A stretch of DNA of 64,000 nt from Actinoplanes sp. L3-i22 (GTDB taxonomy: Bacteria; Actinomycetota; Actinomycetes; Mycobacteriales; Micromonosporaceae): NCBI RefSeq assembly GCF_019704555.1, contig NZ_AP024745.1, forward strand, positions 10,653,501-10,717,500, in the 5' to 3' direction. Position 1 is the stretch's first letter, and every line of letters starts with the position of its first letter. The notes under the pieces are model-generated. The model saw nothing but the letters and a program-made list of their open reading frames with translations, was not told where the DNA came from and searched no databases. This document shows, piece by piece, positions 1 to 64,000 of the stretch. Position numbers and translations under genes: made by a program.

Positions 1-269
1 CGCTCCAGCGCCGCGGCGAACCGCGGGCCGGGCAGGCTCGCCGTGGGAGCGGGCTGAGCCGCCAGCTCGCGATAGTCACGCCACCGCCAGCGGGCCAGAA
101 CCACCGAGGCGCCCGCCCCGGCGGCCCAGGCCGCGTCCGCGATGCCGATCCCCGAGTAGGGAACCAGGACGGCCGCGGCCGCGGTCAGGCCGCCGCCCAG
201 GACGCTCCAGCGGCGCGCCGAACCACGCAGCCGCTTGAGCCGGCGGAAGTACTTGCCCCGCTCGTCCAC
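1..269 (-). CDS. pspM: Phage shock envelope stress protein PspM, partial
   Basis: The 3' part lies beyond the window edge. From a GTG at 269, with AAGGA just upstream, the reading frame gives an arginine-rich N-terminus (KYFRRLKRLRGSARRWSVLG). Two hydrophobic segments follow, separated by a short loop, then a basic WRWRDYRELAA stretch. This matches the start of the actinobacterial PspM family, small membrane proteins encoded next to PspA. It lies directly downstream of pspA on the same strand, the order known from Mycobacterium (clgR-pspA-pspM). The family assignment is by recognition of the N-terminus and by context; only about 89 residues are visible. It probably anchors or signals to PspA at the membrane. 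Confidence 0.72.
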   Translation of the reverse strand, partial: MDERGKYFRRLKRLRGSARRWSVLGGGLTAAAAVLVPYSGIGIADAAWAAGAGASVVLARWRWRDYRELAAQPAPTASLPGPRFAAALE

Positions 270-295
270 GTCACGTCCTTCCGCCGCCGCCCAAG

Positions 296-360
296 AAACC
301 GAACCGCCGCCGCCGCTCAAAAAACCGAACCGCCGCCGCCGTTCGAGAAACCGAATCGGA
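296..360. repeat. Short direct repeat between pspA and pspM
   Basis: A 20-bp unit occurs exactly at 296-315 and 322-341, with a degenerate third start at 348. The period is 26 bp. It fills the gap between the pspA stop (363) and the pspM start (269). No terminator-like hairpin is obvious, so the two genes may be co-transcribed through it. Confidence 0.6.
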
Positions 361-362
361 GA

Positions 363-1232
363 TCAGCCCGCCGCCGAGGTGTCCCCGCGCTTCTGGTTCA
401 TGCTGGCGCGGATCTCGTCGAGCCGCGCCACCCCGGCCGCGTCCCCGGCCGTCGTGGTGCTGTCCTGCTGCTGGCCGACCGCGGGCTGCGCCGCGGCGCC
501 GCCCAGCTTCTCCCCCGCCATGCTGGCGCGGATCTGCTCCAGACGGGACGAGCCGGCCAGGTCCAGGCTGGACTTCTGCACCTCGAGCATGCGGCCCTCG
601 ACCGAGTTGGAGGCCAGCTCGGCGCGCCCCATCGCGTTCGCGTACCGCTGCTCGATCTTGTCGCGCACCTGGTCCAGCGACGGGGTGTTGCCCGGCGCGG
701 CGAGCTGCGACATCGACTCGAGCGACCGGGCCACGGTCTCCTGCATCTTGGCCTGCTCGAGCTGGCTGAGCAGACGGGACCGCTCGGCGATGCGCTGCTG
801 GAGCACCATCGCGTTGTTCTCGACCGCCTTGCGGGCCTGGCCGGCGGCGCCGAGGGCCTGGTCGTGCAGGGTCTTCAGGTCCTCCATCGACTGCTCGCCG
901 GAGACCAGCTGGGTGGCGAGCGTCTGCGCGGTCTGCTCATACTTCTGAGCCTCGGCCTCGTCGCCGGCGGCGCGGGCCCGGTCGGCCAGCACCAGCGCCT
1001 GACGGGCCATGCCCTGCAGCTTCTCGACCTCGGACATCTGCCGGGACAGCTTCATCTCGAGCTGCCGCTGGTTGCCGATGACGGCAGCGGCCTGCTGGAC
1101 GAGCGCCTGGTGCTGGCGCTGGGCATCCTCGATGGCCTGCTGGATCTGCACCTTCGGGTCGGCGTACTCGTCGATCTTCGCGCCGAAGAGCGCCATCATG
1201 TAATGCCAGCCCTTGACGAACGGGTTCGCCAT
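363..1232 (-). CDS. pspA: Phage shock protein A (PspA/IM30 family)
   Basis: 289 aa from the ATG at 1232. The N-terminus [20 protein letters not shown] is an amphipathic helix of the type that binds stressed membrane. It is followed by [14 protein letters not shown] and long heptad-rich helices, typical of PspA/Vipp1/IM30 proteins, which form ESCRT-III-like assemblies that stabilise the cytoplasmic membrane. The C-terminus carries two copies of a [16 protein letters not shown] motif, near residues 225 and 275, as in actinobacterial PspA. A TTG six codons upstream is possible, but the ATG places the amphipathic helix at the very N-terminus. The gene lies between clgR and pspM, and is probably induced by envelope stress through ClgR. 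Confidence 0.93.
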
Positions 1233-1356
1233 CTCGCGGTATCCCCTCAATGTCGCTCGGTCGGTGGCGTCATGGCGAGACGGGTCTCGTCACCGACGCG
1301 AAACCATCGTGTCAGCCCGACGCCAGCGGCGCACGTGACCTACGGGGGATCTCAGG

Positions 1357-1407
1357 GTCACCCCTAGCGACGAGCCTGCCCACGAGGCTACGCCCCTCAG
1401 GGGTGAC
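1357..1407. promoter_or_regulatory. Nested inverted repeat upstream of pspA
   Basis: GTCACCCCT (1357-1365) is the exact reverse complement of AGGGGTGAC (1399-1407). Inside, AGCCT (1373-1377) pairs with AGGCT (1385-1389). It could be a cruciform, an operator pair or a leader hairpin for pspA; the role is not known. Confidence 0.4.
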
Positions 1408-1484
1408 GTTGCGAGGCGCGAATGGCCCCACCACAACGGCGAGAGTTCCGCAACCACCGCGGCTGACGAACGCGGACGGCGAAA

Positions 1485-1524
1485 GGCCCGAAAACGACGG
1501 AAGAAGCACGGTCGTTTTCGGGCC
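1485..1524 (-). terminator. clgR terminator hairpin
   Basis: A perfect 14-bp inverted repeat: GGCCCGAAAACGAC at 1485-1498 and its complement at 1511-1524, with a 12-nt loop. It is about 95 nt downstream of the clgR stop. The AT-rich step inside the stem resembles many actinobacterial terminators. There is no strong U tract, so termination efficiency is uncertain. Confidence 0.6.
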
Positions 1525-1618
1525 GGAAGGAAATCAGCGGGCAGGAATGCGGAGCCCACGAGTCAGTGGGCGGGGAAGAACGAGCATGCGAGCGGCAAGC
1601 ACAGTCGAGAAGGCCCGA

Positions 1619-2017
1619 CTATGCCGCGTAGATCACATCTCGCTTCTTGTTCCGCGTCGCGTGCAGGGTCGCCTTCAGCGGGGACTCCTGGCGGACCGAC
1701 ACCGAGACACTGCCGTCCGTCGCGACCTGGCGCGCGTGCTCGGCGTTCTGGCCGTCGACCGGGACGAGCACACCCTCCATGTTCTCCGCCAGCGACAGCG
1801 TGCTGCTGACCTCGCTGAGGAGCTCGGAGAGGCGGGCGCCCAACGCGTCACAGATGGCCGCGAGCAGCTCGCTGGAGGCCTCTTTCTGACCACGTTCGAT
1901 CTCGGACAGATAGCCCAGACTGACGTTCGCGGCGGTCGACACCTCGCGCAGCGTGCGGTGCTGTCCCTGCCGGCGCGCGCGAAGTGCGTCGCCGATAACC
2001 CGGCGTAGCAGGACCAT
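1619..2017 (-). CDS. clgR: XRE-family stress regulator ClgR
   Basis: 132 aa from the ATG at 2017, which has a very strong AGGAGGAGGT Shine-Dalgarno. Residues 4-70 form a helix-turn-helix of the XRE type, with [20 protein letters not shown] as the recognition part. The length, sequence and position upstream of pspA match ClgR, which activates clp protease genes and the psp operon in actinobacteria. The protein ends in Ala-Ala; in related ClgR/PopR regulators C-terminal alanines direct Clp-dependent turnover, so a proteolytic feedback loop is a reasonable inference. Other regulators share this fold, but the synteny makes ClgR by far the best reading. A sigma-E-like promoter lies upstream. Confidence 0.9.
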
Positions 2018-2146
2018 GGCACCTCCTCCTGCGGGCGGGGCCGCCGGCATCCGCCGGAGGCTTCCCGCAACCGTACCTGCCGCGAGCGACGGCGACATCC
2101 CGCCCCGCCGAATTCCTCGGCCGGCCCGCTCCCGGTGTACCGCTGC

Positions 2147-2173
2147 AACCAGCGCGGAAACGCTGGTATTCCC
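2147..2173 (-). promoter_or_regulatory. Candidate ECF (sigma-E-like) promoter with embedded inverted repeat, upstream of clgR
   Basis: On the minus strand GGGAATA (2173-2167) is followed, after a spacer of about 17 nt, by GTT (2149-2147), close to the GGAAC-N16/17-GTT pattern of SigE-type sigma factors. The spacer contains ACCAGCG/CGCTGGT (2148-2154 and 2161-2167), a perfect 7-bp inverted repeat with a 6-nt gap. A regulator bound there would overlap the polymerase. The start codon is about 120 nt downstream. Confidence 0.4.
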
Positions 2174-2176
2174 AGC

Positions 2177-2668
2177 TCAGACCGGGGCCGGAGAGGTACC
2201 GAGAACGTCGATGAGCAATTGCAGGACGGCCGTCACACTTTCGATGCGGATGGCGGCCCGATTGCCGACGAGTTTCAATTCGTTCACCCGCGTGCCGTAC
2301 GGCCCGGCCACCGCGATGTAGACCAGCCCGACCGGCTTGCCGTCCTGTGGATCGGGGCCCGCGACGCCGGTGGTGGCCAGGCCCCAGTCCGCGCCGCAGC
2401 GGTCCCGCGCGCCCTCCGCCAGCCGCGCGGCGACGTCGGGGTCGACCGGCCCGCGTTCGTCGAGCAGGTCCTTCGGTACGCCGGCGAGCGTCCCCTTGAG
2501 CTCGGTGGCGTAGACCACCAGGCCGCCCCGGAAGACCGCGCTCACCCCGGGAATCTCCACGATCGTCGCGGCGACCAGTCCCCCGGTGAGCGACTCCGCG
2601 GTCGCCAGCGTCTCGTGCCGCTCGACCAGGCCACGCACGGCCGTCGCAGCGGCCATCGCCATCTCCAT
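2177..2668 (-). CDS. cinA: CinA-family nicotinamide-nucleotide amidohydrolase (PncC-type)
   Basis: 163 aa, consisting only of the C-terminal CinA domain. It has the active-site signature ESLTGG at residues 25-30 and TTGVAGP at 99-105. This domain converts nicotinamide mononucleotide to nicotinic acid mononucleotide, returning the pyridine to NAD synthesis. The N-terminal MoaB-like domain found in long CinA proteins is absent, as usual in actinobacteria. The ATG at 2668 has GAGGAG six bases upstream. It lies downstream of pgsA and upstream of clgR on the same strand, the order seen in Mycobacterium. Confidence 0.92.
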   Translation of the reverse strand: MEMAMAAATAVRGLVERHETLATAESLTGGLVAATIVEIPGVSAVFRGGLVVYATELKGTLAGVPKDLLDERGPVDPDVAARLAEGARDRCGADWGLATTGVAGPDPQDGKPVGLVYIAVAGPYGTRVNELKLVGNRAAIRIESVTAVLQLLIDVLGTSPAPV

Positions 2669-2718
2669 CAGGTCTCCTCGATCGGACTAAACGAGAACCG
2701 GACGAGCGAAAACCGGGC

Positions 2719-3315
2719 TCACGACGCGGTGCGGGCGCCCCGCCGCAGCCGGAGCGCCTCGAGCACGTAGTCCACACCGGTGACCAGGGTGACCACCAGT
2801 GCGGCATACATCACCCAGACGCCGACCACGTCGAAGGGCTCCGGGACGGGCCAGAGATACCAGGCGATCGCCAGCGTCTGCAGGCCGGTCTTGAGCTTGC
2901 CGCCCCGGGAGGCCGGGATCACGCTGTACCGGATCACCCAGAAGCGCAGGGCGGTGACACCCCACTCGCGAATCAGGATCAGCAGGGTGACCCACCAGGG
3001 CAGCACGTCGTACGCCGAGAGCAGGACCAGCGCCGTGCCGGTCAGCGCCTTGTCCGCGATCGGGTCGGCGATCTTGCCGAACGAGGTGACCAGTTCCCAC
3101 TTGCGGGCGATCCAGCCGTCCACGAAGTCGGTCGCGGCGGCCACGCAGAACGCCAGGCACGCGGCGATCCGCCAGTCGTGGTCGGTCATCCCGGACGCGA
3201 CCACCAGGGCCAGGAAGACCGGGACGAGGGCGAGCCGGACCACGGTCAGCGCGTTCGCCGCGTTGTAGAGCGACACCACGCGTGGTGCGGCAACCGGGAC
3301 CGGCTCGTCGGTCAC
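2719..3315 (-). CDS. pgsA: CDP-diacylglycerol-glycerol-3-phosphate 3-phosphatidyltransferase
   Basis: 198 aa integral membrane enzyme of the CDP-alcohol phosphotransferase family. The full catalytic signature is present: D63, D66-G67, A70-R71, G80, D84 and D88. It makes phosphatidylglycerol phosphate from CDP-diacylglycerol and glycerol-3-phosphate, a step in anionic phospholipid and cardiolipin synthesis. Several hydrophobic segments flank the motif. Its start overlaps the rimO stop by 4 nt, so translational coupling is likely. Other CDP-alcohol transferases share the motif; assignment to PgsA rests on sequence similarity and the conserved rimO-pgsA-cinA order. Confidence 0.9.
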
Positions 3316-4772
3316 CGGTCGACCTGAGCCGCGGAGATCATCTCGGTCGGCACGGCGATCAGGTCGACCCCCTCGGTGCCGGTGACCGTGGCGCGGACCA
3401 GGTCGCCGGGGCGCAGCGCGGCCAGGTCCACCCCCTGCTCGCCGGCGACGAGCGTGGTGGAGCCGTCGACCTCGGGGGCCTGGTGCTCGGCGCGGCCCTC
3501 GATCTCGCCGTCGTCGACCGTGTCGACCAGCACCTCGACGATGCTGCCGAGCCGGTCCTCGGCGCGCTGGGCGCAGAGCTCCTCGGCCAGCGCGACGATC
3601 TTGTCGTAGCGCCGCTTGATCGTGTCCGGGCGGATCTTGCCGGGCAGGCCGGCCGCCTCGGTGCCGTCCTCGTCGCTGTAGTCGAAGATGCCGATCGCGT
3701 CGAGCCGGGCCGCGGTCAGGAAGCGGGCCAGCTCGTCCACGTCCTGCCGGGTCTCGCCGGGGAAGCCGACGATGAAGTTGCTCCGGGCGCCGGCCTCGGG
3801 GGCCAGCTTGCGGGCCGAGTCGAGCAGCTCCAGGAAGCGCTCGGTGGAGCCGAACCGGCGCATCCGGCGCAGCACCGGCTCGCTGGAGTGCTGGAAGCTC
3901 AGGTCGTAGTAGGCCGCGACGCCGGGCGTGGTGGCGATCGCCTCGACCAGGCCGGGGCGGGTCTCGGCGGGCTGCAGGTAGCTCGCCCGGACCCGGACGA
4001 TGCCGTCGACCCGGGCCAGCTGCGGGAGCAGTTTCTCCAGCAGGCGGGGATCGCCCAGATCCTTCCCGTACGACGTCGAGTTCTCACTGACCAGCACCAG
4101 CTCGCGCACACCGGTCTTGGCCAGCCACTCGGCCTCGGCGAGCAGCTCCTGCGGGTCACGGGAGACGAAGGCGCCGCGGAACGCCGGGATCGCGCAGAAC
4201 GCGCAGCGCCGGTCGCAGCCGCTGGCCAGCTTGAGCGAGGCGACCGGGCCGGAGTCGAGCCGGCGGCGCAGCACCTTGCGCAGGTGGGCCGGGGTGTGCT
4301 CGTCGACCGTGGCGTGCCCGGGGACCACCACCTTGGCGGCCTGCCGCTGCACCGGGGTGATCGGGAGCAGCTCGCGACGGTCCCGCGGGGTGTGGGCGTC
4401 GTGCTTCTCCCCCGCCAGCACCCCGCTGAGCCGGGCGGCGATGTCGGTGTAGTCGTCGAAGCCGAGCACCGCGTCGGCCTCGGGCAGGTTCTCGGCGAGA
4501 TCCTTGCCGTACCGCTCGGCCATGCAGCCGGCGGCGACCACCTTGGCCCCGGTGTCGGCGGCGGCGAGCAGGGTGTCGATCGAGTCCTGCTTTGCCTTCT
4601 CCACGAAGCCGCAGGTGTTGACGAGCACGACGTCGGCCTTGGCCGCGTCGGTGCCCACCTCCCAGCCCTCGGCGTCGAGGCGGGCGGCCAGCTCTTCCGA
4701 GTCGACCTCGTTACGGGCGCAGCCCAGCGTGAGGAGGGCGACACGGCGAGAAGGAGAAGGAGTTACAGACAC
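3312..4772 (-). CDS. rimO: Ribosomal protein S12 methylthiotransferase RimO
   Basis: 486 aa from a GTG at 4772. The N-terminal UPF0004 domain has cluster cysteines C18, C54 and C83. The radical SAM domain has C186-x3-C190-x2-C193 ([10 protein letters not shown]). A C-terminal TRAM domain follows, with the divergent end typical of RimO. The enzyme methylthiolates the conserved aspartate of ribosomal protein S12. MiaB is the main alternative, but the [11 protein letters not shown] start and the FGEyT-type spacing are RimO-like. It heads a pgsA-cinA run, and diverges from the regulator at 4861. Confidence 0.92.
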
Positions 4773-4840
4773 CCGCCAAGGTTACCGGGCCGCCGGAGGT
4801 ACTCCGTCCCCCGGACAGCCAAGCTCTAGTGCCAAGTCAC

Positions 4841-4860
4841 ATTGACAATACGATTACCGG
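4841..4860 (+). promoter_or_regulatory. Candidate operator/promoter, copy 1 (ATTGACA-type)
   Basis: ATTGACAATA followed by CGATTACCGG ends immediately before the GTG of the regulator at 4861. A -10-like TACGAT (4849-4854) would give a transcript starting at or next to the GTG, so the mRNA may be leaderless. A related sequence occurs before the next gene at 5513-5530, suggesting a shared operator. Confidence 0.4.
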
Positions 4861-5517
4861 GTGACGACTTCGGAAGACCTCGACGATCTCGACGCCCTGA
4901 CCAGCCTCACCGACGGCGTGCGGCGGCAGGCGTACCGGGTGGTGGCGGACGGATCCGGGCCGGTGGGCCGGGACGAGGTCGCCGAGGCGCTCGGCGTCGG
5001 GCGCTCGCTCGCCGCGTTCCACCTGGACAAACTCGTCGCGGCCGGGTTGCTGGAGACCTCCTACGCCCGGCTGTCCGGCAAGACCGGGCCGGGGGCCGGG
5101 CGGCCGGCCAAGCTCTACCGGGTCGCCGCGGCGGAGCACGTGGTGGGCGTGCCGCCGCGGGCCTACCGGACCGCGGCCGAGCTGCTCGCCGAGGCCCTGG
5201 AGCAGGCCGGCGCGGAGAACGTGCTGAACAAGGTGGCACGCCGGCACGGGCAGCGCGTCGCGAGCCGGGTGGACGTGCTCGATCTGCTGACCGGGCAGGG
5301 CTACGCCCCGGTGCCGGACGGGCCGGACCGGATCGAGCTGCGGAACTGCCCGTTCCACCGGCTGGCCGAGCAGTTCCCGCCGGTGATCTGCGGGATGAAC
5401 CTGGCGATGGTCGACGGCCTGCTGGCCGGGGCCGGTCTCGACGGGATCTGGCAGGGCCGGATGGACGCGGCGCCGGGCCGCTGCTGCGTGATCATCTCTA
5501 AAAACCAAACCGATTGA
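4861..5517 (+). CDS. HTH transcriptional regulator with cysteine-containing effector domain (COG2345-like)
   Basis: 218 aa from GTG. Residues about 12-90 form a winged helix (DEVAEALGVGRSLAAFHLDK as recognition region, GRPAKLYR as wing). The C-terminal part has C163 (NCPFH), C177 and a C208-C209 pair, the spacing seen in COG2345 regulators related to the Fe-S sensor SufR. It may therefore bind an Fe-S cluster or metal, but this is inference. It is followed at 31 nt by a DUF3291 gene with a similar upstream element, so it probably controls itself and that gene. It is divergent from rimO. I do not recognise a specific named regulator. Confidence 0.8.
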   Translation: MTTSEDLDDLDALTSLTDGVRRQAYRVVADGSGPVGRDEVAEALGVGRSLAAFHLDKLVAAGLLETSYARLSGKTGPGAGRPAKLYRVAAAEHVVGVPPRAYRTAAELLAEALEQAGAENVLNKVARRHGQRVASRVDVLDLLTGQGYAPVPDGPDRIELRNCPFHRLAEQFPPVICGMNLAMVDGLLAGAGLDGIWQGRMDAAPGRCCVIISKNQTD

Positions 5518-5542
5518 CATTAGAGTACGGCCTGACGACACT
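5513..5542 (+). promoter_or_regulatory. Promoter of the DUF3291 gene with ATTGACA motif, copy 2
   Basis: TTGACA (5514-5519), a 17-nt spacer and GACACT (5537-5542) form a good sigma-70-type promoter. The predicted start falls on the A of the ATG at 5549, so a leaderless message is likely. The ATTGACATTA part resembles 4841-4850 upstream of the regulator gene. Confidence 0.5.
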
Positions 5543-5548
5543 GACCCC

Positions 5549-6004
5549 ATGAGCGACTTCCACCTGGCCCAGCTGAACACCGCCCGACTCAGTGCCCCAC
5601 TGGAAGACCCGTCGATGGCCGACTTCGTCGCGGGCATCACCCTGATGAACGCGCTGGCCGACCGATCACCCGGCTTCGTCTGGCGGCTGGCCGACGAGAA
5701 CGGTGACGGCACCGTCCGCACCGTGGCCGACCCGGCCCGGATCTACACGCTCTCGGTCTGGGAGTCGCCCGACGACCTGCGGGCCTTCGCCTATCAGAGC
5801 GAGCACCTCGACTACCTGCGCCGGCGGCGCGAGTGGTTCCACCCGAACGGGCACCAGGCCGCCTTCGTCCTGTGGTGGATCCCGGCCGGCAAGATCCCGA
5901 CGCTGCGGCAGGGCATCGCCCGGCTCGGCCAGCTCCGCGCGAACGGCTCGTCCGCCGACGCCTTCACCCTCCGCGACCCGTTCCCGGCCCCGGCTTTGAT
6001 CTGA
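5549..6004 (+). CDS. DUF3291 domain protein
   Basis: 151 aa soluble protein with a ferredoxin-like monooxygenase-type fold suggested by the family. Landmarks are LAQLNTARL at the N-terminus, the central YTLSVWESPDDLRAFAY segment, and WFHPNGHQAAFVLWWIPAG. These are typical of DUF3291 proteins, which relate to antibiotic-monooxygenase-like small enzymes; no substrate is known. It follows the cysteine-containing regulator on the same strand, which suggests that regulator controls it. Downstream lies copy 1 of the dispersed repeat, then ftsK on the opposite strand. Confidence 0.85.
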   Translation: MSDFHLAQLNTARLSAPLEDPSMADFVAGITLMNALADRSPGFVWRLADENGDGTVRTVADPARIYTLSVWESPDDLRAFAYQSEHLDYLRRRREWFHPNGHQAAFVLWWIPAGKIPTLRQGIARLGQLRANGSSADAFTLRDPFPAPALI

Positions 6005-6008
6005 GGTT

Positions 6009-6154
6009 CTGACCGCAACCACCCGCGGACGTCGCCCTGGAGGGCCTCGCGTTCTTGGGCGCCCCGCGCCCTGCGAGGCCCGGAAGGGTCCCCGCGGGAG
6101 CGACGATCAGTTATCGGCCGCAGCCGAGGCAATAAAGATCTTGAAGTTGATCTT
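6009..6154 (-). repeat. Dispersed structured repeat, copy 1
   Basis: About 145 bp, shared with 16706-16851 and, inverted, with 29380-29518. On the minus strand it begins next to the ftsK stop with a small AAGATC/GATCTT hairpin and a TTTATT tail. CGGCTGCGGCCG follows, then a GC-rich hairpin framed by CGTCGC...GCGACG and containing GGGCGCCCCGCGCCC. This copy is slightly degenerate in the middle. Confidence 0.8.
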
Positions 6155-8662
6155 TTAATCGACCCTGAGGGCGGCGAGCGTCTCCTCGAGCTCGTCCGGC
6201 TTGATCAGGACGTCGCGCGCCTTGCTGCCCTCGGACGGGCCGACGATGCCGCGGGTCTCCATCAGGTCCATCAGGCGGCCGGCCTTGGCGAAGCCCACCC
6301 GCAGCTTGCGCTGCAGCATCGACGTCGAGCCGAACTGGCTGGTCACCACCAGCTCGATGGCCTGCAGCAGCAGCGCCAGGTCGTCGCCGATCTCCTCGTC
6401 GACGTCCTTCTTCTTGCTGACCGGCGCCTCGACGACGTCCTCGCGGAACTCCGGCTCGCGCTGGTCCTTGCAGAACTTGACGACCGCGGCGATCTCTTTC
6501 TCGTCCACCCACGCGCCCTGGATCCGCGTCGGTTTCGACGCGCCCATCGGCAGGAAGAGGCCGTCGCCGCGGCCGAGCAGCTTCTCCGCGCCCGGCTGGT
6601 CCAGGATGACCCGGGAGTCGGCCAGCGACGACGTCGCGAAGGCCAGGCGGGACGGCACGTTCGCCTTGATCAGGCCGGTCACCACGTCGACCGACGGGCG
6701 CTGGGTCGCGAGCACCAGGTGGATGCCGGCGGCGCGGGCCAGCTGGGTGATCCGGACGACCGAGTCCTCCACGTCGCGCGGCGCGACCATCATCAGGTCG
6801 GCGAGCTCGTCGATGATCACCAGGAGGTACGGGTACGGCTTCATCACCCGCTCGCTGCCCGGCGGCGCGACGATCTCGCCGCTGCGGACCTTGCGGTTGA
6901 AGTCGTCGAGGTGGCGCACCCCGTTGGCGGCCAGGTCGTCGTAGCGCATGTCCATCTCGCGGACCACCCACTCCAGGGCGTCCGCGGCCTTCTTCGGGTT
7001 CGTGATGATCGGGGTGACGAGGTGCGGAATGCCCTCGTACGCCGTCATCTCCACCCGTTTCGGGTCGACCAGCAGCAGCCGCACCTGCTCCGGCGTGGCC
7101 CGCGACAGCAGGCTCACCAGCAGCGAGTTGAGGCAGCTGGACTTGCCCGCGCCGGTCGCGCCGGCGATCAGAATGTGCGGCATCTTGGCCAGGTTGGCCA
7201 CCACGAAGCCGCCCTCGATGTCCTTGCCGAGCGCCACCACCATCGGGTGATGGTCCCGGGTGGCGACCGGGGACCGCAGCACGTCGCCGAGCGCCACGTT
7301 CTCCGGGTCGGTGTTCGGGATCTCGACGCCGACCGCGGACTTGCCCGGGATCGGCGAGAGGATCCGCACGTCCGGGGACTTCACCGCGTACGCGATGTTC
7401 CGCGACAGCTGGGTGATCCGCTCGACCTTGGTGCCCGGGCCGATCTCCACCTCGTACCGCGTGACCGTCGGGCCGCGGGTGAAGCCGGTGACCAGCGCGT
7501 CCACGTTGAACTGCTCGAACACGCCGGAGAGCGCCGCGGTGATCTCGTCGTTGGCGCGACTGCGGGCCTTCGCCGGGGCGCCGTTGGCGAGGAGTGAGAA
7601 CGGCGCCGGCTTGTAGTCGCCGCTCTCCACTACCGAGATCTCCAGCTGCTCGGCCTGGACCGGGACCGGCGAGTGGCTGGGCGGCGGCTTCTTCCGGGTG
7701 GCCGGCACCTTCGGCAGGGCGACCGTGTCGTGCAGGATCAGGTCCTCTTCGGGCGGCTCCGGCTCGAGCAGCTCGTCCAGCGGGGCCAGCGTGGACTGCC
7801 GGCGACGGGCCGGGCGGCGCCGGGCCGGCTTCGGCTCGGCGTCGGCCTCGTCGGTCTCCTCGTCGTCGTCCTCGTCCTCGTCCGGCCCGAGGATCGGCCG
7901 GGTGGCCGCGCGCCGGCCGAGAACCATGTCGCCCAGCAGCAGGAACCGCTCGGGGATCTTGTTGATCGGCGTCGCGGTGATCACCAGCAGGCCGAAGACG
8001 AAGAGCAGGACCAGCAGCGGGACGGCCACCCACGCGCTGACCGCGCGCTCCAGCAGCGAGCCGACGCCGTAGCCCAGCAGGCCGCCGCTGCCGGTCAGCG
8101 CGATGTCGTCACGGGGCTCGTCGGAGAGGTAGAGCAGGCTCGCGGTGGCGATGATCACCGCCGACCAGCCGACCGGGTTGCGGCCTCGGTGCTCCGGGTC
8201 GATCGGCTCGCGCATCAGCCGGATCGCGCCGTAGAAGAACAGCAGCGGCAGGAAGATCCCCAGGCCGCCGAAGAACAGGTGGACCGCGTCGGCCAGCCGC
8301 TGCCCCACCGGGCCGGCGCTGTGCGCCCAGACGGCGACCGCGGTCAGGATCGAGAAGCCGAGCAGGAGCATGCCGGCGCCGTCCCGGCGGTGCTCCGGGC
8401 CGATGTTGCGGGCGTTGCGGCCGGCGCCCCGGGCGACCCAGCCGACGCTGTGCGCCAGGCTCATCCAGACCGCGGTGACGCCCCGGGCGACGCCGGGGCC
8501 GATCGCGGGCGGCGCCTTCTTCGCGACCGGGCGCTTGCGCGCCGCCGCGGTGGTCTTCTTCGCCGGTCGTGCGGCCGGTTGCCGGGCACGCGTGTTAGCG
8601 GCACCGCGCGCGGTCGACGACGCGGCGCGGCCCCGGCTCGCCGGAGGAGTACGGCCCGCCAT
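6155..8662 (-). CDS. ftsK: DNA translocase FtsK
   Basis: 835 aa from the ATG at 8662 (an in-frame ATG at 8695 is possible). The N-terminus is Ala/Arg/Lys-rich; four hydrophobic segments follow at about residues 90-240, then an acidic linker with EDEDDDEETDE. The RecA-like motor has Walker A GATGAGKSS near residue 500 and LLLVDPKRVEM after it. A C-terminal winged-helix gamma domain (about 770-835), which reads KOPS-type polar sequences, ends the protein. FtsK pumps the terminus region of the chromosome through the division septum and helps dimer resolution. Its stop is embedded at the edge of repeat copy 1. Confidence 0.95.
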   Translation of the reverse strand: MAGRTPPASRGRAASSTARGAANTRARQPAARPAKKTTAAARKRPVAKKAPPAIGPGVARGVTAVWMSLAHSVGWVARGAGRNARNIGPEHRRDGAGMLLLGFSILTAVAVWAHSAGPVGQRLADAVHLFFGGLGIFLPLLFFYGAIRLMREPIDPEHRGRNPVGWSAVIIATASLLYLSDEPRDDIALTGSGGLLGYGVGSLLERAVSAWVAVPLLVLLFVFGLLVITATPINKIPERFLLLGDMVLGRRAATRPILGPDEDEDDDEETDEADAEPKPARRRPARRRQSTLAPLDELLEPEPPEEDLILHDTVALPKVPATRKKPPPSHSPVPVQAEQLEISVVESGDYKPAPFSLLANGAPAKARSRANDEITAALSGVFEQFNVDALVTGFTRGPTVTRYEVEIGPGTKVERITQLSRNIAYAVKSPDVRILSPIPGKSAVGVEIPNTDPENVALGDVLRSPVATRDHHPMVVALGKDIEGGFVVANLAKMPHILIAGATGAGKSSCLNSLLVSLLSRATPEQVRLLLVDPKRVEMTAYEGIPHLVTPIITNPKKAADALEWVVREMDMRYDDLAANGVRHLDDFNRKVRSGEIVAPPGSERVMKPYPYLLVIIDELADLMMVAPRDVEDSVVRITQLARAAGIHLVLATQRPSVDVVTGLIKANVPSRLAFATSSLADSRVILDQPGAEKLLGRGDGLFLPMGASKPTRIQGAWVDEKEIAAVVKFCKDQREPEFREDVVEAPVSKKKDVDEEIGDDLALLLQAIELVVTSQFGSTSMLQRKLRVGFAKAGRLMDLMETRGIVGPSEGSKARDVLIKPDELEETLAALRVD

Positions 8663-8747
8663 GGGTGCAACCGTAGCCGCACCCGCCCAACCCATCGAGA
8701 CGGCACACCGTGACCACTTCTCGCTTTTCGGCGATTAGCATCACGAG

Positions 8748-9155
8748 GTGGAGACACTCGACAACCAGATGATCAAAGACGCCATGGACGCGCGCGGGTT
8801 CGCGTACTTCGTCGATGCGGACGGCGACATCGCGGGCAACTTCCAGGGCAACCTGATCTACTTCTTCCGGCTCGGCCAGAACAAGGAGATGCTGCAGATC
8901 AGAGCCATGATGCAGCACGTCTTCTCGGTCGAGGACGTGCCGCGGCTCTACGAGTTCTGCAACACCTGGAACCGGGACCAGCTCTGGCCGAAGGCGTACG
9001 TGCAGGTCACCGACGACGGCACGGTGGTCGTGGTGGGCGAGGTCTCGGCCGACTTCGAGCGCGGCCTGACCCCCGAGCAGCTCGACCAGGTGCTGATCTG
9101 CGGGATCGCGACCGGCTGCCGGCTCGGTGAGGCGCTGGGCGAGCTCAAGAACTGA
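8748..9155 (+). CDS. YbjN-domain protein
   Basis: 135 aa from a GTG. It has the YbjN fold landmarks: a first strand AYFVDADGDIAGNFQGNLIYF, the helix DVPRLYEFCNTWNRDQLWPKAYV, and VVVVGEVSADF. YbjN proteins resemble type III secretion chaperones and in enterobacteria affect stress and motility; in actinobacteria the role is unknown. It is divergent from ftsK (about 85 nt shared promoter region) and ends at a strong bidirectional terminator facing the protease gene. Confidence 0.85.
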   Translation: METLDNQMIKDAMDARGFAYFVDADGDIAGNFQGNLIYFFRLGQNKEMLQIRAMMQHVFSVEDVPRLYEFCNTWNRDQLWPKAYVQVTDDGTVVVVGEVSADFERGLTPEQLDQVLICGIATGCRLGEALGELKN

Positions 9156-9156
9156 G

Positions 9157-9192
9157 AAGAGGCCGGGACCCCAGTGCGGGTCCCGGCCTCTT
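9157..9192. terminator. Bidirectional intrinsic terminator
   Basis: A perfect 15-bp stem: AAGAGGCCGGGACCC (9157-9171) pairs with 9178-9192, with a 6-nt loop. The A and T runs at the stem base serve both strands. It lies between the convergent YbjN and protease genes. Confidence 0.85.
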
Positions 9193-9204
9193 TCCCATGA
9201 GGAA

Positions 9205-10785
9205 CTACTGGACGTTGAAGCCCAGCGTGTAGTCACCGCTGCCGGAGGAGTCGATCACGACGTAGCGGAAGGTGCCGGAACGCTGGTTGACGCTCAGCGT
9301 CTTGTCGCCCTCGCCGGTGGCCTTGGCGACCGTCTTGAAGCCGCTCTTGGTCTGCCGCTGCAGGAACAGGTCGAAGTCCGCGCCGTCCGGAACGTCCAGG
9401 CAGGCCACGTGCTTGCCGGCCCGGGCCCGGAACGCGCCGTTGTCCGGCTGGGCCTGACCGTTGCCGGCCTTGGTGAGCGAGCCGGAGCGCTGCACCGGAA
9501 GCTCCGGGCAGGCCGCCGCGTCGCCGGCCGCCGGCGGCGCCTCGGCCGACTCGGACGGAGCCGCGGTAGCCGCGTCGGTCGGCGCCGCCGAGGCCCCACC
9601 CTCCTCAGCCGCACCGGTGGTCACCAGCGTGAGGTTGTTCTCCGCGAGGATCTCGTTGACCGGCTGGAAGAACGTCTCGCCGCCGACCGTGCAGTCGCCG
9701 GAGCCGCCCGAGGTCACGCCCTGGGCCTGGTCGCCGGAGAGCCACGGGCCACCGGAGTCGCCACCCTCGGCGCAGACGTCGGTCCGGGTCAGCCCGGTGA
9801 CCGCGCCCTCCGGGTACCGGACGGTCTGGTTCTTGGCCAGGATCGTGCCGCAGAACGTGCCGGTGGTCGAGCCGGACCGGCAGACCGCCGCGCCGACCGG
9901 CGCCTCGGTGTTGCCGGCCACCGGGAGCTCGTTGCCCTTGAAGTCGTTGACCACCGGACGCGGGGTCCAGTCGCCGTTCACCTCGACGAAGCCCATGTCG
10001 GCGTCACCGGGGAAGACGCTCGCCTTCACCACGCCCTGAGCCGCGTTGTTGAAGCCGGTGGTGGTGGTGCCGGGCGTGCCGCAGTGGCCGGCGGTGACGA
10101 AACCGCCCTCCACCGAGAAGCCGATCGAGCAGCGGGCCGTGCCGCCGTCGAGCGAGATGAAGTACGGGTCGGCGCCGCGCACGTCGAAGAGCGGCTTCGG
10201 CGTCCGGTTGCTGATCTTCACGGTGACCGCGCTGGCCGGCACGCCGGCCGCCTTCGCGAACGCCGCCGGATCGGTCCTGGCGTCCGGCTGCGCGACGATG
10301 ACCAGCTTGTTGGTGGGGGCGTCGACGTACCAGCCGGTCAGGCCGCTGGCCGACTTCACCTTCGCGTCCAGCTTGGTCTTGGCCGCGTCGAGGTCCGCCT
10401 CACTGCGCTTGACCAGCACCGGGACGGCGCCGGCGGCCTTCACCGCGGCTGCCGCGTCGGCATCGGTCACAGCGATCTTGAGGGTGGTGCCGTCCGCGGC
10501 GATCCAGGCGCCGCCGAAGCTGTCGCCGGTGGTCGCGGCCAGGGTCGCCGAGACGCCACCGGCCCACTTCGCGCGCTTCAGCCGGGTGGTCGCCTGGTCC
10601 GCGTCGAGGCCCAGGTCACGCTTCATCGCCGCGAGCAGGTCCGGGGAGACAGCCCCGCTCCCGGTCGCCTTCGTGCCGCTGTCACTGTCCGGCGTGGTGC
10701 CGGCCAGCGACGGCAGAGTGAAGGCGACCGCCGCCGCGGTCGCCGCCACTACCGCCGCAGCTACGGCGATCGATCTGCGCTGCAT
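9205..10785 (-). CDS. Secreted S1-family serine protease (alpha-lytic/streptogrisin-like) with C-terminal beta domain
   Basis: 526 aa from the ATG at 10785. Residues 1-29 are a Sec signal peptide. An alpha-lytic-type prodomain spans about 45-200. The chymotrypsin-fold catalytic domain is at about 205-390, with triad H234 (TAGHC), D263 (DADMGF) and S344 (GGDSGGP). Disulfide pairs C219-C235, C302-C312 and C338-C365 can be inferred. An Ala/Ser/Pro/Glu linker (390-425) leads to a C-terminal domain resembling pre-peptidase C-terminal (PPC) beta domains (DFDLFLQRQ...YTLGFNVQ). The product should be an extracellular protease needing self-cleavage of its pro-region. It has its own promoter with an inverted repeat. 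Confidence 0.93.
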   Translation of the reverse strand: MQRRSIAVAAAVVAATAAAVAFTLPSLAGTTPDSDSGTKATGSGAVSPDLLAAMKRDLGLDADQATTRLKRAKWAGGVSATLAATTGDSFGGAWIAADGTTLKIAVTDADAAAAVKAAGAVPVLVKRSEADLDAAKTKLDAKVKSASGLTGWYVDAPTNKLVIVAQPDARTDPAAFAKAAGVPASAVTVKISNRTPKPLFDVRGADPYFISLDGGTARCSIGFSVEGGFVTAGHCGTPGTTTTGFNNAAQGVVKASVFPGDADMGFVEVNGDWTPRPVVNDFKGNELPVAGNTEAPVGAAVCRSGSTTGTFCGTILAKNQTVRYPEGAVTGLTRTDVCAEGGDSGGPWLSGDQAQGVTSGGSGDCTVGGETFFQPVNEILAENNLTLVTTGAAEEGGASAAPTDAATAAPSESAEAPPAAGDAAACPELPVQRSGSLTKAGNGQAQPDNGAFRARAGKHVACLDVPDGADFDLFLQRQTKSGFKTVAKATGEGDKTLSVNQRSGTFRYVVIDSSGSGDYTLGFNVQ

Positions 10786-10842
10786 CTGGAGAACTCCCTC
10801 CGCCACGGGCGCCGTGGGGGCGGCGCCGTGCCAGGGAGTACG

Positions 10843-10877
10843 CACCTCGTCCGAAGAAGGTTGAAACGGACGAGGTG
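10843..10877. promoter_or_regulatory. Inverted repeat at the protease transcription start
   Basis: CACCTCGTCCG (10843-10853) is the perfect complement of CGGACGAGGTG (10867-10877), with a 13-nt loop. It sits directly downstream of the predicted -10 and covers the likely transcription start. It could be an operator or a 5'-leader hairpin. Confidence 0.55.
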
Positions 10878-10906
10878 TTAATCGACTTTCACAGCTTTCA
10901 CAGCAA
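10878..10906 (-). promoter_or_regulatory. Protease promoter
   Basis: On the minus strand TTGCTG (10906-10901), a 17-nt spacer and GATTAA (10883-10878) make a plausible sigma-70-type promoter. The spacer carries the end of a tandem direct repeat of GCTGTGAAA. The protease start codon is about 90 nt downstream. Confidence 0.5.
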
Positions 10907-10944
10907 TTGCTAAGAAACCCGTAAACCTTGCTTTCGGTACGGCG

Positions 10945-12633
10945 TCAGACCTCGACCACGGTCGGAACGATCATCGGCCGCCGCCGGTACGCGTCGTTCA
11001 CCCAGCGGCCGACCGTGCGCCGGACCACCTGCTGCAGCTGGTGCGAATCGGTGATGCCGTCCTCGGCGGACCGGTGCAGAGCCGCCGTGAGCAGCGGGAT
11101 CACCGGGTTGAACGCGTCCGGGTCCTCGGAGAAGCCCTTGGCCGAGATGCTCGGCTCACCGACCACCTTGCCGGTCACCGAATCGATGATCACGGTCGCC
11201 GAGATGAACCCGCCGTCGCCCAGGATCCGCCGCTCGGTGAGCAGCGACTCGCTGACGTCGCCGACCGCGAGACCGTCCACGTAGACGTACCGGCTCTTCA
11301 CCCGGCCGACCACGCGGGCGTGCCCCTCGACCAGGTCGACCACGTCACCGTCCTCACAGAGGACGACGCGGTCCGGCGCGACGCCGGACTCGATGCCGAG
11401 CTGGGCGTGCGCCCGCAGGTGCCGCCACTCGCCGTGCACCGGCATCAGGTTGCTCGGCCGGGTCACGTTCAGCAGGAACAGCAGCTCGCCGGCCGGGGCG
11501 TGCCCGGAGACGTGCACCTTCGCCGTCTCCTTGTGGATGACCGTGGCGCCGGCCCGGGACAGCTGGTTGATCACCCGGTAGACCGAGGTCTCGTTGCCCG
11601 GCACCAGCGAGCTGGCCAGCACGACCGTGTCACCGGACTCGATGGTGATGTGCCGGTGGTCGCCCGTCGACATCCGGCCCAGGGCGCTCATCGGCTCGCC
11701 CTGCGACCCGGTGGACATGAAGACGATCTCGTCCGGCGGCAGGTGGGTGGCCTCGTCCAGGCCGACCAGCAGCCCGTCCGGGATGCGCAGCAGGCCCAGG
11801 TCCCGGGCGATGCCCATGTTGCGGACCATGGACCGGCCGATCAGGGCGACCTTGCGGTCGTACTCCCAGGCGGCGTCCATCACCTGCTGGACCCGGTGCA
11901 CGTGCGAGGCGAAGCTGGCCACGATGATCCGGCCACTGGCCTTGCCGAAGATCCGGCTGAGCACCGGGCCGATGTCCCGCTCCGGCGCCACGAACCCGGG
12001 CACCTCGGCGTTCGTCGAGTCGGAGAGCAGCAGGTCGACGCCCTCGGCGCCGAGGCGCGCGAAGCCGGCCAGGTCGGTGATCCGCCCGTCCAGCGGCACC
12101 TGGTCCATCTTGAAGTCGCCGGTGTGCAGGATCAGCCCGGCCGGGGTGCGCACGGCGACCGCCAGCGCGTCCGGGATCGAGTGGTTGACCGCGAAGAACT
12201 CGCACTCGAACGGGCCCAGCCGCTCGATGCCGCCCTCCCGGACGGTCAGCGTGTACGGATCCAGGCGCCGCTCGGCCAGTTTCGCCTCGACCAGGGCGAG
12301 CGTGAACTCCGACCCGACCAGCGGGATGTCCGGCTTGTGGGCCAGGAGGTACGGCACCGCGCCGATGTGGTCCTCATGACCGTGGGTCAGCACGATCGCC
12401 TGAATGTCCCCCAGACGGTCCAGAATCGGTGCGAAGTCCGGCAGGATCAGATCCACGCCGGGCTGCTCGACGTCGGGGAAGAGCACCCCGCAGTCGATCA
12501 CCAACAACTTGCCGTCGAACTCCAGGACCGTCATGTTGCGGCCGATGGCGCCGAGTCCGCCGAGCGGGATGACGCGCAGGGCGCCTTCCGGCAGCGGCGG
12601 CGGCGGACCCAGCTCCACGTGAGCTTGACTCAT
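10945..12633 (-). CDS. rnj: Ribonuclease J
   Basis: 562 aa metallo-beta-lactamase/beta-CASP nuclease. The metal-binding HGHEDHIGA motif lies near residue 80, with further ligands in VNHSIPDA and LHTGDFKMD. The beta-CASP region (GRSMVRNMGIAR, STGSQGEPMSAL) and a C-terminal RNase J domain (VSGHAPAGELL...MPVHGEWRHL) follow. It is a combined 5'-3' exonuclease and endonuclease for mRNA turnover and rRNA maturation. The gene starts 13 nt downstream of the dapA stop, the usual dapA-rnj pairing in actinobacteria. Together with pnp in this window it covers much of the RNA-decay machinery. Confidence 0.95.
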   Translation of the reverse strand: MSQAHVELGPPPPLPEGALRVIPLGGLGAIGRNMTVLEFDGKLLVIDCGVLFPDVEQPGVDLILPDFAPILDRLGDIQAIVLTHGHEDHIGAVPYLLAHKPDIPLVGSEFTLALVEAKLAERRLDPYTLTVREGGIERLGPFECEFFAVNHSIPDALAVAVRTPAGLILHTGDFKMDQVPLDGRITDLAGFARLGAEGVDLLLSDSTNAEVPGFVAPERDIGPVLSRIFGKASGRIIVASFASHVHRVQQVMDAAWEYDRKVALIGRSMVRNMGIARDLGLLRIPDGLLVGLDEATHLPPDEIVFMSTGSQGEPMSALGRMSTGDHRHITIESGDTVVLASSLVPGNETSVYRVINQLSRAGATVIHKETAKVHVSGHAPAGELLFLLNVTRPSNLMPVHGEWRHLRAHAQLGIESGVAPDRVVLCEDGDVVDLVEGHARVVGRVKSRYVYVDGLAVGDVSESLLTERRILGDGGFISATVIIDSVTGKVVGEPSISAKGFSEDPDAFNPVIPLLTAALHRSAEDGITDSHQLQQVVRRTVGRWVNDAYRRRPMIVPTVVEV

Positions 12634-12646
12634 ACGCCTCTTCCTG

Positions 12647-13540
12647 TCAGAGCATGATGCCGGCCGCCGCGGCGTCCTGGCGCAATTGCTTCAATTCGTC
12701 GTTGCTCGCGTCCACCAGCGGCGACCGGACCGGGCCCGCGGGCAGGCCCTTCGCCTGCAGGCCGGCCTTCACCAGGATCGTCCCCGGAGAGCGGAAGATC
12801 CCGGTGAACAGCGGCAGAGCCTGCCGGTGCCGGGCCAGCGCGGTGACCGTGTCGCCGGTCTCGAACGCCTCGATCATTTCCTGGGCGAGCACGCCGGTGA
12901 AGTGCGACGACGTGCCGACCAGGCCCACTCCGCCGATGGCGAGCAGCGGCAGGGTGGCCGCGTCGTCACCGGAGTAATACGCCAGATCCGTGCGGCTCAG
13001 CACCCACGAGCTCGCGATCAGGTCGCCCTTGGCGTCCTTCACCGCGACGACCCGCTCGTGCTCGGCGATCCGGCACATGGTCTCGGTGGCGATCGCCGTG
13101 CCGGCCCGGTGCGGGATGTCGTAGACCATGATCGGCAGCCCGGACGCGTCGGCGACGGCCCGGAAGTGTCGCTCGACCCCGGCCTGCGGGGGCTTGTTGT
13201 AATACGGCGTCACGACCAGCAGGCCGTGGGCGCCGGCCTTCTCCGCGGCGTGCGCGAGCTCGATGGTGTGGGCGGTGTTGTTGGTGCCCACGCCGGCCAC
13301 GATCCGGGCCCGGTCGCCGACCGCCTCGAGCACGGCGCGCAGGAGCGTGTCCTTCTCCGCGTCGGTCGTGGTCGGGGACTCACCGGTGGTGCCGCTGATC
13401 ACGAGCGCGTCGTTGCGCTGCTCGTCGACGAGGTAGGTGGCCAGGCGGGCCGCTCCCTCGATGTCCAGGGAGCCGTCCGGGGTGAACGGGGTCACCATGG
13501 CGGTCAGCAGCCGTCCGAACGGCCGCGGGTCGTGCGTCAT
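12647..13540 (-). CDS. dapA: 4-hydroxy-tetrahydrodipicolinate synthase
   Basis: 297 aa from the ATG at 13540. It condenses pyruvate with aspartate semialdehyde, the first step of the lysine/diaminopimelate branch that feeds peptidoglycan. The TIM-barrel landmarks are present: GTTGE (T51), TPYYNKP (112-117), Y140 and the Schiff-base lysine K168 (AVKDAKGD). A GTG at 13570 would overlap the preceding stop as GTGA and add ten residues; either start is possible. The gene lies immediately upstream of rnj, while dapB is 3-4 kb away. Confidence 0.94.
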   Translation of the reverse strand: MTHDPRPFGRLLTAMVTPFTPDGSLDIEGAARLATYLVDEQRNDALVISGTTGESPTTTDAEKDTLLRAVLEAVGDRARIVAGVGTNNTAHTIELAHAAEKAGAHGLLVVTPYYNKPPQAGVERHFRAVADASGLPIMVYDIPHRAGTAIATETMCRIAEHERVVAVKDAKGDLIASSWVLSRTDLAYYSGDDAATLPLLAIGGVGLVGTSSHFTGVLAQEMIEAFETGDTVTALARHRQALPLFTGIFRSPGTILVKAGLQAKGLPAGPVRSPLVDASNDELKQLRQDAAAAGIML

Positions 13541-13566
13541 ACCTGACAACCTATCGGACGACCCGG

Positions 13567-14112
13567 TCACACGTAGAAAGCGGTGAACGGCGCCCAGGGC
13601 AGGTTACGCAGCACGCTCCACACCGCCCACACCGACATGAAGGTGATCATGGCGGCCGGAGTGATCGTGAGTTGCGGAATTCGCCAGTGGAAAAGCTTCC
13701 GGCCGGCCCAGGCGACATACATGTACACCAGGAACGGGACGGCGAACACGAAGATCGCGTGGTGCCGGGCGGCGGCGGGCAGATTGCCGTGCAACAGGTA
13801 CCAGGCGGCCCGGGTGCCGCCGCAACCCGGGCAGACGAAGCCGGTGGTGTATTTCAGCAGGCAGGTCGGCTCGGCGCCGGCCTCCGCCGAGACCGGGTCG
13901 GTGACCAGCGTGTAACCCACCGCGCCGCCCATGCAGGCCAGCACCGCGAGCGGGGCCAGCCAGACCGGCGACCGCAGGGCGATCCGGTCGAAGAAGCGGG
14001 TGATCCGGTCGGTCTCCGGGGCGGGATGGAACCGGTAGGCCGGCCAGTCCGGCGGCACCGGGGGGCCCTGCAACGGCTGGGCCTCCAGCCACGGCGGGAG
14101 GGCGGTGCTCAT
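13567..14112 (-). CDS. DUF2752 membrane protein
   Basis: 181 aa from the ATG at 14112. A Pro-rich N-terminus is followed by three to four hydrophobic segments. The diagnostic DUF2752 motif CPGCGGTRA occurs after the first one (TGFVCPGCGGTRAAWYLL). The family is widespread in actinobacteria and has no known function; the two cysteines could bind metal. Its stop touches the possible upstream start of dapA, so the two may be coupled. Confidence 0.85.
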   Translation of the reverse strand: MSTALPPWLEAQPLQGPPVPPDWPAYRFHPAPETDRITRFFDRIALRSPVWLAPLAVLACMGGAVGYTLVTDPVSAEAGAEPTCLLKYTTGFVCPGCGGTRAAWYLLHGNLPAAARHHAIFVFAVPFLVYMYVAWAGRKLFHWRIPQLTITPAAMITFMSVWAVWSVLRNLPWAPFTAFYV

Positions 14113-14128
14113 GGCGCCACGGTACACC

Positions 14129-15346
14129 TCAGAGCGCTTTCAACGCCGCGGCCAGCGGGCTCGCGAAATCGCCCGCGACCGGGGCGGCGATCGTGTCCAG
14201 ACCCAGCCAGCCGGCCAGCCGCCGGAGCTCGGCGGCGAGGGCCTGGGCGGTCTCCTCCTGGTCGGCGGCCGGCTCCAGCCAGGCGGCCGGGACCTCGAGC
14301 ACGCCGGTCTGCCGGTTCGCCTTCAGGTCGACCCGGGCGGCGAAGCGGTCGCCGAGCAGGAACGGAAGGACGTAATACCCGTACAGCCGCTGGGGTTTGG
14401 GCACGTAGATCTCGATGCGGTAGGTCATGTCGAACAGGCGCTCGGTCCGGTCCCGCTGCCAGATCAGCGGGTCGAACGGGCTGATCAGGGTGGCCGCGTC
14501 GACCCGGCGGGGCAGTTTCGCGTCGGCGTGCAGATAGGCCGCCGGCTTCCAGCCGCGGACCGTGACCGGGCGCAGCGTGCCGGCCTCGACCAGCTCGGCC
14601 ACCGCGGTGCGGGCGGCCTGGGTGGGCAGCCGGAAATAATCCTTCAGCTCCGCCTCGGCGGCCACGCCCAGCGCCCGGGCGGAGAGCTCGACCAGGGTGC
14701 GGAACGCCTCCGCCGGCTCCGGGGTCGGCGCGGCCAGCACGGCCGGCGGCAAGACCCGCTCGGGCAGGTCGTAGCGGCGGGCGAAAGAGGTGGTGCGCTC
14801 GGCGGCGGTCACCTGGCCGCTCCAGAACAGCCACTCCAGCGCCTGCTTGACGACCGACCAGTTCCACCCCCAGTTGTCCTTGCGCCGGGGGGCGTCGTGC
14901 TCGATCTCGTTCGCCGTGATCGGGCCGCGCTGCCGCACCTCGTCGAGCACCCAGGCGACCAGGTCGGGCTGCTCCGCGACGATCCGGCGCATGCCGCCCC
15001 ACGCGTACTCACTGGCCCGGGCCATCCGCCAGCGGAACAACGGCTGCAGCTCGGCGCGGATCAGCGAGGCCTCGTGACCCCAGAACTCGAAGAGCTCCCG
15101 GGGGCGTTGGTAGGCCGCGCGCTCCAGCAGCGACGCCGGGTAGGGGCCGAGACGGCTGTAGAGCGGCATGAAGTGGGCGCGCTGCAACACGTTCACCGAG
15201 TCCATCTGGATCAGGTGCAGGCGGCGCAACACCCGGCGCAGGTGGCGCAGATCGGTGGCGCCGCCCGGCTTCGGATCGGTGAAACCCTGGGCGGCCAGGG
15301 TGATCCGGCGGGCGTGCGCGACGGACAGCGTTTCGACAGTGGTCAT
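14129..15346 (-). CDS. Winged-helix DNA glycosylase of the YcaQ/AlkX (HTH_42) family
   Basis: 405 aa. The N-terminal winged-helix repeat carries QMDSVNV (about residues 47-53), the QxD motif characteristic of YcaQ/AlkX; AlkZ, specialised in antibiotic-linked crosslinks, has QxQ. Further motifs are FEFWGHEASL and YYVLPFLLGDRFAARVD near the C-terminus. Such enzymes excise interstrand crosslinks or alkylated bases. It stands alone rather than next to a biosynthetic cluster, which favours a general repair role. It diverges from the acetyltransferase at 15371. Confidence 0.88.
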   Translation of the reverse strand: MTTVETLSVAHARRITLAAQGFTDPKPGGATDLRHLRRVLRRLHLIQMDSVNVLQRAHFMPLYSRLGPYPASLLERAAYQRPRELFEFWGHEASLIRAELQPLFRWRMARASEYAWGGMRRIVAEQPDLVAWVLDEVRQRGPITANEIEHDAPRRKDNWGWNWSVVKQALEWLFWSGQVTAAERTTSFARRYDLPERVLPPAVLAAPTPEPAEAFRTLVELSARALGVAAEAELKDYFRLPTQAARTAVAELVEAGTLRPVTVRGWKPAAYLHADAKLPRRVDAATLISPFDPLIWQRDRTERLFDMTYRIEIYVPKPQRLYGYYVLPFLLGDRFAARVDLKANRQTGVLEVPAAWLEPAADQEETAQALAAELRRLAGWLGLDTIAAPVAGDFASPLAAALKAL

Positions 15347-15370
15347 CGACCAGCAGAGTAGAACAGGGGT

Positions 15371-15928
15371 ATGACAGAGTCGGTGATCCGGGCGCTGACC
15401 TCAGCTGATGTCGACGCGGTGGCGGAGGTGCACGTGCGCGGCACGCGGGCCGCCAACGCCGGGATCATGCCGGCGGCGCATCTGGCGGCGCTCGATCCGG
15501 CGGTCTTCGCCGCCCGCCGCCGCACCGACCTCGCCCGGTTCACCCTCGCGCTGCCCGGCCCGACCGGCCTCGCCGGGCCCGGCCGGCAGACCGTGGTCGC
15601 CGTGCGCGACGACCGGGTCATCGGGTTCGCCGGGTTCGGGCCGGATCGGGAGGATCCCCGGCTCGGCGAGCTCTACGCGATCTATGTCGACCCGGACGCC
15701 TGGGGCAGCGACGCCGGCCGGCTGCTGTTCGAGACGGCCCGGCACGGGCTGGCGTCTCCCCCGCGGGGGCCGGCGTTCCCGGCGATGCGGCTCTGGGTGC
15801 TGGCCGGCAACGCGCGGGCCCGGCGGTTCTACGAGCGGGCCGGGATGACCACCGACGGGGTGACCGTGACACACCGGGCGGGCGCCGGGATCGAACTGCC
15901 GAAACTCCGCTACACGCGTCCTCTGTAG
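15371..15928 (+). CDS. GNAT-family N-acetyltransferase (first of two)
   Basis: 185 aa. The GNAT fold is visible from VIRALTSADVDAVAEVHVRG, through ELYAIYVDPDAWGSDAGRLL (motif A, acetyl-CoA binding, slightly divergent from Q/RxxGxG/A) to LWVLAGNARARRFYERAGM (motif B). The substrate cannot be inferred. It is followed after 9 nt by a second acetyltransferase, suggesting a two-gene operon divergent from the YcaQ-like gene. Confidence 0.87.
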   Translation: MTESVIRALTSADVDAVAEVHVRGTRAANAGIMPAAHLAALDPAVFAARRRTDLARFTLALPGPTGLAGPGRQTVVAVRDDRVIGFAGFGPDREDPRLGELYAIYVDPDAWGSDAGRLLFETARHGLASPPRGPAFPAMRLWVLAGNARARRFYERAGMTTDGVTVTHRAGAGIELPKLRYTRPL

Positions 15929-15937
15929 GCTGCCGCC

Positions 15938-16489
15938 ATGGCTCTCGGTTTCGTCCGTCCCGCGCGACCCGGAGACGCCCCGGAGATCGCCCGCATCCAG
16001 GTGACCACGTGGCGCTCGGCGTACCGGCGCATGTTCCCGGCGCACGTCCTCGCCCAGCTGGACGAGGCGGTGCTGACCGAGGTCTGGAGCTCGGCGATCA
16101 CCGCGCCGCCGTCACCCCGGCACCGGGTGCTGATCGCCGTCGAGCAGGGCGAGACCGACCAGGTGGTCGGGTTCGCGGCCGCCGGGCCGGCCGACGAGCA
16201 CGCCCTCTCGCCGGAGGAGCCGCCGTTGCCGGACACCGTCGCGGCGGTCACCGATCTGCTCGTGGAGCCGCGGTGGGGGCGGCGCGGGCACGGCAGCCGG
16301 CTGCTGGCCGCCGCGGTCGACCTGTGGCGGGAGGACGCTTTCGGGTTCGCGGTGGCCTGGGTCTACGACGCGGACAACGTGATGAAGAAGTTCCTGGCCT
16401 CGGCGGGCTGGGAGCCGGACGGGGCCGGTCGCGCGCTGGACGTCGAGGACATGCTGGTCCCCCAGATGCGCCTGCATGTCGAGCTCTGA
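15938..16489 (+). CDS. GNAT-family N-acetyltransferase (second of two)
   Basis: 183 aa. The N-terminal strand GFVRPARPGDAPEIARIQVTTWRSAYR is typical, as is motif A VTDLLVEPRWGRRGHGSRLL (R/GxxGxGS) and the C-terminal WVYDADNVMKKFLASAGWEPDG. The substrate is not known. It is only distantly similar to its upstream neighbour, so this is a functional pair rather than a recent duplication. A tandem repeat starts shortly after its stop. Confidence 0.88.
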   Translation: MALGFVRPARPGDAPEIARIQVTTWRSAYRRMFPAHVLAQLDEAVLTEVWSSAITAPPSPRHRVLIAVEQGETDQVVGFAAAGPADEHALSPEEPPLPDTVAAVTDLLVEPRWGRRGHGSRLLAAAVDLWREDAFGFAVAWVYDADNVMKKFLASAGWEPDGAGRALDVEDMLVPQMRLHVEL

Positions 16490-16850
16490 CCCCGGCCGAA
16501 CCCGCAAGCCATACCTCGGCCCGCAAGCCACACCTCGGCCCGCCCGCAAGCCACACCTCGGCCCGCCCGCCCGCCCGGCCGCCGCGGTCGCGGTCCTCGG
16601 CTGGTCCTGAGGGCTGCCTCGGACCCTTGAAACGACCCTGAGCACCAGCCGGGCCCGCGCGGCGCGGCTGGGCCTCAGCCCGGCAACCGGGTCGCGGGGC
16701 TCTTTGCAACCGCGACCACCCGCGGACGTCGCCCTTGCGGGTCTCGTGTTCTGGGCGCCCCGCGCCCTTGCGAGGCCCGGAAGGGTCCCCGCGGGAGCGA
16801 CGATCAGTTATCGGCCGCAGCCGAGGCAATAAAGATCTTGAAGTTGATCT
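16490..16850. other. 361-bp non-coding gap: tandem repeat, hairpin and dispersed repeat copy 2
   Basis: No gene is evident. The left part carries three copies of a roughly 20-bp GCAAGCCACACCTCGGCCC unit (16503-16566) and a GCC-rich run. A 7-bp hairpin, CCAGCCG/CGGCTGG, is at 16645-16671. The right part is the dispersed structured repeat. The gap lies between convergent genes. Confidence 0.7.
16503..16566. repeat. Tandem repeat after the acetyltransferase gene
   Basis: Three copies of GCAAGCCACACCTCGGCCC with one base variant (T for C in the first). The second and third copies are separated by an extra GCCC-type spacer. No coding frame continues through it. Confidence 0.65.

Positions 16851-16851
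<1 letters not shown>
16706..16851 (-). repeat. Dispersed structured repeat, copy 2
   Basis: Nearly identical to copy 1 (6009-6154) across the right 85 bp. On the minus strand it starts at the dapB stop codon. The outer arms CGTCGC (16727-16732) and GCGACG (16797-16802) can pair, enclosing GGGCGC-CCC-GCGCCC. A small AAGATC/GATCTT hairpin follows the stop codon directly. Confidence 0.85.
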
Positions 16852-18546
<1,695 letters not shown>

Positions 18547-18557
18547 GGAGACCAAGG

Positions 18558-19889
18558 TTAACCAGGGGGAAACGCGCCCTCGTCGAACGGCCCCACCACG
18601 GCCAGGGAGTGTTCCCGGGCGAGTAGCTCGCCGGCCACCTTCGCGACATCTACGAGCGTCACCGCGTCGACCCGTGCGAGCAGCTCGTCGACACCCATCA
18701 GGTCACCGTGCAGGAGCTCGGACTTGGCCAGCCGGCTCATCCGGGAACTGGTGTCCTCGAGGCCCAGGACGTACGACCCCTTGACCATGCCCCTACCCCG
18801 GACGAGTTCCTCCGGTGTGATTCCGCTCTCGGCCACCCGGGCCAGCTCGGTCCGGATCAGGTCGAGCACCTCGGCCGCCTTGCCCGGCGCGCAGCCGGCG
18901 TAGACGCCGAACACGCCGGTGTCGGCGTACTGGCTGCCGTACGAGTAGACCGAGTAGGCCAGGCCCCGCTTCTCCCGGATCTCCTGGAAGAGCCGGCTGG
19001 ACATGCCCCCGCCGAGGACGTTGTTGAGCACGCCCATGCTGAACCGGCGCTCGTCGTAGCGGCTCAGGCCGACCGAGCCGAGCACGATGTGCGCCTGCTC
19101 GGTGTCCCGGTGCACGACCACGGTGTGCGCCTTACGGGTCCGGACCCGCTTGTCGCCCGGACGGGGCGTGGCCGGCTCGGCCGGGCCGGTGTCCAGCGGG
19201 GTGCCGGCCAGCGCCTTGCGCACCAGCCGGACCACGGCGGCGTGGTCCAGGTTCCCGGCGGCCGCGACCACGATCTCCGGGGCGGTGTACCGCTTGCGGT
19301 AGAAGTTGTTGATCTGGTTCCGGGTCATCGGGGTGACCGACTCCGGGGTGCCCGAGATCAACCGGCCCAGCGGGTGGTCGCCGTAGATCGCCTCGGCGAA
19401 GACGTCGTGCACCTCGTCGCCCGGCTCGTCCTCGTGCATGGCGATCTCCTCGAGGATCACGCCACGCTCGGTCTCCACGTCCACCGGCGCGAGGATCGAG
19501 TCGGCCACCGCGTCCACCAGCACGTCCACCGCGAGCGGCAGATCGGTGTCGAGCACCCGCGCGTAATAGCAGGTGTATTCCTTCGTGGTGAAGGCGTTGG
19601 TCTCGCCACCCACCGCCTCGATCTCCGCGGAGATCTGCATCGCGGTGCGCTTCGGGGTGCCCTTGAAGAGCAGGTGCTCCAGGAAGTGCGAGGCGCCCGA
19701 CATGGCCGGGGCCTCGTCCCGGGAGCCGATCCCGACCCAGATGCCGAGAGCGGCACTCCGGGTGGTCGGGATCGTCTCGGTGATGATGCGCAGACCACTG
19801 GGCAGGACGGTCTTCTTGACGCCGTCCTGCAGGGTCCTGGTAGAAACGCGGGCCGGCCTTCCGGCCGGCCCGCGGTTGTTCGCTGTCAC
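18558..19889 (-). CDS. M16-family zinc metallopeptidase (pitrilysin/MPP-like)
   Basis: 443 aa from a GTG that begins right after the pnp stop with no gap. The inverted zinc motif HxxEH is H68-F-L-E71-H72 (SHFLEHLLFKGT). The third ligand region TERGVILEEIAMHED follows, and the C-terminal half has the inactive repeat with GGGMSSRLFQEIREKRGLAYS. The family degrades or processes small peptides. The pnp-M16 pair is conserved across actinobacteria and many Gram-positives; why an exoribonuclease and this peptidase are linked is not clear. Confidence 0.93.
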   Translation of the reverse strand: MTANNRGPAGRPARVSTRTLQDGVKKTVLPSGLRIITETIPTTRSAALGIWVGIGSRDEAPAMSGASHFLEHLLFKGTPKRTAMQISAEIEAVGGETNAFTTKEYTCYYARVLDTDLPLAVDVLVDAVADSILAPVDVETERGVILEEIAMHEDEPGDEVHDVFAEAIYGDHPLGRLISGTPESVTPMTRNQINNFYRKRYTAPEIVVAAAGNLDHAAVVRLVRKALAGTPLDTGPAEPATPRPGDKRVRTRKAHTVVVHRDTEQAHIVLGSVGLSRYDERRFSMGVLNNVLGGGMSSRLFQEIREKRGLAYSVYSYGSQYADTGVFGVYAGCAPGKAAEVLDLIRTELARVAESGITPEELVRGRGMVKGSYVLGLEDTSSRMSRLAKSELLHGDLMGVDELLARVDAVTLVDVAKVAGELLAREHSLAVVGPFDEGAFPPG

Positions 19890-22205
19890 TCAGTCGCGGC
19901 GTTCGCCAGCCGAGCGCGCCCGGCGACGGCGAGGCTCGCCACCACCATCGCGGTCACCCCGGGGAGCGCGCTCCTCGCGGGGCGCACCCTCCGCCGCGGC
20001 CGGGGCGGCCGCGGGGGCCTCCTCGCCCTCGGGGCGGACCTTGTCCAGGTAGATCTTGCCGCGCGCGTCGATGTCCGCGATCTGGACCTCGACCTTGTCG
20101 CCGACGTTGAGGAAGTCCTCGACCTTGTCGACCCGCTTGCCGTCGCCCACCTTGGAGATGTGCAGCAGGCCGTCACGGCCCGGGAGCAGCGAGATGAACG
20201 CGCCGAACGCGGCCGTCTTCACGACCGTGCCGAGGAACTTGTCGCCCATCTTCGGCAGGGTCGGGTTGGCGATCGCGTTGATCCGCTCGACCGCGGCATC
20301 GGCCGACGGGCCGTTGGTCGCGCCGACGTAGATCGTGCCGTCGTCCTCGATCGAGATGTCGGCGCCGGTCTCGTCCTGGATCGCGTTGATGGTCTGGCCC
20401 TTCGGCCCGATCACCATGCCGATCTTGTCGACCGGAATCTTCACCGTGGTGACGCGCGGGGCGTACTCGCTCATCGCGGCCGGGGACTCGATCGCGGCGT
20501 TCATCACCGCGAGGATCGTCGCCCGGGCCTCGTGCGCCTGCTGCAGCGCGCCGGCCAGCACGTCCGACGGGATGCCGTCGAGCTTGGTGTCCAGCTGCAG
20601 GGCGGTGACGAACTCGCTGGTGCCGGCGACCTTGAAGTCCATGTCACCGAACGCGTCCTCGGCGCCCAGGATGTCGGTCAGCGCGATGTACTGCGTCTTG
20701 CCGTCGACCTCGTCCGAGATCAGACCCATCGCGATGCCGGCGACCGGCGCCTTCAGCGGCACACCGGCGGCGAGCAGGGCCAGCGTCGAGGCGCAGACCG
20801 AGCCCATGCTCGTCGAACCGTTGGAGCCCAGAGCCTCGGACACCTGACGGATCGCGTACGGGAACTCCTCGCGCGACGGCAGCACCGGCACCAGGGCCCG
20901 CTCGGCGAGCGCGCCGTGGCCGATCTCGCGCCGCTTCGGCGAACCGACCCGGCCGGTCTCACCGGTCGAGTACGGCGGGAAGTTGTAGTTGTGCATGTAG
21001 CGCTTGGTCTTCTCGGGGGCGAGAGTGTCCAGCGCCTGCTCCATGCGCAGCATGTTCAGCGTGGTGACACCCAGGATCTGGGTCTCGCCCCGCTCGAACA
21101 GCGCCGAGCCGTGCACCCGGGGGAGCACGCCGATCTGCGCGGTCAGCGGACGGATGTCCCGCGGGCCGCGGCCGTCGATACGGATCTGCTCGCGCAGCAC
21201 CCGCTGGCGGACCTCGGACTTGGTGACCGAGCGGAACGCCGCGCTGATCTCCTTCTCCCGGCCCTCGAACCGCTCGTCGAGCAGCTCGTGCGCCTTCGCC
21301 TTGACCAGGTCGAGGGCTTCCTCGCGCTCCTGCTTCGCGGCGATCTTCAGAGCCTCGGCGGTCTCGGCGCGCACCGCGTCGCTGACCGCGGAGTACACGT
21401 CGTCCTGGTAGTCCAGGAAGACCGGGAAGTCGGCGACCGGCTTGGCGGCGATGTCGGCCAGCTCGCTCTGCGCGCGGCAGAGCTCGCGGATGGCCGGCTT
21501 CGCGGCCTCGAGGCCGCTGGCGACGATCTCCTCGGTCGGGGCGACGGCACCGGCGGCGATCAGCTTGACCGCCTGCGGGGTGGCCTCGGCCTCGACCATC
21601 ATGATCGCGACATCGCCCTCGGCGGTGACCCGACCGGCGACGACCATGTCGAAGGTGGCCCGCTCGAGCTCCTCGATGGTCGGGAACGCGACCCACTGGC
21701 CGTCGATGTGCGCGACGCGGGTCGAGCCGACCGGGCCGCTGAACGGCAGGCCGGACAGCTTGGTCGACATCGACGCGGCGTTCATCGCGACCACGTCGTA
21801 CGGGTGGGCCGGGTCGAGCGCGAGGACGGTCTCGACGACCTGGACCTCGTTGCGCAGGCCCTTGGTGAACGACGGGCGCAGCGGCCGGTCGATCAGGCGG
21901 CAGGTGAGGATGGCGTCCTCGCTGGGACGACCCTCACGCCGGAAGAACGAGCCGGGGATGCGGCCCGCGGCGTACATCCGCTCCTCGACGTCGACGGTCA
22001 GCGGGAAGAAGTCGAAGTGCTCCTTCGGCGACTTGCTGGCCGTGGTCGCGGAGAGCACGGTCGTGTCGCCCAGCTGGACGATCACGGAGCCGGCGGCCTG
22101 CATGGCGAGGCGGCCGGTGGAGAAGATGATCTCGCGGGTGCCGAACGATCCGTTGTCGATGACGGCCGTGCGAGATTCGGTGCCGAGAGCGGTCTGCTCT
22201 GTCAA
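19890..22205 (-). CDS. pnp: Polyribonucleotide nucleotidyltransferase (PNPase)
   Basis: 771 aa from a TTG at 22205, with AGGAG at good spacing. Two RNase PH-like domains (about 15-245 and 330-560) flank an all-helical linker. A KH domain follows ([19 protein letters not shown]), then an S1 domain ([27 protein letters not shown]). The tail is Ala/Glu/Arg-rich and basic, an actinobacterial extension. PNPase degrades RNA 3'-5' with phosphate and can add tails. It follows rpsO with a structured 190-nt gap, and the M16 gene starts at its stop. Confidence 0.96.
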
Positions 22206-22300
22206 GTGAGGTACTCCTCATTCGTCGAGGACCCGGCGGTCTACAGCGCGTTTCAACTTGGCCGGTCTTCGATCGAAGTACCCAGGTAGAGATGCCTGGG
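22206..22300 (-). promoter_or_regulatory. Structured 5' leader of pnp
   Basis: The leader contains the 12-bp palindrome CTTCGATCGAAG (22267-22278) and a hairpin CCCAGG/CCTGGG (22281-22286 with 22295-22300). PNPase autoregulates through its leader in enterobacteria; these stems could be the equivalent processing site, but there is no direct evidence. Confidence 0.4.
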
Positions 22301-22362
22301 AACCACTACCGGAGACCGGAGCTGCCGGTGTGAGCCGCGCGGGTCCGTGGGGTGGTGGTGCG

Positions 22363-22388
22363 AAGGGGGCAGCCGAAGCCGCCCCCTT
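22363..22388 (-). terminator. Hairpin between rpsO and pnp
   Basis: AAGGGGGC (22363-22370) pairs with GCCCCCTT (22381-22388). It lies 8 nt beyond the rpsO stop. It may be a partial terminator or processing stem, tuning rpsO against pnp. Confidence 0.55.
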
Positions 22389-22395
22389 GGGAAAA

Positions 22396-22665
22396 CTATC
22401 GGCGCAGGCCGAGGCGCTCGATGAGCGTCCGGTAGCGGGCGATGTCCTTCTTCTGAACGTAGTTCAGCAGGCGGCGGCGCTGACCGACCAGCAGCAGCAG
22501 ACCACGACGGCTGTGGTGGTCGTGCTTGTGCACCTTGAGGTGCTCGGTCAGATCGGCGATCCGCTTGGTGAGCATCGCAACCTGGACCTCGGGCGAACCG
22601 GTGTCGCCTTCCTTGGTCGCGTACTCACCCATGATTTTGTTCTTGGTGTCCTGGTCGAGCGCCAT
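22396..22665 (-). CDS. rpsO: 30S ribosomal protein S15
   Basis: 89 aa, the standard length. The sequence has [12 protein letters not shown], the [16 protein letters not shown] loop that contacts 16S rRNA and the basic [17 protein letters not shown] helix. S15 binds helix 22 of 16S rRNA and nucleates the platform of the small subunit. It lies between ribF and pnp, the canonical order. Its leader has a long-range stem. Confidence 0.98.
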
Positions 22666-22696
22666 ATTCTCCGAACTTCTGTGTTGCCGTTTTCAA

Positions 22697-22751
22697 CGGC
22701 TCCGCGACCCGCGGCGTCGGGCAGGCCATGTGAGAAAGCGCGGCGGAGCCG
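22697..22751 (-). promoter_or_regulatory. Long-range stem in the rpsO leader
   Basis: CGGCTCCGC (22697-22705) is the exact complement of GCGGAGCCG (22743-22751), with a 37-nt loop, and lies about 30 nt upstream of the rpsO start. S15 mRNAs of several bacterial groups fold into structures bound by S15 itself. This stem is a candidate for such autoregulation. Confidence 0.4.
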
Positions 22752-22792
22752 GTGTCGCACAATCCATACGACGCCTAAACCCTACCAGGGGG

Positions 22793-23725
22793 TCACCGGA
22801 GCAACACGCGGGTCTCTTCCACGTCGGCCCGGATCTGCGCCACCAACGGCTCGATCGCGTCGTATTTACGCTGCTCACGAAGGTGCGCCACGAAGTCGAG
22901 GCTGACCCGCTCGCCGTAGAGGTCGCCCTCGAAGCCCAGGGCGTACGCCTCCACCCGGCGCTCCCGCCCGTCGAACGTCGGATTGGTGCCGATCGACACG
23001 CTGGCCGGCCAGCGCCCGGCGTTCTCCCCGGCCCGGGTGAGCCAGGCCGCGTAGACCCCGTCGGCCGGGACCGCGGCATAGCGGTGCGTCATCAGGTTCG
23101 CCGTCGGGAAGCCCAGCTCACGGCCGCGCTGGTCACCCCGGATCACCACGCCGGCGAGCCGGTGCGGCCGGCCGAGCGCGGCGGCCGCGGCGCGCACGTC
23201 CCCGGCGTCGACACAGCTGCGGATGTACGTCGAGGAGAACACCACCCCGTCCGCGGAGACCAGCGGGGCCTCCTCCACGGTGAAGCCGAACGTGCGCCCG
23301 AGCGTCTCCAGCAGCGTCACGTCCCCGGCCGCCTTGTGCCCGAACCGGAAGTTGTCGCCGACCACCACGTCCGCCGCGTGCAGCGCCTCGACCAGCACGT
23401 CGTGCACGAACGCGTCCGGGCTCAGCCGGGAGAACTCACTCGTGAACGGGACCACGCAGAGCGCATCCACGCCGAGCCGGTCGATCAGCTCGGCCTTGCG
23501 CACCGACTCGGTCAGCACCGCCGGGTGCGAGCCCGGGCGGACCACCTCGGAGGGGTGCGGGTCGAAGGTCATCACGACCGACTGCAGGCCCATGTCCCGG
23601 GCGCGCTTCACCGCGTGCCCGATGATCGCCTGGTGGCCGCGGTGCACGCCGTCGAAGACGCCGATGGTCACGACCGAGCGGCCCCAGCCCCCCGGAACCG
23701 ATTCCAATCCCCGCCACCGCTGCAT
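22793..23725 (-). CDS. ribF: Bifunctional riboflavin kinase / FAD synthetase
   Basis: 310 aa. The N-terminal FMN adenylyltransferase domain has TIGVFDGVHRGHQ and the later SSTYIR. The C-terminal riboflavin kinase domain has GRELGFPTANL, VSIGTNPTF and VEAYALGFEGDLYGERV. It converts riboflavin to FMN and FAD. It lies between truB and rpsO in most actinobacteria; here truB is separated from it by three signalling genes. Confidence 0.95.
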   Translation of the reverse strand: MQRWRGLESVPGGWGRSVVTIGVFDGVHRGHQAIIGHAVKRARDMGLQSVVMTFDPHPSEVVRPGSHPAVLTESVRKAELIDRLGVDALCVVPFTSEFSRLSPDAFVHDVLVEALHAADVVVGDNFRFGHKAAGDVTLLETLGRTFGFTVEEAPLVSADGVVFSSTYIRSCVDAGDVRAAAAALGRPHRLAGVVIRGDQRGRELGFPTANLMTHRYAAVPADGVYAAWLTRAGENAGRWPASVSIGTNPTFDGRERRVEAYALGFEGDLYGERVSLDFVAHLREQRKYDAIEPLVAQIRADVEETRVLLR

Positions 23726-23815
23726 CGAAAAGCTCCTCCGCCTCGTTGTCAGCCATAGCGTATCGATCGCGTATTCCTTCTGCGACGCGCCCGGATCGGT
23801 ACGATTGGGACCGAT

Positions 23816-26569
23816 ATGAGCGTCGAGTGGACCCGCCTCGTCCTGCTCGCCGCGGAGATCACCTTCGCGGTGCTCTTCCTGCGCGCGCTGTTCGGTTACC
23901 TACGCCGCCGGGATCCGCTGCAGGGCGACCTCACCCTGGTCTTCGGACCGTGCACGCTGGTCTTCGCGATCGACCTGGCGTGGCAGACGATCGGGGACCG
24001 GCCGGCCTGGACCGGCGCGCTGACCGCGGTGCCGCTGATGGCCCAGCCCTACCTGACGCTGCGCCTGGCCGCCCGGCTGCGGCACGTGCCACGCGCGCTG
24101 ATGGCCGCCACCCTGCTGGGCTATCTCACCCTGGCGGTCCCGCTCGCGGTGCTGCCCCGCCCGCTGCCGCCCGGCCTGATCGGCGCCGAGGTGGTCTACT
24201 TCCTGACCACCGAGGTGATCGCGGCCGCGCTGCTGTTCGGCAAGGCGCGGACCCGGACCGGCACGAACCGGGCCCGGCTGATGACCGCCGCCGCGGCCAC
24301 CCTCACGTTCGGCGTGATGATCATGCTGATCGGCGCGGCCACCACCGGGAACCCGGAGGTGCGCGCGGCCAGCCGGGTACTGGCCCTGGCCAGCGGGCTC
24401 GGCTATCTGATCGCGTTCGTGCCGCCGCGCTGGCTGCGCCGGCTCGCCTCGGCGTCCGCCGCGCAGTCGATCACCGAGCGGCTGCTGGGCACGCCGGCCG
24501 ACTCGCCGGAGCAGGTGTGGCAGACGTACGCCGAGATCATGCGGGTGCAGACCGCCGCGGACGCGGTCGCGGTGCTGCTCCCCCGCACCGACGGGGCGCT
24601 CGAACAGATCGGGTACGCCGGCCCGTCGCTCGACCTGCCGGCCGAACCGGTGCACGCCGACCCGGCCGCGCTGATCCGGCCCGGCCGCCCGGTCCGGCTC
24701 CGGGAGGGCGATCCGGCGCTGCTCCGGCACTTCGGCGACGGGCTGCGCGACGACTTCGTGACCGTGCTGCGGATGCCGGTCCCACCCGACGTCGAGGGCT
24801 GGGTGCTGCTGTTCAACCGGCACCGGAACCTGTTCAGCGACGACGACCTGAGCCTGCTGGCCGAGCTCGGCGGGCAGGCCGGGATCCTCGCCGAACGGCA
24901 GGCGGTGACGGTCCGCGAGCGCCGGCTGGCCTCCGAGCTGAGCCGCTCGGTGAACGCGCTGACCAAGGCGAACGAGGCGAAGAGCAACTTCCTGGCGAAC
25001 ATGAGCCACGAGTTGCGGACGCCGCTCAACGCGATCATCGGGTTCAGCGACCTGATGCGGCTGGAGGACCCGGAGGGCGACCGCCGCCGGGTGCCGGCCG
25101 ACTGGGTCGACCACATCCACAGCAGCGGCCGGCACCTGCTCGGCCTGATCAACGACATCCTGGACCTGGCCAAGGTGGAGGCCGGCCGGATGGACCTGCG
25201 GCTCGCCCCGGTCCGGGTGGACACCGCGATCGAGGAGCTGCTCACCTCGCTCGCGCCGCTCTTCGCCGACAAGCGGCTGACCGTGCTGGCCGAGCTGGCC
25301 GAGATCACCGCGCTCGCCGACCGGCTCCGGCTGCGGCAGATCGTGGAGAACCTGCTCTCCAACGCGATCAAGTTCACCCCGCCGGAGGGCACCGTCACGA
25401 TCACCATGACCGGGACCGAGACCGACGTCCACGTGACCGTCTCGGACACCGGGGTGGGCATCGCCGACCAGGACGCGGAACGGGTCTTCGAGGAGTTCCA
25501 GCAGGTCGGTGACCCGGACCGGCGCCAGGCCGGGACCGGCCTGGGCCTGGCGCTGACGCGCCGGCTGGTGGAGGCGCACCGCGGCGAGATCACCCTGACC
25601 TCGGTGCCGGGTCAGGGCAGTTCCTTCACGGTACGGCTACCGGCCGCGCCGGTGGCCCGGTCCAGCGCCGCCGGGGCGGCCGACGCGCCGTACGTCCTGC
25701 TGATCGAGGACGACCCGCACTCGGCCGAGCTGATGCAGACCCAGCTGAGCAACGCCGGCTACCGCGTCGAGGTGGCCGGCACCGGGGAGAGCGGCCTCGC
25801 CGTCGCCCGCGCCCACAAGCCGGACGCCATCGTGCTCGACGTGGAGCTGCCCGGGATCTCCGGCTGGGAGGTGATCCGCCGGCTCAAGGCCGACGCGGCG
25901 CTCTCCTGCGTGCCGGTCTTCTTCGCCAGCATCCTGGACGAGGCCGCGGCCGGGCTGGCCCTCGGCGCGCACGACTACTTCATCAAGCCGGTCGACCAGC
26001 CGGCCCTGCTCAGCGCGCTGTCCAACGCGATCGCCGCCCGGCCCGCCCCGCGTGTGCTGGTGGTCGACCACGACGACGCGGTCCGTCAGGCGATCGAGGA
26101 CGGCCTGCGGGCCGGTGGCGCCGACGTGGTCGCCTGCGCGGACGGCCGGGACGGCCTGGCCCGCAGCCGCGCCGAGAACTTCGACCTGATCGTCTGCGAC
26201 ATGCAGTCCCCCTCGGCGGACGGGTTCAGCCTGCTCGCCGCGATCGAGCAGGACCCGACCGGGCGGCACACGCCGATCCTCGGCCTGAGCTCGGCCGCGC
26301 TGGCCGAACGCGCCCCCGGTGACAACGCCCCGCTCATCGCGACCGCTCTGGCCGGCGGGGTGGTCGCCGAGGCGATGGCCGGCGGCGCCGGCTGGGACAG
26401 CCTGGCCCCGCTGCTCGGGCACCATCCGGCCGGGCACCACCCGATCATGCCGCACCACCCGGCCCACCCGGCGGCCCGGCGCACCCCGGGCGGCGCGCAC
26501 CCACCGGCCACCGCGATCCACCTGCGCAGCGCGGTACCCACCCGATACGACGTCAAGGAGGAACCGTGA
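23816..26569 (+). CDS. Membrane hybrid histidine kinase with two receiver domains
   Basis: 917 aa. Residues 5-205 contain about seven hydrophobic segments (sensor). A GAF-like domain spans about 215-365. HisKA carries the phospho-acceptor H398 (MSHELRTPLNAIIGF), and the ATPase domain spans about 500-610 (NLLSNAIKF, DTGVGIA, GTGLGLAL). The first receiver has acceptor D675 and the conserved K724. The second receiver (from about 746) keeps D795 but seems to lack the conserved lysine, so it may be degenerate. The C-terminus (868-900) is His/Pro-rich. It overlaps the next gene by 4 nt and sits between ribF and truB. Confidence 0.93.
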   Translation: MSVEWTRLVLLAAEITFAVLFLRALFGYLRRRDPLQGDLTLVFGPCTLVFAIDLAWQTIGDRPAWTGALTAVPLMAQPYLTLRLAARLRHVPRALMAATLLGYLTLAVPLAVLPRPLPPGLIGAEVVYFLTTEVIAAALLFGKARTRTGTNRARLMTAAAATLTFGVMIMLIGAATTGNPEVRAASRVLALASGLGYLIAFVPPRWLRRLASASAAQSITERLLGTPADSPEQVWQTYAEIMRVQTAADAVAVLLPRTDGALEQIGYAGPSLDLPAEPVHADPAALIRPGRPVRLREGDPALLRHFGDGLRDDFVTVLRMPVPPDVEGWVLLFNRHRNLFSDDDLSLLAELGGQAGILAERQAVTVRERRLASELSRSVNALTKANEAKSNFLANMSHELRTPLNAIIGFSDLMRLEDPEGDRRRVPADWVDHIHSSGRHLLGLINDILDLAKVEAGRMDLRLAPVRVDTAIEELLTSLAPLFADKRLTVLAELAEITALADRLRLRQIVENLLSNAIKFTPPEGTVTITMTGTETDVHVTVSDTGVGIADQDAERVFEEFQQVGDPDRRQAGTGLGLALTRRLVEAHRGEITLTSVPGQGSSFTVRLPAAPVARSSAAGAADAPYVLLIEDDPHSAELMQTQLSNAGYRVEVAGTGESGLAVARAHKPDAIVLDVELPGISGWEVIRRLKADAALSCVPVFFASILDEAAAGLALGAHDYFIKPVDQPALLSALSNAIAARPAPRVLVVDHDDAVRQAIEDGLRAGGADVVACADGRDGLARSRAENFDLIVCDMQSPSADGFSLLAAIEQDPTGRHTPILGLSSAALAERAPGDNAPLIATALAGGVVAEAMAGGAGWDSLAPLLGHHPAGHHPIMPHHPAHPAARRTPGGAHPPATAIHLRSAVPTRYDVKEEP

Positions 26570-26967
26570 GCGATCCGCACCGCATCCTCCTGGTGGAGGA
26601 CGAGGAACTGAACCGGATGCTGGTCAAGGCGGTGCTGTCCCGGGCCGGCGTGGACACGGTCCGCAACGCGACGCTGACCGACGCCACCACCCTGAGCCAG
26701 GCCCGGGAGAGCGTCCGGGACGGCGACTTCGACCTGATCCTGCTCGACCTGAACCTGCCCGACGGCAACGGCCTCACCCTGGCCCGCGAGCTGGCCGCCG
26801 CCGAACCGTCGCCGGACCGGCCGAAACCGGTGGTGGTCGCGGTGACCGCGAGCGTGCTGCCGCAGGACCAGAAGGCCGCCCTGGACGCCGGGTGCGACGA
26901 CTTCCTGGACAAGCCGTACGCCGCCGCCGACCTGGTCGCGACGGTGGCCCGGCACCTGAAAAGCTAG
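26566..26967 (+). CDS. Single-domain response regulator (CheY-like)
   Basis: 133 aa receiver domain with no output domain. The acidic pocket is VEDEE, the acceptor aspartate lies in LILLDLNLPDGNG, the switch threonine in VAVTAS, and the conserved lysine in DKPY. It starts inside the end of the hybrid kinase gene (4-nt overlap, strong AAGGAGG upstream), so it is translationally coupled. It is the likely partner of the hybrid kinase in a phosphorelay. The nearby GGDEF protein is on the opposite strand and could be a downstream target, which is only inference. Confidence 0.93.
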   Translation: MSDPHRILLVEDEELNRMLVKAVLSRAGVDTVRNATLTDATTLSQARESVRDGDFDLILLDLNLPDGNGLTLARELAAAEPSPDRPKPVVVAVTASVLPQDQKAALDAGCDDFLDKPYAAADLVATVARHLKS

Positions 26968-26979
26968 TCGTCCGACGGG

Positions 26980-28419
26980 CTAGGCGGCGTTCTTCAGGGC
27001 GACCTTCTCGGCGTACATCGCCGCGTCCGCGTCGGCGAGCAGGTGGTCGGCGTTCGGCCGGTCCAGCGGCGTCCACGCCGAGACCCCGACGCTGACCCCG
27101 AAGGACAGGCTCTCGCCCCGCCAGCTGACCGGCTCCGCGGCCAGTGCCCGCAGCCGGTCGGCGAAGATCCGCGCGCCGTCCCGGTCGGCCAGACCGGTGG
27201 CGAGCACCACGAACTCGTCGCCGCCGATCCGGGCCGCGGTGTCCCCCGCGCTGATCGTCGCGGTCAGCCGCCGGGCGAACTCGGTCAGGATGCGGTCGCC
27301 GGCCGCGTGCCCGTACCGGTCGTTGATCTGTTTGAAGCCGTTCAGGTCCATGTAGAAGACCACCGGCCCGAACTCGGCCGCCCGGAACAGCTCCAGCTCC
27401 AGCTGGGCGTGCAGCGCCGCCCGGTTCGCCAGCCCGGTCAGCTGGTCGTGCTCGGCCTGATGCGCCAGGGCCGCCTTGATCCGCTCCTGCTCGCGGACCA
27501 CGAACACGAAGCGGACCAGGATGAACGTGGTCAGCAGCGCGATCGAGACGAGCAGCGAGACCCGGCTGACCAGCGTGCCGAACGAGTGCAGGCCGGTCAC
27601 CGTGGGCAGCACGACCAGCGCGATCCCGAGGAACACCACGCGCGCCGGGTGCAGCCGCTGGGCGGCCAGGTTGTCCGGCTGCGCGGCCCGTCCCGCGTCG
27701 CGGTGCACGATGCCCGCCGCGAGCAGGCCGTTCGCCAGCAGGAGCAGGCCGTCGAAGCGATCCGCCTGCCCGGAGCGGGACAGCTCCGGGAACAGCTGCG
27801 GCAGCAGCGAGATGCTGATGTCCCCGATCAGCGTCAGGACCAGCGCCGCGACCAGATAGCGGCCCGGTCCGCGGGTGGCGCCGGGCGCGAACACCAGGAT
27901 CGCGGTGCCGGCGAAGAACGTCACGTCGCCGAACGGGTACGCCGCCCCGACGAACATCTCCAGCGACAGCCCCGCCCCCTCGGCCGCCGGCAAGATCATG
28001 AACTGCCAGAACAGCCAGGCCACCACGGTCGTCAGCGCGGCCGCGTCGAGCATGCCGTCGCGCAGCCGGCCGGGCGCCCGCAGCCGGACCAGCTTGACCA
28101 TCGCGACCACCAGCAGCGGATAGCCGGAGAGCCAGAGCACGTCCGACGGGGAGACGTTGCCGAGCGGGCCGGCCACCCGGCTCAGCACGTCGTAGAGGAC
28201 GTCACCGGTCAACCAGACCGTCAAAGCCGCCGTGATCAGCCGGTACGCGCCCCGGCTCGGGCCAGAGATCGCCCGCATCCCGGTCCACGCGGCCGCGACC
28301 ACGGCGGTGAAGCCGATCAGATAGGCGATGTGGGCGGCGTCGGTGCCCGGCCAGAAGACGGACACCGCGCCGGCGGCCGTGGCGAACGCGGGGACCGCGG
28401 GGGCCGGGACACGTCTCAT
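26980..28419 (-). CDS. Membrane diguanylate cyclase (GGDEF)
   Basis: 479 aa from the ATG at 28419. About nine hydrophobic segments occupy residues 8-305. The cyclase domain has DQLTGLANR (325-333), MDLNGFKQIND and the intact GGDEF at 399-403, so it should make cyclic di-GMP. The inhibitory RxxD site five residues before GGDEF reads SAGD, so product inhibition is probably lost. No EAL domain is present. It is convergent with the hybrid kinase/receiver pair (12-nt gap) and 31 nt downstream of the truB stop. Confidence 0.92.
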   Translation of the reverse strand: MRRVPAPAVPAFATAAGAVSVFWPGTDAAHIAYLIGFTAVVAAAWTGMRAISGPSRGAYRLITAALTVWLTGDVLYDVLSRVAGPLGNVSPSDVLWLSGYPLLVVAMVKLVRLRAPGRLRDGMLDAAALTTVVAWLFWQFMILPAAEGAGLSLEMFVGAAYPFGDVTFFAGTAILVFAPGATRGPGRYLVAALVLTLIGDISISLLPQLFPELSRSGQADRFDGLLLLANGLLAAGIVHRDAGRAAQPDNLAAQRLHPARVVFLGIALVVLPTVTGLHSFGTLVSRVSLLVSIALLTTFILVRFVFVVREQERIKAALAHQAEHDQLTGLANRAALHAQLELELFRAAEFGPVVFYMDLNGFKQINDRYGHAAGDRILTEFARRLTATISAGDTAARIGGDEFVVLATGLADRDGARIFADRLRALAAEPVSWRGESLSFGVSVGVSAWTPLDRPNADHLLADADAAMYAEKVALKNAA

Positions 28420-28450
28420 GCGCTCCCTATCGGCCCGCCGCGGGCGATCC

Positions 28451-29329
28451 TCAGGCGGGCGAGAGCACGATTTCGGCGCGGGCCCGCCCGTCCCGCTCGC
28501 TGACGATCGCCAGCACGTCGCCGGCCGGGTCGAACACCGCGTACGGCCCGTCGATGCCGACGGTGTCGAGCGGGCCACCGTGCCGCAGGATCCGGGTCTC
28601 CTCCTCGGTCGCGATCCGCTGCGGGAACGCGCGCCGGGCCGCCTCGGCCATCGGGAGGGTGACGACGTCGGGGGCGCGCTCCTCGAGTTGCTCCAGGGTG
28701 AGCGCGGTGTCGAGGGTCATCGGGCCGACGGCGGTGCGTCGCAGTGCGGTCAAATGGCCGCCGACCGCGAGGGACGCGCCCAGGTCCCGCGCGATGGCCC
28801 GGATGTAGGTGCCGGAGGAGCAGTCGACGTCCACGTCGACGTCGATCACGTCCCCGTCCGGCCGCCGGATGTCCCGCACGTCGATCTTGTGCACGGTGAC
28901 CCGGCGCGCCGGGATCTCCACGGTCTCGCCGTCCCGGACCAGCTTGTAGGCCCGCTGCCCGTTGATCTTGATGGCGCTGACCGCGCTGGGCACCTGATCG
29001 ATCGCACCGACCTGCACGGCCAGACCCGCCCGGATCGCCTCGTCGGTCACCGCGGCGGTGGACGCGGTCGCGGTCACGTCCCCCTCGGCGTCGTCGGTGA
29101 TCGTCGACTGACCGAGCCGGATCGTGGCGGCATAGCTCTTCCCGGAGCCGATCACGTAGGTGAGCAGGCGGGTCGCCCGATTCACCCCGATGATCAGCAC
29201 TCCGGTCGCCATCGGGTCCAGCGTGCCCCCATGGCCGACCCGCCGCGTCTTCGCCAGCCGCCGAATCCGCGCGACGACGTCGTGCGACGTCATCCCCGGG
29301 CCTTTGTCCACCACAATCAAGCCATCCAC
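28451..29329 (-). CDS. truB: tRNA pseudouridine(55) synthase
   Basis: 292 aa from a GTG. The catalytic aspartate lies in GHGGTLDPMATGVL (about residues 33-46). KSYAATIRLGQSTITDDAEG and SAIKINGQRAYKLVR follow, then a short PUA-like C-terminus. TruB modifies U55 in the T loop of tRNAs and acts as a tRNA folding chaperone. In most relatives it sits between rbfA/nrnA and ribF; here MATE and a repeat-rich gap lie upstream, and signalling genes downstream. Confidence 0.95.
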   Translation of the reverse strand: MDGLIVVDKGPGMTSHDVVARIRRLAKTRRVGHGGTLDPMATGVLIIGVNRATRLLTYVIGSGKSYAATIRLGQSTITDDAEGDVTATASTAAVTDEAIRAGLAVQVGAIDQVPSAVSAIKINGQRAYKLVRDGETVEIPARRVTVHKIDVRDIRRPDGDVIDVDVDVDCSSGTYIRAIARDLGASLAVGGHLTALRRTAVGPMTLDTALTLEQLEERAPDVVTLPMAEAARRAFPQRIATEEETRILRHGGPLDTVGIDGPYAVFDPAGDVLAIVSERDGRARAEIVLSPA

Positions 29330-29379
29330 CGGCTCACCCTATGACTCCGGGTGGTTCATCTTCGCCGCGGGCTTGCCCC

Positions 29380-29518
29380 CTTCAAGATCAAATTCTTTTC
29401 TTTCCTCGGCTGCGGCCAATAACTGATCGTCGCTCCCGCGGGGACCCTTCCGGGCCTCGCAAGGGCGCGGGGCGCCCAGAACACGAGACCCGCAAGGGCG
29501 ACGTCCGTGGGTGGGCGC
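29380..29518 (+). repeat. Dispersed structured repeat, copy 3 (inverted)
   Basis: The same element as 6009-6154 and 16706-16851 in opposite orientation. From 29405 to 29505 it matches copy 2 almost base for base. The AAGATC hairpin end is diverged. Unlike the other copies it does not follow the stop codon of a visible gene; truB starts 50 nt away on the other strand. Confidence 0.8.
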
Positions 29519-29558
29519 GCTTACAAAACCCTAAACCCGTGAATGCCGGCCCATCGGG

Positions 29559-29584
29559 TTATCCACACCAGAGGGTTGTCCACA
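29559..29584 (+). promoter_or_regulatory. Two DnaA boxes in direct orientation
   Basis: TTATCCACA at 29559-29567 and TTGTCCACA at 29576-29584 are exact matches to the two commonest forms of the DnaA-binding 9-mer. They are 17 bp apart start to start. No AT-rich unwinding element and no replication genes are nearby, so a DnaA titration or regulatory site is more likely than an origin. Confidence 0.55.
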
Positions 29585-29683
29585 GGCCGTCTACATGATC
29601 AAGGCCGGCTTCGATAGCGTGATTTCGAGGGCGGGGGAACCCCCGGTGGGCGGGCCCCTGCCTGCGACACGACGGGCCCGACC

Positions 29684-29803
29684 CGCGAGGCCGCGAGCCG
29701 CGAGGCCGCGAGCCGCGAGCCGCGAGGCCGCGAGCCGCGAGGCCGCGAGCCGCGAGGCCGCGAGCCGCGAGGCCGCGAGCCGCGAGGCCGCGAGCCGCGA
29801 GGC
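29684..29803. repeat. 15-bp tandem array (CGCGAGGCCGCGAGC)
   Basis: About eight consecutive copies of CGCGAGGCCGCGAGC, one shortened by an internal deletion. Three-base periodicity keeps frames open, but no ribosome-binding site or plausible protein is present. Confidence 0.8.
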
Positions 29804-29984
29804 CTGTGCGGCGAGTCGCGGGGTGCGCTGTGCCGGCGGCGAGCCGCGGGGTGCGGGGTGCGCGGGGTGCGCGGTAGGCCCGGGACGTGCGGCGTGTGCA
29901 CGGTGCGCGGGGTGTACAGCATGCGCGAGCGCTGGGCCCGAGGTGCGATGCCGACGTGCGCGGGGTGCGCAGAACGCGTGACGT

Positions 29985-30134
29985 GCCAGGGCGCGTGAGG
30001 TGCGCAGCGGCGCGAGGCGCCCGGGGCACGTGAGGTGCGGGGCGCGTGAGGTGCCCGGGGCACGTGAGGTGCGGGCGCGTGAGGTGCGGGCGCGTGAGGT
30101 GCGGGCGCGTGAGGTGCGGGCGCGTGAGGTGCGC
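29985..30134. repeat. 15-bp tandem array (GCGTGAGGTGCGGGC)
   Basis: Five near-exact units end the array at about 30063-30134, preceded by looser units with GGCACGTGAGGTGC. The sequence differs from the first array. The last unit lies about 80 bp before the end of the MATE gene. Confidence 0.8.
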
Positions 30135-30213
30135 AGCGTCGCGCGGGGCGCCGGGGTGCGCAGCGTGCGTGAGGCGCCGGGGTGCGCAGCGTCGCGTGAG
30201 GCGCCGGGTTGGG

Positions 30214-31527
30214 TCAGCGGGTGGCGCCGATGACGGTCCAGCGTGGGGAGCGCCAGCGGGCCACCGTGGCGACCAGCCGGACCAGGACGAACAGGGCCAG
30301 GCCGGCCCAGACCCCGCCGAGGCCGAGGTCCAGCGCGTAGGCCAGCCAGATCATCGGCAGGAAGCCGAGCAGCGCCCCGGCCACCGTCGTGGTCCGCAGG
30401 TAGGCGACGTCGCCGGCGCCGATCAGCACCCCGTCCAGGGCGTAGACCACCCCGGCGAACGGGAGCAGCCCGACGAACCACGGCCAGATCACCGCGGTCT
30501 GGTCCCGCACCGACGGATCACCGGTGAACCAGCCGGGGATCACCGACGCGCCGGCCGCGACCAGGCCGGCGAAGACGACCGCGGCCACCCCGCCGGCGAT
30601 GGTGACCCGCCGGGCCACGTCCCGGGCCTGGTCCACGTCGCCGGCGCCGAGGGCCGCCCCGACCAGGGACTGGGCGGCGATCGCCACCGCGTCCAGGACG
30701 AGCGCGGCGAAGAACCAGAGCTGCAGCGCGATCTGGTGGGCACCGACCGCGGCCACCCCGAAACGGGACGCGACCGCGGTCGCGGAGAGGAAGCAGATCT
30801 GGAACGCGGCGCCCCGGACCAGCAGGTCCCGGCCGAGCACCACCTGCCGGGCGATCACCGACGGCACCGGGCGCAGCTGCCGGGTCTCGCGGATCAGCGC
30901 CCACAGGAACAGGCCGCCGCCGACCGACTGCGCGGTCACGTTGGCGATCGCGGACCCGGTCAGGCCCAGCCCGAGCGGGTAGACCAGCACCGGGCAGAGG
31001 ATCGCCGAGAGCACGTTGGCGCCGAGCACGATGAACAGCGGCCGGCGGGTGTCCTGCACGCCGCGCATCCAGCCGTTCCCGGCGGCGGCGAGCATCAGGC
31101 CGGGGACGCCGAGGACGGCGATCCGCAGCCAGCCGGCGGCGGCGTCGGCGGTCGCCGGGGCACCGGCCAGCGCGTGCGCGACCGGACCGGCGAAGATCGT
31201 GCCGAGCAGGACCAGCAGCAGGCCCATGCCGAGCGCCAGCCAGGATGCCTGGACGCCCTCGGCGACGGCGGCCGGGCGGTCACCCGCGCCGAACCGGCGG
31301 GCGGCGCGGCCGGTCGTCCCGTACGCCATCAGGGTGCCGAACCACACGGCGACCGACATCACCGTGCCCCCGACCGCGACGGCGGCGAGTGGGACCGGCC
31401 CGAGATGGCCGACGACGGCGGTGTCCACCAGCACGTACAGCGGCTCGGCGGCGAGCACCACGAGCGCGGGCAGGGCGAGCTTGGCGATCTGACGGGAACC
31501 AGCGGACGACTGGGCAGACGGGCTCAT
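30214..31527 (-). CDS. MATE-family efflux transporter (DinF-like)
   Basis: 437 aa from the ATG at 31527, with about twelve membrane segments in two homologous halves. The first half starts IAKLALPALVVLAAEPLYVLVDTAVVGHLG, a DinF-type MATE signature (LADTAIVGHLG in relatives). The second has AVGAHQIALQLWFFAALVLDAVAIAAQ. Such transporters exchange Na+ or H+ for cationic drugs or metabolites. It lies downstream of a 29-aa ORF and, further up, nrnA, as in several actinobacterial translation clusters. Confidence 0.93.
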   Translation of the reverse strand: MSPSAQSSAGSRQIAKLALPALVVLAAEPLYVLVDTAVVGHLGPVPLAAVAVGGTVMSVAVWFGTLMAYGTTGRAARRFGAGDRPAAVAEGVQASWLALGMGLLLVLLGTIFAGPVAHALAGAPATADAAAGWLRIAVLGVPGLMLAAAGNGWMRGVQDTRRPLFIVLGANVLSAILCPVLVYPLGLGLTGSAIANVTAQSVGGGLFLWALIRETRQLRPVPSVIARQVVLGRDLLVRGAAFQICFLSATAVASRFGVAAVGAHQIALQLWFFAALVLDAVAIAAQSLVGAALGAGDVDQARDVARRVTIAGGVAAVVFAGLVAAGASVIPGWFTGDPSVRDQTAVIWPWFVGLLPFAGVVYALDGVLIGAGDVAYLRTTTVAGALLGFLPMIWLAYALDLGLGGVWAGLALFVLVRLVATVARWRSPRWTVIGATR

Positions 31528-31584
31528 GGTGTCCCATGATGCCCGCCCAGTCGTAAGGGTCACAAGAGGGTCTGGGGCCTTACC

Positions 31585-31674
31585 CTACTGACGCGTGTCC
31601 AGCGAGGTCTGCAGCGCGCGGCGGGCCTGCTCACGGGCGTCTTCGGTGGGCTGGGGCTTCGGCTTGGCAGCCAT
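31585..31674 (-). CDS. Predicted 29-aa protein
   Basis: A short frame from the ATG at 31674 with AAGGA seven bases upstream. The product begins MAAKPKPQPTEDAREQARRA and ends SLDTRQ: a Pro/Lys-rich start and a charged helix. No family is recognised. It precedes the MATE gene (58-nt gap) and may be a microprotein or leader peptide. The good ribosome-binding site and sensible composition support it; the tiny length is the main doubt. Confidence 0.5.
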   Translation of the reverse strand: MAAKPKPQPTEDAREQARRALQTSLDTRQ

Positions 31675-31983
31675 CTGAGGTTCCTTCCACGGTGTGGTGT
31701 GGGCGCTCACGCCTGCGGAGCGCCCCGAATCGGTCGAGCGGGCGTCACAGAGGCCGGTCCGGGATCGCCGGACGCATGGCGGGGTGACGCGACCCGAGGC
31801 GGTGACCTCGGGCGGCTCGCGGTCTCGCGGAAGGCGGAAGGTGTCAGCCGCGCAAAACCAAATCACCGTTCAGGAACCAAACTAACGTTCAATCAACCCA
31901 TCGCACGGACGGTTCCCGCGATCCGGGAAGAAAAGAAGGGGGCCGCCCTTTCGGGCGACCCCCTATGAGCTGTTGAAACAGCG
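31675..31983. other. 309-bp gap upstream of the 29-aa ORF
   Basis: No gene is evident. The nrnA terminator hairpin lies at 31936-31965. The rest has moderate GC near 31850-31930 (AACCAAATCACC, AACTAACGTTCAATC), which is probably the promoter of the 29-aa ORF/MATE unit. I cannot place a convincing -10/-35. Confidence 0.5.
31936..31965 (-). terminator. nrnA terminator
   Basis: On the minus strand AGGGGGTCGCCCG and CGGGCGGCCCCCT form a stem with one mismatch and a 2-4-nt AA loop, followed by TTCTTTTCTT. This is a good intrinsic terminator about 20 nt downstream of the nrnA stop. Confidence 0.8.
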
Positions 31984-33003
31984 TCAATTCAGGTAATCGT
32001 CAAGTAGCCGACGCACGGTGTCCACCACGTCGGTCGGCTCCCCAAATCCGGTGAAACCGGCCGCCAGGCGGTGACCTCCGCCACCCTGCGAGATGGCCAG
32101 GCGGCTCACGTCGACCGCGCCCTTGCTCCGCAGGGACACCGCCCACTCCCGCTCGGCCACCTGCTTCACCAGCAGCGTGACGTCCGCCTCGGCGACCGAG
32201 CGGACCGGGTCGATCAGCGTGTCCAGCACGTACGGCGGCTGCTCGTGCCGGTCCAGGTCGGCCAGCGTGGCGTAGGTCCAGACCAGGCCGCGCCCACCGG
32301 CCGCGGCCGGCTCCAGCACCGCCCGGCCGAGCACCTCGCCGGTCAGCTTCATCGCCCCGAACGGGCGGCTGTCGAAGATCCGGCGGGAGATGTCCCCGGG
32401 CCGCAGCCCGGTCGCGATCAGCCGGCCGGCCAGCTCGTGCACCGCCACCGTGGTCGAGTTGAACTTGAACGACCCGGTGTCGGTGGCCAGCGCCACGTAG
32501 AAGCACTCGGCGATCTCCGCGTCCAGCGGCACCCCGAGCCGGGTGATCAGCTGCTCGGCGAGCACCGAGGTGGCCGCGGCGTGCGGATCCACCAGACGGA
32601 TCGTGCCGAAGCCGGTGTTCGACGCGTGGTGGTCGAGCACCACGCTGACCGGTGCGGCCGCGACCCGGCCGACGAGGCCGCCCAGGCGCGACTCGGCGGC
32701 CACGTCGAAGACCAGGACCAGCGCCGGGTCGAGGTAGGCGTCCGGTTCCGGCACCAGCAGATCAACACCCGGGAGCTCGGTGTACGGCGTCGGCACGCGG
32801 AACTCGCCCGGAAACGTCGCCCGGACCCCGGTGAACCCCAGTCGCCGCAGCCCCAGGCCGAACCCGAGCATGCTGCCGAGCGCGTCCCCGTCCGGGCTGA
32901 CGTGGCAGATCAGCTGGATCTCGGCGTCGCCGCCGAGCGCGCGGACCGCCGCGACGGCGGCGTCCCACTGCTCGGCGGCGGGCTCGGTCGGGGCACTCGT
33001 CAC
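31984..33003 (-). CDS. nrnA: Bifunctional oligoribonuclease / pAp phosphatase NrnA (DHH family)
   Basis: 339 aa. DHH-phosphoesterase motifs: HVSPDGDALGS (about 34-44), VFDVAAESR, DHHASN (about 122-127) and the DHHA1 GGGGHRLAAG near the C-terminus. The enzyme degrades nano-RNA and converts 3'-phosphoadenosine-5'-phosphate to AMP. The start overlaps the rbfA stop by 4 nt (GTGA), indicating coupling in the translation operon. Confidence 0.93.
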   Translation of the reverse strand: MTSAPTEPAAEQWDAAVAAVRALGGDAEIQLICHVSPDGDALGSMLGFGLGLRRLGFTGVRATFPGEFRVPTPYTELPGVDLLVPEPDAYLDPALVLVFDVAAESRLGGLVGRVAAAPVSVVLDHHASNTGFGTIRLVDPHAAATSVLAEQLITRLGVPLDAEIAECFYVALATDTGSFKFNSTTVAVHELAGRLIATGLRPGDISRRIFDSRPFGAMKLTGEVLGRAVLEPAAAGGRGLVWTYATLADLDRHEQPPYVLDTLIDPVRSVAEADVTLLVKQVAEREWAVSLRSKGAVDVSRLAISQGGGGHRLAAGFTGFGEPTDVVDTVRRLLDDYLN

Positions 33004-33467
33004 CCGAGGTCCTCGCGGGCACCGACCCGCTCGGCCTCGTCCTCGTCCTCCGGCTCCTCGGCCTTGTACGGGTCCGGGTCGCCGGCATATTCCTTGCCGG
33101 CCGCGAGCCGGTGGACCTCTTCGTCCCGGTGCCGCGCGGCCGCCAGCAGGTCGTCGATCTCCTTGACGTTGTCCAGCACGTTGTCCGCCTTGAACGCCAG
33201 GCTCGGCGAGTGCCGCAGCCCCAGTGCATGGCCTACCCGGGTGCGCAGCATGCCCTTCGCGCTCTCCAGCGCCGCGGCCGTCGAGGCCTGCTCGGTCGCA
33301 TCGCCCAGCACGGTGTAGAACACGGTCGCCTCACGGAGGTCACCGGTGATCCGGGCGTCCGTGACCGTCACCATGCCGAGGCGGGGATCCTTGATCTCCC
33401 GCACCAGCGAGGCCACCAGCTCACGAACACGCTCCGCGTGCCGTCGCGTCTTGGCCGGATCCGACAT
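33000..33467 (-). CDS. rbfA: Ribosome-binding factor A
   Basis: 155 aa from the ATG at 33467, with GGAGGT seven bases upstream. The KH-like core has RVRELVASLVREIKDPRLG and FYTVLGD. A C-terminal acidic tail (AEEPEDEDEAERVGARED) is an actinobacterial feature. RbfA helps 30S subunit maturation at the 5' end of 16S rRNA. It sits between ylxP and nrnA. Confidence 0.95.
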   Translation of the reverse strand: MSDPAKTRRHAERVRELVASLVREIKDPRLGMVTVTDARITGDLREATVFYTVLGDATEQASTAAALESAKGMLRTRVGHALGLRHSPSLAFKADNVLDNVKEIDDLLAAARHRDEEVHRLAAGKEYAGDPDPYKAEEPEDEDEAERVGAREDLG

Positions 33468-33545
33468 CTCGCCCACCTCCGACTGTGTAACCCGCGGGTC
33501 AAACCTGCCCCGCCCTTAACTGCTGAAGCCTACCTACCCCGGATT

Positions 33546-33839
33546 TCAGTCGTCGTCGCCGTAAAGGCGGCGCTTGACCGACAACAACTCGATTTCCGGG
33601 CGGCCGGCCATCTGGTGCTCGCACGTGTCGATCACCGCGCGGGCCTGAGCCGGGTCGGGGGCGACGACGGCCACCCCGATCTGTGCCCGGCCGTGCAGGT
33701 CGTGGAAACCCACCTCGGCCGCGCTCACCTCGAACTTCTTCAGCATCGCGATGATCGGGCGGACATACGAGCGCTTCTGCTTCAGCGATTGGGCGTCACC
33801 GGGCAGGAGCAGGTCGAAAACTGCGGTCTCGGTATACAT
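33546..33839 (-). CDS. YlxP-like DUF503 protein
   Basis: 97 aa, the family's usual length. Landmarks are the N-terminal VFDLLLPGDAQSLKQKRSYVRPII and the Asp-rich GDDD end. DUF503/YlxP proteins are encoded between infB and rbfA in many bacteria and are linked to ribosome maturation by context, with little direct biochemistry. Here a tRNA-methyltransferase-like gene is inserted between it and infB. Confidence 0.92.
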   Translation of the reverse strand: MYTETAVFDLLLPGDAQSLKQKRSYVRPIIAMLKKFEVSAAEVGFHDLHGRAQIGVAVVAPDPAQARAVIDTCEHQMAGRPEIELLSVKRRLYGDDD

Positions 33840-33873
33840 CAGCGGGAAAGATTACGCCGCCTTACCGCCCTGG

Positions 33874-34899
33874 TCAGCCCCTTTTCCGGGCGACGATGAC
33901 ATCGCGCTCGATGCCCTGGTCCACGCGGTGCTCGAAGTAGCCGTGGTCGACCAGCTCCAGACCGGCGGCGAACAGGATGTCCTCGGCCAGCTCGCGCCGG
34001 GCGACCTTGGTGTTCCAGGACAGGCCGATCGCGCCGCCCGGGCGCAGCAGCGGCAGCCACTCCGGCATGGCCCGCTCCAGCAGGTCCAGCGGGCGCCGGG
34101 AGATGCCGCCGGCGTCGTCGTAGGAGCCGTGCGCCACCCCGTACGGCAGGTCGGCGACCAGCACGTCGGCGATGTTGCCGCGGATCAGCCCGTCCAGCGC
34201 GGTGGTGTCGGCGTGCAGCACGGTCAGCTTCTGCACCGCGCCGGCCTTGTGGTCGTCCTTGCTGGCCGCCATGGTCACCTCGAGGCGGCGCGCGGCCTTG
34301 CGGCCCTGGCGGCGCATCGGGACCAGGTCGGCGGTGTGCTTGAGCCGCTTGCGCTTGAGCCAGGTCTGCAGGAACAGCTTGTACGCCTCGACGTCCTTGC
34401 CGTCGATCTCCACGCCGATCGCGTCGTAGCCGTACATCAGGGCCTGGTTGAGGGTGGTCCCCCGGCCGCACAGCGGGTCGAGCACGGTGAGGTGGCCGTC
34501 CAGCATCCGGTCGGCGGAGGCGGAGGCGAGCAGGGTCAGGTTCAGCACCAGCTTGGTGAACTGCTCGTTGGTCTTGCCGGCGTACTTCGGGATGGTGATC
34601 AGGTCGCTGTCGTAGCAGGCCAGCGGGTTGAGCGCGAGCGGGCGCAGCAGATCCCCCTCGACCAGCTCGAAGAGCGCGTACGCCGAGGAGAGGTTGGAGA
34701 CGAACGCGATGTCCCGGGGGGTCAGCTCGGCGGTGAACGTCACGTACTCCACCCCGCCGATCTCGGCGACCTCGATCTCCGTCAGCTCACTGGAGAGCAC
34801 GGTGGCGAACGAGGCCAGCTCCGCCCGGGAGATGCGGGACGCCTGGTCGGCGTAGACGCGATTGGCGGACGGGGCGAGCAGCATGGCGTAGCGGGACAT
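33874..34899 (-). CDS. TRM11-type SAM-dependent RNA methyltransferase
   Basis: 341 aa from the ATG at 34899. The SAM-binding motif is LDPLCGRGTTLNQALMYG, and the catalytic motif is ADLPYGVAHG (DLPYG instead of DPPY). The N-terminal half resembles the THUMP-like part of Trm11-family enzymes. It probably methylates the N2 of a guanosine in tRNA or rRNA. The location between infB and ylxP supports a translation role. It is preceded by the infB terminator, so it may use its own promoter. Confidence 0.82.
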   Translation of the reverse strand: MSRYAMLLAPSANRVYADQASRISRAELASFATVLSSELTEIEVAEIGGVEYVTFTAELTPRDIAFVSNLSSAYALFELVEGDLLRPLALNPLACYDSDLITIPKYAGKTNEQFTKLVLNLTLLASASADRMLDGHLTVLDPLCGRGTTLNQALMYGYDAIGVEIDGKDVEAYKLFLQTWLKRKRLKHTADLVPMRRQGRKAARRLEVTMAASKDDHKAGAVQKLTVLHADTTALDGLIRGNIADVLVADLPYGVAHGSYDDAGGISRRPLDLLERAMPEWLPLLRPGGAIGLSWNTKVARRELAEDILFAAGLELVDHGYFEHRVDQGIERDVIVARKRG

Positions 34900-34940
34900 C
34901 CGTCCATCCTCCCAGCAGGCGCCCGGCCCCTGGAAAAGGG

Positions 34941-34972
34941 GCGGCCCCCGACGGAAATCCGCCGGGGGCCGC
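34941..34972 (-). terminator. infB terminator
   Basis: GCGGCCCCC (34941-34949) pairs with GGGGGCCGC (34964-34972), with an inner CGG/CCG step. It is 14 nt downstream of the infB stop. There is only a weak U tract on the minus strand (CCTTTTCC), so it may be partly leaky. Confidence 0.7.
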
Positions 34973-34985
34973 CGAAAGCCGGGGA

Positions 34986-37900
34986 TCAGGCCCGCGGCTT
35001 CTCGCGCATCTCGTAGGTCTCGATCACGTCGCCGATCTGCGGCGTGCCGAAGCCCTGGAGCGTCAGACCACACTCGAAGCCCTCGCGGACCTCGGTCGCG
35101 TCGTCCTTGAACCGCTTGAGCGAGCTGATCGTGACGTTCTCCGCCACCACGGTGCCCTCGCGCAGGATTCGCGCCTTGGCGTTGCGGCGGAGGAGACCCG
35201 ACCGGACCAGACAGCCGGCGATCAGACCGATCTTGGACGAGCGGAAGACCTCGCGGATCTCCGCCGTGCCCAGCTCGACCTCTTCGTACTCCGGCTTGAG
35301 CAGGCCCTTGAGCGCCGCCTCGATCTCCTCGATGGCCTGGTAGATCACGCTGTAGTAGCGGATCTCCACGCCGGCGCGGTCGGCCATCTCCTTGACCTTG
35401 TTGGAGGCCCGGACATTGAAGCCGATGATCGTCGCGGTCTGCTCGGACGAGGCCGACGCCAGGTTGACGTCGCTCTCGGTGATCGCACCGACACCGCGGT
35501 GGATGACCTTGAGCTGAATCTCGTCCGGGATCTCGATCTTGAACAGCGCGTCTTCGAGCGCCTCGACCGAACCCGAGCTGTCGCCCTTGATGACCAGCGT
35601 GAGCGAGGTCTTCTCGCCCTCCTTCAGCTGGGCCATGAGCGTCTCGAGCGTGGCCTTCGCACCCGAGTTGGCGAACGAGGCCGCACGACGGCGAGCCTGC
35701 CGCTGCTCGGCGATCTGGCGCACCGTGCGGTCGTCCTCGGCCGCCAGGAACGTGTCGCCGGCGCTGGGCACCGACGTCAGACCCAGGACCAGGACCGGAC
35801 GTGCCGGACCCGCCTCGGCGACCTGCTGACCGTTCTCGTCGAGCATGGCCCGGACGCGACCGTGCGCGCCACCCGCCACGATCGAGTCGCCGGCCCGGAG
35901 CGTGCCCTTCTGCACCAGGACGGTCGCGACAGCACCGCGGCCCTTGTCCAGGTGCGCCTCGACCGCGACACCCTGAGCGGGGCCGTCGATCGGGGCGGTC
36001 AGCTCCAGCGACGCGTCCGCCGTCAGCAGGATCGCCTCGAGCAGCTCGTCGATGCCGATGCCGGGCTTGGCCGCGACGTTGACGAACATCGTGTCGCCGC
36101 CGTACTCCTCGGCGAGCAGGCCGTAGTCGGTCAGCTGCTGCCGGACCTTGTCCGGGTTGGCGTCCGGCTTGTCGACCTTGTTCACCGCGACCACGATCGG
36201 CACCTCGGCGGCCTTGGCGTGGTTCAACGCCTCGACCGTCTGCGGCATCACGCCGTCGTCCGCCGCCACCACGAGGATGACGATGTCGGTCACCTGGGCA
36301 CCACGAGCACGCATGGCGGTGAACGCCTCGTGACCCGGGGTGTCGATGAAGGTGATCGCGCGGTCTTCGCCCTGGTGCGGGACGACGACCTGGTAGGCGC
36401 CGATGTGCTGGGTGATGCCACCCGCCTCGCCGGCGACCACGTTGGTCTTGCGGATCGCGTCGAGCAGCTTCGTCTTACCGTGGTCGACGTGACCCATCAC
36501 CGTGACGACCGGGGGACGGGTGACCAGACGGTCCTCCGCCACCTCGGCGTCGAGGTTGATGTTGAACTGCGCGAGCAGCTCACGGTCCTCGTCCTCGGGG
36601 CTGACGATCTTGACGTCGAAGCCGAGGTGCTCACCGAGCAGCAGCAGCGTGTCGTCGGAGACCGACTGCGTCGCCGTGACCATCTCACCCAGGTTGAACA
36701 TCTCCTGGACGAGCGAGCCCGGGTTCGCGTTGATCTTGTCGGCGAAGTCGGACAGCGAGGCGCCACGCGACAGCCGGATCTCCTGACCCTGACCGCGCGG
36801 AGCACCCGAGCTCATCTGCGGAGCCGACAGGTTGTCGAACTCTTGACGACGCTGCTTCTTCGACTTCCGGCCACGGGTCGGCCGACCGCCGGGACGCCCG
36901 AAGGCACCCGCCGCGCCACCACCGCGACCACGGCCACCGGCGCCACCGGGACGACCCGGAGCACCGCCGACGGGACCGCCGCCACCAGCACCGGGGCCAC
37001 CGCCACCGGGCCGGAAACCGCCACCGCCGCCGCCACCGGGACGGAAGCCGCCACCGGCACCGCCACCGCCGCCGGGACGGAAGCCGCCACCAGCGCCGCC
37101 ACCGCCGCCGCCACCGGGACGGAAGCCGCCACCGGCACCGCCGCCGGGACCGCCACGGCCCGCGCCGGGACCACCGGGACGACCAGCGCCGCCACCCGGA
37201 CCGCCACGACCCCCACCGGGACCGGCGGGACGCTGCGACGGCATCGAGGCCGGGCTGGGCCGCGGCGGCATGGACGCCGGGCTCGGCCGCGGCGGCATGC
37301 CGGGCTGGTTGGGACGCGGCATCGAAGCCGGCGAAGGACGCTGGCCACCGGCGTTGCCGGAGACACCGAACGGGTTGTTACCCGGACCACGCGCCGGCGG
37401 GCGCGGAGCGCCACCGGCCGGACCCGGACGGGGACCGCCCTGACCCGGACCACCCTGGTTGCCACCGGGACGGGCCGCCGGGGAACCCGGACGCGGCGGG
37501 ATTCCGCCGGGACCGGGACGGGGACCGGAGCCACGCTGGCCACCGTCGGTCGGAGCCTGCTGCTGGTGCTGCGGGCTCGGGCGACGCTCGGCATCCCGGG
37601 TACGGGCGGCCGACGCGGCCTGGGCCGCCTTGACAGCGGCCTCCTGCTCGGCCTTCAGCGCCGAGGCGCGCGCCTCAGCGGCCGCCACCTCGATGTCGTG
37701 CGCGCTGGCCGGCTTGGCGATCGGGCCGGGCCGCGGGCCCGGACGACCGGGCACCGGAGCGTTCGGCCGGGCGGCGGGGCCGCCGGCCGACGGAGCCGGC
37801 GAAGTCGGAGCAGCCGACGGGCCGGGGCCGGGCGTGGGCCCGGGACGGCGCGGAGGCTGCGGACGGACCGACGGCGGGCCGGGACGCGGCGAGCCGGACG

Positions 37901-38132
37901 GAGTAGGGGCACCGCTTGACGGGGCGGAGCCGGCGGCGGACGGAGCGGACGGAGCCGCCGGAACGCTGCCGCCTGCCTCGAGGGCGCCACGGAGCCGTCG
38001 AGCCACCGGGGCCTCGACGGTGCTGGATGCGGACTTGACGAACTCGCCCATGTCTTTCAATGTGGCGAGCACGGTCTTGCTGTCGACCCCGAGCTCTTTG
38101 GCGAGCTCGTGAACGCGGGCCTTGCCTGGCAC
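34986..38132 (-). CDS. infB: Translation initiation factor IF-2
   Basis: 1048 aa from the GTG at 38132, with GAGGAG upstream (an in-frame ATG at 38144 is less likely). The N-terminal IF2-N helix is [21 protein letters not shown] very long Pro/Gly/Ala/Arg-rich region follows, with repeated [15 protein letters not shown] units at about residues 290-420. The GTPase domain carries GHVDHGKT (about 544-551), DTPGHE and NKVDKPD. IF-2 brings initiator tRNA to the ribosome. It is longer than the 890-970 aa common in Firmicutes and proteobacteria because of the low-complexity region. Confidence 0.97.
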
Positions 38133-38177
38133 TGCACTCCTCATCTCGAGGTCGTGCGAGCAGTGCCCGCACCGACC

Positions 38178-38229
38178 TCACTCGTGCACTAGAAGCCTGG
38201 TCATTTCAGGGACTTCATCGAGTGCTCAT
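38178..38229 (-). other. Three chained mini-ORFs in the infB leader
   Basis: From 38229 the leader reads ATGAGCACTCGATGA (MSTR), then an overlapping ATGAAG frame (MKSLK, 38218-38201), then an overlapping ATGACC frame (MTRLLVHE, 38204-38178). Each stop overlaps the next start as ATGA. The infB GTG is 46 nt further on. It may be a leader-peptide relay or chance. Confidence 0.35.
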
Positions 38230-38239
38230 CTGGGTCGTC

Positions 38240-38569
38240 CTACCTTGCTGGGTCGTGACGGGGCGAAGACGCCACATCATCGGTGGTTCCGCACGGCACG
38301 GAGACCGTACGGATGTGCTCGGCAAGCAGTCCGGCGTCAGCAACACCGGTGAGACGCAGCGCGCGCCCGAAGGCGCGGCGTCGCTCCGCCTGCTCGAAGC
38401 AGGCCGGTTCGGGGTGCAGGTGAGCCCCCCGGCCCGGCAGTCGGCGGTTTGGATCGGGCGAAAGCCGGAGGTCTCCCCCGGATCCGACCGCGACGAACCG
38501 CAGCAATGAAGCGGCCGGCGCGCGTTTGCGGCAGCCGACGCAGGTTCGCGTCGGGCCGACCGAAGGCAA
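38240..38569 (-). CDS. ylxR: YlxR-family RNA-binding protein (DUF448)
   Basis: 109 aa from a TTG at 38569 with GAGGGG upstream. The family motif CVGCRKR lies at the N-terminus, and GRGAHLHPEPACFEQAERRRAF follows. YlxR is a small nucleic-acid-binding protein almost always between nusA and infB; it has been linked to RNase P activity and to transcription control in Firmicutes. The short start and long unrelated upstream frame make the TTG the best choice. There is a 34-nt gap to the nusA stop. Confidence 0.88.
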   Translation of the reverse strand: MPSVGPTRTCVGCRKRAPAASLLRFVAVGSGGDLRLSPDPNRRLPGRGAHLHPEPACFEQAERRRAFGRALRLTGVADAGLLAEHIRTVSVPCGTTDDVASSPRHDPAR

Positions 38570-38603
38570 GTCTACCCCTCGATCGCGGCGACCGCGTATC
38601 CGG

Positions 38604-39620
38604 TCAGTTCCCCGCCTCGGCCGCATCACGGTCCGCGACTTGAACGGGTTCGTTGTCCGGACGGATGTCGATCCGCCAGCCGGTGAGCCGGGCCGCCAGC
38701 CGGGCGTTCTGACCCTCCCGGCCGATGGCCAGCGACAGCTGGAAATCGGGCACCGTGACCCTGGCCGTCCGGCTCGCCGCGTCCACCACCTCGACGCGCA
38801 GCGCCTTGGCCGGGGACAGCGCGTTCCCGACGAACTGGGCCGGGTCGTCCGACCAGTCGATGATGTCGATCTTCTCACCGTGCAGCTCGCTCATCACCGC
38901 GCGGACCCGCTGGCCCATCGGGCCGATGCAGGCGCCCTTGGCGTTCACGCCCTGCACGGTGGACTTGACCGCGATCTTCGTACGGTGACCGGACTCACGT
39001 GCGATGGCCGCGATCTCCACGGTCCCGTCGGCGATCTCCGGCACCTCGAGCGCGAACAGCTTCTTCACCAGCGCCGGGTGCGAGCGGGACAGGGTGATCT
39101 GCGGGCCGCGGAAGCCCTTGGCCACGTGCACCACGATGCAGCGCAGCCGGGAGCCGTGCTCGTAGGACTCGCCGGGGACCTGCTCGGACTGGGGCAGGAT
39201 CGCCTCCAGCTTGCCCAGGTCGACGATCACGATGCCCTTCTCGGCACGCGCGGCGTCGGCCTGCACCACGCCGGTGATCAGGTCACCGTCGCGCCCCGCG
39301 TACTCCCCGAAGTGCTGCTCGTCGGTGGCTTCCCGGAGCCGCTGCAGGATGACCTGTTTGGCGGTCATCGCGGCGATCCGGCCGAAGTCGTGCGGGGTGT
39401 CGTCCCACTCCCGGACGACCGTGCCGTCCGAGTCCAGCTCCTGTGCCAGCACCGAGGCGACGCCCGACTTGCGGTCGATCTCCACCCGGGCGTGACCTTC
39501 CGCACCGTCGGTGTGCCGATAAGCCGTCAGCAACGCGGTCTCGATGGCCGAGATAATCGTCTCGAACGGGATCTCCCGCTCGCGCTCCAGGGCGCGCAGC
39601 GCCGCGAGGTCGATGTTCAC
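38604..39620 (-). CDS. nusA: Transcription termination/antitermination factor NusA
   Basis: 338 aa, the short actinobacterial form without C-terminal acidic repeats. It has the N-terminal RNA polymerase-binding domain ([24 protein letters not shown]), an S1 domain (about 125-195) and two KH domains ([13 protein letters not shown]..., GEKIDIIDW..., [22 protein letters not shown]). NusA controls pausing and termination. It overlaps rimP by 4 nt (ATGA). Confidence 0.97.
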
Positions 39621-40249
39621 TCCTCGCCCTCCCCTTCGTCATCGTCGCCGGCTTCGTCGTCACCGGCTTCGTCGTCGTCGCCGAAATCGGCGTCGTCCAT
39701 ACGTTTGAATTCGATCTGGACCTTGCCCGAGCCGAGGTCGGCCCAGGCCACGCGGCGCTCGGCGCCGTCCACGTCCAGCGTGACGCCGTCGTCGTCGGTG
39801 GCCAGCACCCGGCCGGTCACCCCGCCGACCGCGACCAGGCGGCCGATGTTGCGGCGCCAGTGGCGCGGCTGGGTCAGCGGCCGGTCGACCCCTGGGGAGC
39901 CGACCTCCAGCTGATACTCCCCCGCCAGGACCTCGCCGCCCTGCTCGTCGGCGTTATCCAGGGCCTCGGAGATCTCCCGGGAGACGACTGCCACGTCGTC
40001 CAGCCCGATCCCGTTGTCGGCGTCGATCATCACCCGGACCACGAACCGGCGGCCGGCCCGGGTCAGGGTCAGGTCCTCCAGGTCGTAGCCGGCCTTGGTG
40101 ACCACCGGCTCGACCACCTCGCGCAACCGGGCGCGGGCGGCGGTCAGGTCGACCCGCGGGACAATGGGGGTGCTCCGGGGGTCCGGCTGGTTCCGCCGGC
40201 CGTTCGGGCGACCACCGGGCCGGGCCCCGGCGCGACCACGCTGCGTCAT
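39617..40249 (-). CDS. rimP: Ribosome maturation factor RimP
   Basis: 210 aa. A basic, Pro-rich N-terminal extension (about 30 residues) precedes the core [21 protein letters not shown], then [21 protein letters not shown] and [15 protein letters not shown] very acidic C-terminal tail follows. RimP helps 30S assembly, around S12 and S19. It is the first gene of the rimP-nusA-ylxR-infB unit, and its promoter is at 40287. Confidence 0.95.
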
Positions 40250-40286
40250 CGGGCTCGACCTCTCCCTCGTTTTTTACGCTGCAACG

Positions 40287-40292
40287 ACTATA
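40287..40292 (-). promoter_or_regulatory. Promoter -10 element of the rimP-nusA-infB operon
   Basis: TATAGT on the minus strand, about 38 nt before the rimP ATG. It is preceded by a GC-rich region with no strong -35, as usual in this group. It is followed by a T-free, A-rich leader (GCGTAAAAAACGAGGGAGAGG) whose GGGAGAGG is the Shine-Dalgarno. Confidence 0.45.
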
Positions 40293-40445
40293 TGCCGCCG
40301 GGCAGTCCGTGGCCCCGCGGCTGACGCAGAGCGTAACGTGCCGACCTGCCGGGCGGAGCGCCACCGCACCGAAACCACCCCGTCCGCAGGTCAGCGGCCC
40401 GGCACTTCATCCGGGAAGGGGATGGTGTTGACTGGCGCGGTGCGG

Positions 40446-40904
40446 ATGAGCGATTCGGGACACACCCGCCGCCGGGTGCTGGGCGCGGGCGGCGCGCTGG
40501 CCGGCCTGGTCACCCTGAGCGGTTGCGGCCTGTTCGGCGACGATCCCGAGCCGCCCAAGGAGCCGGACGCGCTGGCCCCGCTGCTGGCCGAGGCGCTGGC
40601 CCTGGCCTCGGCGTACGACCGGGTGATCCTCGCCGACCAGACGCTGAGCGCCCGGCTCACCCCGCTGAGCCAGGCGCACCGGGCGCACGCCGCCGAGCTC
40701 GCGAAAGTGATCGGCACGACACTGCCCAGCGCGGGCGCCCCGTCCGCCCCGGCCGGTGCGGACACCGTGGCCGGGCTGCGCAAGGCCGAGCTGGCCGGGC
40801 AGAAGACCGCGGTCGCCGCCTGCAAGATCGCGCCGGCCGCGCGGGCCGCCCTGGTCGGATCGATCGCCGCCGCTCGGGCCACCCACGCCGAGGCGCTGCG
40901 CTAG
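40446..40904 (+). CDS. Twin-arginine lipoprotein, ferritin-like helical
   Basis: About 152 aa. The N-terminus SGHTRRRVLGAGGALAGLVTLSGCG is a Tat-type signal (arginine cluster RRR) with a lipobox LSGC, so the mature protein is probably lipid-anchored outside the membrane. The rest is Ala-rich helices with no recognised family, resembling a reduced ferritin-like bundle. Start choice is uncertain: ATG at 40422 and TTG at 40428 are in frame and nearer a GGAAGGGG. The next gene, 28 nt on, encodes a DUF4439 ferritin-like protein, so they are probably partners. Divergent from rimP. Confidence 0.72.
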   Translation: MSDSGHTRRRVLGAGGALAGLVTLSGCGLFGDDPEPPKEPDALAPLLAEALALASAYDRVILADQTLSARLTPLSQAHRAHAAELAKVIGTTLPSAGAPSAPAGADTVAGLRKAELAGQKTAVAACKIAPAARAALVGSIAAARATHAEALR

Positions 40905-40932
40905 ATCGTCGTCCTGCGCTAGTTTCTCGAAC

Positions 40933-41361
40933 GTGAAAGAGCAACTGGCCGGGGCGCTCGCCGCCGAGGAGGCGGCCATCTGGGCGTACGGCGTGATCGG
41001 CGTCCACCTCCGCGAGGGCGCCGAGCAGGACCAGGCCCGAGCCGCCGAGGACCTGCACCGGACCCGCCGCGACGACCTGGTGGAGCAGCTCGCCACGCTG
41101 CGGGCGAGCACCGCGCCCACCCCGGCCGGCTACGAGCTGCCGTTCCCGGTGACCGACCGGGCGTCCGCGCTGAAGCTGGCGATCCAGATCGAGGACGGGG
41201 TGGCCCAGGCCTGGCGGGTGGTGCTCCCGGTCACCGAGAGCGCACAGCGGGTGGACGCTCTGTCGGCTTTGACCGACTCCGCAGTTCGTGCGACGAAGTG
41301 GCGCAAGCTCGCCCAGGTCACGCCATTGACCCTGATCTTTCCCGGACGGCCGACCGCCTGA
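40933..41361 (+). CDS. DUF4439 ferritin-like domain protein
   Basis: 142 aa from a GTG. It is an all-helical bundle with QLAGALAAEEAAIWAYGVIG at the start and a second helix pair ending in WRKLAQVTPLTLIFPG. The Glu/His pattern of iron-binding ferritins is only partly kept. The family is actinobacterial and of unknown function. It follows the Tat lipoprotein and precedes the nucleotidyltransferase at 41379. Confidence 0.85.
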   Translation: MKEQLAGALAAEEAAIWAYGVIGVHLREGAEQDQARAAEDLHRTRRDDLVEQLATLRASTAPTPAGYELPFPVTDRASALKLAIQIEDGVAQAWRVVLPVTESAQRVDALSALTDSAVRATKWRKLAQVTPLTLIFPGRPTA

Positions 41362-41378
41362 GGTCCCAGAATGGGGCG

Positions 41379-42086
41379 GTGATCGACGAGATCGACACCA
41401 CCTCATCCCGCGGTGCGCTCGCCGTCCGGCTCGGCGACGCCGTCCAACGCAGGTGGCCGGCCGAGGTGCAGGCCGTCGGGGTGCGCGGCTCGCTCGCGCA
41501 CGGCGACGACGCGGACAGCAGCGACGTCAACCTGGTGGTGATCACCTTCCGCCCGCGGACCGGGCCACGGCCGGCGCTGCGGCAGGTCCAGGGAGTCCCG
41601 GTCGAGCTGGCGGTGCTGGCCGCCGAGGAGGCGCTGGGCCAGGCCCGGCAGCTGACCCCGCAGTGGCCGCTGCTCGCCGACCGGTACCTGACGACGTTCC
41701 CGCTGCACGATCCGAAGGACTGCTTCAAGGAGCAGCGCGAGGCGCATCAGAGCCTGCTCGGCGAGGCCCGGCCGGCCGAGTTCAGCCGGCTGGCGCGGCA
41801 CAACTGGGCGCTGGCGGACGGGGCCCGGCAGCGGGCGATCCAGCTGGCCCGGTGGCACGACACGGACGCCGCGCTGGTGATGATCGCCCGGGCCCGGGTG
41901 CACGCCGCGCTGGTCATCGGCTTCCTCACCCGCACCTGGTTCCGCAACGCGGCGGACGCGGTCCGGCGCACCGGGGTCGCCGCCGCGGACATGGAGCAGC
42001 TCGGCACGATCCTGCGGGAGCAGGCCGACGAGCTGGCCGCCCGCGGTCGCCCGGTGGACGGCACGATCGGCGCTCTGCTCGACTGA
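41379..42086 (+). CDS. Nucleotidyltransferase-domain protein (KNTase-like)
   Basis: 235 aa from a GTG. The active-site loop is GVRGSLAHGDDADSSDVNLVV: GS at 37-38, D49, then N51 where the family usually has D or E; a third acidic residue is E76. A helical domain from about residue 110 resembles the C-terminal part of kanamycin nucleotidyltransferase. Without the second carboxylate it could be weak, use another metal mode, or be inactive. The substrate is unknown. It is the third gene of the run starting at 40446. Confidence 0.78.
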   Translation: MIDEIDTTSSRGALAVRLGDAVQRRWPAEVQAVGVRGSLAHGDDADSSDVNLVVITFRPRTGPRPALRQVQGVPVELAVLAAEEALGQARQLTPQWPLLADRYLTTFPLHDPKDCFKEQREAHQSLLGEARPAEFSRLARHNWALADGARQRAIQLARWHDTDAALVMIARARVHAALVIGFLTRTWFRNAADAVRRTGVAAADMEQLGTILREQADELAARGRPVDGTIGALLD

Positions 42087-42225
42087 CTGCCGGGACCGCC
42101 CGCCACGCCCGGATGCCCGCCGGGCGGCCCGGAGTGGCCGCGGCCTCGCGCTCGGAGCCACGGGGGTGGGCCGGGGCGGTCGGGGCGGCCTACGTCCGTA
42201 CCGTCGAATCTCGGTTTTCCGGGTT

Positions 42226-43083
42226 TTACGGCAGGGTCAGGATCTCGTAACCGTCGTCGGTGACCACCAGGGTGTGCTCGAACTGGGCGGTCCAGCGGCG
42301 GTCCTTGGTGACGACCGTCCAGTTGTCCGGCCAGACTTCGTACTCGTGCGTGCCCAGGGTGATCATCGGCTCGATGGTGAAGGTCATCCCCGGCTCCATG
42401 ACGGTGTCCAGGCGCGGGTTGTCGTAGTGCGGCACGTAGAGGCCGGAGTGGAACGTCTCGCCGATGCCGTGGCCGGTGAAGTCGCGGACCACGCCGTAGC
42501 CGAAACGCCGCGCGTAGGCCTCGATGACCCGCCCGATCGCGTTGATCGGCCGCCCCGGGGCGACCGCGCGGATGCCCCGCATCATCGCCTCGTGGGTGCG
42601 CTCGACCAGCAGCCGGGCCTCCTCGCTGACGTCGCCGACCAGGAACGTCGCGTCGGTGTCGCCGTGCACGCCGTTCAGGAACGCGGTGACGTCGACGTTG
42701 ACGATGTCGCCGTCCTCGAGCACCGTGGAATCCGGGATGCCGTGGCAGATCACCTCGTTCAGCGAGGTGCAGCAGGACTTCGGGAAGCCCTTGTAGCCCA
42801 GGGTGGACGGATAGGCCCCGTGGTCCAGGATGAACTCGTGCACCACCCGGTCGATCTCGTCGGTGGTCACGCCCGGCTTGCAGTGCTCGCCGGCCAGCTG
42901 GGTGGCCTGCGCGGCGATCCGCCCGGCGACGCGCATCTTCTCGATGATCTCCGGCGTCTGCACGTGCGAGCCGCGCCACTCCTTCGGGCGTTTCTTCCCG
43001 ACGTACTCAGGGCGGACGATGCCTGCCGGGACCGGTCGCCAGGGGGTCTGCTTACCCGGCACGAGAGGGGCACGTACGGTCAT
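42226..43083 (-). CDS. map: Type I methionine aminopeptidase
   Basis: 285 aa from the ATG at 43083. An N-terminal extension ([11 protein letters not shown]...KEWRGSHVQ) precedes the pita-bread core. Metal ligands are in [34 protein letters not shown] and QFEHT. It removes initiator methionine from nascent proteins. The extension is typical of the longer MetAP of actinobacteria and chloroplasts. It diverges from the STAS gene at 43164. Confidence 0.95.
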
Positions 43084-43163
43084 GAGCACAGCCTATCCGC
43101 CGCGCGTGGCGTCGCCCGGACCCGTCCTTGCCGCCCCCTGACCCGCTGTGAAATCGTGTATTG

Positions 43164-43472
43164 GTGGATCAAGAGGGTCAGTACCCGACTTTCTCGGCGA
43201 CCGGCGCGGTCTCCGGCGACCGGATCACCGTCACGGTCACCGGCGAGGTGGACATGTCCACGGCCCCCGCCCTCTTCCAGGCCGCCACCCCGGAGCGGAT
43301 CACCGGCGCGACGATCGATCTGCGCGCGGTCACGTTCTTCGACTCGGCCGCGATCCACACGCTGATCCGGCTGGCCGAGCGGTATCCCGGGACGCTCGAG
43401 GTGTTCCCGTCCGACCGGGTCCGGCGGGTGCTCGACATCTCCGGCCTGGGCGGCCAGCCCTGGCTCAGGTAA
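43164..43472 (+). CDS. STAS-domain anti-sigma factor antagonist
   Basis: 102 aa from a GTG (a TTG at 43161 is possible). The STAS fold is visible in ITVTVTGEVDMSTAPALFQAA and VTFFDSAAIHTLIRLAERY, where S in FFDSAA is the usual phospho-acceptor position of SpoIIAA/RsbV-type proteins. It should bind an anti-sigma factor when unphosphorylated. It is convergent with, and overlaps by 8 nt, the SpoIIE-type phosphatase/kinase gene, which could dephosphorylate it. Confidence 0.88.
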   Translation: MDQEGQYPTFSATGAVSGDRITVTVTGEVDMSTAPALFQAATPERITGATIDLRAVTFFDSAAIHTLIRLAERYPGTLEVFPSDRVRRVLDISGLGGQPWLR

Positions 43473-45261
43473 GCGGCCTGCGCAGGGTGACCGCGGTGCC
43501 CTCCGGGGAGCGGTGCACCGACAGCTCGGTCAGCGCGCCGATCAGCGCCAGCCCACGACCGCGGAAACCGGCGTCCCCGGCCGGCCGCCACCGCCCGGTG
43601 TCCCGGACGGTCACCACGATCGCGTCGTGGTGCGTCGACGCCTCCACCGTGATCCACGGCTCGGCCGGCTCGATCGGGTGCTCGATCGCGTTCGCCGCCG
43701 CCTCGGAGACCGCCACGGTCAGGTCGAACACGTCCGCCTCCGGCACCCCGTGCGCGGCCAGGAAATCCTCCAGCCGCTGGCGCAGCACGCTGAGCCGGGT
43801 CGGATCGGCCGGCAGCCGCATGACGAACTCCCGCGGCTCGGTCACTTCCAGCGCGATCATCGCGATGTCGTCCCGTCGTACCTGGCGGCCGGCCTTCGCC
43901 AGCAGCATGTCCAGCAGGTCCTCGACGTGCTCGGTGGGCTCGGCCACGTCCGCGGTCAGCTCGGCCAGCCCGGTGTCGATGCCCTGGCGCCGATCCTCGA
44001 CCAGCCCGTCGGTGTAGAGCAGCAGCCGGTCACCCGGGGCGAGCTGGACCTCCCTGGTCGGATAGGGCACGTCGCCGAGCGCGCCGATCGGCGGCCCGAG
44101 CGCGGTCCGGTAGAAGAACGTGCCCGGTTCCCCGGGGGTCACCCGGATCGGTGACGGGTGCCCGGCCGAGGAGTAGCGCATCACCCGGGTGTGCGGATCG
44201 AAGCGCAGGCAGAAGACCGTGGCGAACTGCCGCCGGCCCATCGTGTCGACCAACCGGTTGAGCCGGCTCAGGGCCGGACCACAATCAAAACCTTCGAGGA
44301 CGTACGCCCGGAGCGCGTTCCGCAGCTGGCCCATGGTGGCCGCCGCGGCCACGCCCTTGCCCACCACGTCGCCGATGACCAGGTACAACCGGCCGCCGGG
44401 GGCGGCGATCACGTCGTACCAGTCGCCACCGACCCGGGCCTCGCTGCTGCCGGCCACGTACCGGCTGGCCACCACCGCGCCGGCGACCCGCGGCAGGGAC
44501 TGCGGGAGCAGGCTGTGCTGCAGGGTCCGGGCGATCCGGTGCTCGATCTCGTACCGGCGCGCGCCGGCCAGCCGCAGCCCGATCAGCCGGGCCAGCGGGG
44601 TGAGCGCGACCGGCTCGACCGGCCCGCCCGCGCCGGACCAGACCCGCAGCTCGCCGAGCGCCGTCCCGGCGGTGTCCGGCAGCGGCAGCACCAGATCCGG
44701 CTCGGCCGCCGCCGCGGCGCCGCCGTCCCGCTCGGCCCGCGCGTCCGGCGCGGTCAGCACCACCCGGCCGGCCGCCGTCATCGCCTGCACGTGCCGGGCC
44801 GCCACGTCCAGCACCTCGGCGGTGCCGGTCACCACGTTCAAGGCGACCGCGGCGTCCATCAGGATCCGGCCGGTGGTCTCGGCGAGGATGCACAGGACGC
44901 CGCCGATCGAGCCGTCCCCGGCCCGGATCGGGTCACACGAAACGGTGAAGTACGCCTCGCCGACCCGCCGGTCGGTGGCGACCAGCCCGTCGTCGGTCGC
45001 GAACACCCGCCGGACCAGGTCGTCGAACTGCCCGGTCACGGCCGGGCAGGCGTCATTGTGGAACGGGACGCGGGCCGGCCCCCAGAAGATCATGATCGGC
45101 GTCCGCGAGGCCAGCATCGTGATCACCGCGCCGGTCAGCTCCGGCGGCCAGGTCGACGGGTCCCCGGCCGGTGCGGCCGACCAGTCCCGATCGGCCATCC
45201 GCCGGCCCATCTCGCCGCCACGCTCGAAAGCGATGCGCAGCCGGGCCGGCAGGGCGCCCAT
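43465..45261 (-). CDS. PAS/GAF-SpoIIE (PP2C-type) phosphatase with RsbW-like kinase domain
   Basis: 598 aa from the ATG at 45261, with GGGAGG upstream. A PAS-like domain spans about 40-130, a GAF-like domain about 135-240, and a SpoIIE-type PP2C phosphatase about 260-460 (VGGDWYDVIA, DVVGKGVAAAATMGQLR, LYTDGLVEDR). A C-terminal HATPase like RsbW anti-sigma kinases ends it (LTVAVSEAAANAIEHPI). A protein with both phosphatase and kinase/anti-sigma ends can switch a sigma factor through the STAS protein encoded opposite. No sigma factor is nearby. Confidence 0.93.
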   Translation of the reverse strand: MGALPARLRIAFERGGEMGRRMADRDWSAAPAGDPSTWPPELTGAVITMLASRTPIMIFWGPARVPFHNDACPAVTGQFDDLVRRVFATDDGLVATDRRVGEAYFTVSCDPIRAGDGSIGGVLCILAETTGRILMDAAVALNVVTGTAEVLDVAARHVQAMTAAGRVVLTAPDARAERDGGAAAAAEPDLVLPLPDTAGTALGELRVWSGAGGPVEPVALTPLARLIGLRLAGARRYEIEHRIARTLQHSLLPQSLPRVAGAVVASRYVAGSSEARVGGDWYDVIAAPGGRLYLVIGDVVGKGVAAAATMGQLRNALRAYVLEGFDCGPALSRLNRLVDTMGRRQFATVFCLRFDPHTRVMRYSSAGHPSPIRVTPGEPGTFFYRTALGPPIGALGDVPYPTREVQLAPGDRLLLYTDGLVEDRRQGIDTGLAELTADVAEPTEHVEDLLDMLLAKAGRQVRRDDIAMIALEVTEPREFVMRLPADPTRLSVLRQRLEDFLAAHGVPEADVFDLTVAVSEAAANAIEHPIEPAEPWITVEASTHHDAIVVTVRDTGRWRPAGDAGFRGRGLALIGALTELSVHRSPEGTAVTLRRPLT

Positions 45262-45334
45262 GTGAAGCCTCCCGTGGGGGTCGGGTGACCGGGAATGATC
45301 CGGCCCGTGGCACGTTAACACCGGGCCGGCGCTT

Positions 45335-46075
45335 CTACAGAACCGCGCCGACCCGCCGGCCGATCGAGGCGGCCTGGGTCAGGGCCGCGAAGACCCGCAG
45401 ATCCGCCATCCGCTCCGGATGCCACTGCACGCCCAGCGCGAAGGTCCGCCCCGGGTGCTCGAGGATCTCCACCACCCGGTCGTCCGGGCACCAGCCGGTC
45501 GCCACGCACTCGCCCGGGTCCGCCACCGCCTGGTGGTGGAACGAGTTCACCGTGGTGTGCCGGCCGAACAGCTCGTACGCGCGGGTGCCCTCGGCGATCA
45601 CCACGTCGTGCCGGCCGTAGTCACCGGCGCTCGCCGCCAGCGGGTCGGTGCCGGCGTGCGCCCGGTGCCGGTCGTGCTTGATCAGGTCGGGCAGGTGCTG
45701 GTGCAGCGAGCCGCCGGTGGCCACCGCCATCACCTGGTGCCCCCGGCACACCCCGAGCACCGGCAGGTCCATCTCCAGCGCGGCGCGCATCAGCATCAGC
45801 TCCGAGGCGTCGCGCACCGCGTCCACCTCGGTCTCCGGGTGCGGCTCGGCGCCGTAGCCCGCCGGGTCGACGTCGCCGCCGCCGGTGAACACGATGCCGT
45901 CCAGCGATTCGAGCACGTCGGTGCCGGGGTCGTCGGGGGTGATCAGCACCGCCCGGCCGCCGCTCTCGTGCACCGCCTTGACGTAGGTCATCGGCAGCAT
46001 CCCGGCCATCATCTCGTTGCGGCCGAAGTGCACGTACTGGGCGTACGAGGTGAGGCCGATCAGCGGTCTGCGCAT
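45335..46075 (-). CDS. Gamma-glutamyl-gamma-aminobutyrate hydrolase family protein (PuuD-like, 1)
   Basis: 246 aa class I glutamine amidotransferase fold from the ATG at 46075. The nucleophile lies in LGVCRGHQVMA, and the histidine/glutamate in HHQAV and VQWHPER. FTGGGDVDPAGYG is the family's substrate loop. PuuD hydrolyses gamma-glutamyl-GABA in putrescine breakdown. It is the last gene of the catabolic cluster and a diverged tandem duplicate of the gene at 46093; the two stop/start regions are 17 nt apart. Confidence 0.88.
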   Translation of the reverse strand: MRRPLIGLTSYAQYVHFGRNEMMAGMLPMTYVKAVHESGGRAVLITPDDPGTDVLESLDGIVFTGGGDVDPAGYGAEPHPETEVDAVRDASELMLMRAALEMDLPVLGVCRGHQVMAVATGGSLHQHLPDLIKHDRHRAHAGTDPLAASAGDYGRHDVVIAEGTRAYELFGRHTTVNSFHHQAVADPGECVATGWCPDDRVVEILEHPGRTFALGVQWHPERMADLRVFAALTQAASIGRRVGAVL

Positions 46076-46092
46076 GAGGGTGCGTGTCTCCT

Positions 46093-46782
46093 TCAGCTTC
46101 GTGCGGCCGCCGCCACCAGAGCGCCGAAGAGACGTCGGTCCCGGCTCACCTCGGGGTGCCACTGCACGCCGAGCAGGAATCGCCGGGCCGGGTCCTCGAC
46201 CGCTTCGGGCAGGCCGTCCTCGGCCCGGCCGGTGACGGTCAGCTTGCCCGGATCGGCGACGCCCTGATGGTGGAAGCAGTTGATGGTCAGGTCGTCACCC
46301 ATCAGCCCGGCGATCCGGCTGCCGGGGGTGAAGACGGCTTCGTGCTCGTGATAGACCCCGGGGGCGACCCGGTGCCGCTCGTGGCCCAGCACGTCCGGCA
46401 GATGCTGGTGCAGGGTGCCGCCGTGCGCGGCCACCAGCAACTGCATGCCGCGGCAGACGCCGAGAATCGGCAGATCCCGCTCCAGCGCGGCGTCCAGCAG
46501 GGCGCGCTCGCCGGCGTCCCGCTCCGGATGGGTCACCGTGTGCGGGCCCGGCCGCTCGCCGTACAGCTCCGGGGCGAGGTCCGGCCCGCCGGCGAGCAGC
46601 AGGCCGTCCAGCACCCGCAGCACGTCGGCGTCCAGGTCGTCCGGGGGCAGCAGCACCGCCCGGCCACCGGCCAGGGTGACCGCGGCGGTGTAGTCGTGCG
46701 GAACCAGCGTGGTGGGAAGATCGCGCCAGACGCCCCAGGAGGCGGTCGACACGTACGTCGTTATCCCGATGATCGGACGCAT
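46093..46782 (-). CDS. Gamma-glutamyl-gamma-aminobutyrate hydrolase family protein (PuuD-like, 2)
   Basis: 229 aa of the same fold as its neighbour, with nucleophile LGVCRGMQLLVAAHGG and VQWHPEV at the end. The substrate loop (LAGGPDLAPELYG) differs from the first copy, suggesting a different gamma-glutamyl compound. It lies 177 nt downstream of the SDR gene. The pair may split the gamma-glutamyl chain of two products of the pathway. Confidence 0.86.
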   Translation of the reverse strand: MRPIIGITTYVSTASWGVWRDLPTTLVPHDYTAAVTLAGGRAVLLPPDDLDADVLRVLDGLLLAGGPDLAPELYGERPGPHTVTHPERDAGERALLDAALERDLPILGVCRGMQLLVAAHGGTLHQHLPDVLGHERHRVAPGVYHEHEAVFTPGSRIAGLMGDDLTINCFHHQGVADPGKLTVTGRAEDGLPEAVEDPARRFLLGVQWHPEVSRDRRLFGALVAAAARS

Positions 46783-46959
46783 CGCACCACCGTAGTCACC
46801 ACTCCACAGGTTTCCCCCGGACAGGCGCGCGGCGCCGACGATCCGGCGCCGCGCGACGGGCCCTTCTGTCCTACCCCAGACGGGGATCTGAGCCCGCCTG
46901 AGCAGGGATTCGACCCCTGTTCAAGGATGCCGTGCCCGGCCCGGGGACCGCCTAAACGT

Positions 46960-47724
46960 TTACAGCGGCGTTACATACGCACCGGTGATACCGCCGTCGA
47001 CGACGAACTGCGACGCGGTCATGAACGACGCGTCGTCGCTGGCCAGGAACGCCACCGCGGCGGCGATCTCGTCCGGCTCGGCGAACCGGCCCATCGGCAC
47101 GTGCACCAGGCGGCGGGCGGCCCGCTCCGGGTCCTTCGCGAACAGCTCCAGCAGCAGCGGGGTGGCCACCGGGCCGGGGCAGAGCGCGTTGATCCGGATG
47201 CCCTCGCGGGCGAACTGGACGCCCAGCTCCCGGGTCATCGCCAGCACGCCGCCCTTGCTGGCGGTGTAGGCGATCTGCGACGTCGCCGCCCCGAGCAGGG
47301 CCACGAACGACGCGGTGTTGATGATCGAGCCCTTGCCCTGCCGCTGCATGTGCGGGATCGCGTACTTGCAGCAGAAGAAGACGCTGGTGGTGTTGACCCG
47401 GAGCACCCGCTCCCAGGCGTCGATCCCGGTGACCAGGATCGAGTCGTCGTCGGGCGGGGAGATGCCGGCGTTGTTGAACGCGATGTCGACTTTTCCGTGC
47501 CGCGCGACGACGCCGTCGAAGAGGGCCTTGACCTGCTCCTCGTCGCTGACGTCGCAGGCCACGAACTCGCCGCCGACCTCGTCGGCGATGGCTTTGCCCG
47601 CTTCGGCGGAGATATCGACACAAACGACGAAAGCCCCCTCGGCGGCGAACCGCCGGGCGGTGGCCAGACCGATACCGCTGCCGGCGCCGGTGATCACGGC
47701 GACCCGGTCCTGTAGACGCTCCAC
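46960..47724 (-). CDS. SDR-family NAD(P)-dependent oxidoreductase
   Basis: 254 aa from a GTG at 47724, with GGGAGA upstream, 2 nt after the ALDH stop. Cofactor site ITGAGSGIGLA; D near residue 38 (VVCVDIS) suggests NAD(H). The NNAG motif is present, and the catalytic SxnYxxxK reads TSQIAYTASKG. The C-terminus is DGGITGAYVTPL. It probably oxidises or reduces an alcohol or aldehyde intermediate in the amine pathway, although many substrates are possible. Confidence 0.9.
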   Translation of the reverse strand: MERLQDRVAVITGAGSGIGLATARRFAAEGAFVVCVDISAEAGKAIADEVGGEFVACDVSDEEQVKALFDGVVARHGKVDIAFNNAGISPPDDDSILVTGIDAWERVLRVNTTSVFFCCKYAIPHMQRQGKGSIINTASFVALLGAATSQIAYTASKGGVLAMTRELGVQFAREGIRINALCPGPVATPLLLELFAKDPERAARRLVHVPMGRFAEPDEIAAAVAFLASDDASFMTASQFVVDGGITGAYVTPL

Positions 47725-47726
47725 TA

Positions 47727-49088
47727 TCAATCTCCCGTAGCCAGGAACACGTTTTTCACATCGGTGAACGACAGCAGCGCGTCCGGACCCAGTTCGCGGC
47801 CGAGGCCGGACTGCTTCATCCCGCCGAACGGGGTCCAGTACCGCACCGACGAATTGCTGTTGACGCTCAGGGCGCCGGTCTCCACCCCGCGGGCCGCCCG
47901 CAGCGCGCGGCCGAGGTCCCGGGTCCAGATCGAGCCGGAGAGGCCGTACTCGGTGTCGTTGGCCAGGCGGATCGCCTCGGCCTCGTCGCGGAACGGGAGG
48001 ACGGAGACGACCGGGCCGAAGATCTCCTCGCGCCAGTGCCGATCGCCGGCACTCGACGCGAGCAGCACGGTCGGCGGGAACCACCAGCCTTCGCCGGCCG
48101 GCTTGTCCCCGCGGAACGCCACGTCGGAGCCGTCGACATAGGACGCCACCGTGTCGCGCTGGCCGGCGGAGATCAGCGGACCCATTTCGGACAAATCACT
48201 GGAAGGGTCCAATACCCGAAATTTCTTGACGGCTGACTCGAACAGGCCGAGGAACTTGTCGTAGACCGACGCCTCGACCAGCAACCGCGACCGGGCACAG
48301 CAGTCCTGCCCCGCGTTGTCGAAGACGGCCCCCGGCGCCGCGGCCGCGGCCTTCTCCAGATCCGCGTCCGCGAAGATCACGTTGGCGCTCTTGCCGCCCA
48401 GCTCCAGCGTCACCCGCTTCACCTGATCGGCACAGCCCGCCATGATCGACTTGCCCACCTCGGTGGAGCCGGTGAAGCAGACCTTGCGGACCGCCGGATG
48501 GGTGACGAACCGCTGCCCGACCACCCGACCCTTGCCGGGCAGCACCTGGAAGACGCCCTCCGGCAGGCCGGCCTCGAGGGCCAGCTCGGCGAGCCGGATC
48601 GCGGTCAGCGGAGTGAGCTCGGCCGGCTTGAGGACGACCGTGTTGCCGGCCGCCAGCGCCGGGGCGAACCCCCAGCCGGCGATCGGCATCGGGAAGTTCC
48701 ACGGCACGATGATCCCGACCACGCCGAGCGGCTCGTGGAACGTGATGTCCACGCCGCCGGCCACCGGGATCTGCCGGCCGGAGAGCCGCTCCGGGGCGCC
48801 GGCGTAGTAGTTCAGCACGTCCCGGACGTTGCCGGCCTCCCAGCGCGCGTTGCCGATGGTGTGGCCGGCGTTCCGTACCTCCAATTGGGCCAGCTCTTCG
48901 AGGTGTTCCTCGACGACCGCCGCGAAGCGGCGGAGCAACCGCGCCCGGTCGCCGGGCGCGACCGCCCGCCATCCCTCGAAAGCCTTGCTCGCACGCTCGA
49001 TCGCCGCGTCGGTCTCGGTCAGATCCAGCGACGGTACGGTCGTGAAGACCGCCCCCGTCGCCGGATTGATCACGTCAGTAGTCCCCAC
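47727..49088 (-). CDS. Aldehyde dehydrogenase (PuuC/gabD-like)
   Basis: 453 aa from the GTG at 49088 (an upstream ATG at 49124 overlaps the ligase gene). [12 protein letters not shown] and [11 protein letters not shown] bind NAD; the general base lies in ELGGKSANV and the nucleophile in [10 protein letters not shown] (the first Cys after GQD). [14 protein letters not shown] is near the C-terminus. In context it should oxidise a gamma-glutamylated aminoaldehyde to the acid, as PuuC does. It overlaps the SDR region closely, so the genes form one transcript. Confidence 0.92.
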
Positions 49089-49104
49089 GCCAAGATCCTC
49101 ACAC

Positions 49105-50451
49105 TCAGAGACGCTCAAATCCACGGCGTAGTTCCCAGTCGGTCACCGCGGCGTCGAAAGCGGCCAGCTCCACCCGACCCATGTTCGCGTAGTGGGCGAC
49201 CACATCCGCCCCGAACGCCTCGGTCGCCCGCTCCGACGACTCCCAGAGGCCGGTCGCCTCGCGCAACGTCGCGGGCACCCGCCCCGCGTCGGGGTCCAGG
49301 TAAGCATTCCCGACAAACTCGTCTTCGAGCGACAATTCGGATTCGATGCCGTGGACCGCGCCCGCGACCAGGGCGGCGATCGCCAGGTACGGGTTCACGT
49401 CCCCGCCCGGCACCCGGTTCTCCACCCGCATGCCCTCGCCGTGCCCGGCGATCCGCAGCGCGCAGGTCCGGTTGTCCACCCCCCAGCGCAGCGCGGTCGG
49501 CGCGAACGAGCCCGGCTGGTACCGCTTGTACGAGTTGATGTTCGGCGCGAACAGCAGGCTGAACTCCCGCATCGTGGCGAGCAGCCCGGCCAGCACCCGC
49601 TGCCCGGTCACGCTGAGGTGGGCCGGCCCGTCGCCGAGCATGGCCGACTTGTTCTCCGCGTCGCGCAGCGAGAAGTGGATGTGACAGGAGTTGCCCTCGC
49701 GCTCGTTGGGCTTGGCCATGAAGGTCAGCGCCATGCCCTCCTGCGCGGCGATCTCCTTCGCCCCGTTCTTGTAGACGACGTGGTTGTCCGCGGCGGCGAG
49801 CGCGTCGGCGTAGCGGAACGCGATCTCGTGCTGGCCGTAGTTGCACTCGCCCTTGGCGCTCTCCGGGAGCAGGCCCGCGCCGTACATCTCGTTGCGGATT
49901 CTGCGCAGCAGCGGCTCCACGCGAGCCGTGCCCAGCAACGAGTAGTCCACATTGTACTGGTTTGCCGGAATCAACCCCCGGTAGTTCGACGAAAAGGCTT
50001 CCTCATACGTGTCCTTGTAGAGGATGAACTCCAACTCCGTACCGGCGAACGCGGTCAGCCCGTGCGCGGCCAGCCGCTCCAGCTGACGCTGCAGGATCTG
50101 CCGCGGAGACGCCGTGACCGGCGCCCCCGCGGTGTCGAACAGGTCGGCGAGCACCAGCGCGGTGCCCGGCTGCCACGGCACCTTGCGCAGCGAGCCGAAG
50201 TCCGGCCGCATCACGAAGTCGCCGTAACCGGTGGACCAGGAGGACATCGCGTAGCCGTCGACGGTGTTCATGTCGACGTCCACCGCCAGCAGGTAGTTGC
50301 AGCCCTCACTGCCGCCGCCGACCACCTCGTTCATGAAGTACTGCCCGTGCAGGCGTTTGCCCTGCAACCGGCCCTGCATGTCGGTCAGCGCCAGCAGCAC
50401 GGTGTCGATCGAGCCGTTGCCGACCGCTACGTCCAGGTCCTCGAGATCCAT
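49105..50451 (-). CDS. Glutamine-synthetase-family gamma-glutamyl-amine ligase (PuuA/GlnA3-like)
   Basis: 448 aa. GS-fold motifs include [32 protein letters not shown] and [13 protein letters not shown]. It lacks the adenylylation loop and has the short N-terminus of GS-like polyamine/ethanolamine ligases. These enzymes couple glutamate to an amine (for example putrescine, spermidine or ethanolamine). It lies between an amino acid/amine permease and an aldehyde dehydrogenase. The exact amine cannot be told from sequence. Confidence 0.9.
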
Positions 50452-50463
50452 GGAACAGTCCTA

Positions 50464-51999
50464 TCAGTCGTTGGTGGTCGGCATGGTCTGCTCGCCGTGC
50501 GCGGCCGCCTCCAGCAGGTTCGACCGGGGGCCGGTGAACCACTTGCGGGCGCTCGCGAACCACCAGATCGTCGCGCCGCCGACCACGATCGCCACCGCGA
50601 CGATGGTGTAGTTGAAGTTCTTCGCGGTGATCGGGCCGGCCGTCGGGAGCACGAACAGCACGCAGATGATGACTACCCAGACGATCGAGATCCACCCGAT
50701 CGGCGCGCTCCACTTCCCGAGGTTCCACGGGCCGACCTGGAAGTCCGCCTTGCGGCGCCGGAGGAAAACCGGTCCGACGTACGCGATGTACAGGCCGATC
50801 ACCGCGATGGAGGTGGCCGCGGCGTACGCGGTCGTGTTCCAGAGCGACGGCAGCACCAGGATCGTCGAGATCGTCACGCACAGCCAGATCGAGTTGGTCG
50901 GCGTGCCGGTGCGCGCGTTGACCTGCTTCCACAGCCGGGAGCCGGGCAGCGCGCCGTCCCGGGCGAACGCGTACGACATCCGGGAGTTCGCGGTCACCGA
51001 CGCCATCCCGCAGAACCACTGCGCGACCATGCAGATGAACAGCAGGAACGTACCGGTGTTGTGGCCCACCGCGTCGATGAAGATCTGCGCCGGCGGCAAC
51101 CCGAGCGAGGTGGTCGCCTCGGCGTCGTAGTCCTGGATCGACCAGGTGATCGCGAACAGCAGCACGAAGCCGGCGATCACCGAGACGACCACGGAGAGCA
51201 CGATGCCCCGGGGCGCCGCGTTGGCCGCGTCGTGCGTCTCCTCGGCCACGTGCGCGGACGCGTCGTAGCCGGTGTACGTGTACTGCGCCATCAACAGTCC
51301 GATCAGGACGGCGTAGACGCTCGCCCCGGCGAACCCGAACCCGGTCGTGTTGCGGACCTCGAAGAACACCTCGGAGATCGGCTTGTGCTGGTCCGGGATG
51401 ACGGCCAGCACGACCACGATCACCGCGACCCCGACCAGGTGCCACCAGGCGCTGACGTCGGAGAGCAGCCGCACCAGGTTCACGCCGAACGTGTTCAGCA
51501 GCCCGTGCACGATGATGATGACCAGGAAGATCAGGAAGGTCCGCCCGGGCGTCACCTCCATGTCGAAGGTCAGGCTCAGGAACGCCGCGGTGGTGATCGC
51601 CGCCCCGAAGTCGATCGCCGCGGTGACCGCGACCTCGCCGAGGAAGTTGAACCAGCCGATGAACCAGGCCCAGGCCGCCTTGTTCTGCTTGGCCAGCGCC
51701 GCGGCCCACCAGTAGAGCGCACCGGCCGTCGGATAGGCCGAGCAGACCTCGGCCATCGCCAGCGCCACCAGGGTGACCATGATGCCGACGAAGAGCCAGC
51801 CGAGCGTGATCGCGGCCGGGCCACCGGCGTTCATCGCGATCACGTAGGACGTGATCGCACCGGCCAGAATCGAGATGATCGAGAAGGAGACGGCAAAGTT
51901 GGAGAAGCCGGACAACCGGCGGTGAAGTTCCTGCTTGTATCCGAGCTGAGCGAGACGTTCCTCGTCAGTGCTGGTGACGGCGGCTGGTTCAGTGCTCAT
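50464..51999 (-). CDS. APC-superfamily amine/amino acid permease
   Basis: 511 aa with about twelve membrane segments. The N-terminal FSNFAVSFSIISILAGAITSY and the consensus YTGYDASAHVAEETHDAANAAPRGI are typical of the amino-acid/polyamine/GABA permease group (bacterial eukaryotic-type permeases). The likely substrate is the amine processed by the downstream ligase. It leads the cluster and has a plausible upstream promoter. Confidence 0.92.
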   Translation of the reverse strand: MSTEPAAVTSTDEERLAQLGYKQELHRRLSGFSNFAVSFSIISILAGAITSYVIAMNAGGPAAITLGWLFVGIMVTLVALAMAEVCSAYPTAGALYWWAAALAKQNKAAWAWFIGWFNFLGEVAVTAAIDFGAAITTAAFLSLTFDMEVTPGRTFLIFLVIIIVHGLLNTFGVNLVRLLSDVSAWWHLVGVAVIVVVLAVIPDQHKPISEVFFEVRNTTGFGFAGASVYAVLIGLLMAQYTYTGYDASAHVAEETHDAANAAPRGIVLSVVVSVIAGFVLLFAITWSIQDYDAEATTSLGLPPAQIFIDAVGHNTGTFLLFICMVAQWFCGMASVTANSRMSYAFARDGALPGSRLWKQVNARTGTPTNSIWLCVTISTILVLPSLWNTTAYAAATSIAVIGLYIAYVGPVFLRRRKADFQVGPWNLGKWSAPIGWISIVWVVIICVLFVLPTAGPITAKNFNYTIVAVAIVVGGATIWWFASARKWFTGPRSNLLEAAAHGEQTMPTTND

Positions 52000-52396
52000 G
52001 CGCGAGCTCCCTATGCCGAAGGTGTGACCTGAGCCACGGGTTTCGGTGATGATCGCTCCGCTGTGTTACGGCCGTCAATGATCAGAGTTAATTGCGTTGC
52101 CGGTTGTCGCGGCCGGTGCGAGCCTTGACCACATCAGGGCGGTCGCTCGGCAGGTTTCCGCCCGGGTTGTCGACAACCCACCCGCGGTGATGCGGGGCGC
52201 GGTCACCTCTCTCTTCCCGCACGCGGCGGCACGGCCGCGAGCGCCCGCCCCGCATCACTGCCCTTTAAACCCCTTTTGCGGTACGTCCTGGCCCAGCCCC
52301 CAACCGCAACCGAAAGCCCCTGGTCCACAGACGCCAGGTCGTCCCGGTGCCGGGCCGCCCGGCGCCGTCGTCACCCGTCCACAACGGAGCGACTCA
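52000..52396. other. 397-bp gap: permease promoter region
   Basis: No gene is evident. A candidate promoter is given separately. The rest (52100-52396) is GC-rich with a short AT-richer patch (CTTTAAACCCCTTTTGCGG) and shows no strong hairpin or repeat. It separates the amine cluster from the convergently unrelated ABC permease gene. Confidence 0.5.
52049..52078 (-). promoter_or_regulatory. Candidate promoter of the amine catabolic cluster
   Basis: On the minus strand TTGACG (52078-52073) and GATCAT (52054-52049) are separated by 18 nt. GATCAT is also present just before the -35, giving a direct repeat that could serve a regulator. The permease ATG is 50 nt downstream. Confidence 0.35.
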
Positions 52397-53452
52397 TCAG
52401 GAGCGGCGCAGGGCCGTCATGAAGTTCGTCCGGACCTGGGTTCGCAGCAGCGACCCGGAGTAGACGCGGGCGCCCACCCCGAGCAGCCCCACCGCCGTGA
52501 CCGCCAGCAGCACCAGGGCCACCACCGGCTCCCAGATCGCCGCGCCGCCGTCGAACAGGCGGATCGGCATCGCGATCGGCGAGGAGAACGGGATGTAGGA
52601 GAGCACCTTCATCGCCACCCCGTCGTGCGGGACGCTGAGGACCGCGAAGAACGGGATCAGGACCAGCATCTGCACCGGCACCGTGGTGCTGGTCAGCTCC
52701 TCCTGGCGGGAGGCGAGCGCGCCCACCCCGGCCCAGAGCGCGGCCAGCATGACGAAGCCGATCACGAAGAACGGCACGAACCAGCCGATCGCCGGGAGCG
52801 CGGCGGAGATCAGGCCGGGGGCCGTGTCGGTGGCGCTCATCCCCACGATCGCGACCAGGGCGAGCAGCGCCACCTGGCCGAACGCGAGCAGGGTCAGCGC
52901 GAACACCTTGCCGGCCAGCAGCGCGCGCACCGGGATGCTGGCGACCAGGATCTCCACGATCCGGGTCTGCTTCTCCTCGACGACGCTCTGCGCGATCTGC
53001 ATCCCGAACGTGAACGAGGTGAAGAAGAACAGCATCGCGAACGCCAGCGGCACGATCACCTTCAGGAACGGGTCGACGTCGCTCGGCTCCAGCAGCCGGA
53101 CCTGCGGCTCGACGCTGAGCGCCTGCACCACGTCGCCGGGGCTCTCGTCGTCGCCGACCACGACCGGGCCGGGCAGCACCGCGGCGTCCACCTCGCCGTC
53201 CCGGACGAGCTGCTCGGCGGTGGCCGTGTCAGCGACCGTCCGTACCTCGAAGCCGTGTTCCTGAAGGACGGCGACGGAGGCGCCGTCGGTGACCGCGACC
53301 TTGGCCGGCCCGCTGTTGAGCAGCGCCGGCAGCACCAGCGACGCGAGCACGATGACCAGGAAGATCCCGGTGCTGAGCAGGAACGCCTTGTCGCGCAGCT
53401 TGGTCCGGATCTCCCGGGCGGCGACGAGCTGGGCAGCCTCGAACGTGGTCAC
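52397..53452 (-). CDS. ABC-2 type exporter permease (NatB-like)
   Basis: 351 aa. The N-terminal EIRTKLRDKAFLLSTGIFL leads to one membrane helix, a large extracellular domain (about 45-170) and five or six further membrane segments, with FTSFTFGMQIAQSVVEEKQTRIVEIL. This is the ABC2_membrane_3/NatB arrangement, used for drug or ion export. It overlaps the ATPase gene by 4 nt. Confidence 0.9.
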   Translation of the reverse strand: MTTFEAAQLVAAREIRTKLRDKAFLLSTGIFLVIVLASLVLPALLNSGPAKVAVTDGASVAVLQEHGFEVRTVADTATAEQLVRDGEVDAAVLPGPVVVGDDESPGDVVQALSVEPQVRLLEPSDVDPFLKVIVPLAFAMLFFFTSFTFGMQIAQSVVEEKQTRIVEILVASIPVRALLAGKVFALTLLAFGQVALLALVAIVGMSATDTAPGLISAALPAIGWFVPFFVIGFVMLAALWAGVGALASRQEELTSTTVPVQMLVLIPFFAVLSVPHDGVAMKVLSYIPFSSPIAMPIRLFDGGAAIWEPVVALVLLAVTAVGLLGVGARVYSGSLLRTQVRTNFMTALRRS

Positions 53453-54342
53453 TGGATCACCTCTCGGAAGATCTCGGCGAGCGAGGGACGGACCGGGCCG
53501 AACGCGTGCACCGGGCCGCGGTCGAGGGCGGAGCGCAGGACCGACTGGTCGGTGACGGCCGGGTCGAGGTCGAAGGTCGCGTGCCGGCCGTCCAGGTCGA
53601 TCAGGGTCACGCCGGCCTGGTCGCGCAGCCAGCCGGCGTCGCCGCCGACCTCGATCCGGTAGCGCGGCAGCGCGTACTGATCGCGCAGCCCGGCCCGGTC
53701 CCCGGCGGCCCGGACGGTGCCGTCCGCGATGATCACCAGGTCGTCGCAGAGGCGCTCGACCACGTCGAGCTGGTGGCTGGAGAAGAGCACCGCGGCCCCG
53801 GCGGCGGCCCGCTCGCGCAGCACGGCGACCACGTTGTCGACGGCCAACGGGTCCAGCCCGGAGAACGGCTCGTCGAGAACCAGCAGCTCCGGGTCGTGGA
53901 CCAGGGCGGCGGCGATCTGGGCGCGCTGCTGGTTGCCCAGCGACAGCTTCTGCACGTGGTCGTTCGCCCGCTCGGCCAGCTCCAGCCGCTCCAGCAGGGC
54001 GAGCGTCCTGCGGCGCGCCTCGGCGGCGCTCAGCCCGTGCAGCCGGCCCAGGTAGACGACCTGGTCGAGGACGCTCATCTTCGGGTAGAGGCCGCGCTCC
54101 TCGGGCATGTACCCGAAGCGCTGCCGGATCTCCCGGTCGAGCGGTGCACCCTGCCAGGTCACGGTGCCCGCGTCGGCGGCGAGCACGCCCAGGATGATGC
54201 GCATGGTGGTGGTCTTGCCGGCGCCGTTGGCGCCGACGAACCCGGTCAGCCGCCCGGTCGTCACGGTGAACGACACGTCCTTGAGGACCTGCCGGTCGCC
54301 GAACGTCCGGTCGACCGCGTCGACGCTGAGTTCGCTGCTCAT
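53449..54342 (-). CDS. ABC transporter ATP-binding protein (NatA-like)
   Basis: 297 aa. Walker A GANGAGKTTT (about 35-44), the signature LSLGNQQRAQIAAAL and Walker B LLVLDEPFSGLDP, then the H-loop SSHQLD. All catalytic residues are intact. A C-terminal DUF4162-like extension is present, as in NatA. It pairs with the permease at 52397 and lies downstream of a two-component system, probably its regulator. Confidence 0.93.
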   Translation of the reverse strand: MSSELSVDAVDRTFGDRQVLKDVSFTVTTGRLTGFVGANGAGKTTTMRIILGVLAADAGTVTWQGAPLDREIRQRFGYMPEERGLYPKMSVLDQVVYLGRLHGLSAAEARRRTLALLERLELAERANDHVQKLSLGNQQRAQIAAALVHDPELLVLDEPFSGLDPLAVDNVVAVLRERAAAGAAVLFSSHQLDVVERLCDDLVIIADGTVRAAGDRAGLRDQYALPRYRIEVGGDAGWLRDQAGVTLIDLDGRHATFDLDPAVTDQSVLRSALDRGPVHAFGPVRPSLAEIFREVIQ

Positions 54343-54402
54343 GCCATTGACGCTAGGCTTTCCGGCGGTCGGTGGCGTCCGGCTGGGGGAGGACCACCCG
54401 GG

Positions 54403-55062
54403 TCATTCCCGCGAAGGACGAACCACCCCCATTTCGTACGCGAGGACCACCGCCTGGGTCCGGTCCCGCGCCCCGAGTTTCATCAGCACCCGGCTGACGT
54501 GCGTCTTCACCGTCGTCTCCCCGAGGTGCAGCGCGGTCGCGATCTCCGCGTTCGTCGACCCGCCGGCCAGCTCGACCAGCACCTCGTGCTCGCGCGGGGT
54601 CAGCTCGTCCAGCCGCTTCCCCGGTTCCGGGACCCGCTGCCGGGGCGCGCTGAACTCGGCGATCACCCGCCGGGTCACCGCCGGGGCGAGTAACGCGTCG
54701 CCGGCCGCGAGCACCCGGACCGCCTCGGTCAGGGCCTCCGGCGTGCCGTTCTTCAGCAGGAACCCGCTGGCTCCGGCCTGCAGCGCCGCGAACAGGTAGT
54801 CGTCCCGGTCGAAGGTGGTCAGGATCAACACCGACGGACCACCCTCGGCCGCGATCCGGCGGGTCGCTTCCAGGCCGTCCATCACCGGCATCTCGACATC
54901 CATCAGTACGACGTCGGGCCGCAGCCGGAGCGCGAGCTCCACCGCGTCGGCCCCGTCGGCCGCCTCGCCGACCACCGTGATGTCGTCCTCCAACTCGAGG
55001 ATGACCCGGAATCCGGAGCGGACCAGCCGATGGTCATCCGCGACGAGGACCCGGATGCTCAT
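54403..55062 (-). CDS. NarL/LuxR-type response regulator
   Basis: 219 aa. Receiver acceptor D55 (MDVEMPVMDG), acidic pair DD9-10, and conserved lysine in LLKNGTPE. The output HTH is TPREHEVLVELAGGSTNAEIA...TTVKTHVSRVLMKLGARDR. It overlaps the kinase gene by 4 nt (ATGA) and lies 60 nt upstream of the ABC operon, which it probably activates under envelope or antibiotic stress. Confidence 0.95.
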   Translation of the reverse strand: MSIRVLVADDHRLVRSGFRVILELEDDITVVGEAADGADAVELALRLRPDVVLMDVEMPVMDGLEATRRIAAEGGPSVLILTTFDRDDYLFAALQAGASGFLLKNGTPEALTEAVRVLAAGDALLAPAVTRRVIAEFSAPRQRVPEPGKRLDELTPREHEVLVELAGGSTNAEIATALHLGETTVKTHVSRVLMKLGARDRTQAVVLAYEMGVVRPSRE

Positions 55063-56330
55063 GTATTGCTCCCGACCGTCGCGTAGGGCAGCCGGGCGCG
55101 GACCCGGAACCCGCCACCGCCGCGGCGCCCGTGTTCCAGCGTGCCGTCGTGCACCGCCACCCGCTCCCGCATCCCGATCAGCCCCATTCCGCCGCCACCC
55201 GCGCCGGTGCCGCCGTGCCCGTCGTCGGCCACGTCCAGCTCCAGCTCGCCGGCCAGGTACCGGACCCGGATGTCGATCGTGGCGGCCTGCGCGTGCTTGA
55301 GGGTATTGGTCACCGATTCCTGGACGATCCGGTAGGCGGCCCGGGACAGGGAGTCGGGCAGGGGCGCCGGATCGCCGTACGTCCCGAAGTGCACCTCGAG
55401 CCCGGCGTCGCGGGCCCGTTCGGCGATCTCCTCGATCCGGTCGATGCCGGCGCCCGGCGCCGCCTCGGTCTCCGCGCTGGTGGAGCGCAGCGCGCCGAGC
55501 ATCCGGCGCAGCTCGTCGACCGCGGTCCGCGCGCCGTCCTCGATCGCGGTCAGCGCGGTGACCGCCTTGACCGGGTCCTTCTCCAGGGCCCGGCGGCAGG
55601 CCGAGGCCTGGATGCCCATCACCGAGACGTGGTGCGCGACCACGTCGTGCAGTTCCCGGGCGATCCGGACGCGCTCGTGCAGGACCGCCCGCCCGGCGGC
55701 CGCCTCCTGGGCCGCGCGCAACTCCTCGGCCTGCTCCTCGAGCCGGTGCCGGCGGTACACCGCGCGCCAGGCCGCGTCGCCCATCAGGTAGACGAAGCCG
55801 AAGAAGACGATGTTCTGCAGGTAGGACGTGAAGATCATCGACGGGAGCGCCGGCAGCTCACCGGAGGCGCCGGACATCTCGGAGACCGCGATCACGTCCT
55901 GGTAGAGCGCGAACGACAGGGTCAGCCAGGCGAACATGGCCCCGATGATCACCAGCCGGACGGTCCGCGCGCGGTGCCGGTCGGTCCCCCACGCGCCGAG
56001 CGTGTAGATCGCCGCGAACAGGGCGTAGGTGGTGATCATCTGCTCCTGGGAGAGCCGGTACTGACCGCCGATGAACGCCACCGAGATGAAGACCGCGACC
56101 AGGTCCGGCGCGCGGCGGCGCCAGGCCAGCGGCAGCGTGGTCACCACCGCCCAGCAGATCTGCTCGGCGACCGGCGGGGCGTGCTCGGTGTGGAAGCTGC
56201 CGTAGCTGCGCTGCAGGTAGAGGCTGAAGACCGCGACGGCGGCGACCACCGACCCGGTCCACAGGTCGTTCCGGCGCTGCCGGGCGGTCGGTCCCGGCCG
56301 TCGCCACTCTTCGACGTTCCACGATCGCAT
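55059..56330 (-). CDS. DesK/NarX-type sensor histidine kinase
   Basis: About 423 aa from an ATG at 56330 (further upstream start possible). Five membrane segments occupy about residues 20-200, without a large external sensor. A coiled region leads to the HisKA_3 motif ERVRIARELHDVVAHHVSVM (the H of ELHDVVAH accepts phosphate), and the ATPase domain has DDGHGG and GMGLIGMRERV. It forms an intact two-component pair with the regulator at 54403. Intramembrane-sensing kinases of this kind detect cell-envelope stress. Confidence 0.93.
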   Translation of the reverse strand: MRSWNVEEWRRPGPTARQRRNDLWTGSVVAAVAVFSLYLQRSYGSFHTEHAPPVAEQICWAVVTTLPLAWRRRAPDLVAVFISVAFIGGQYRLSQEQMITTYALFAAIYTLGAWGTDRHRARTVRLVIIGAMFAWLTLSFALYQDVIAVSEMSGASGELPALPSMIFTSYLQNIVFFGFVYLMGDAAWRAVYRRHRLEEQAEELRAAQEAAAGRAVLHERVRIARELHDVVAHHVSVMGIQASACRRALEKDPVKAVTALTAIEDGARTAVDELRRMLGALRSTSAETEAAPGAGIDRIEEIAERARDAGLEVHFGTYGDPAPLPDSLSRAAYRIVQESVTNTLKHAQAATIDIRVRYLAGELELDVADDGHGGTGAGGGGMGLIGMRERVAVHDGTLEHGRRGGGGFRVRARLPYATVGSNT

Positions 56331-56340
56331 GCTGAGACGA

Positions 56341-56712
56341 TTACATGTCCGGCCGCGTCCGCGCATCCTCGGCCCGGCCGCGGGTCTGCACCGGGATGCT
56401 GGCGTCCTCGCCGGGGCCCAGCTTGCCGCCCAGCTCCAGGATCCGCCGATGGGCGGCGGCCAGCCGGTCCTCCAGGGTCACGATCCGGACCGCGGCGGCG
56501 AGCAGAAAACCGTCGTCGAGCAGGATCCGGACCCGGCCGGCGAGCTGCAGTTGGTGGCGGGAGTACCGGCGGTGGCCGCCGGCCGAGCGCTCCGGCTCGA
56601 TCAGTCCGGTGCCGTCGAGAGTACGAAGAAAGGCCTGGGTCACGCCGAGCACCTCGGCGGCCCGGCCCGTCGTGTACGCCGCAAGGTCGGCGTCGTCCGC
56701 GATCCCCGGCAT
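56341..56712 (-). CDS. Small MerR-family regulator
   Basis: 123 aa from the ATG at 56712, with AAGGGG upstream. The MerR-type winged helix is AAYTTGRAAEVLGVTQAFLRTL...GGHRRYSRHQLQLAGRV, and a short coiled dimer helix (RIVTLEDRLAAAHRRILEL) follows. No metal-binding cysteines are present. It lies 10 nt upstream of the kinase gene in the same direction, so it may belong to the two-component/ABC operon. Confidence 0.87.
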   Translation of the reverse strand: MPGIADDADLAAYTTGRAAEVLGVTQAFLRTLDGTGLIEPERSAGGHRRYSRHQLQLAGRVRILLDDGFLLAAAVRIVTLEDRLAAAHRRILELGGKLGPGEDASIPVQTRGRAEDARTRPDM

Positions 56713-57181
56713 GGTCCCCTTTATGCGCACAACTCGGATCAGGTCACGACAAAGTCCAGGACCCCGGCGGGTAACCGGGGCCCTGGATTTTCAATTCTTG
56801 TGCCGGCGCTTTCGTCCGGCGCATGTGGTCGACCGGCTGCGTGCCGCTAGCAGTCGACCGGAGTGATGAGCATCGGCTGCGATCACCTCATGTCGGGTCG
56901 GGGACATCGTGATTACGCGTTGCTGCGGTATCTCGGTCCTCCTTCTCCAACTCAGCGTCTGTGCCAGTTGCTAGGCCGGCTGAAGCCGACCTGGAAAACA
57001 TATGCCCATCCGCGCCAAATTTCTAGAGTCGCCGCTGTAGATTTTTTCGCCGGCCCCTCGGTTGACCTGCGATAACGCAAGACCCCGTCAATGTCTGCAA
57101 GCCCCTTCACGCGCTCCGGCACGACCGCGCCGAGCGCTTCCGGACGGTTCCCCGAAGCGATTTCGTGGTGGGCCGGGGCGG
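56713..57181. other. 469-bp gap with a strong hairpin and lower-GC remnant-like sequence
   Basis: No confident gene. A strong hairpin is at 56755-56787. The segment 56860-57110 is clearly less GC-rich than the surroundings (for example GATTTTTTCGCC, CAAATTTCTAGAG) and holds open frames of about 50-70 codons on each strand without recognisable similarity. This could be a decayed mobile element or transferred fragment. Confidence 0.5.
56755..56787. terminator. Strong hairpin upstream of the MerR gene
   Basis: TCCAGG-A-CCCCGG (56755-56767) pairs with CCGGGG-C-CCTGGA (56775-56787), leaving a 7-nt loop, and is followed on the plus strand by TTTTCAATTCTT. It resembles a plus-strand intrinsic terminator, yet no plus-strand gene ends here. 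On the minus strand it would sit in the MerR leader. Confidence 0.5.
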
Positions 57182-58024
57182 TCACTCGACCAGGGCTTGC
57201 GTGCCCAGGACGATGGCCAGGGCGAGGCGCTCGGCGTCCGCGGTGTTCGGCTCGGCGCTGTAGAGGGTGATCCGCAGGTCGTCGACGGCGACGAGCAGCG
57301 TGTCGCAGTCCAGCGTCAGGCGGCCGACCGCGGGATGGTCGACGACCTTGCGCTTGGACGGGTCGGGCAGCGGGGGTGGCGCCTCCGCCTCCCACAGCTC
57401 GGGGAACCGGGGCGCGGCGGCGAGGTCGGTGATCAGCCGCTGGAGCGACCGGTCCGCCGGGTAGCGCGAGGCGGTCAGGCGCAGGTCGGCGACCAGCCGG
57501 GCCTCGTGCTCGGCCTGCTCCCGCGGGGTGTGCACGACCCGGCTCGGACGGCGGGTGAGGTTGCGCCAGACGGCGTTGCGCTCCAGGCCACGCCACGTCG
57601 TCGTGTCGCCCATCAGCGCGTCGTAGGGCGCGTTGGCGAGGACCAGCGTCCAGCTGGCGTCGTAGACGACGACCGGATTGTTGGCCAGCCGGTCCAGCAG
57701 GCGCTGCACGCTCGCGGTAACCCGGGACGGGACGACGCCGGGGCCGGGGGCGGCGTGCCCGGCCAGCTGGTGGAGCAGGTCGCGCTCGGTGTCGGCCAGC
57801 CGCAGTGCCCGGGCCAGCGACTCCACCACCTGGGCCGACGGGGCGGTGGCCCGGCCCTGCTCGAGCCGGGTCAGATAGTCCGCCGAGATGCCGGCCAGGG
57901 CGGCCAGCTCCTCCCGCCGCAGGCCGGTGGCCCGCCGCCGGCGGCCGACCGGGACGCCGATGTCCTCCGGCACGACGCGATCGCGCCAGCGGCGCACCAT
58001 CCGGCCGAACTCCCACTGCTCCAC
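57182..58024 (-). CDS. XRE-family regulator with MmyB-like ligand domain
   Basis: 280 aa from a GTG at 58024. The N-terminal HTH is TGLRREELAALAGISADYLTRLEQGRA. The C-terminal part (about 105-270), with VVVYDASWTLVLANAPYDALMG and FPELWEA, matches the MmyB-like ligand-binding domain. Regulators of this kind commonly control an adjacent oxidoreductase. It diverges from the SDR gene at 58128 with a 103-nt shared promoter region, the usual arrangement. Confidence 0.92.
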   Translation of the reverse strand: MEQWEFGRMVRRWRDRVVPEDIGVPVGRRRRATGLRREELAALAGISADYLTRLEQGRATAPSAQVVESLARALRLADTERDLLHQLAGHAAPGPGVVPSRVTASVQRLLDRLANNPVVVYDASWTLVLANAPYDALMGDTTTWRGLERNAVWRNLTRRPSRVVHTPREQAEHEARLVADLRLTASRYPADRSLQRLITDLAAAPRFPELWEAEAPPPLPDPSKRKVVDHPAVGRLTLDCDTLLVAVDDLRITLYSAEPNTADAERLALAIVLGTQALVE

Positions 58025-58127
58025 GCCGTCGAGTCTGCTCGACCGCCGGGACGTTGTCCTGGCCCTGTCAGTCCTACGAAAACCAGGCGGCTGGCTGACC
58101 ACCCGCCGGGCCCCGAGGCTGGGTGCC

Positions 58128-59030
58128 ATGACAAGCGTTCTGATCACCGGCCCGACCAAGGGTCTGGGCCGCATCGCCACCCTCGCCATGGCCGCCCGCG
58201 CCGACCGCCCCGACCTGCTGCTGGTCGGCCGCAACCTGGCCGCGGTCGCCGCCGAGGCCCGGGCCCTCGGCGCCACCGTGCACGAGATCGAGACCGACCT
58301 GAGCCGGCTCGCCGACGTGCGGGAGGCCGCCGCGAGCGCGCGGAAGCTGGTCGAGAGCGGGGCGGTGCGGCCGCTGCACGCGATCGTCGGCAACGCCGGC
58401 GCGATGTCCAGCGACACCCGGCAGGCGTCCGCCGACGGGTACGAGCTGACCTTCGCGGTGAACTACCTGGCCCACGCCCAGCTGATCGGCGATCTGGCCG
58501 CGACGCTCGCCGAGCCCGGCCGGATCGTGCTGCTCGGGTCGAACACCTATCACCAGAACTTCTGGCGGGGGCTGCTGCGGGTGCCGCCGGCGCAGTGGCG
58601 TGACCCGCTGGAGATCGCCCGGCCCGCCGACGCGGACGCGACGCCGGGTCTGGCGGCCAACGGCACCGCCTACTCCAACGCCAAGCTGGCGATCCTGTAC
58701 TACGCCCATGAGCTGCAGCGCCGGGTCCGGCCCGGGATCGGGGTCACGGTGTTCGAGCCCGGCTGGATGCCCGGCACCAGCCTGGGCCGGGGCGCGCCGG
58801 CGGCGGCCCAGTCGGTCGCGCGTGGTCTCGGCCGGATCCCCGGGGTCTCCACGCCGGAGAAGTCCGGGCCGCTGCTGGCCTCGGTCGCGCTCGACGAGAA
58901 GTGGGCGCACCTGCGCGACGGCGCGTTCGTCCTGAAGGACCACGTGATCGAGGCGAAGCCGGTCGCCCACGATCGGCAGCGCGAGGCCCGCCTGTGGGCC
59001 GCGACCGGGGAACTCCTGGCGCGCGGCTGA
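58128..59030 (+). CDS. SDR-family oxidoreductase paired with an XRE regulator
   Basis: 300 aa. The cofactor motif is ITGPTKGLGRIA (TGxxxGxG), NNAG is replaced by GNAGAM, and the catalytic YxxxK is YSNAK. R near residue 34 (LLVGRN) suggests NADPH. The length of about 300 and the long C-terminal substrate region resemble protochlorophyllide-reductase-like SDRs of actinobacteria. The substrate is unknown. Confidence 0.9.
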   Translation: MTSVLITGPTKGLGRIATLAMAARADRPDLLLVGRNLAAVAAEARALGATVHEIETDLSRLADVREAAASARKLVESGAVRPLHAIVGNAGAMSSDTRQASADGYELTFAVNYLAHAQLIGDLAATLAEPGRIVLLGSNTYHQNFWRGLLRVPPAQWRDPLEIARPADADATPGLAANGTAYSNAKLAILYYAHELQRRVRPGIGVTVFEPGWMPGTSLGRGAPAAAQSVARGLGRIPGVSTPEKSGPLLASVALDEKWAHLRDGAFVLKDHVIEAKPVAHDRQREARLWAATGELLARG

Positions 59031-59074
59031 GCGGGCTGCCGTCGTACCGTCGAAATCGTCTTTGAATGGGTTTT

Positions 59075-59665
59075 TCAGGCCACCCGGCGGACGATCGCGA
59101 GCATCGACTCCTCGACGTCCTCGATCGGCCGGTCGGGCTGGAAGACCAGCCAGTCCACCGCGACCACCAGGCCCACGCCGAACAGCGCCGCCGACGCGAC
59201 CCGGACGTCCAGGTCGGCCGGGAGGTCACCGGAGTCCACCCCGGCCTGGACCGTCTCCGCGATCACCCCGATCGACTGCTCGCGGAGCAGGACCAGGGTC
59301 TGCTGCCACTCCCGGTTGGTCCGCCACATCTCGGAGACCAGCAGCTGGGCGAAGGCCTGGTAGCGCTGGATGTACGCCAGCTGCGCCCGGACCAGCGCCC
59401 GCACCGCCTCGCGCGGCGGCAGCCCCGCCACCGCGGCCCGGAACTCGTCGGTGAGCAGCCCGACCCCGTGCCGCAGCAGCTCCTCGAACAGGTCGGTCTT
59501 GGACTTGAAGTTGTAGTAGACCGTGCCCTTGGCCACGTTCGCCCGCAGGGCGATGTCGTCCACCGTGGTCTCGTTGTAGCCCTGCTCGGCGATCAGCTGC
59601 ACGGCTGCCTCGTACAGCTTCTGCCGGGTGTCCGCCCGGCGCCGGCTCCGCCCGTCCATCGCCAC
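59075..59665 (-). CDS. TetR-family repressor of the YhgE/ABC operon
   Basis: 196 aa. The N-terminal HTH is YNETTVDDIALRANVAKGTVYYNFKSK. The C-terminal domain is a TetR_C-type helical ligand pocket. It is the third gene after the ATPase and YhgE genes on the same strand, 10 nt after the YhgE stop. A palindrome of TetR type in front of the ATPase gene is a likely operator, so autoregulation of the operon is expected. Confidence 0.92.
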   Translation of the reverse strand: MAMDGRSRRRADTRQKLYEAAVQLIAEQGYNETTVDDIALRANVAKGTVYYNFKSKTDLFEELLRHGVGLLTDEFRAAVAGLPPREAVRALVRAQLAYIQRYQAFAQLLVSEMWRTNREWQQTLVLLREQSIGVIAETVQAGVDSGDLPADLDVRVASAALFGVGLVVAVDWLVFQPDRPIEDVEESMLAIVRRVA

Positions 59666-59675
59666 GGACCCCAGG

Positions 59676-61814
59676 TTAGAGGACCAGCTCGGGATGCAGG
59701 TCGGTGGTGCGCATGCGGCGCTGCCGGCCGGCGATCACGACGGTGAGCAGGAACGCGACCAGACCGAATCCGCCCAGGACCAGCGCGCCGTGCACGATCG
59801 GCCCGGACTCCCCGCCGTCGATCGCGTGGCGCATCGCCTCCACCACGTACGTCATCGGCAGCAGCGGGTGGAGCGCCTGGAAGAACCCCGGCGTGGTCTG
59901 CACCGGATAGGTGCCCCCGGACGAGGTGAGCTGGAACATCAGCAGGACCAGCGCGATGATCCGGCCGGGTGCGCCGAGCGCGGCCCCGATCAGCTGCATG
60001 ATCGCCGCGAAGACGCTGGCCGTGCCGAGCAGCAGGGCGAGGCTGGTCCACGGGTGGATCGGGGACAGGCCGAGACCGAAACGGACCACGACGAACAGCA
60101 GGGTCGCCTGGATCAGGCCCATCAGCACGCCGGGCAGCAGGCCGGCCAGGGCGACCCGGGGCGCGGGCGCGCCGGAGGCCAGGTAGCGCCGGTTCAACGG
60201 GCGCAGCAGCATGTAGTTGATCATCGCGCCCACCCAGAGGGCCAGGGCCAGGAAGTACGGGGCGAAGCCGACGCCGTACGTGCCGGCCGGGTTGCGCACC
60301 ACGCGGTCGAGCGAGACCGGGTCGGCCAGGATCCCGGACCGGTCGGACGCGTCGTCGTACGCCGGGATCTCCTTCGCCCCGTCGGCCAGCTTGTCGGCCA
60401 GCTGACCGGCGCCGTCCTGGAGATCGGTGAGGGCGTCCGCGATCCGGTGCCCGCCGTCGGACAGCTTGGCCAGCCCGGTGTCCAGCTGCTGCGCGCCGCT
60501 GGCCAGCCGGTACACCCCGTTCTTCAGCTCGTTCGCGCCGTCCGCGGCCTGCGCGGTGCCGGTCTGCAGCCGCTTCGCGCCGGTGGCCAGCTGGTCCAGG
60601 CCGCCGGCCAGCTTGTCCACCTGGGTCCGGGCGTTCGCCACGTCGTCGGCCAGGTGCGGCGCGGCGGCGGCCACCGCGCGGGCGTCCTTGGCGACCGTGC
60701 GCAGCTCGGCGCGCAGCCCGTCCAGGTCGGCGGCGTCGACCCGCTGCTGGATCCGCTCGGCGTCCGCGACCAGGCGCGCGGCCAGGCGTTTCGCCTCCGG
60801 CAGCCCGTCGCTGTCGGGCAGGTCGTTCAGCTGCTTCTGCAGGTTCTTCGCGTCCTGGACGGCCTTGTCGGCGGCGTCGTCGATCGCGCCGACGTTCTTG
60901 GCCAGCTGGTCGGCGCCGTTCGCGACCAGGGTCGCGGCGTTCTGGATCGTCTCCGCGTTGTCCCGCAGCACCGGCTCGACCTTGTCGGCCGCGGCGTCGA
61001 CCGCGGTGGCCAGCTTGCGGCCGCCGTCCGCGGCCTGCGAGGTGCCGGTGGCGAGCTGGGCCGCGCCGGTCTCCAGCTGCGCGAGGCCGTCGGCGAGCTG
61101 GTCGGCGCCGCGCCCGGCGGCACCCAGCTTGCCGGCGATCTGCCCGGCCCCGCGGTGCGCGGTGTCGATGCCGGCGGCCTCCTCGGCGGCGCCCTGGTGG
61201 ATGCTTCCGGCGCCGTCGGCGATCTTGCCGGCGCCGTCGGCGGCCTTCTCGGTCTCGGCTTTCAGATCGGTGAATCCGATCAGCATCTGGTCGTAGTACT
61301 TCGCCGAGGCACTCGCACTCGCCGCCGCCCGGACCTCGTCGAAGGCGGTGCGGGCGAAAACCCCGGAAAGGTAGTTGGTGGAATCGTCGGAGACGGCGCT
61401 CAACCGGGCGTTCGCCGGGTCGGCGGAGGCATTCGGGGCGTCCGCCAGATGGCCGGAGAAACTCGCCGGGATCCGCAGTTCGATCTGGTACTTGCCGTCC
61501 TTGAGGCCGGCGTCGGCGGTCTTCGCGTCGACCACGTGCCAGTCGAAGATCTGCCGTTCGATGAGCTTGTCGGCCAGGTCGTGACCGGCGTTCACGGTGT
61601 CGCCGTTCTGGTCCCGGGCCGGCTGGTCCTCGATCACCAGGGCGGCCGGGATGTGGTTGAGGTGGCCGTAAGGGTCCCAGAAGGCGTACAGATAGAGCGC
61701 GCCGTACAGCAACGGGACGACCGCGAGAACCGCCAGGGCGGCGGCCGTCAAACGGCTCCGGAAGAAGCGGCGGAGTTCGAGCCCGGCCAATGAAACAGTC
61801 GACAACCCGGTCAT
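59676..61814 (-). CDS. YhgE/Pip-domain membrane protein
   Basis: 712 aa. One membrane helix at about 25-45, a large extracytoplasmic domain (about 60-500) rich in repeated GA..L..G..QLA..L helices (ladder of LADGLAQLETGAAQLATGTSQ type), then five membrane segments from about 520 resembling the ABC-2 permease fold. Pip/YhgE proteins include phage-infection proteins and ESAT-6-secretion accessory factors. It overlaps the degenerate ATPase gene by 4 nt, so the pair may form a transporter-like complex. Confidence 0.9.
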   Translation of the reverse strand: MTGLSTVSLAGLELRRFFRSRLTAAALAVLAVVPLLYGALYLYAFWDPYGHLNHIPAALVIEDQPARDQNGDTVNAGHDLADKLIERQIFDWHVVDAKTADAGLKDGKYQIELRIPASFSGHLADAPNASADPANARLSAVSDDSTNYLSGVFARTAFDEVRAAASASASAKYYDQMLIGFTDLKAETEKAADGAGKIADGAGSIHQGAAEEAAGIDTAHRGAGQIAGKLGAAGRGADQLADGLAQLETGAAQLATGTSQAADGGRKLATAVDAAADKVEPVLRDNAETIQNAATLVANGADQLAKNVGAIDDAADKAVQDAKNLQKQLNDLPDSDGLPEAKRLAARLVADAERIQQRVDAADLDGLRAELRTVAKDARAVAAAAPHLADDVANARTQVDKLAGGLDQLATGAKRLQTGTAQAADGANELKNGVYRLASGAQQLDTGLAKLSDGGHRIADALTDLQDGAGQLADKLADGAKEIPAYDDASDRSGILADPVSLDRVVRNPAGTYGVGFAPYFLALALWVGAMINYMLLRPLNRRYLASGAPAPRVALAGLLPGVLMGLIQATLLFVVVRFGLGLSPIHPWTSLALLLGTASVFAAIMQLIGAALGAPGRIIALVLLMFQLTSSGGTYPVQTTPGFFQALHPLLPMTYVVEAMRHAIDGGESGPIVHGALVLGGFGLVAFLLTVVIAGRQRRMRTTDLHPELVL

Positions 61815-62566
61815 TTCACTTGCTCCTCTTCGGCCGGGATCTCGTCCACGGCCGGCTCTTCGTCCACAGGCTCGGGCTCGGGTTGCGTTTCTTCCGTAGG
61901 CTCCGGCTCTTCCACAGGCGCTGGGTTTTCCACAGGCGCTGGGTTTTCCACAGGCGTCTCCTGGACCGTGGCGCGGCCCGGCTCGCCCGACTGCGGGTCG
62001 CTCAGCAGGACCGTGCGGGACACCCGCGCCGGATCCACCTCACGGGCCGTGACCAGCACCGCGACCCCCTCGGCGGCGATCTCCCCGAGCAGCGTCCACA
62101 GCCGCTCCCGCTCCCCCGCGTCCAGCCCGCTGTCCACCCCGTCGAGCGCGATCACCGCGGGCCGGGCCAGAAGAGCCAGGATCAAACCCAGGAGCTGCCT
62201 TTGGTACGGCGTGAGATCCCGTCCCCGGAGCTCCGGGTCGAGCCCGTGCAGCTCCACCGAGGCGGCTTCCTTCCGGGACCGTCCGAGCAGCGCCAGACGC
62301 TCGCGCACGTGCTCGCTCACGGTGAACACCGGCTCGAACTCATTGACCCCGGCCACATGGCCGAGTGCCGCCGTACCGAAAAGGGAAACCTTGCCCTGGG
62401 ACAACCGCAACCGGCGCGCCAGAGCCAGCAGCGTGCTGGTCCGGCCGCTGCCGGGCGGGCCGGCGACGGCGATCGTCTCGCCGGCCTCGACCGTCAGGTC
62501 GAGGTCGCGCAGGAGCCAGCGCCGGTGGTGCCGCACCCCGGCACCGGTAGCGATGAGCACCGCCAT
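61811..62566 (-). CDS. Degenerate ABC-type ATPase-like protein with acidic tail
   Basis: 251 aa from the ATG at 62566 with AAGGAG upstream. The ABC fold is recognisable, but Walker A reads GPPGSGRTS with R42 for the lysine, the signature is LTPYQRQ at 118-124 instead of LSGGQ, Walker B is VIALDGVDSGLD with G143 for the catalytic glutamate, and the H-loop histidine is missing. Residues 203-251 are Pro/Glu-rich with VENPAP repeats. It probably cannot hydrolyse ATP normally. It is coupled to the YhgE gene downstream. Confidence 0.85.
   Translation of the reverse strand: MAVLIATGAGVRHHRRWLLRDLDLTVEAGETIAVAGPPGSGRTSTLLALARRLRLSQGKVSLFGTAALGHVAGVNEFEPVFTVSEHVRERLALLGRSRKEAASVELHGLDPELRGRDLTPYQRQLLGLILALLARPAVIALDGVDSGLDAGERERLWTLLGEIAAEGVAVLVTAREVDPARVSRTVLLSDPQSGEPGRATVQETPVENPAPVENPAPVEEPEPTEETQPEPEPVDEEPAVDEIPAEEEQVK
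61907..61958. repeat. 18-bp direct repeat inside the ATPase-like gene
   Basis: TTCCACAGGCGCTGGGTT occurs twice in tandem (61909 and 61927 registers) with a third partial copy, encoding the PVENPA repeats of the acidic tail. Each copy contains TTTTCCACA or a near match to the DnaA 9-mer, probably by chance within the coding repeat. Confidence 0.65.
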
Positions 62567-62583
62567 GATGGCTCCTTGTTTAG

Positions 62584-62597
62584 ACTGACTGGTCAGT
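62584..62597. promoter_or_regulatory. Candidate TetR operator
   Basis: ACTGAC-TG-GTCAGT is a perfect 6-bp inverted repeat with a 2-nt centre, of the kind bound by TetR-family dimers. It lies 18 nt upstream of the ATPase start, within the probable promoter, and is the likely target of the repressor encoded at 59075. Confidence 0.65.
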
Positions 62598-62678
62598 TCA
62601 AAAACATACCCGCATCGAAGTCGCCGAGAATCCACAGGTGGTGGACATCACGCCGGTGCGGACGGCAGGATCGGGGTC

Positions 62679-63668
62679 ATGTCAATGCGCTGGGGCATGA
62701 CCGTGCCGCTCGGCGGCGTACCGCTCGCCGATCACGCCGCCGCCTTCTCGGCGCTGGCCGACGCCGGCTTCACCGACGTGTGGAGCTCGGAGGTGAACGG
62801 CGCGGACGCGTTCACGCCGCTCACCCTGGCCGCCGCCTGGGAACCGCGCCTGCGGCTGGGCACGGCGATCGCCCCGGTCTTCACCCGCGGGCCGGGCCTG
62901 ATGGCGATGACCGCGGCCGCGCTCGCCGAGACCGCGCCCGGGCGATTCCAGTTCGGCATCGGCGCGTCCTCACCGGTCGTGGTCGGTGACTGGAACGCCG
63001 CCGACTTCACCCGGCCGTTCGCCCGCAGCCGCGACCTGCTCCGCTTCCTGCGCGCCGCGCTCGCCGGCGAGCTGGTCGACCAGGAGTTCCCGACGTTCAC
63101 CGTGAAACGGTTCCGGCTGGAGCGCCCGCCGGCCGTCCCGCCGCAGCTGATGCTCGCCGCGCTGCGCCCGCAGATGCTGCACCTGGCCGCCGCCGAGGCG
63201 GACGGGGTGATCCTGAACTGGCTCTCCGCCGCCGACGTGCCCACCGCGCTGGCCGAGACCAAGGAGGCCGGGCCGGACTTCGCGGTCGCCGCCCGGATCT
63301 TCGTCGTCCCGACCTCCGACGCGAACTACGCGCGCATGCTGGGGCGGCGGCTCATCACGTCGTACCTGACCGTGCCGGCGTATGCCGCGTTCCACCGCTG
63401 GCTGGGCCGCGAGGAGATCCTGGCGCCGATGTGGCGGGCGTGGGAGTCGGGCGACCGCAAGGGCGCGCTGGCCGCCATCCCGGACTCGCTCGTCGACGAG
63501 CTGATCGTGCACGGCACGCCGGACGAGATCCGGGTCCGGGTCCGGGCGTATGCGGAGGCGGGCATCACCATTCCGGTGATGGCTCTGCTTCCGACGCCGG
63601 AGTTGGAGCGGGGTGGATTCGCCGCGCTGACCACGCTGATCAACGCCCTGAGCCGCCCCGGTTCCTAG
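62679..63668 (+). CDS. LLM-class (luciferase-like) oxidoreductase, probably F420-dependent
   Basis: 329 aa TIM-barrel enzyme. Landmarks are the start WGMTVPLGGVPLADHAAAFSALADAGF, VWSSEVNGADAFTPL, LGTAIAPVFTRGP and FQFGIGASS. Actinobacterial proteins of this length usually use F420 instead of FMN. The substrate is unknown. It diverges from the ATPase gene; the TetR operator lies in the shared region and could influence it too. The last five codons are the first unit of the 16-bp tandem array. Confidence 0.9.
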   Translation: MSMRWGMTVPLGGVPLADHAAAFSALADAGFTDVWSSEVNGADAFTPLTLAAAWEPRLRLGTAIAPVFTRGPGLMAMTAAALAETAPGRFQFGIGASSPVVVGDWNAADFTRPFARSRDLLRFLRAALAGELVDQEFPTFTVKRFRLERPPAVPPQLMLAALRPQMLHLAAAEADGVILNWLSAADVPTALAETKEAGPDFAVAARIFVVPTSDANYARMLGRRLITSYLTVPAYAAFHRWLGREEILAPMWRAWESGDRKGALAAIPDSLVDELIVHGTPDEIRVRVRAYAEAGITIPVMALLPTPELERGGFAALTTLINALSRPGS

Positions 63669-63778
63669 CCGCCCCGGTTCCTAGCCGCCCCAGCTCCCAG
63701 CCACCCCAGCTCCTAGCCACCCCAGCTCCTAGCCACCCCAGCTCCCAGCCACCCCAGCTCCCAGCCACCCCAGCTCCT
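63651..63778. repeat. 16-bp tandem array, eight units
   Basis: Units of AGCC(A/G)CCCC(A/G)G(C/T)TCC(C/T) repeat exactly every 16 bp from 63651 to 63778. The first unit encodes the final residues of the LLM protein, and the junction with the second supplies its TAG stop. A 16-bp period is not a multiple of three, so no coding continues. Confidence 0.85.
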
Positions 63779-64000
63779 AGCCTCGCCGGACTCCTGGCCG
63801 TCCTGGGCTCAGCCATCCCAGGCCCGCCCATCCCAGGCCTGCCCACCCCAGGCCGGCCATCCTGCGCTCGGCCGGGTCCGGGGTCCTAGCCTTCGCCGTC
63901 CTAGGCTCCCGTTTGAAGGGTCCTAGGATCCCGCCTGAGGTCCTAGGCTCCGCTGTCCTAGGTTTCGTCCGGGGTCGCGTGACCATCGGTCGAACTTCCG
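63669..64000. other. Non-coding end of window with repeats
   Basis: After the 16-bp array come CATCCCAGGCC-type repeats (63800-63870), then four CCTAGG palindromes at 63900, 63922, 63942 and 63957. CTAG-containing words are rare in high-GC actinobacterial DNA, so the cluster is unlikely to be random. No gene is visible up to the window end. Confidence 0.6.

Follow-up and report, generated by a model that had tools for sequence, protein, structure and literature searches.

Mycobacterial interspersed repetitive units (MIRUs) are actinobacterial repeats that lie at stop codons between genes; their units of about 50-100 bp are arranged in tandem and are coding in part. Actinoplanes and its relatives are antibiotic producers. 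REP sequences are reported to be high-copy and intergenic, and to occupy chiefly convergent or unidirectional gaps near stop codons (PMC3733652, PMC12306157). The ends of GTAG REPs are described as frequently providing the stop codon (PMC3733652), and ribosome stalling is reported for E. coli REPs located ≤15 nt from a stop codon (PMC12306157). Two longer intergenic repeats of enterobacteria, ERIC (RU-1, 127 bp) and YPAL (RU-2, 168 bp), are described in PMC2229807. Specifically, ERIC carries terminal inverted repeats of 7 bp, ends in TA and duplicates its target, and an orientation-dependent effect on upstream mRNA stability was reported for it, and YPAL has internal inverted repeats and target duplications, without TA ends.

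Here we describe a repeat of ~150 bp in Actinoplanes sp. L3-i22. As REP/BIME sequences do, it occurs in high copy number, between genes, near stop codons and in convergent or unidirectional gaps. However, REP/BIME units are palindromes of 20-40 bp, whereas the Actinoplanes repeat has several helices; the unpaired GTAG/CGTC tag of REPs is missing (the CGTC of the repeat sits within the proposed helix P1); the Actinoplanes sp. L3-i22 genome gave no Y1/RAYT match; and one end of the repeat is tighter to the gene end. The term REP-like family, used in a preliminary description of this DNA, therefore fits placement and copy number, but not size, tag or the genomic Y1/RAYT. With ERIC and YPAL the repeat shares a similar length and an intergenic position; unlike them it gave no duplication signal, the sequence comparison having been made with Rfam only. 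It resembles MIRUs in being actinobacterial and at stop codons, but is dispersed and structured. With its strong folding and its length of ~150 bases, it appears to represent a family of small interspersed repeats of bacteria that has not been described before. It fills part of the intergenic space in Actinoplanes and relatives, and is relevant to the annotation of terminators and sRNAs in such genomes. It also raises the question of which process, copying or selection, positions DNA relative to a stop codon; this question rests on one end lying near gene ends and on a fold apparently carried by the strand opposite that gene.

A high-copy repeat family

The window, i.e., the whole analysed stretch of 64,000 nucleotides, holds three copies of the repeat (Table 1), as the preliminary description had stated; blastn identities to copy 2 were 95.1% for copy 1 and 90.9% for copy 3. 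Copies 1 and 2 had been placed at stop codons, and they are indeed found there, copy 1 directly after the TAA of an ftsK-like gene and copy 2 inside the TGA of dapB. Copy 3, in contrast, does not adjoin a stop codon; a MATE-transporter-like gene has its 3' end 691 nt away from the non-AAGATC end of this copy. Note that the dapB and truB identities were above the NCBIfam cut-off; the top NCBIfam match of the ftsK-like gene was FtsK at 409 bits, below the equivalog cut-off of 1566.

Table 1. Positions, within the window, of the three repeat copies, of the adjoining stop codons and of the structural parts of copy 2.
Feature	Position	Strand	Remark
Copy 1	6012-6154	-	blastn; AAGATC (A/T-rich) end at 6154
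Stop codon TAA, ftsK-like gene	6155-6157	-	adjacent base 6154 opens the AAGATC end of copy 1
Second AGATCAA	5996-6002	-	past right end of copy 1, within the end of the convergent gene
Copy 2	16708-16854	-	blastn; AAGATC end overlaps dapB stop codon
Stop codon TGA, dapB	16851-16853	-	copy 2 begins within this codon
Helix P5 of copy 2 (CCG/CGG)	16710-16725	+	
Helix P1, 5' arm	16727-16731	+	partner arm 16798-16802
Long helix P3	16732-16785	+	arms 16732-16747 / 16770-16785; P4 inside
Helix P4	16753-16767	+	enclosed by P3
Helix P2 (TCCC..GGGA)	16786-16796	+	most conserved stretch; within counting pattern
Small hairpin P0 (TCGGC-CGCA-GCCGA)	16811-16824	+	outside counted structure
A/T-rich tail, GATCTT/GATCAA units	16828-16851	+	3' end in folding orientation; meets stop codon of opposing gene
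Copy 3	29380-29522	+	AAGATC end 54 nt from truB start

In the 12.01-Mb genome of Actinoplanes sp. L3-i22, 196 pattern matches were found versus 1 with a reversed-pattern control, so that a chance origin of the family is excluded. Model R1 matched 58 of the 67 genomes of the genus, in numbers that differ between genomes, leaving 9 without a match, and weakly matched 22 of 233 further genomes of the family Micromonosporaceae; two genomes of the genus, G010 and G022, hold at least 45 matches each. No copy was found in phages, plasmids or viral contigs by blastn at E 1e-3 or by exact patterns. No Rfam 15 family reached its gathering score on the element in the window or at loci L301, L314 and L034, and the three Rfam matches of copy 2 at E ≤ 10 (11.1-16.5 bits) were far under their cut-offs. 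In the literature examined, which lay largely outside subscription journals and included PMC3733652, PMC12306157, PMC8632094 and PMC2229807, a Micromonosporaceae repeat of such kind is named nowhere.

Conserved fold and its favoured strand

In an alignment of 52 diverse copies, 93.1% of the cells of the P5/P1/P2/P3/P4 structure were paired, and 136 double-change cells were observed versus 43.9 in shuffles, supporting a structure conserved under selection. Covariation was strong in P3, with both-sided changes in 10 of 14 pairs, and the outer pair of P5 was exchanged from C-G to G-C in 14 of the 52 copies. P2 had zero double changes, and covariation support for P1 was weak because it had just one double-change cell. 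The hairpins of the preliminary description are present, its CGTCGC/GCGACG arms being helix P1 and its GGGCGC/GCGCCC being P4. Compensation between stems, also claimed there, is not judgeable from the window copies because all three are near-identical, but it is real across the genome and the genus. Among 124 own-genome copies, hairpin P0 was of the TCGGC-CGCA-GCCGA type in 99, of a GTCCGC type in 24 and of another type in 1. The number of GATCAA-like units in the tail varies, as judged by eye, and the U-rich tail is separated from the last hairpin, not directly 3' of it.

Counts favour, without settling it, an assignment of the fold to the strand that has AAGATC/GATCTT at its 3' end. Specifically, 82 G-U versus 22 A-C pairs in alignment A2 indicate the strand that is antisense to the gene anchoring the A/T-rich end at its stop, and reading P3 over 145 copies on the gene-sense strand gave 105 A-C versus 5 G-U. 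The single-copy fold z was -3.11 on the favoured strand versus -2.18 on the opposite strand. On the other hand, RNAalifold with the 145 copies found the gene-sense strand to be the lower in energy (-94.5 versus -90.9), and the structure of that strand had 594 G-U versus 183 A-C cells, 588 of the former within six basal pairs; an alternative basal fold is thus possible on that strand. In other genera (alignment A4, too divergent to fix a structure), the energies were -37.2 and -36.6, and neither strand was clearly favoured. Because the strand results point both ways, we marginally lowered our confidence in the preferred explanation given below, as well as in the readings that involve an RNA intermediate or mRNA 3' ends.

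Placement at gene ends

Of the two ends of the repeat, the AAGATC (A/T-rich) one keeps closer to gene 3' ends. In tandem gaps, its median distance from the stop codon was 8 nt versus 101 nt for the opposite end (p=5e-5), and in other genera 17 of 23 A/T-rich ends lay ≤18 nt from a gene 3' end, one of the 30 loci (L305) being excluded from this count as incomplete. Note that genes were called with an in-house codon-usage script, and that one further set of 13 genomes was picked for having matched model R1 outside the genus.

Among the matches listed, 109 own copies were located in convergent (67), tandem (25 + 13) and divergent (4) gaps, and none overlapped a called gene by >50 nt; this sample is non-random, with at least 100 places from one pattern plus the best 40 matches. 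The 91 copies of other genomes, chosen from the best matches to copy 2, included 43 convergent and 4 divergent ones, and one such overlap. Another pattern yielded 21 further own copies; the right end was recognised in 20 of these, which were convergent (12), tandem (4 + 1), divergent (2) or at an edge (1). Fifteen of 221 copies lacked a recognised right end and were excluded from the flank test, and 5 of the remaining 206 were unplaced in the gap analysis. This placement, intergenic, 3' of genes and rarely in divergent gaps, is REP-like.

In tandem gaps of Actinoplanes sp. L3-i22, the folding strand ran against the genes in 29 copies and along them in 13; in other genomes, it ran along them in 28 of 39 and against them in 11. 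As regards a 3'-UTR-derived RNA, suggested earlier, the G-U/A-C counts point to the antisense strand, and the tandem orientation is inconsistent among genomes. A mobile terminator module, also suggested, gained no support; 27 of 47 longer gaps have their own terminator-like hairpin between the stop codon and the repeat. The preliminary description had named three findings that would count against it, namely no copies beyond the three, no stop-codon bias and no covariation; the opposite was found in each case. Its interpretation was thus supported in part, for the high-copy family, the selection on structure and the stop-codon bias; the terminator module gained no support, and the REP size, tag and Y1/RAYT were absent.

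Shared sites and within-genome identity

Sites are partly common to several species and partly lineage-specific. Among 29 dapB loci, blastn detected the element in Actinoplanes sp. L3-i22 alone, and G010 holds a diverged relative as judged by eye. Among 20 ftsK loci, also compared by eye, the element began at the stop or at most ~20 nt from it in 6 (Actinoplanes sp. L3-i22 included), one was masked past the A/T-rich start, and 13 were without the element. Both flanks were conserved in 34 between-genome copy pairs, and in 5 of these the elements were 93-96% identical, well above the genome-pair mean. Vertical inheritance in part is the best reading for the family. Core identity averaged 90% among own-genome copies versus 72-80% to eight other genomes. 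However, homogenisation is not general, because within-genome identity in G035, G051, G010 and G022 was not above that to some other genomes.

Origin of the repeat

We consider it moderately probable that the repeat is a new REP/ERIC-like family of Micromonosporaceae, made up of interspersed elements that are non-autonomous. The folded strand of the element would have been recognised by an enzyme acting in trans, which would have linked the A/T-rich end to DNA where genes end (3'); copies may persist at such places since the harm they cause is small. The copy set would have been homogenised in some genomes, Actinoplanes sp. L3-i22 among them. The excess of pattern matches (196 versus 1), the patchy presence (58/67), the lineage-specific sites and the rare gene overlap speak for an element; against it, no movement was observed, and neither terminal inverted repeats nor a duplication signal nor a tied enzyme (among Y1 and reverse transcriptase) was seen. 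Specifically, no sign of target site duplication appeared in 104 own, 20 new and 82 other copies, in which same-copy flank words were about as long as cross-copy ones, a comparison that short or degraded duplications would escape. By eye, the consensus ends showed no terminal inverted repeats, and no recurrent flanking gene appeared as a partner. The species-shared sites and the sustained covariation could equally reflect a host function.

Such a function, which we regard as possible but unlikely, would be that of a 3'-end RNA element insulating convergent genes: RNA transcribed from the P5 side would fold, and the transcript would be ended or trimmed before it runs antisense into the stop-abutting gene. 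The share of convergent gaps (67/109 and 43/91), the strong P3 covariation and the retention of some sites across species are consistent with this, as are the U-rich tail in which the favoured folding strand finishes at the opposing stop codon and the orientation along genes of most tandem copies in other genomes. However, that orientation is reversed in Actinoplanes sp. L3-i22, the U-rich tail does not directly succeed the last hairpin, and model R1 did not match 9 of the 67 genomes.

It is improbable that the repeat is left over from an IS200/IS605-type (Y1, HUH) element or a REP/RAYT system. The strand-specific single-stranded DNA hairpins of such a relic, without inverted repeats or target duplication, would agree with the strand-biased wobble counts, the lack of a duplication signal, and P5 and P0 as subterminal hairpins. 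However, PF01797 (Y1) had no match in the Actinoplanes sp. L3-i22 genome, and its matches in 21 of the 67 genus genomes were divided into 18 among the 58 genomes with the element and 3 among the 9 without it. Model R1 had no match at E ≤ 1 on 8 Y1 loci, a subset from these 21 genomes, and no replichore strand bias was detected (plus-strand copies 25/60 versus 23/49 when the genome is divided at 6 Mb; Fisher p between 0.33 and 1.0 for four cut points).

Copying via an RNA intermediate, with reverse transcription from the A/T-rich 3' tail and joining at natural mRNA 3' ends (the stop-codon region or just past terminators), is very improbable. The tight junction is the 3' end of the favoured folding strand and lies at stops or past terminator-like hairpins, the unit number in the tail varies, and duplications are lacking, all of which would suit such copying. 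RVT_1 matches were obtained in 42 of 58 element-bearing versus 3 of 9 element-free genomes, a difference that kinship by descent could also yield. However, Actinoplanes sp. L3-i22 has one weak RVT_1 match, G010 and G022 have none, 12 reverse-transcriptase loci held no convincing element (two weak R1 matches, 12.1 and 8.5 bits), and the strand assignment is not settled. That the element copies family-wide through structured RNA joined at natural mRNA 3' ends, its target being gene ends and not DNA motifs, is just as doubtful. An attC site, a group II intron and an IS110 bridge RNA were set aside by their general features only. Finally, a second AGATCAA lies beyond copy 1 (Table 1), and a GATCAA ≤40 nt from the right end occurs in 4 of 104 own copies and in 7 of 82 copies of other genomes.

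Structure and Covariation of the Repeat

The three copies of the ~150-bp repeat in the window were confirmed as they had been described from the sequence. On the gene-sense strand, the element runs from an A/T-rich end with AAGATC through a small hairpin (P0) and a GC-rich core to an end with GGGTGGTTGCGG. The proposed placement at stop codons held for two copies, as copy 1 begins immediately after the TAA of an ftsK-like gene and copy 2 begins within the TGA of dapB, whereas copy 3, upstream of truB, departs from this pattern.

Features located in the window
Feature	Position	Strand	Remark
Element, copy 1	6012-6154	-	
Element, copy 2	16708-16854	-	
Element, copy 3	29380-29522	+	
Second repeat module	16600-16700		CCCRGCCGCG ... 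CGGCTGG
Third module	29559		beside copy 3
Actino-pnp RNA (RF01688)	22261-22320	-	sole Rfam gathering-score match in the window

The structure, P5-P1(P3-P4, P2), was assembled from RNAalifold runs on 145 copies and on 52 diverse copies (A2), the latter aligned by MAFFT without fitting to structure; RNAalifold on A2 alone predicted 18 pairs, solely in helices P3 and P2. Standard pairs occupied 93.1% of the cells of the assembled structure on A2, compared with 33-49% when the partner was slid by 1-3 columns. Both-side changes were found in 13 pairs (9.5 in shuffles, 2 of 500 as high) and in 136 cells (43.9 in shuffles, sd 8.2, 0 of 500 as high). P3 holds ten of these 13 pairs, P1, P4 and P5 one each, and P2 none. 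Compensation was clear in one copy of the Actinoplanes sp. L3-i22 genome (own genome), R010, where CCTCGC/GCGAGG became CTGAGC/GCTCAG.

In the A2 orientation, G-U cells numbered 82 and A-C cells 22, counts taken over related copies whose events are non-independent; G-U was in excess in 16 pairs and A-C in 3. RNAalifold on the 145 copies gave lower energy on the gene-sense strand, with a basal fold containing many constant G-U pairs. P3 in the same copies, read on the gene-sense strand, has 105 A-C and 5 G-U, again favoring the other strand. A folding strand running towards the AAGATC/GATCTT end, antisense to the stop-codon-anchored gene, is tentatively favored.

Abundance and Distribution

The own genome is a single 12.01-Mb contig, in which a 21-base pattern taken from the most conserved part of the element (up to 3 mismatches) matched 97 times forward and 99 times in reverse, compared with 1 match for the reversed-pattern control. 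We examined 109 own copies with their surroundings, and later 21 more located by this pattern. Copies crowd around the origin (dnaA at 956), with 94 of the 109 no more than 4 Mb away, and the opposite region is sparse, a clustering that may follow gene conservation.

Within the genus, a DNA search with copy 2 matched 33 of 60 genomes, and a covariance model of the element (R1, E ≤ 0.001) matched 58 of 67, its per-genome counts being at-least values with at most 46 places scored in each. Three Actinoplanes cyaneus contigs were among the element matches. In one draft genome (G031, loci L150 and L213), parts of the element are runs of N, so that copies are perhaps under-counted. Beyond the genus, R1 matched 22 of 233 other family genomes sampled, and 13 of these gave 1-28 matches each under laxer filters, at 26-59 bits, far below within-genus values (up to 158 bits). 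Despite the weaker scores, we read these matches as a probable distant branch because they have a GATCAA-like tail and a GACCG..GCTCCCG motif in common with the element. The element was not found in plasmids, phages or two exact-pattern scans of viral contigs.

Placement Relative to Genes

Convergent gaps hold 67 of the 109 own copies and divergent gaps 4. The rest are in tandem gaps, 25 pointing the AAGATC end at the stop and 13 pointing it away; overlaps with called genes never exceed 50 nt. In other genomes, 91 copies divided into 43 convergent, 11 tandem with the AAGATC end at the stop, 28 reversed tandem and 4 divergent, with 1 inside a gene and 4 whose neighbor lies beyond the edge. The AAGATC end faces a gene 3' end in 92 of the 109 own copies, 54 of them at -17 to +16 nt from the stop. 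In other genera, with 29 of 30 loci placed, 23 AAGATC-type ends point to the 3' end of a gene, and 17 of these were at -16 to +18 nt from the stop.

Both ends and both neighbors could be placed for 201 copies. Of the 111 convergent gaps among them, 82 had the AAGATC end as the nearer one (p = 3e-8), and the median distance to the stop in tandem gaps was 8 nt for this end (n = 40) versus 101 nt for the other (n = 41; p = 5e-5), with p = 0.001 in the own genome and p = 0.07 in other genomes. The even pooled tandem orientation (40 AAGATC-to-stop versus 41 reversed) masks a contrast between 29 versus 13 in the own genome and 11 versus 28 elsewhere. On their right side, 41 of 124 own copies and 1 of 82 others carry an extra repeat module of a second kind; the short test motif also occurs at 10 other window places, so some of the 41 are perhaps chance. 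Since such modules lengthen the right-side distance, part of the end difference in the own genome may derive from them.

TAA accounted for 17 of 54 stops at anchored ends versus 33 of 412 other called stops at the same loci (Fisher p = 6e-6), and the element's A-rich end thus seems often to supply the stop codon. Stop-to-element stretches of 25-130 nt, to which the search was confined, contained a hairpin that beat 95% of shuffles in 27 of 47 cases; on the opposite side the figure was 14 of 45.

Site History and Probable Homogenization

When 20 of 67 orthologous ftsK loci were examined by eye, 6 carried an element after the stop, 1 was masked past its start and 13 had none. The elements at this site in genomes G010, G035 and G022 keep the layout at 56-59% identity to the own copy. 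At the dapB site, blastn matched only the own genome among 29 loci; in G010 a diverged relative lies further downstream. Both flanks were conserved in 34 between-genome copy pairs, in 5 of which the elements are 93-96% identical, well over the genome-pair mean; of 21 flank-conserved pairs involving the own genome, 16 were within 0.06 of the mean and 5 above. Core identity is 90% within the own genome and drops to 72-80% against eight other genomes. G014 and G003 resemble it in being more alike within than between genomes, while in G035, G051, G010 and G022 within-genome identity is no higher than that to some other genomes. From these comparisons, we read the sites as probably old, with homogenization in some lineages and with gain and loss.

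Mechanism and Relation to Known Repeats

The copies themselves demonstrate a covarying fold, a tighter end, the copy number and patchy sites. The element would be spread by an enzyme acting in trans. Evidence stands against each candidate mechanism: the Y1 transposase family (PF01797) had no match in the own genome, the reverse transcriptase domain RVT_1 had none in two element-rich genomes, and neither a target-duplication signal at element copies nor a replichore strand bias of own copies was found. We retain RNA-mediated copying with joining at natural mRNA 3' ends as a low-probability candidate because the two ends differ, which is the element's most unusual feature. A host role fits as well, as sites retained over species and long-term pairing agree equally with it. 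Selection alone, clearing insertions out of genes and promoters, would explain why coding and divergent gaps are avoided, yet it does not readily account for the difference between the ends.

In placement, the element is like REP/ERIC-type small repeats, and the closeness of REPs to stop codons is already known (PMC12306157, PMC3733652). The GTAG and CGTC REP super-families, as PMC3733652 describes them, do not include it, and searches of the window, copy 2 and loci L301, L314 and L034 assigned it to no Rfam 15 family; the literature search found no description of it. What is new is a fold this large with covariation, anchoring through one end, and the family itself. Sub-families (L153, L157, L167 and L177:1076-1226) have the same layout with a quite different long stem and include the three ftsK-site elements at 56-59% identity, and a third module with TTATCCACA lies beside 7 of 124 own copies.
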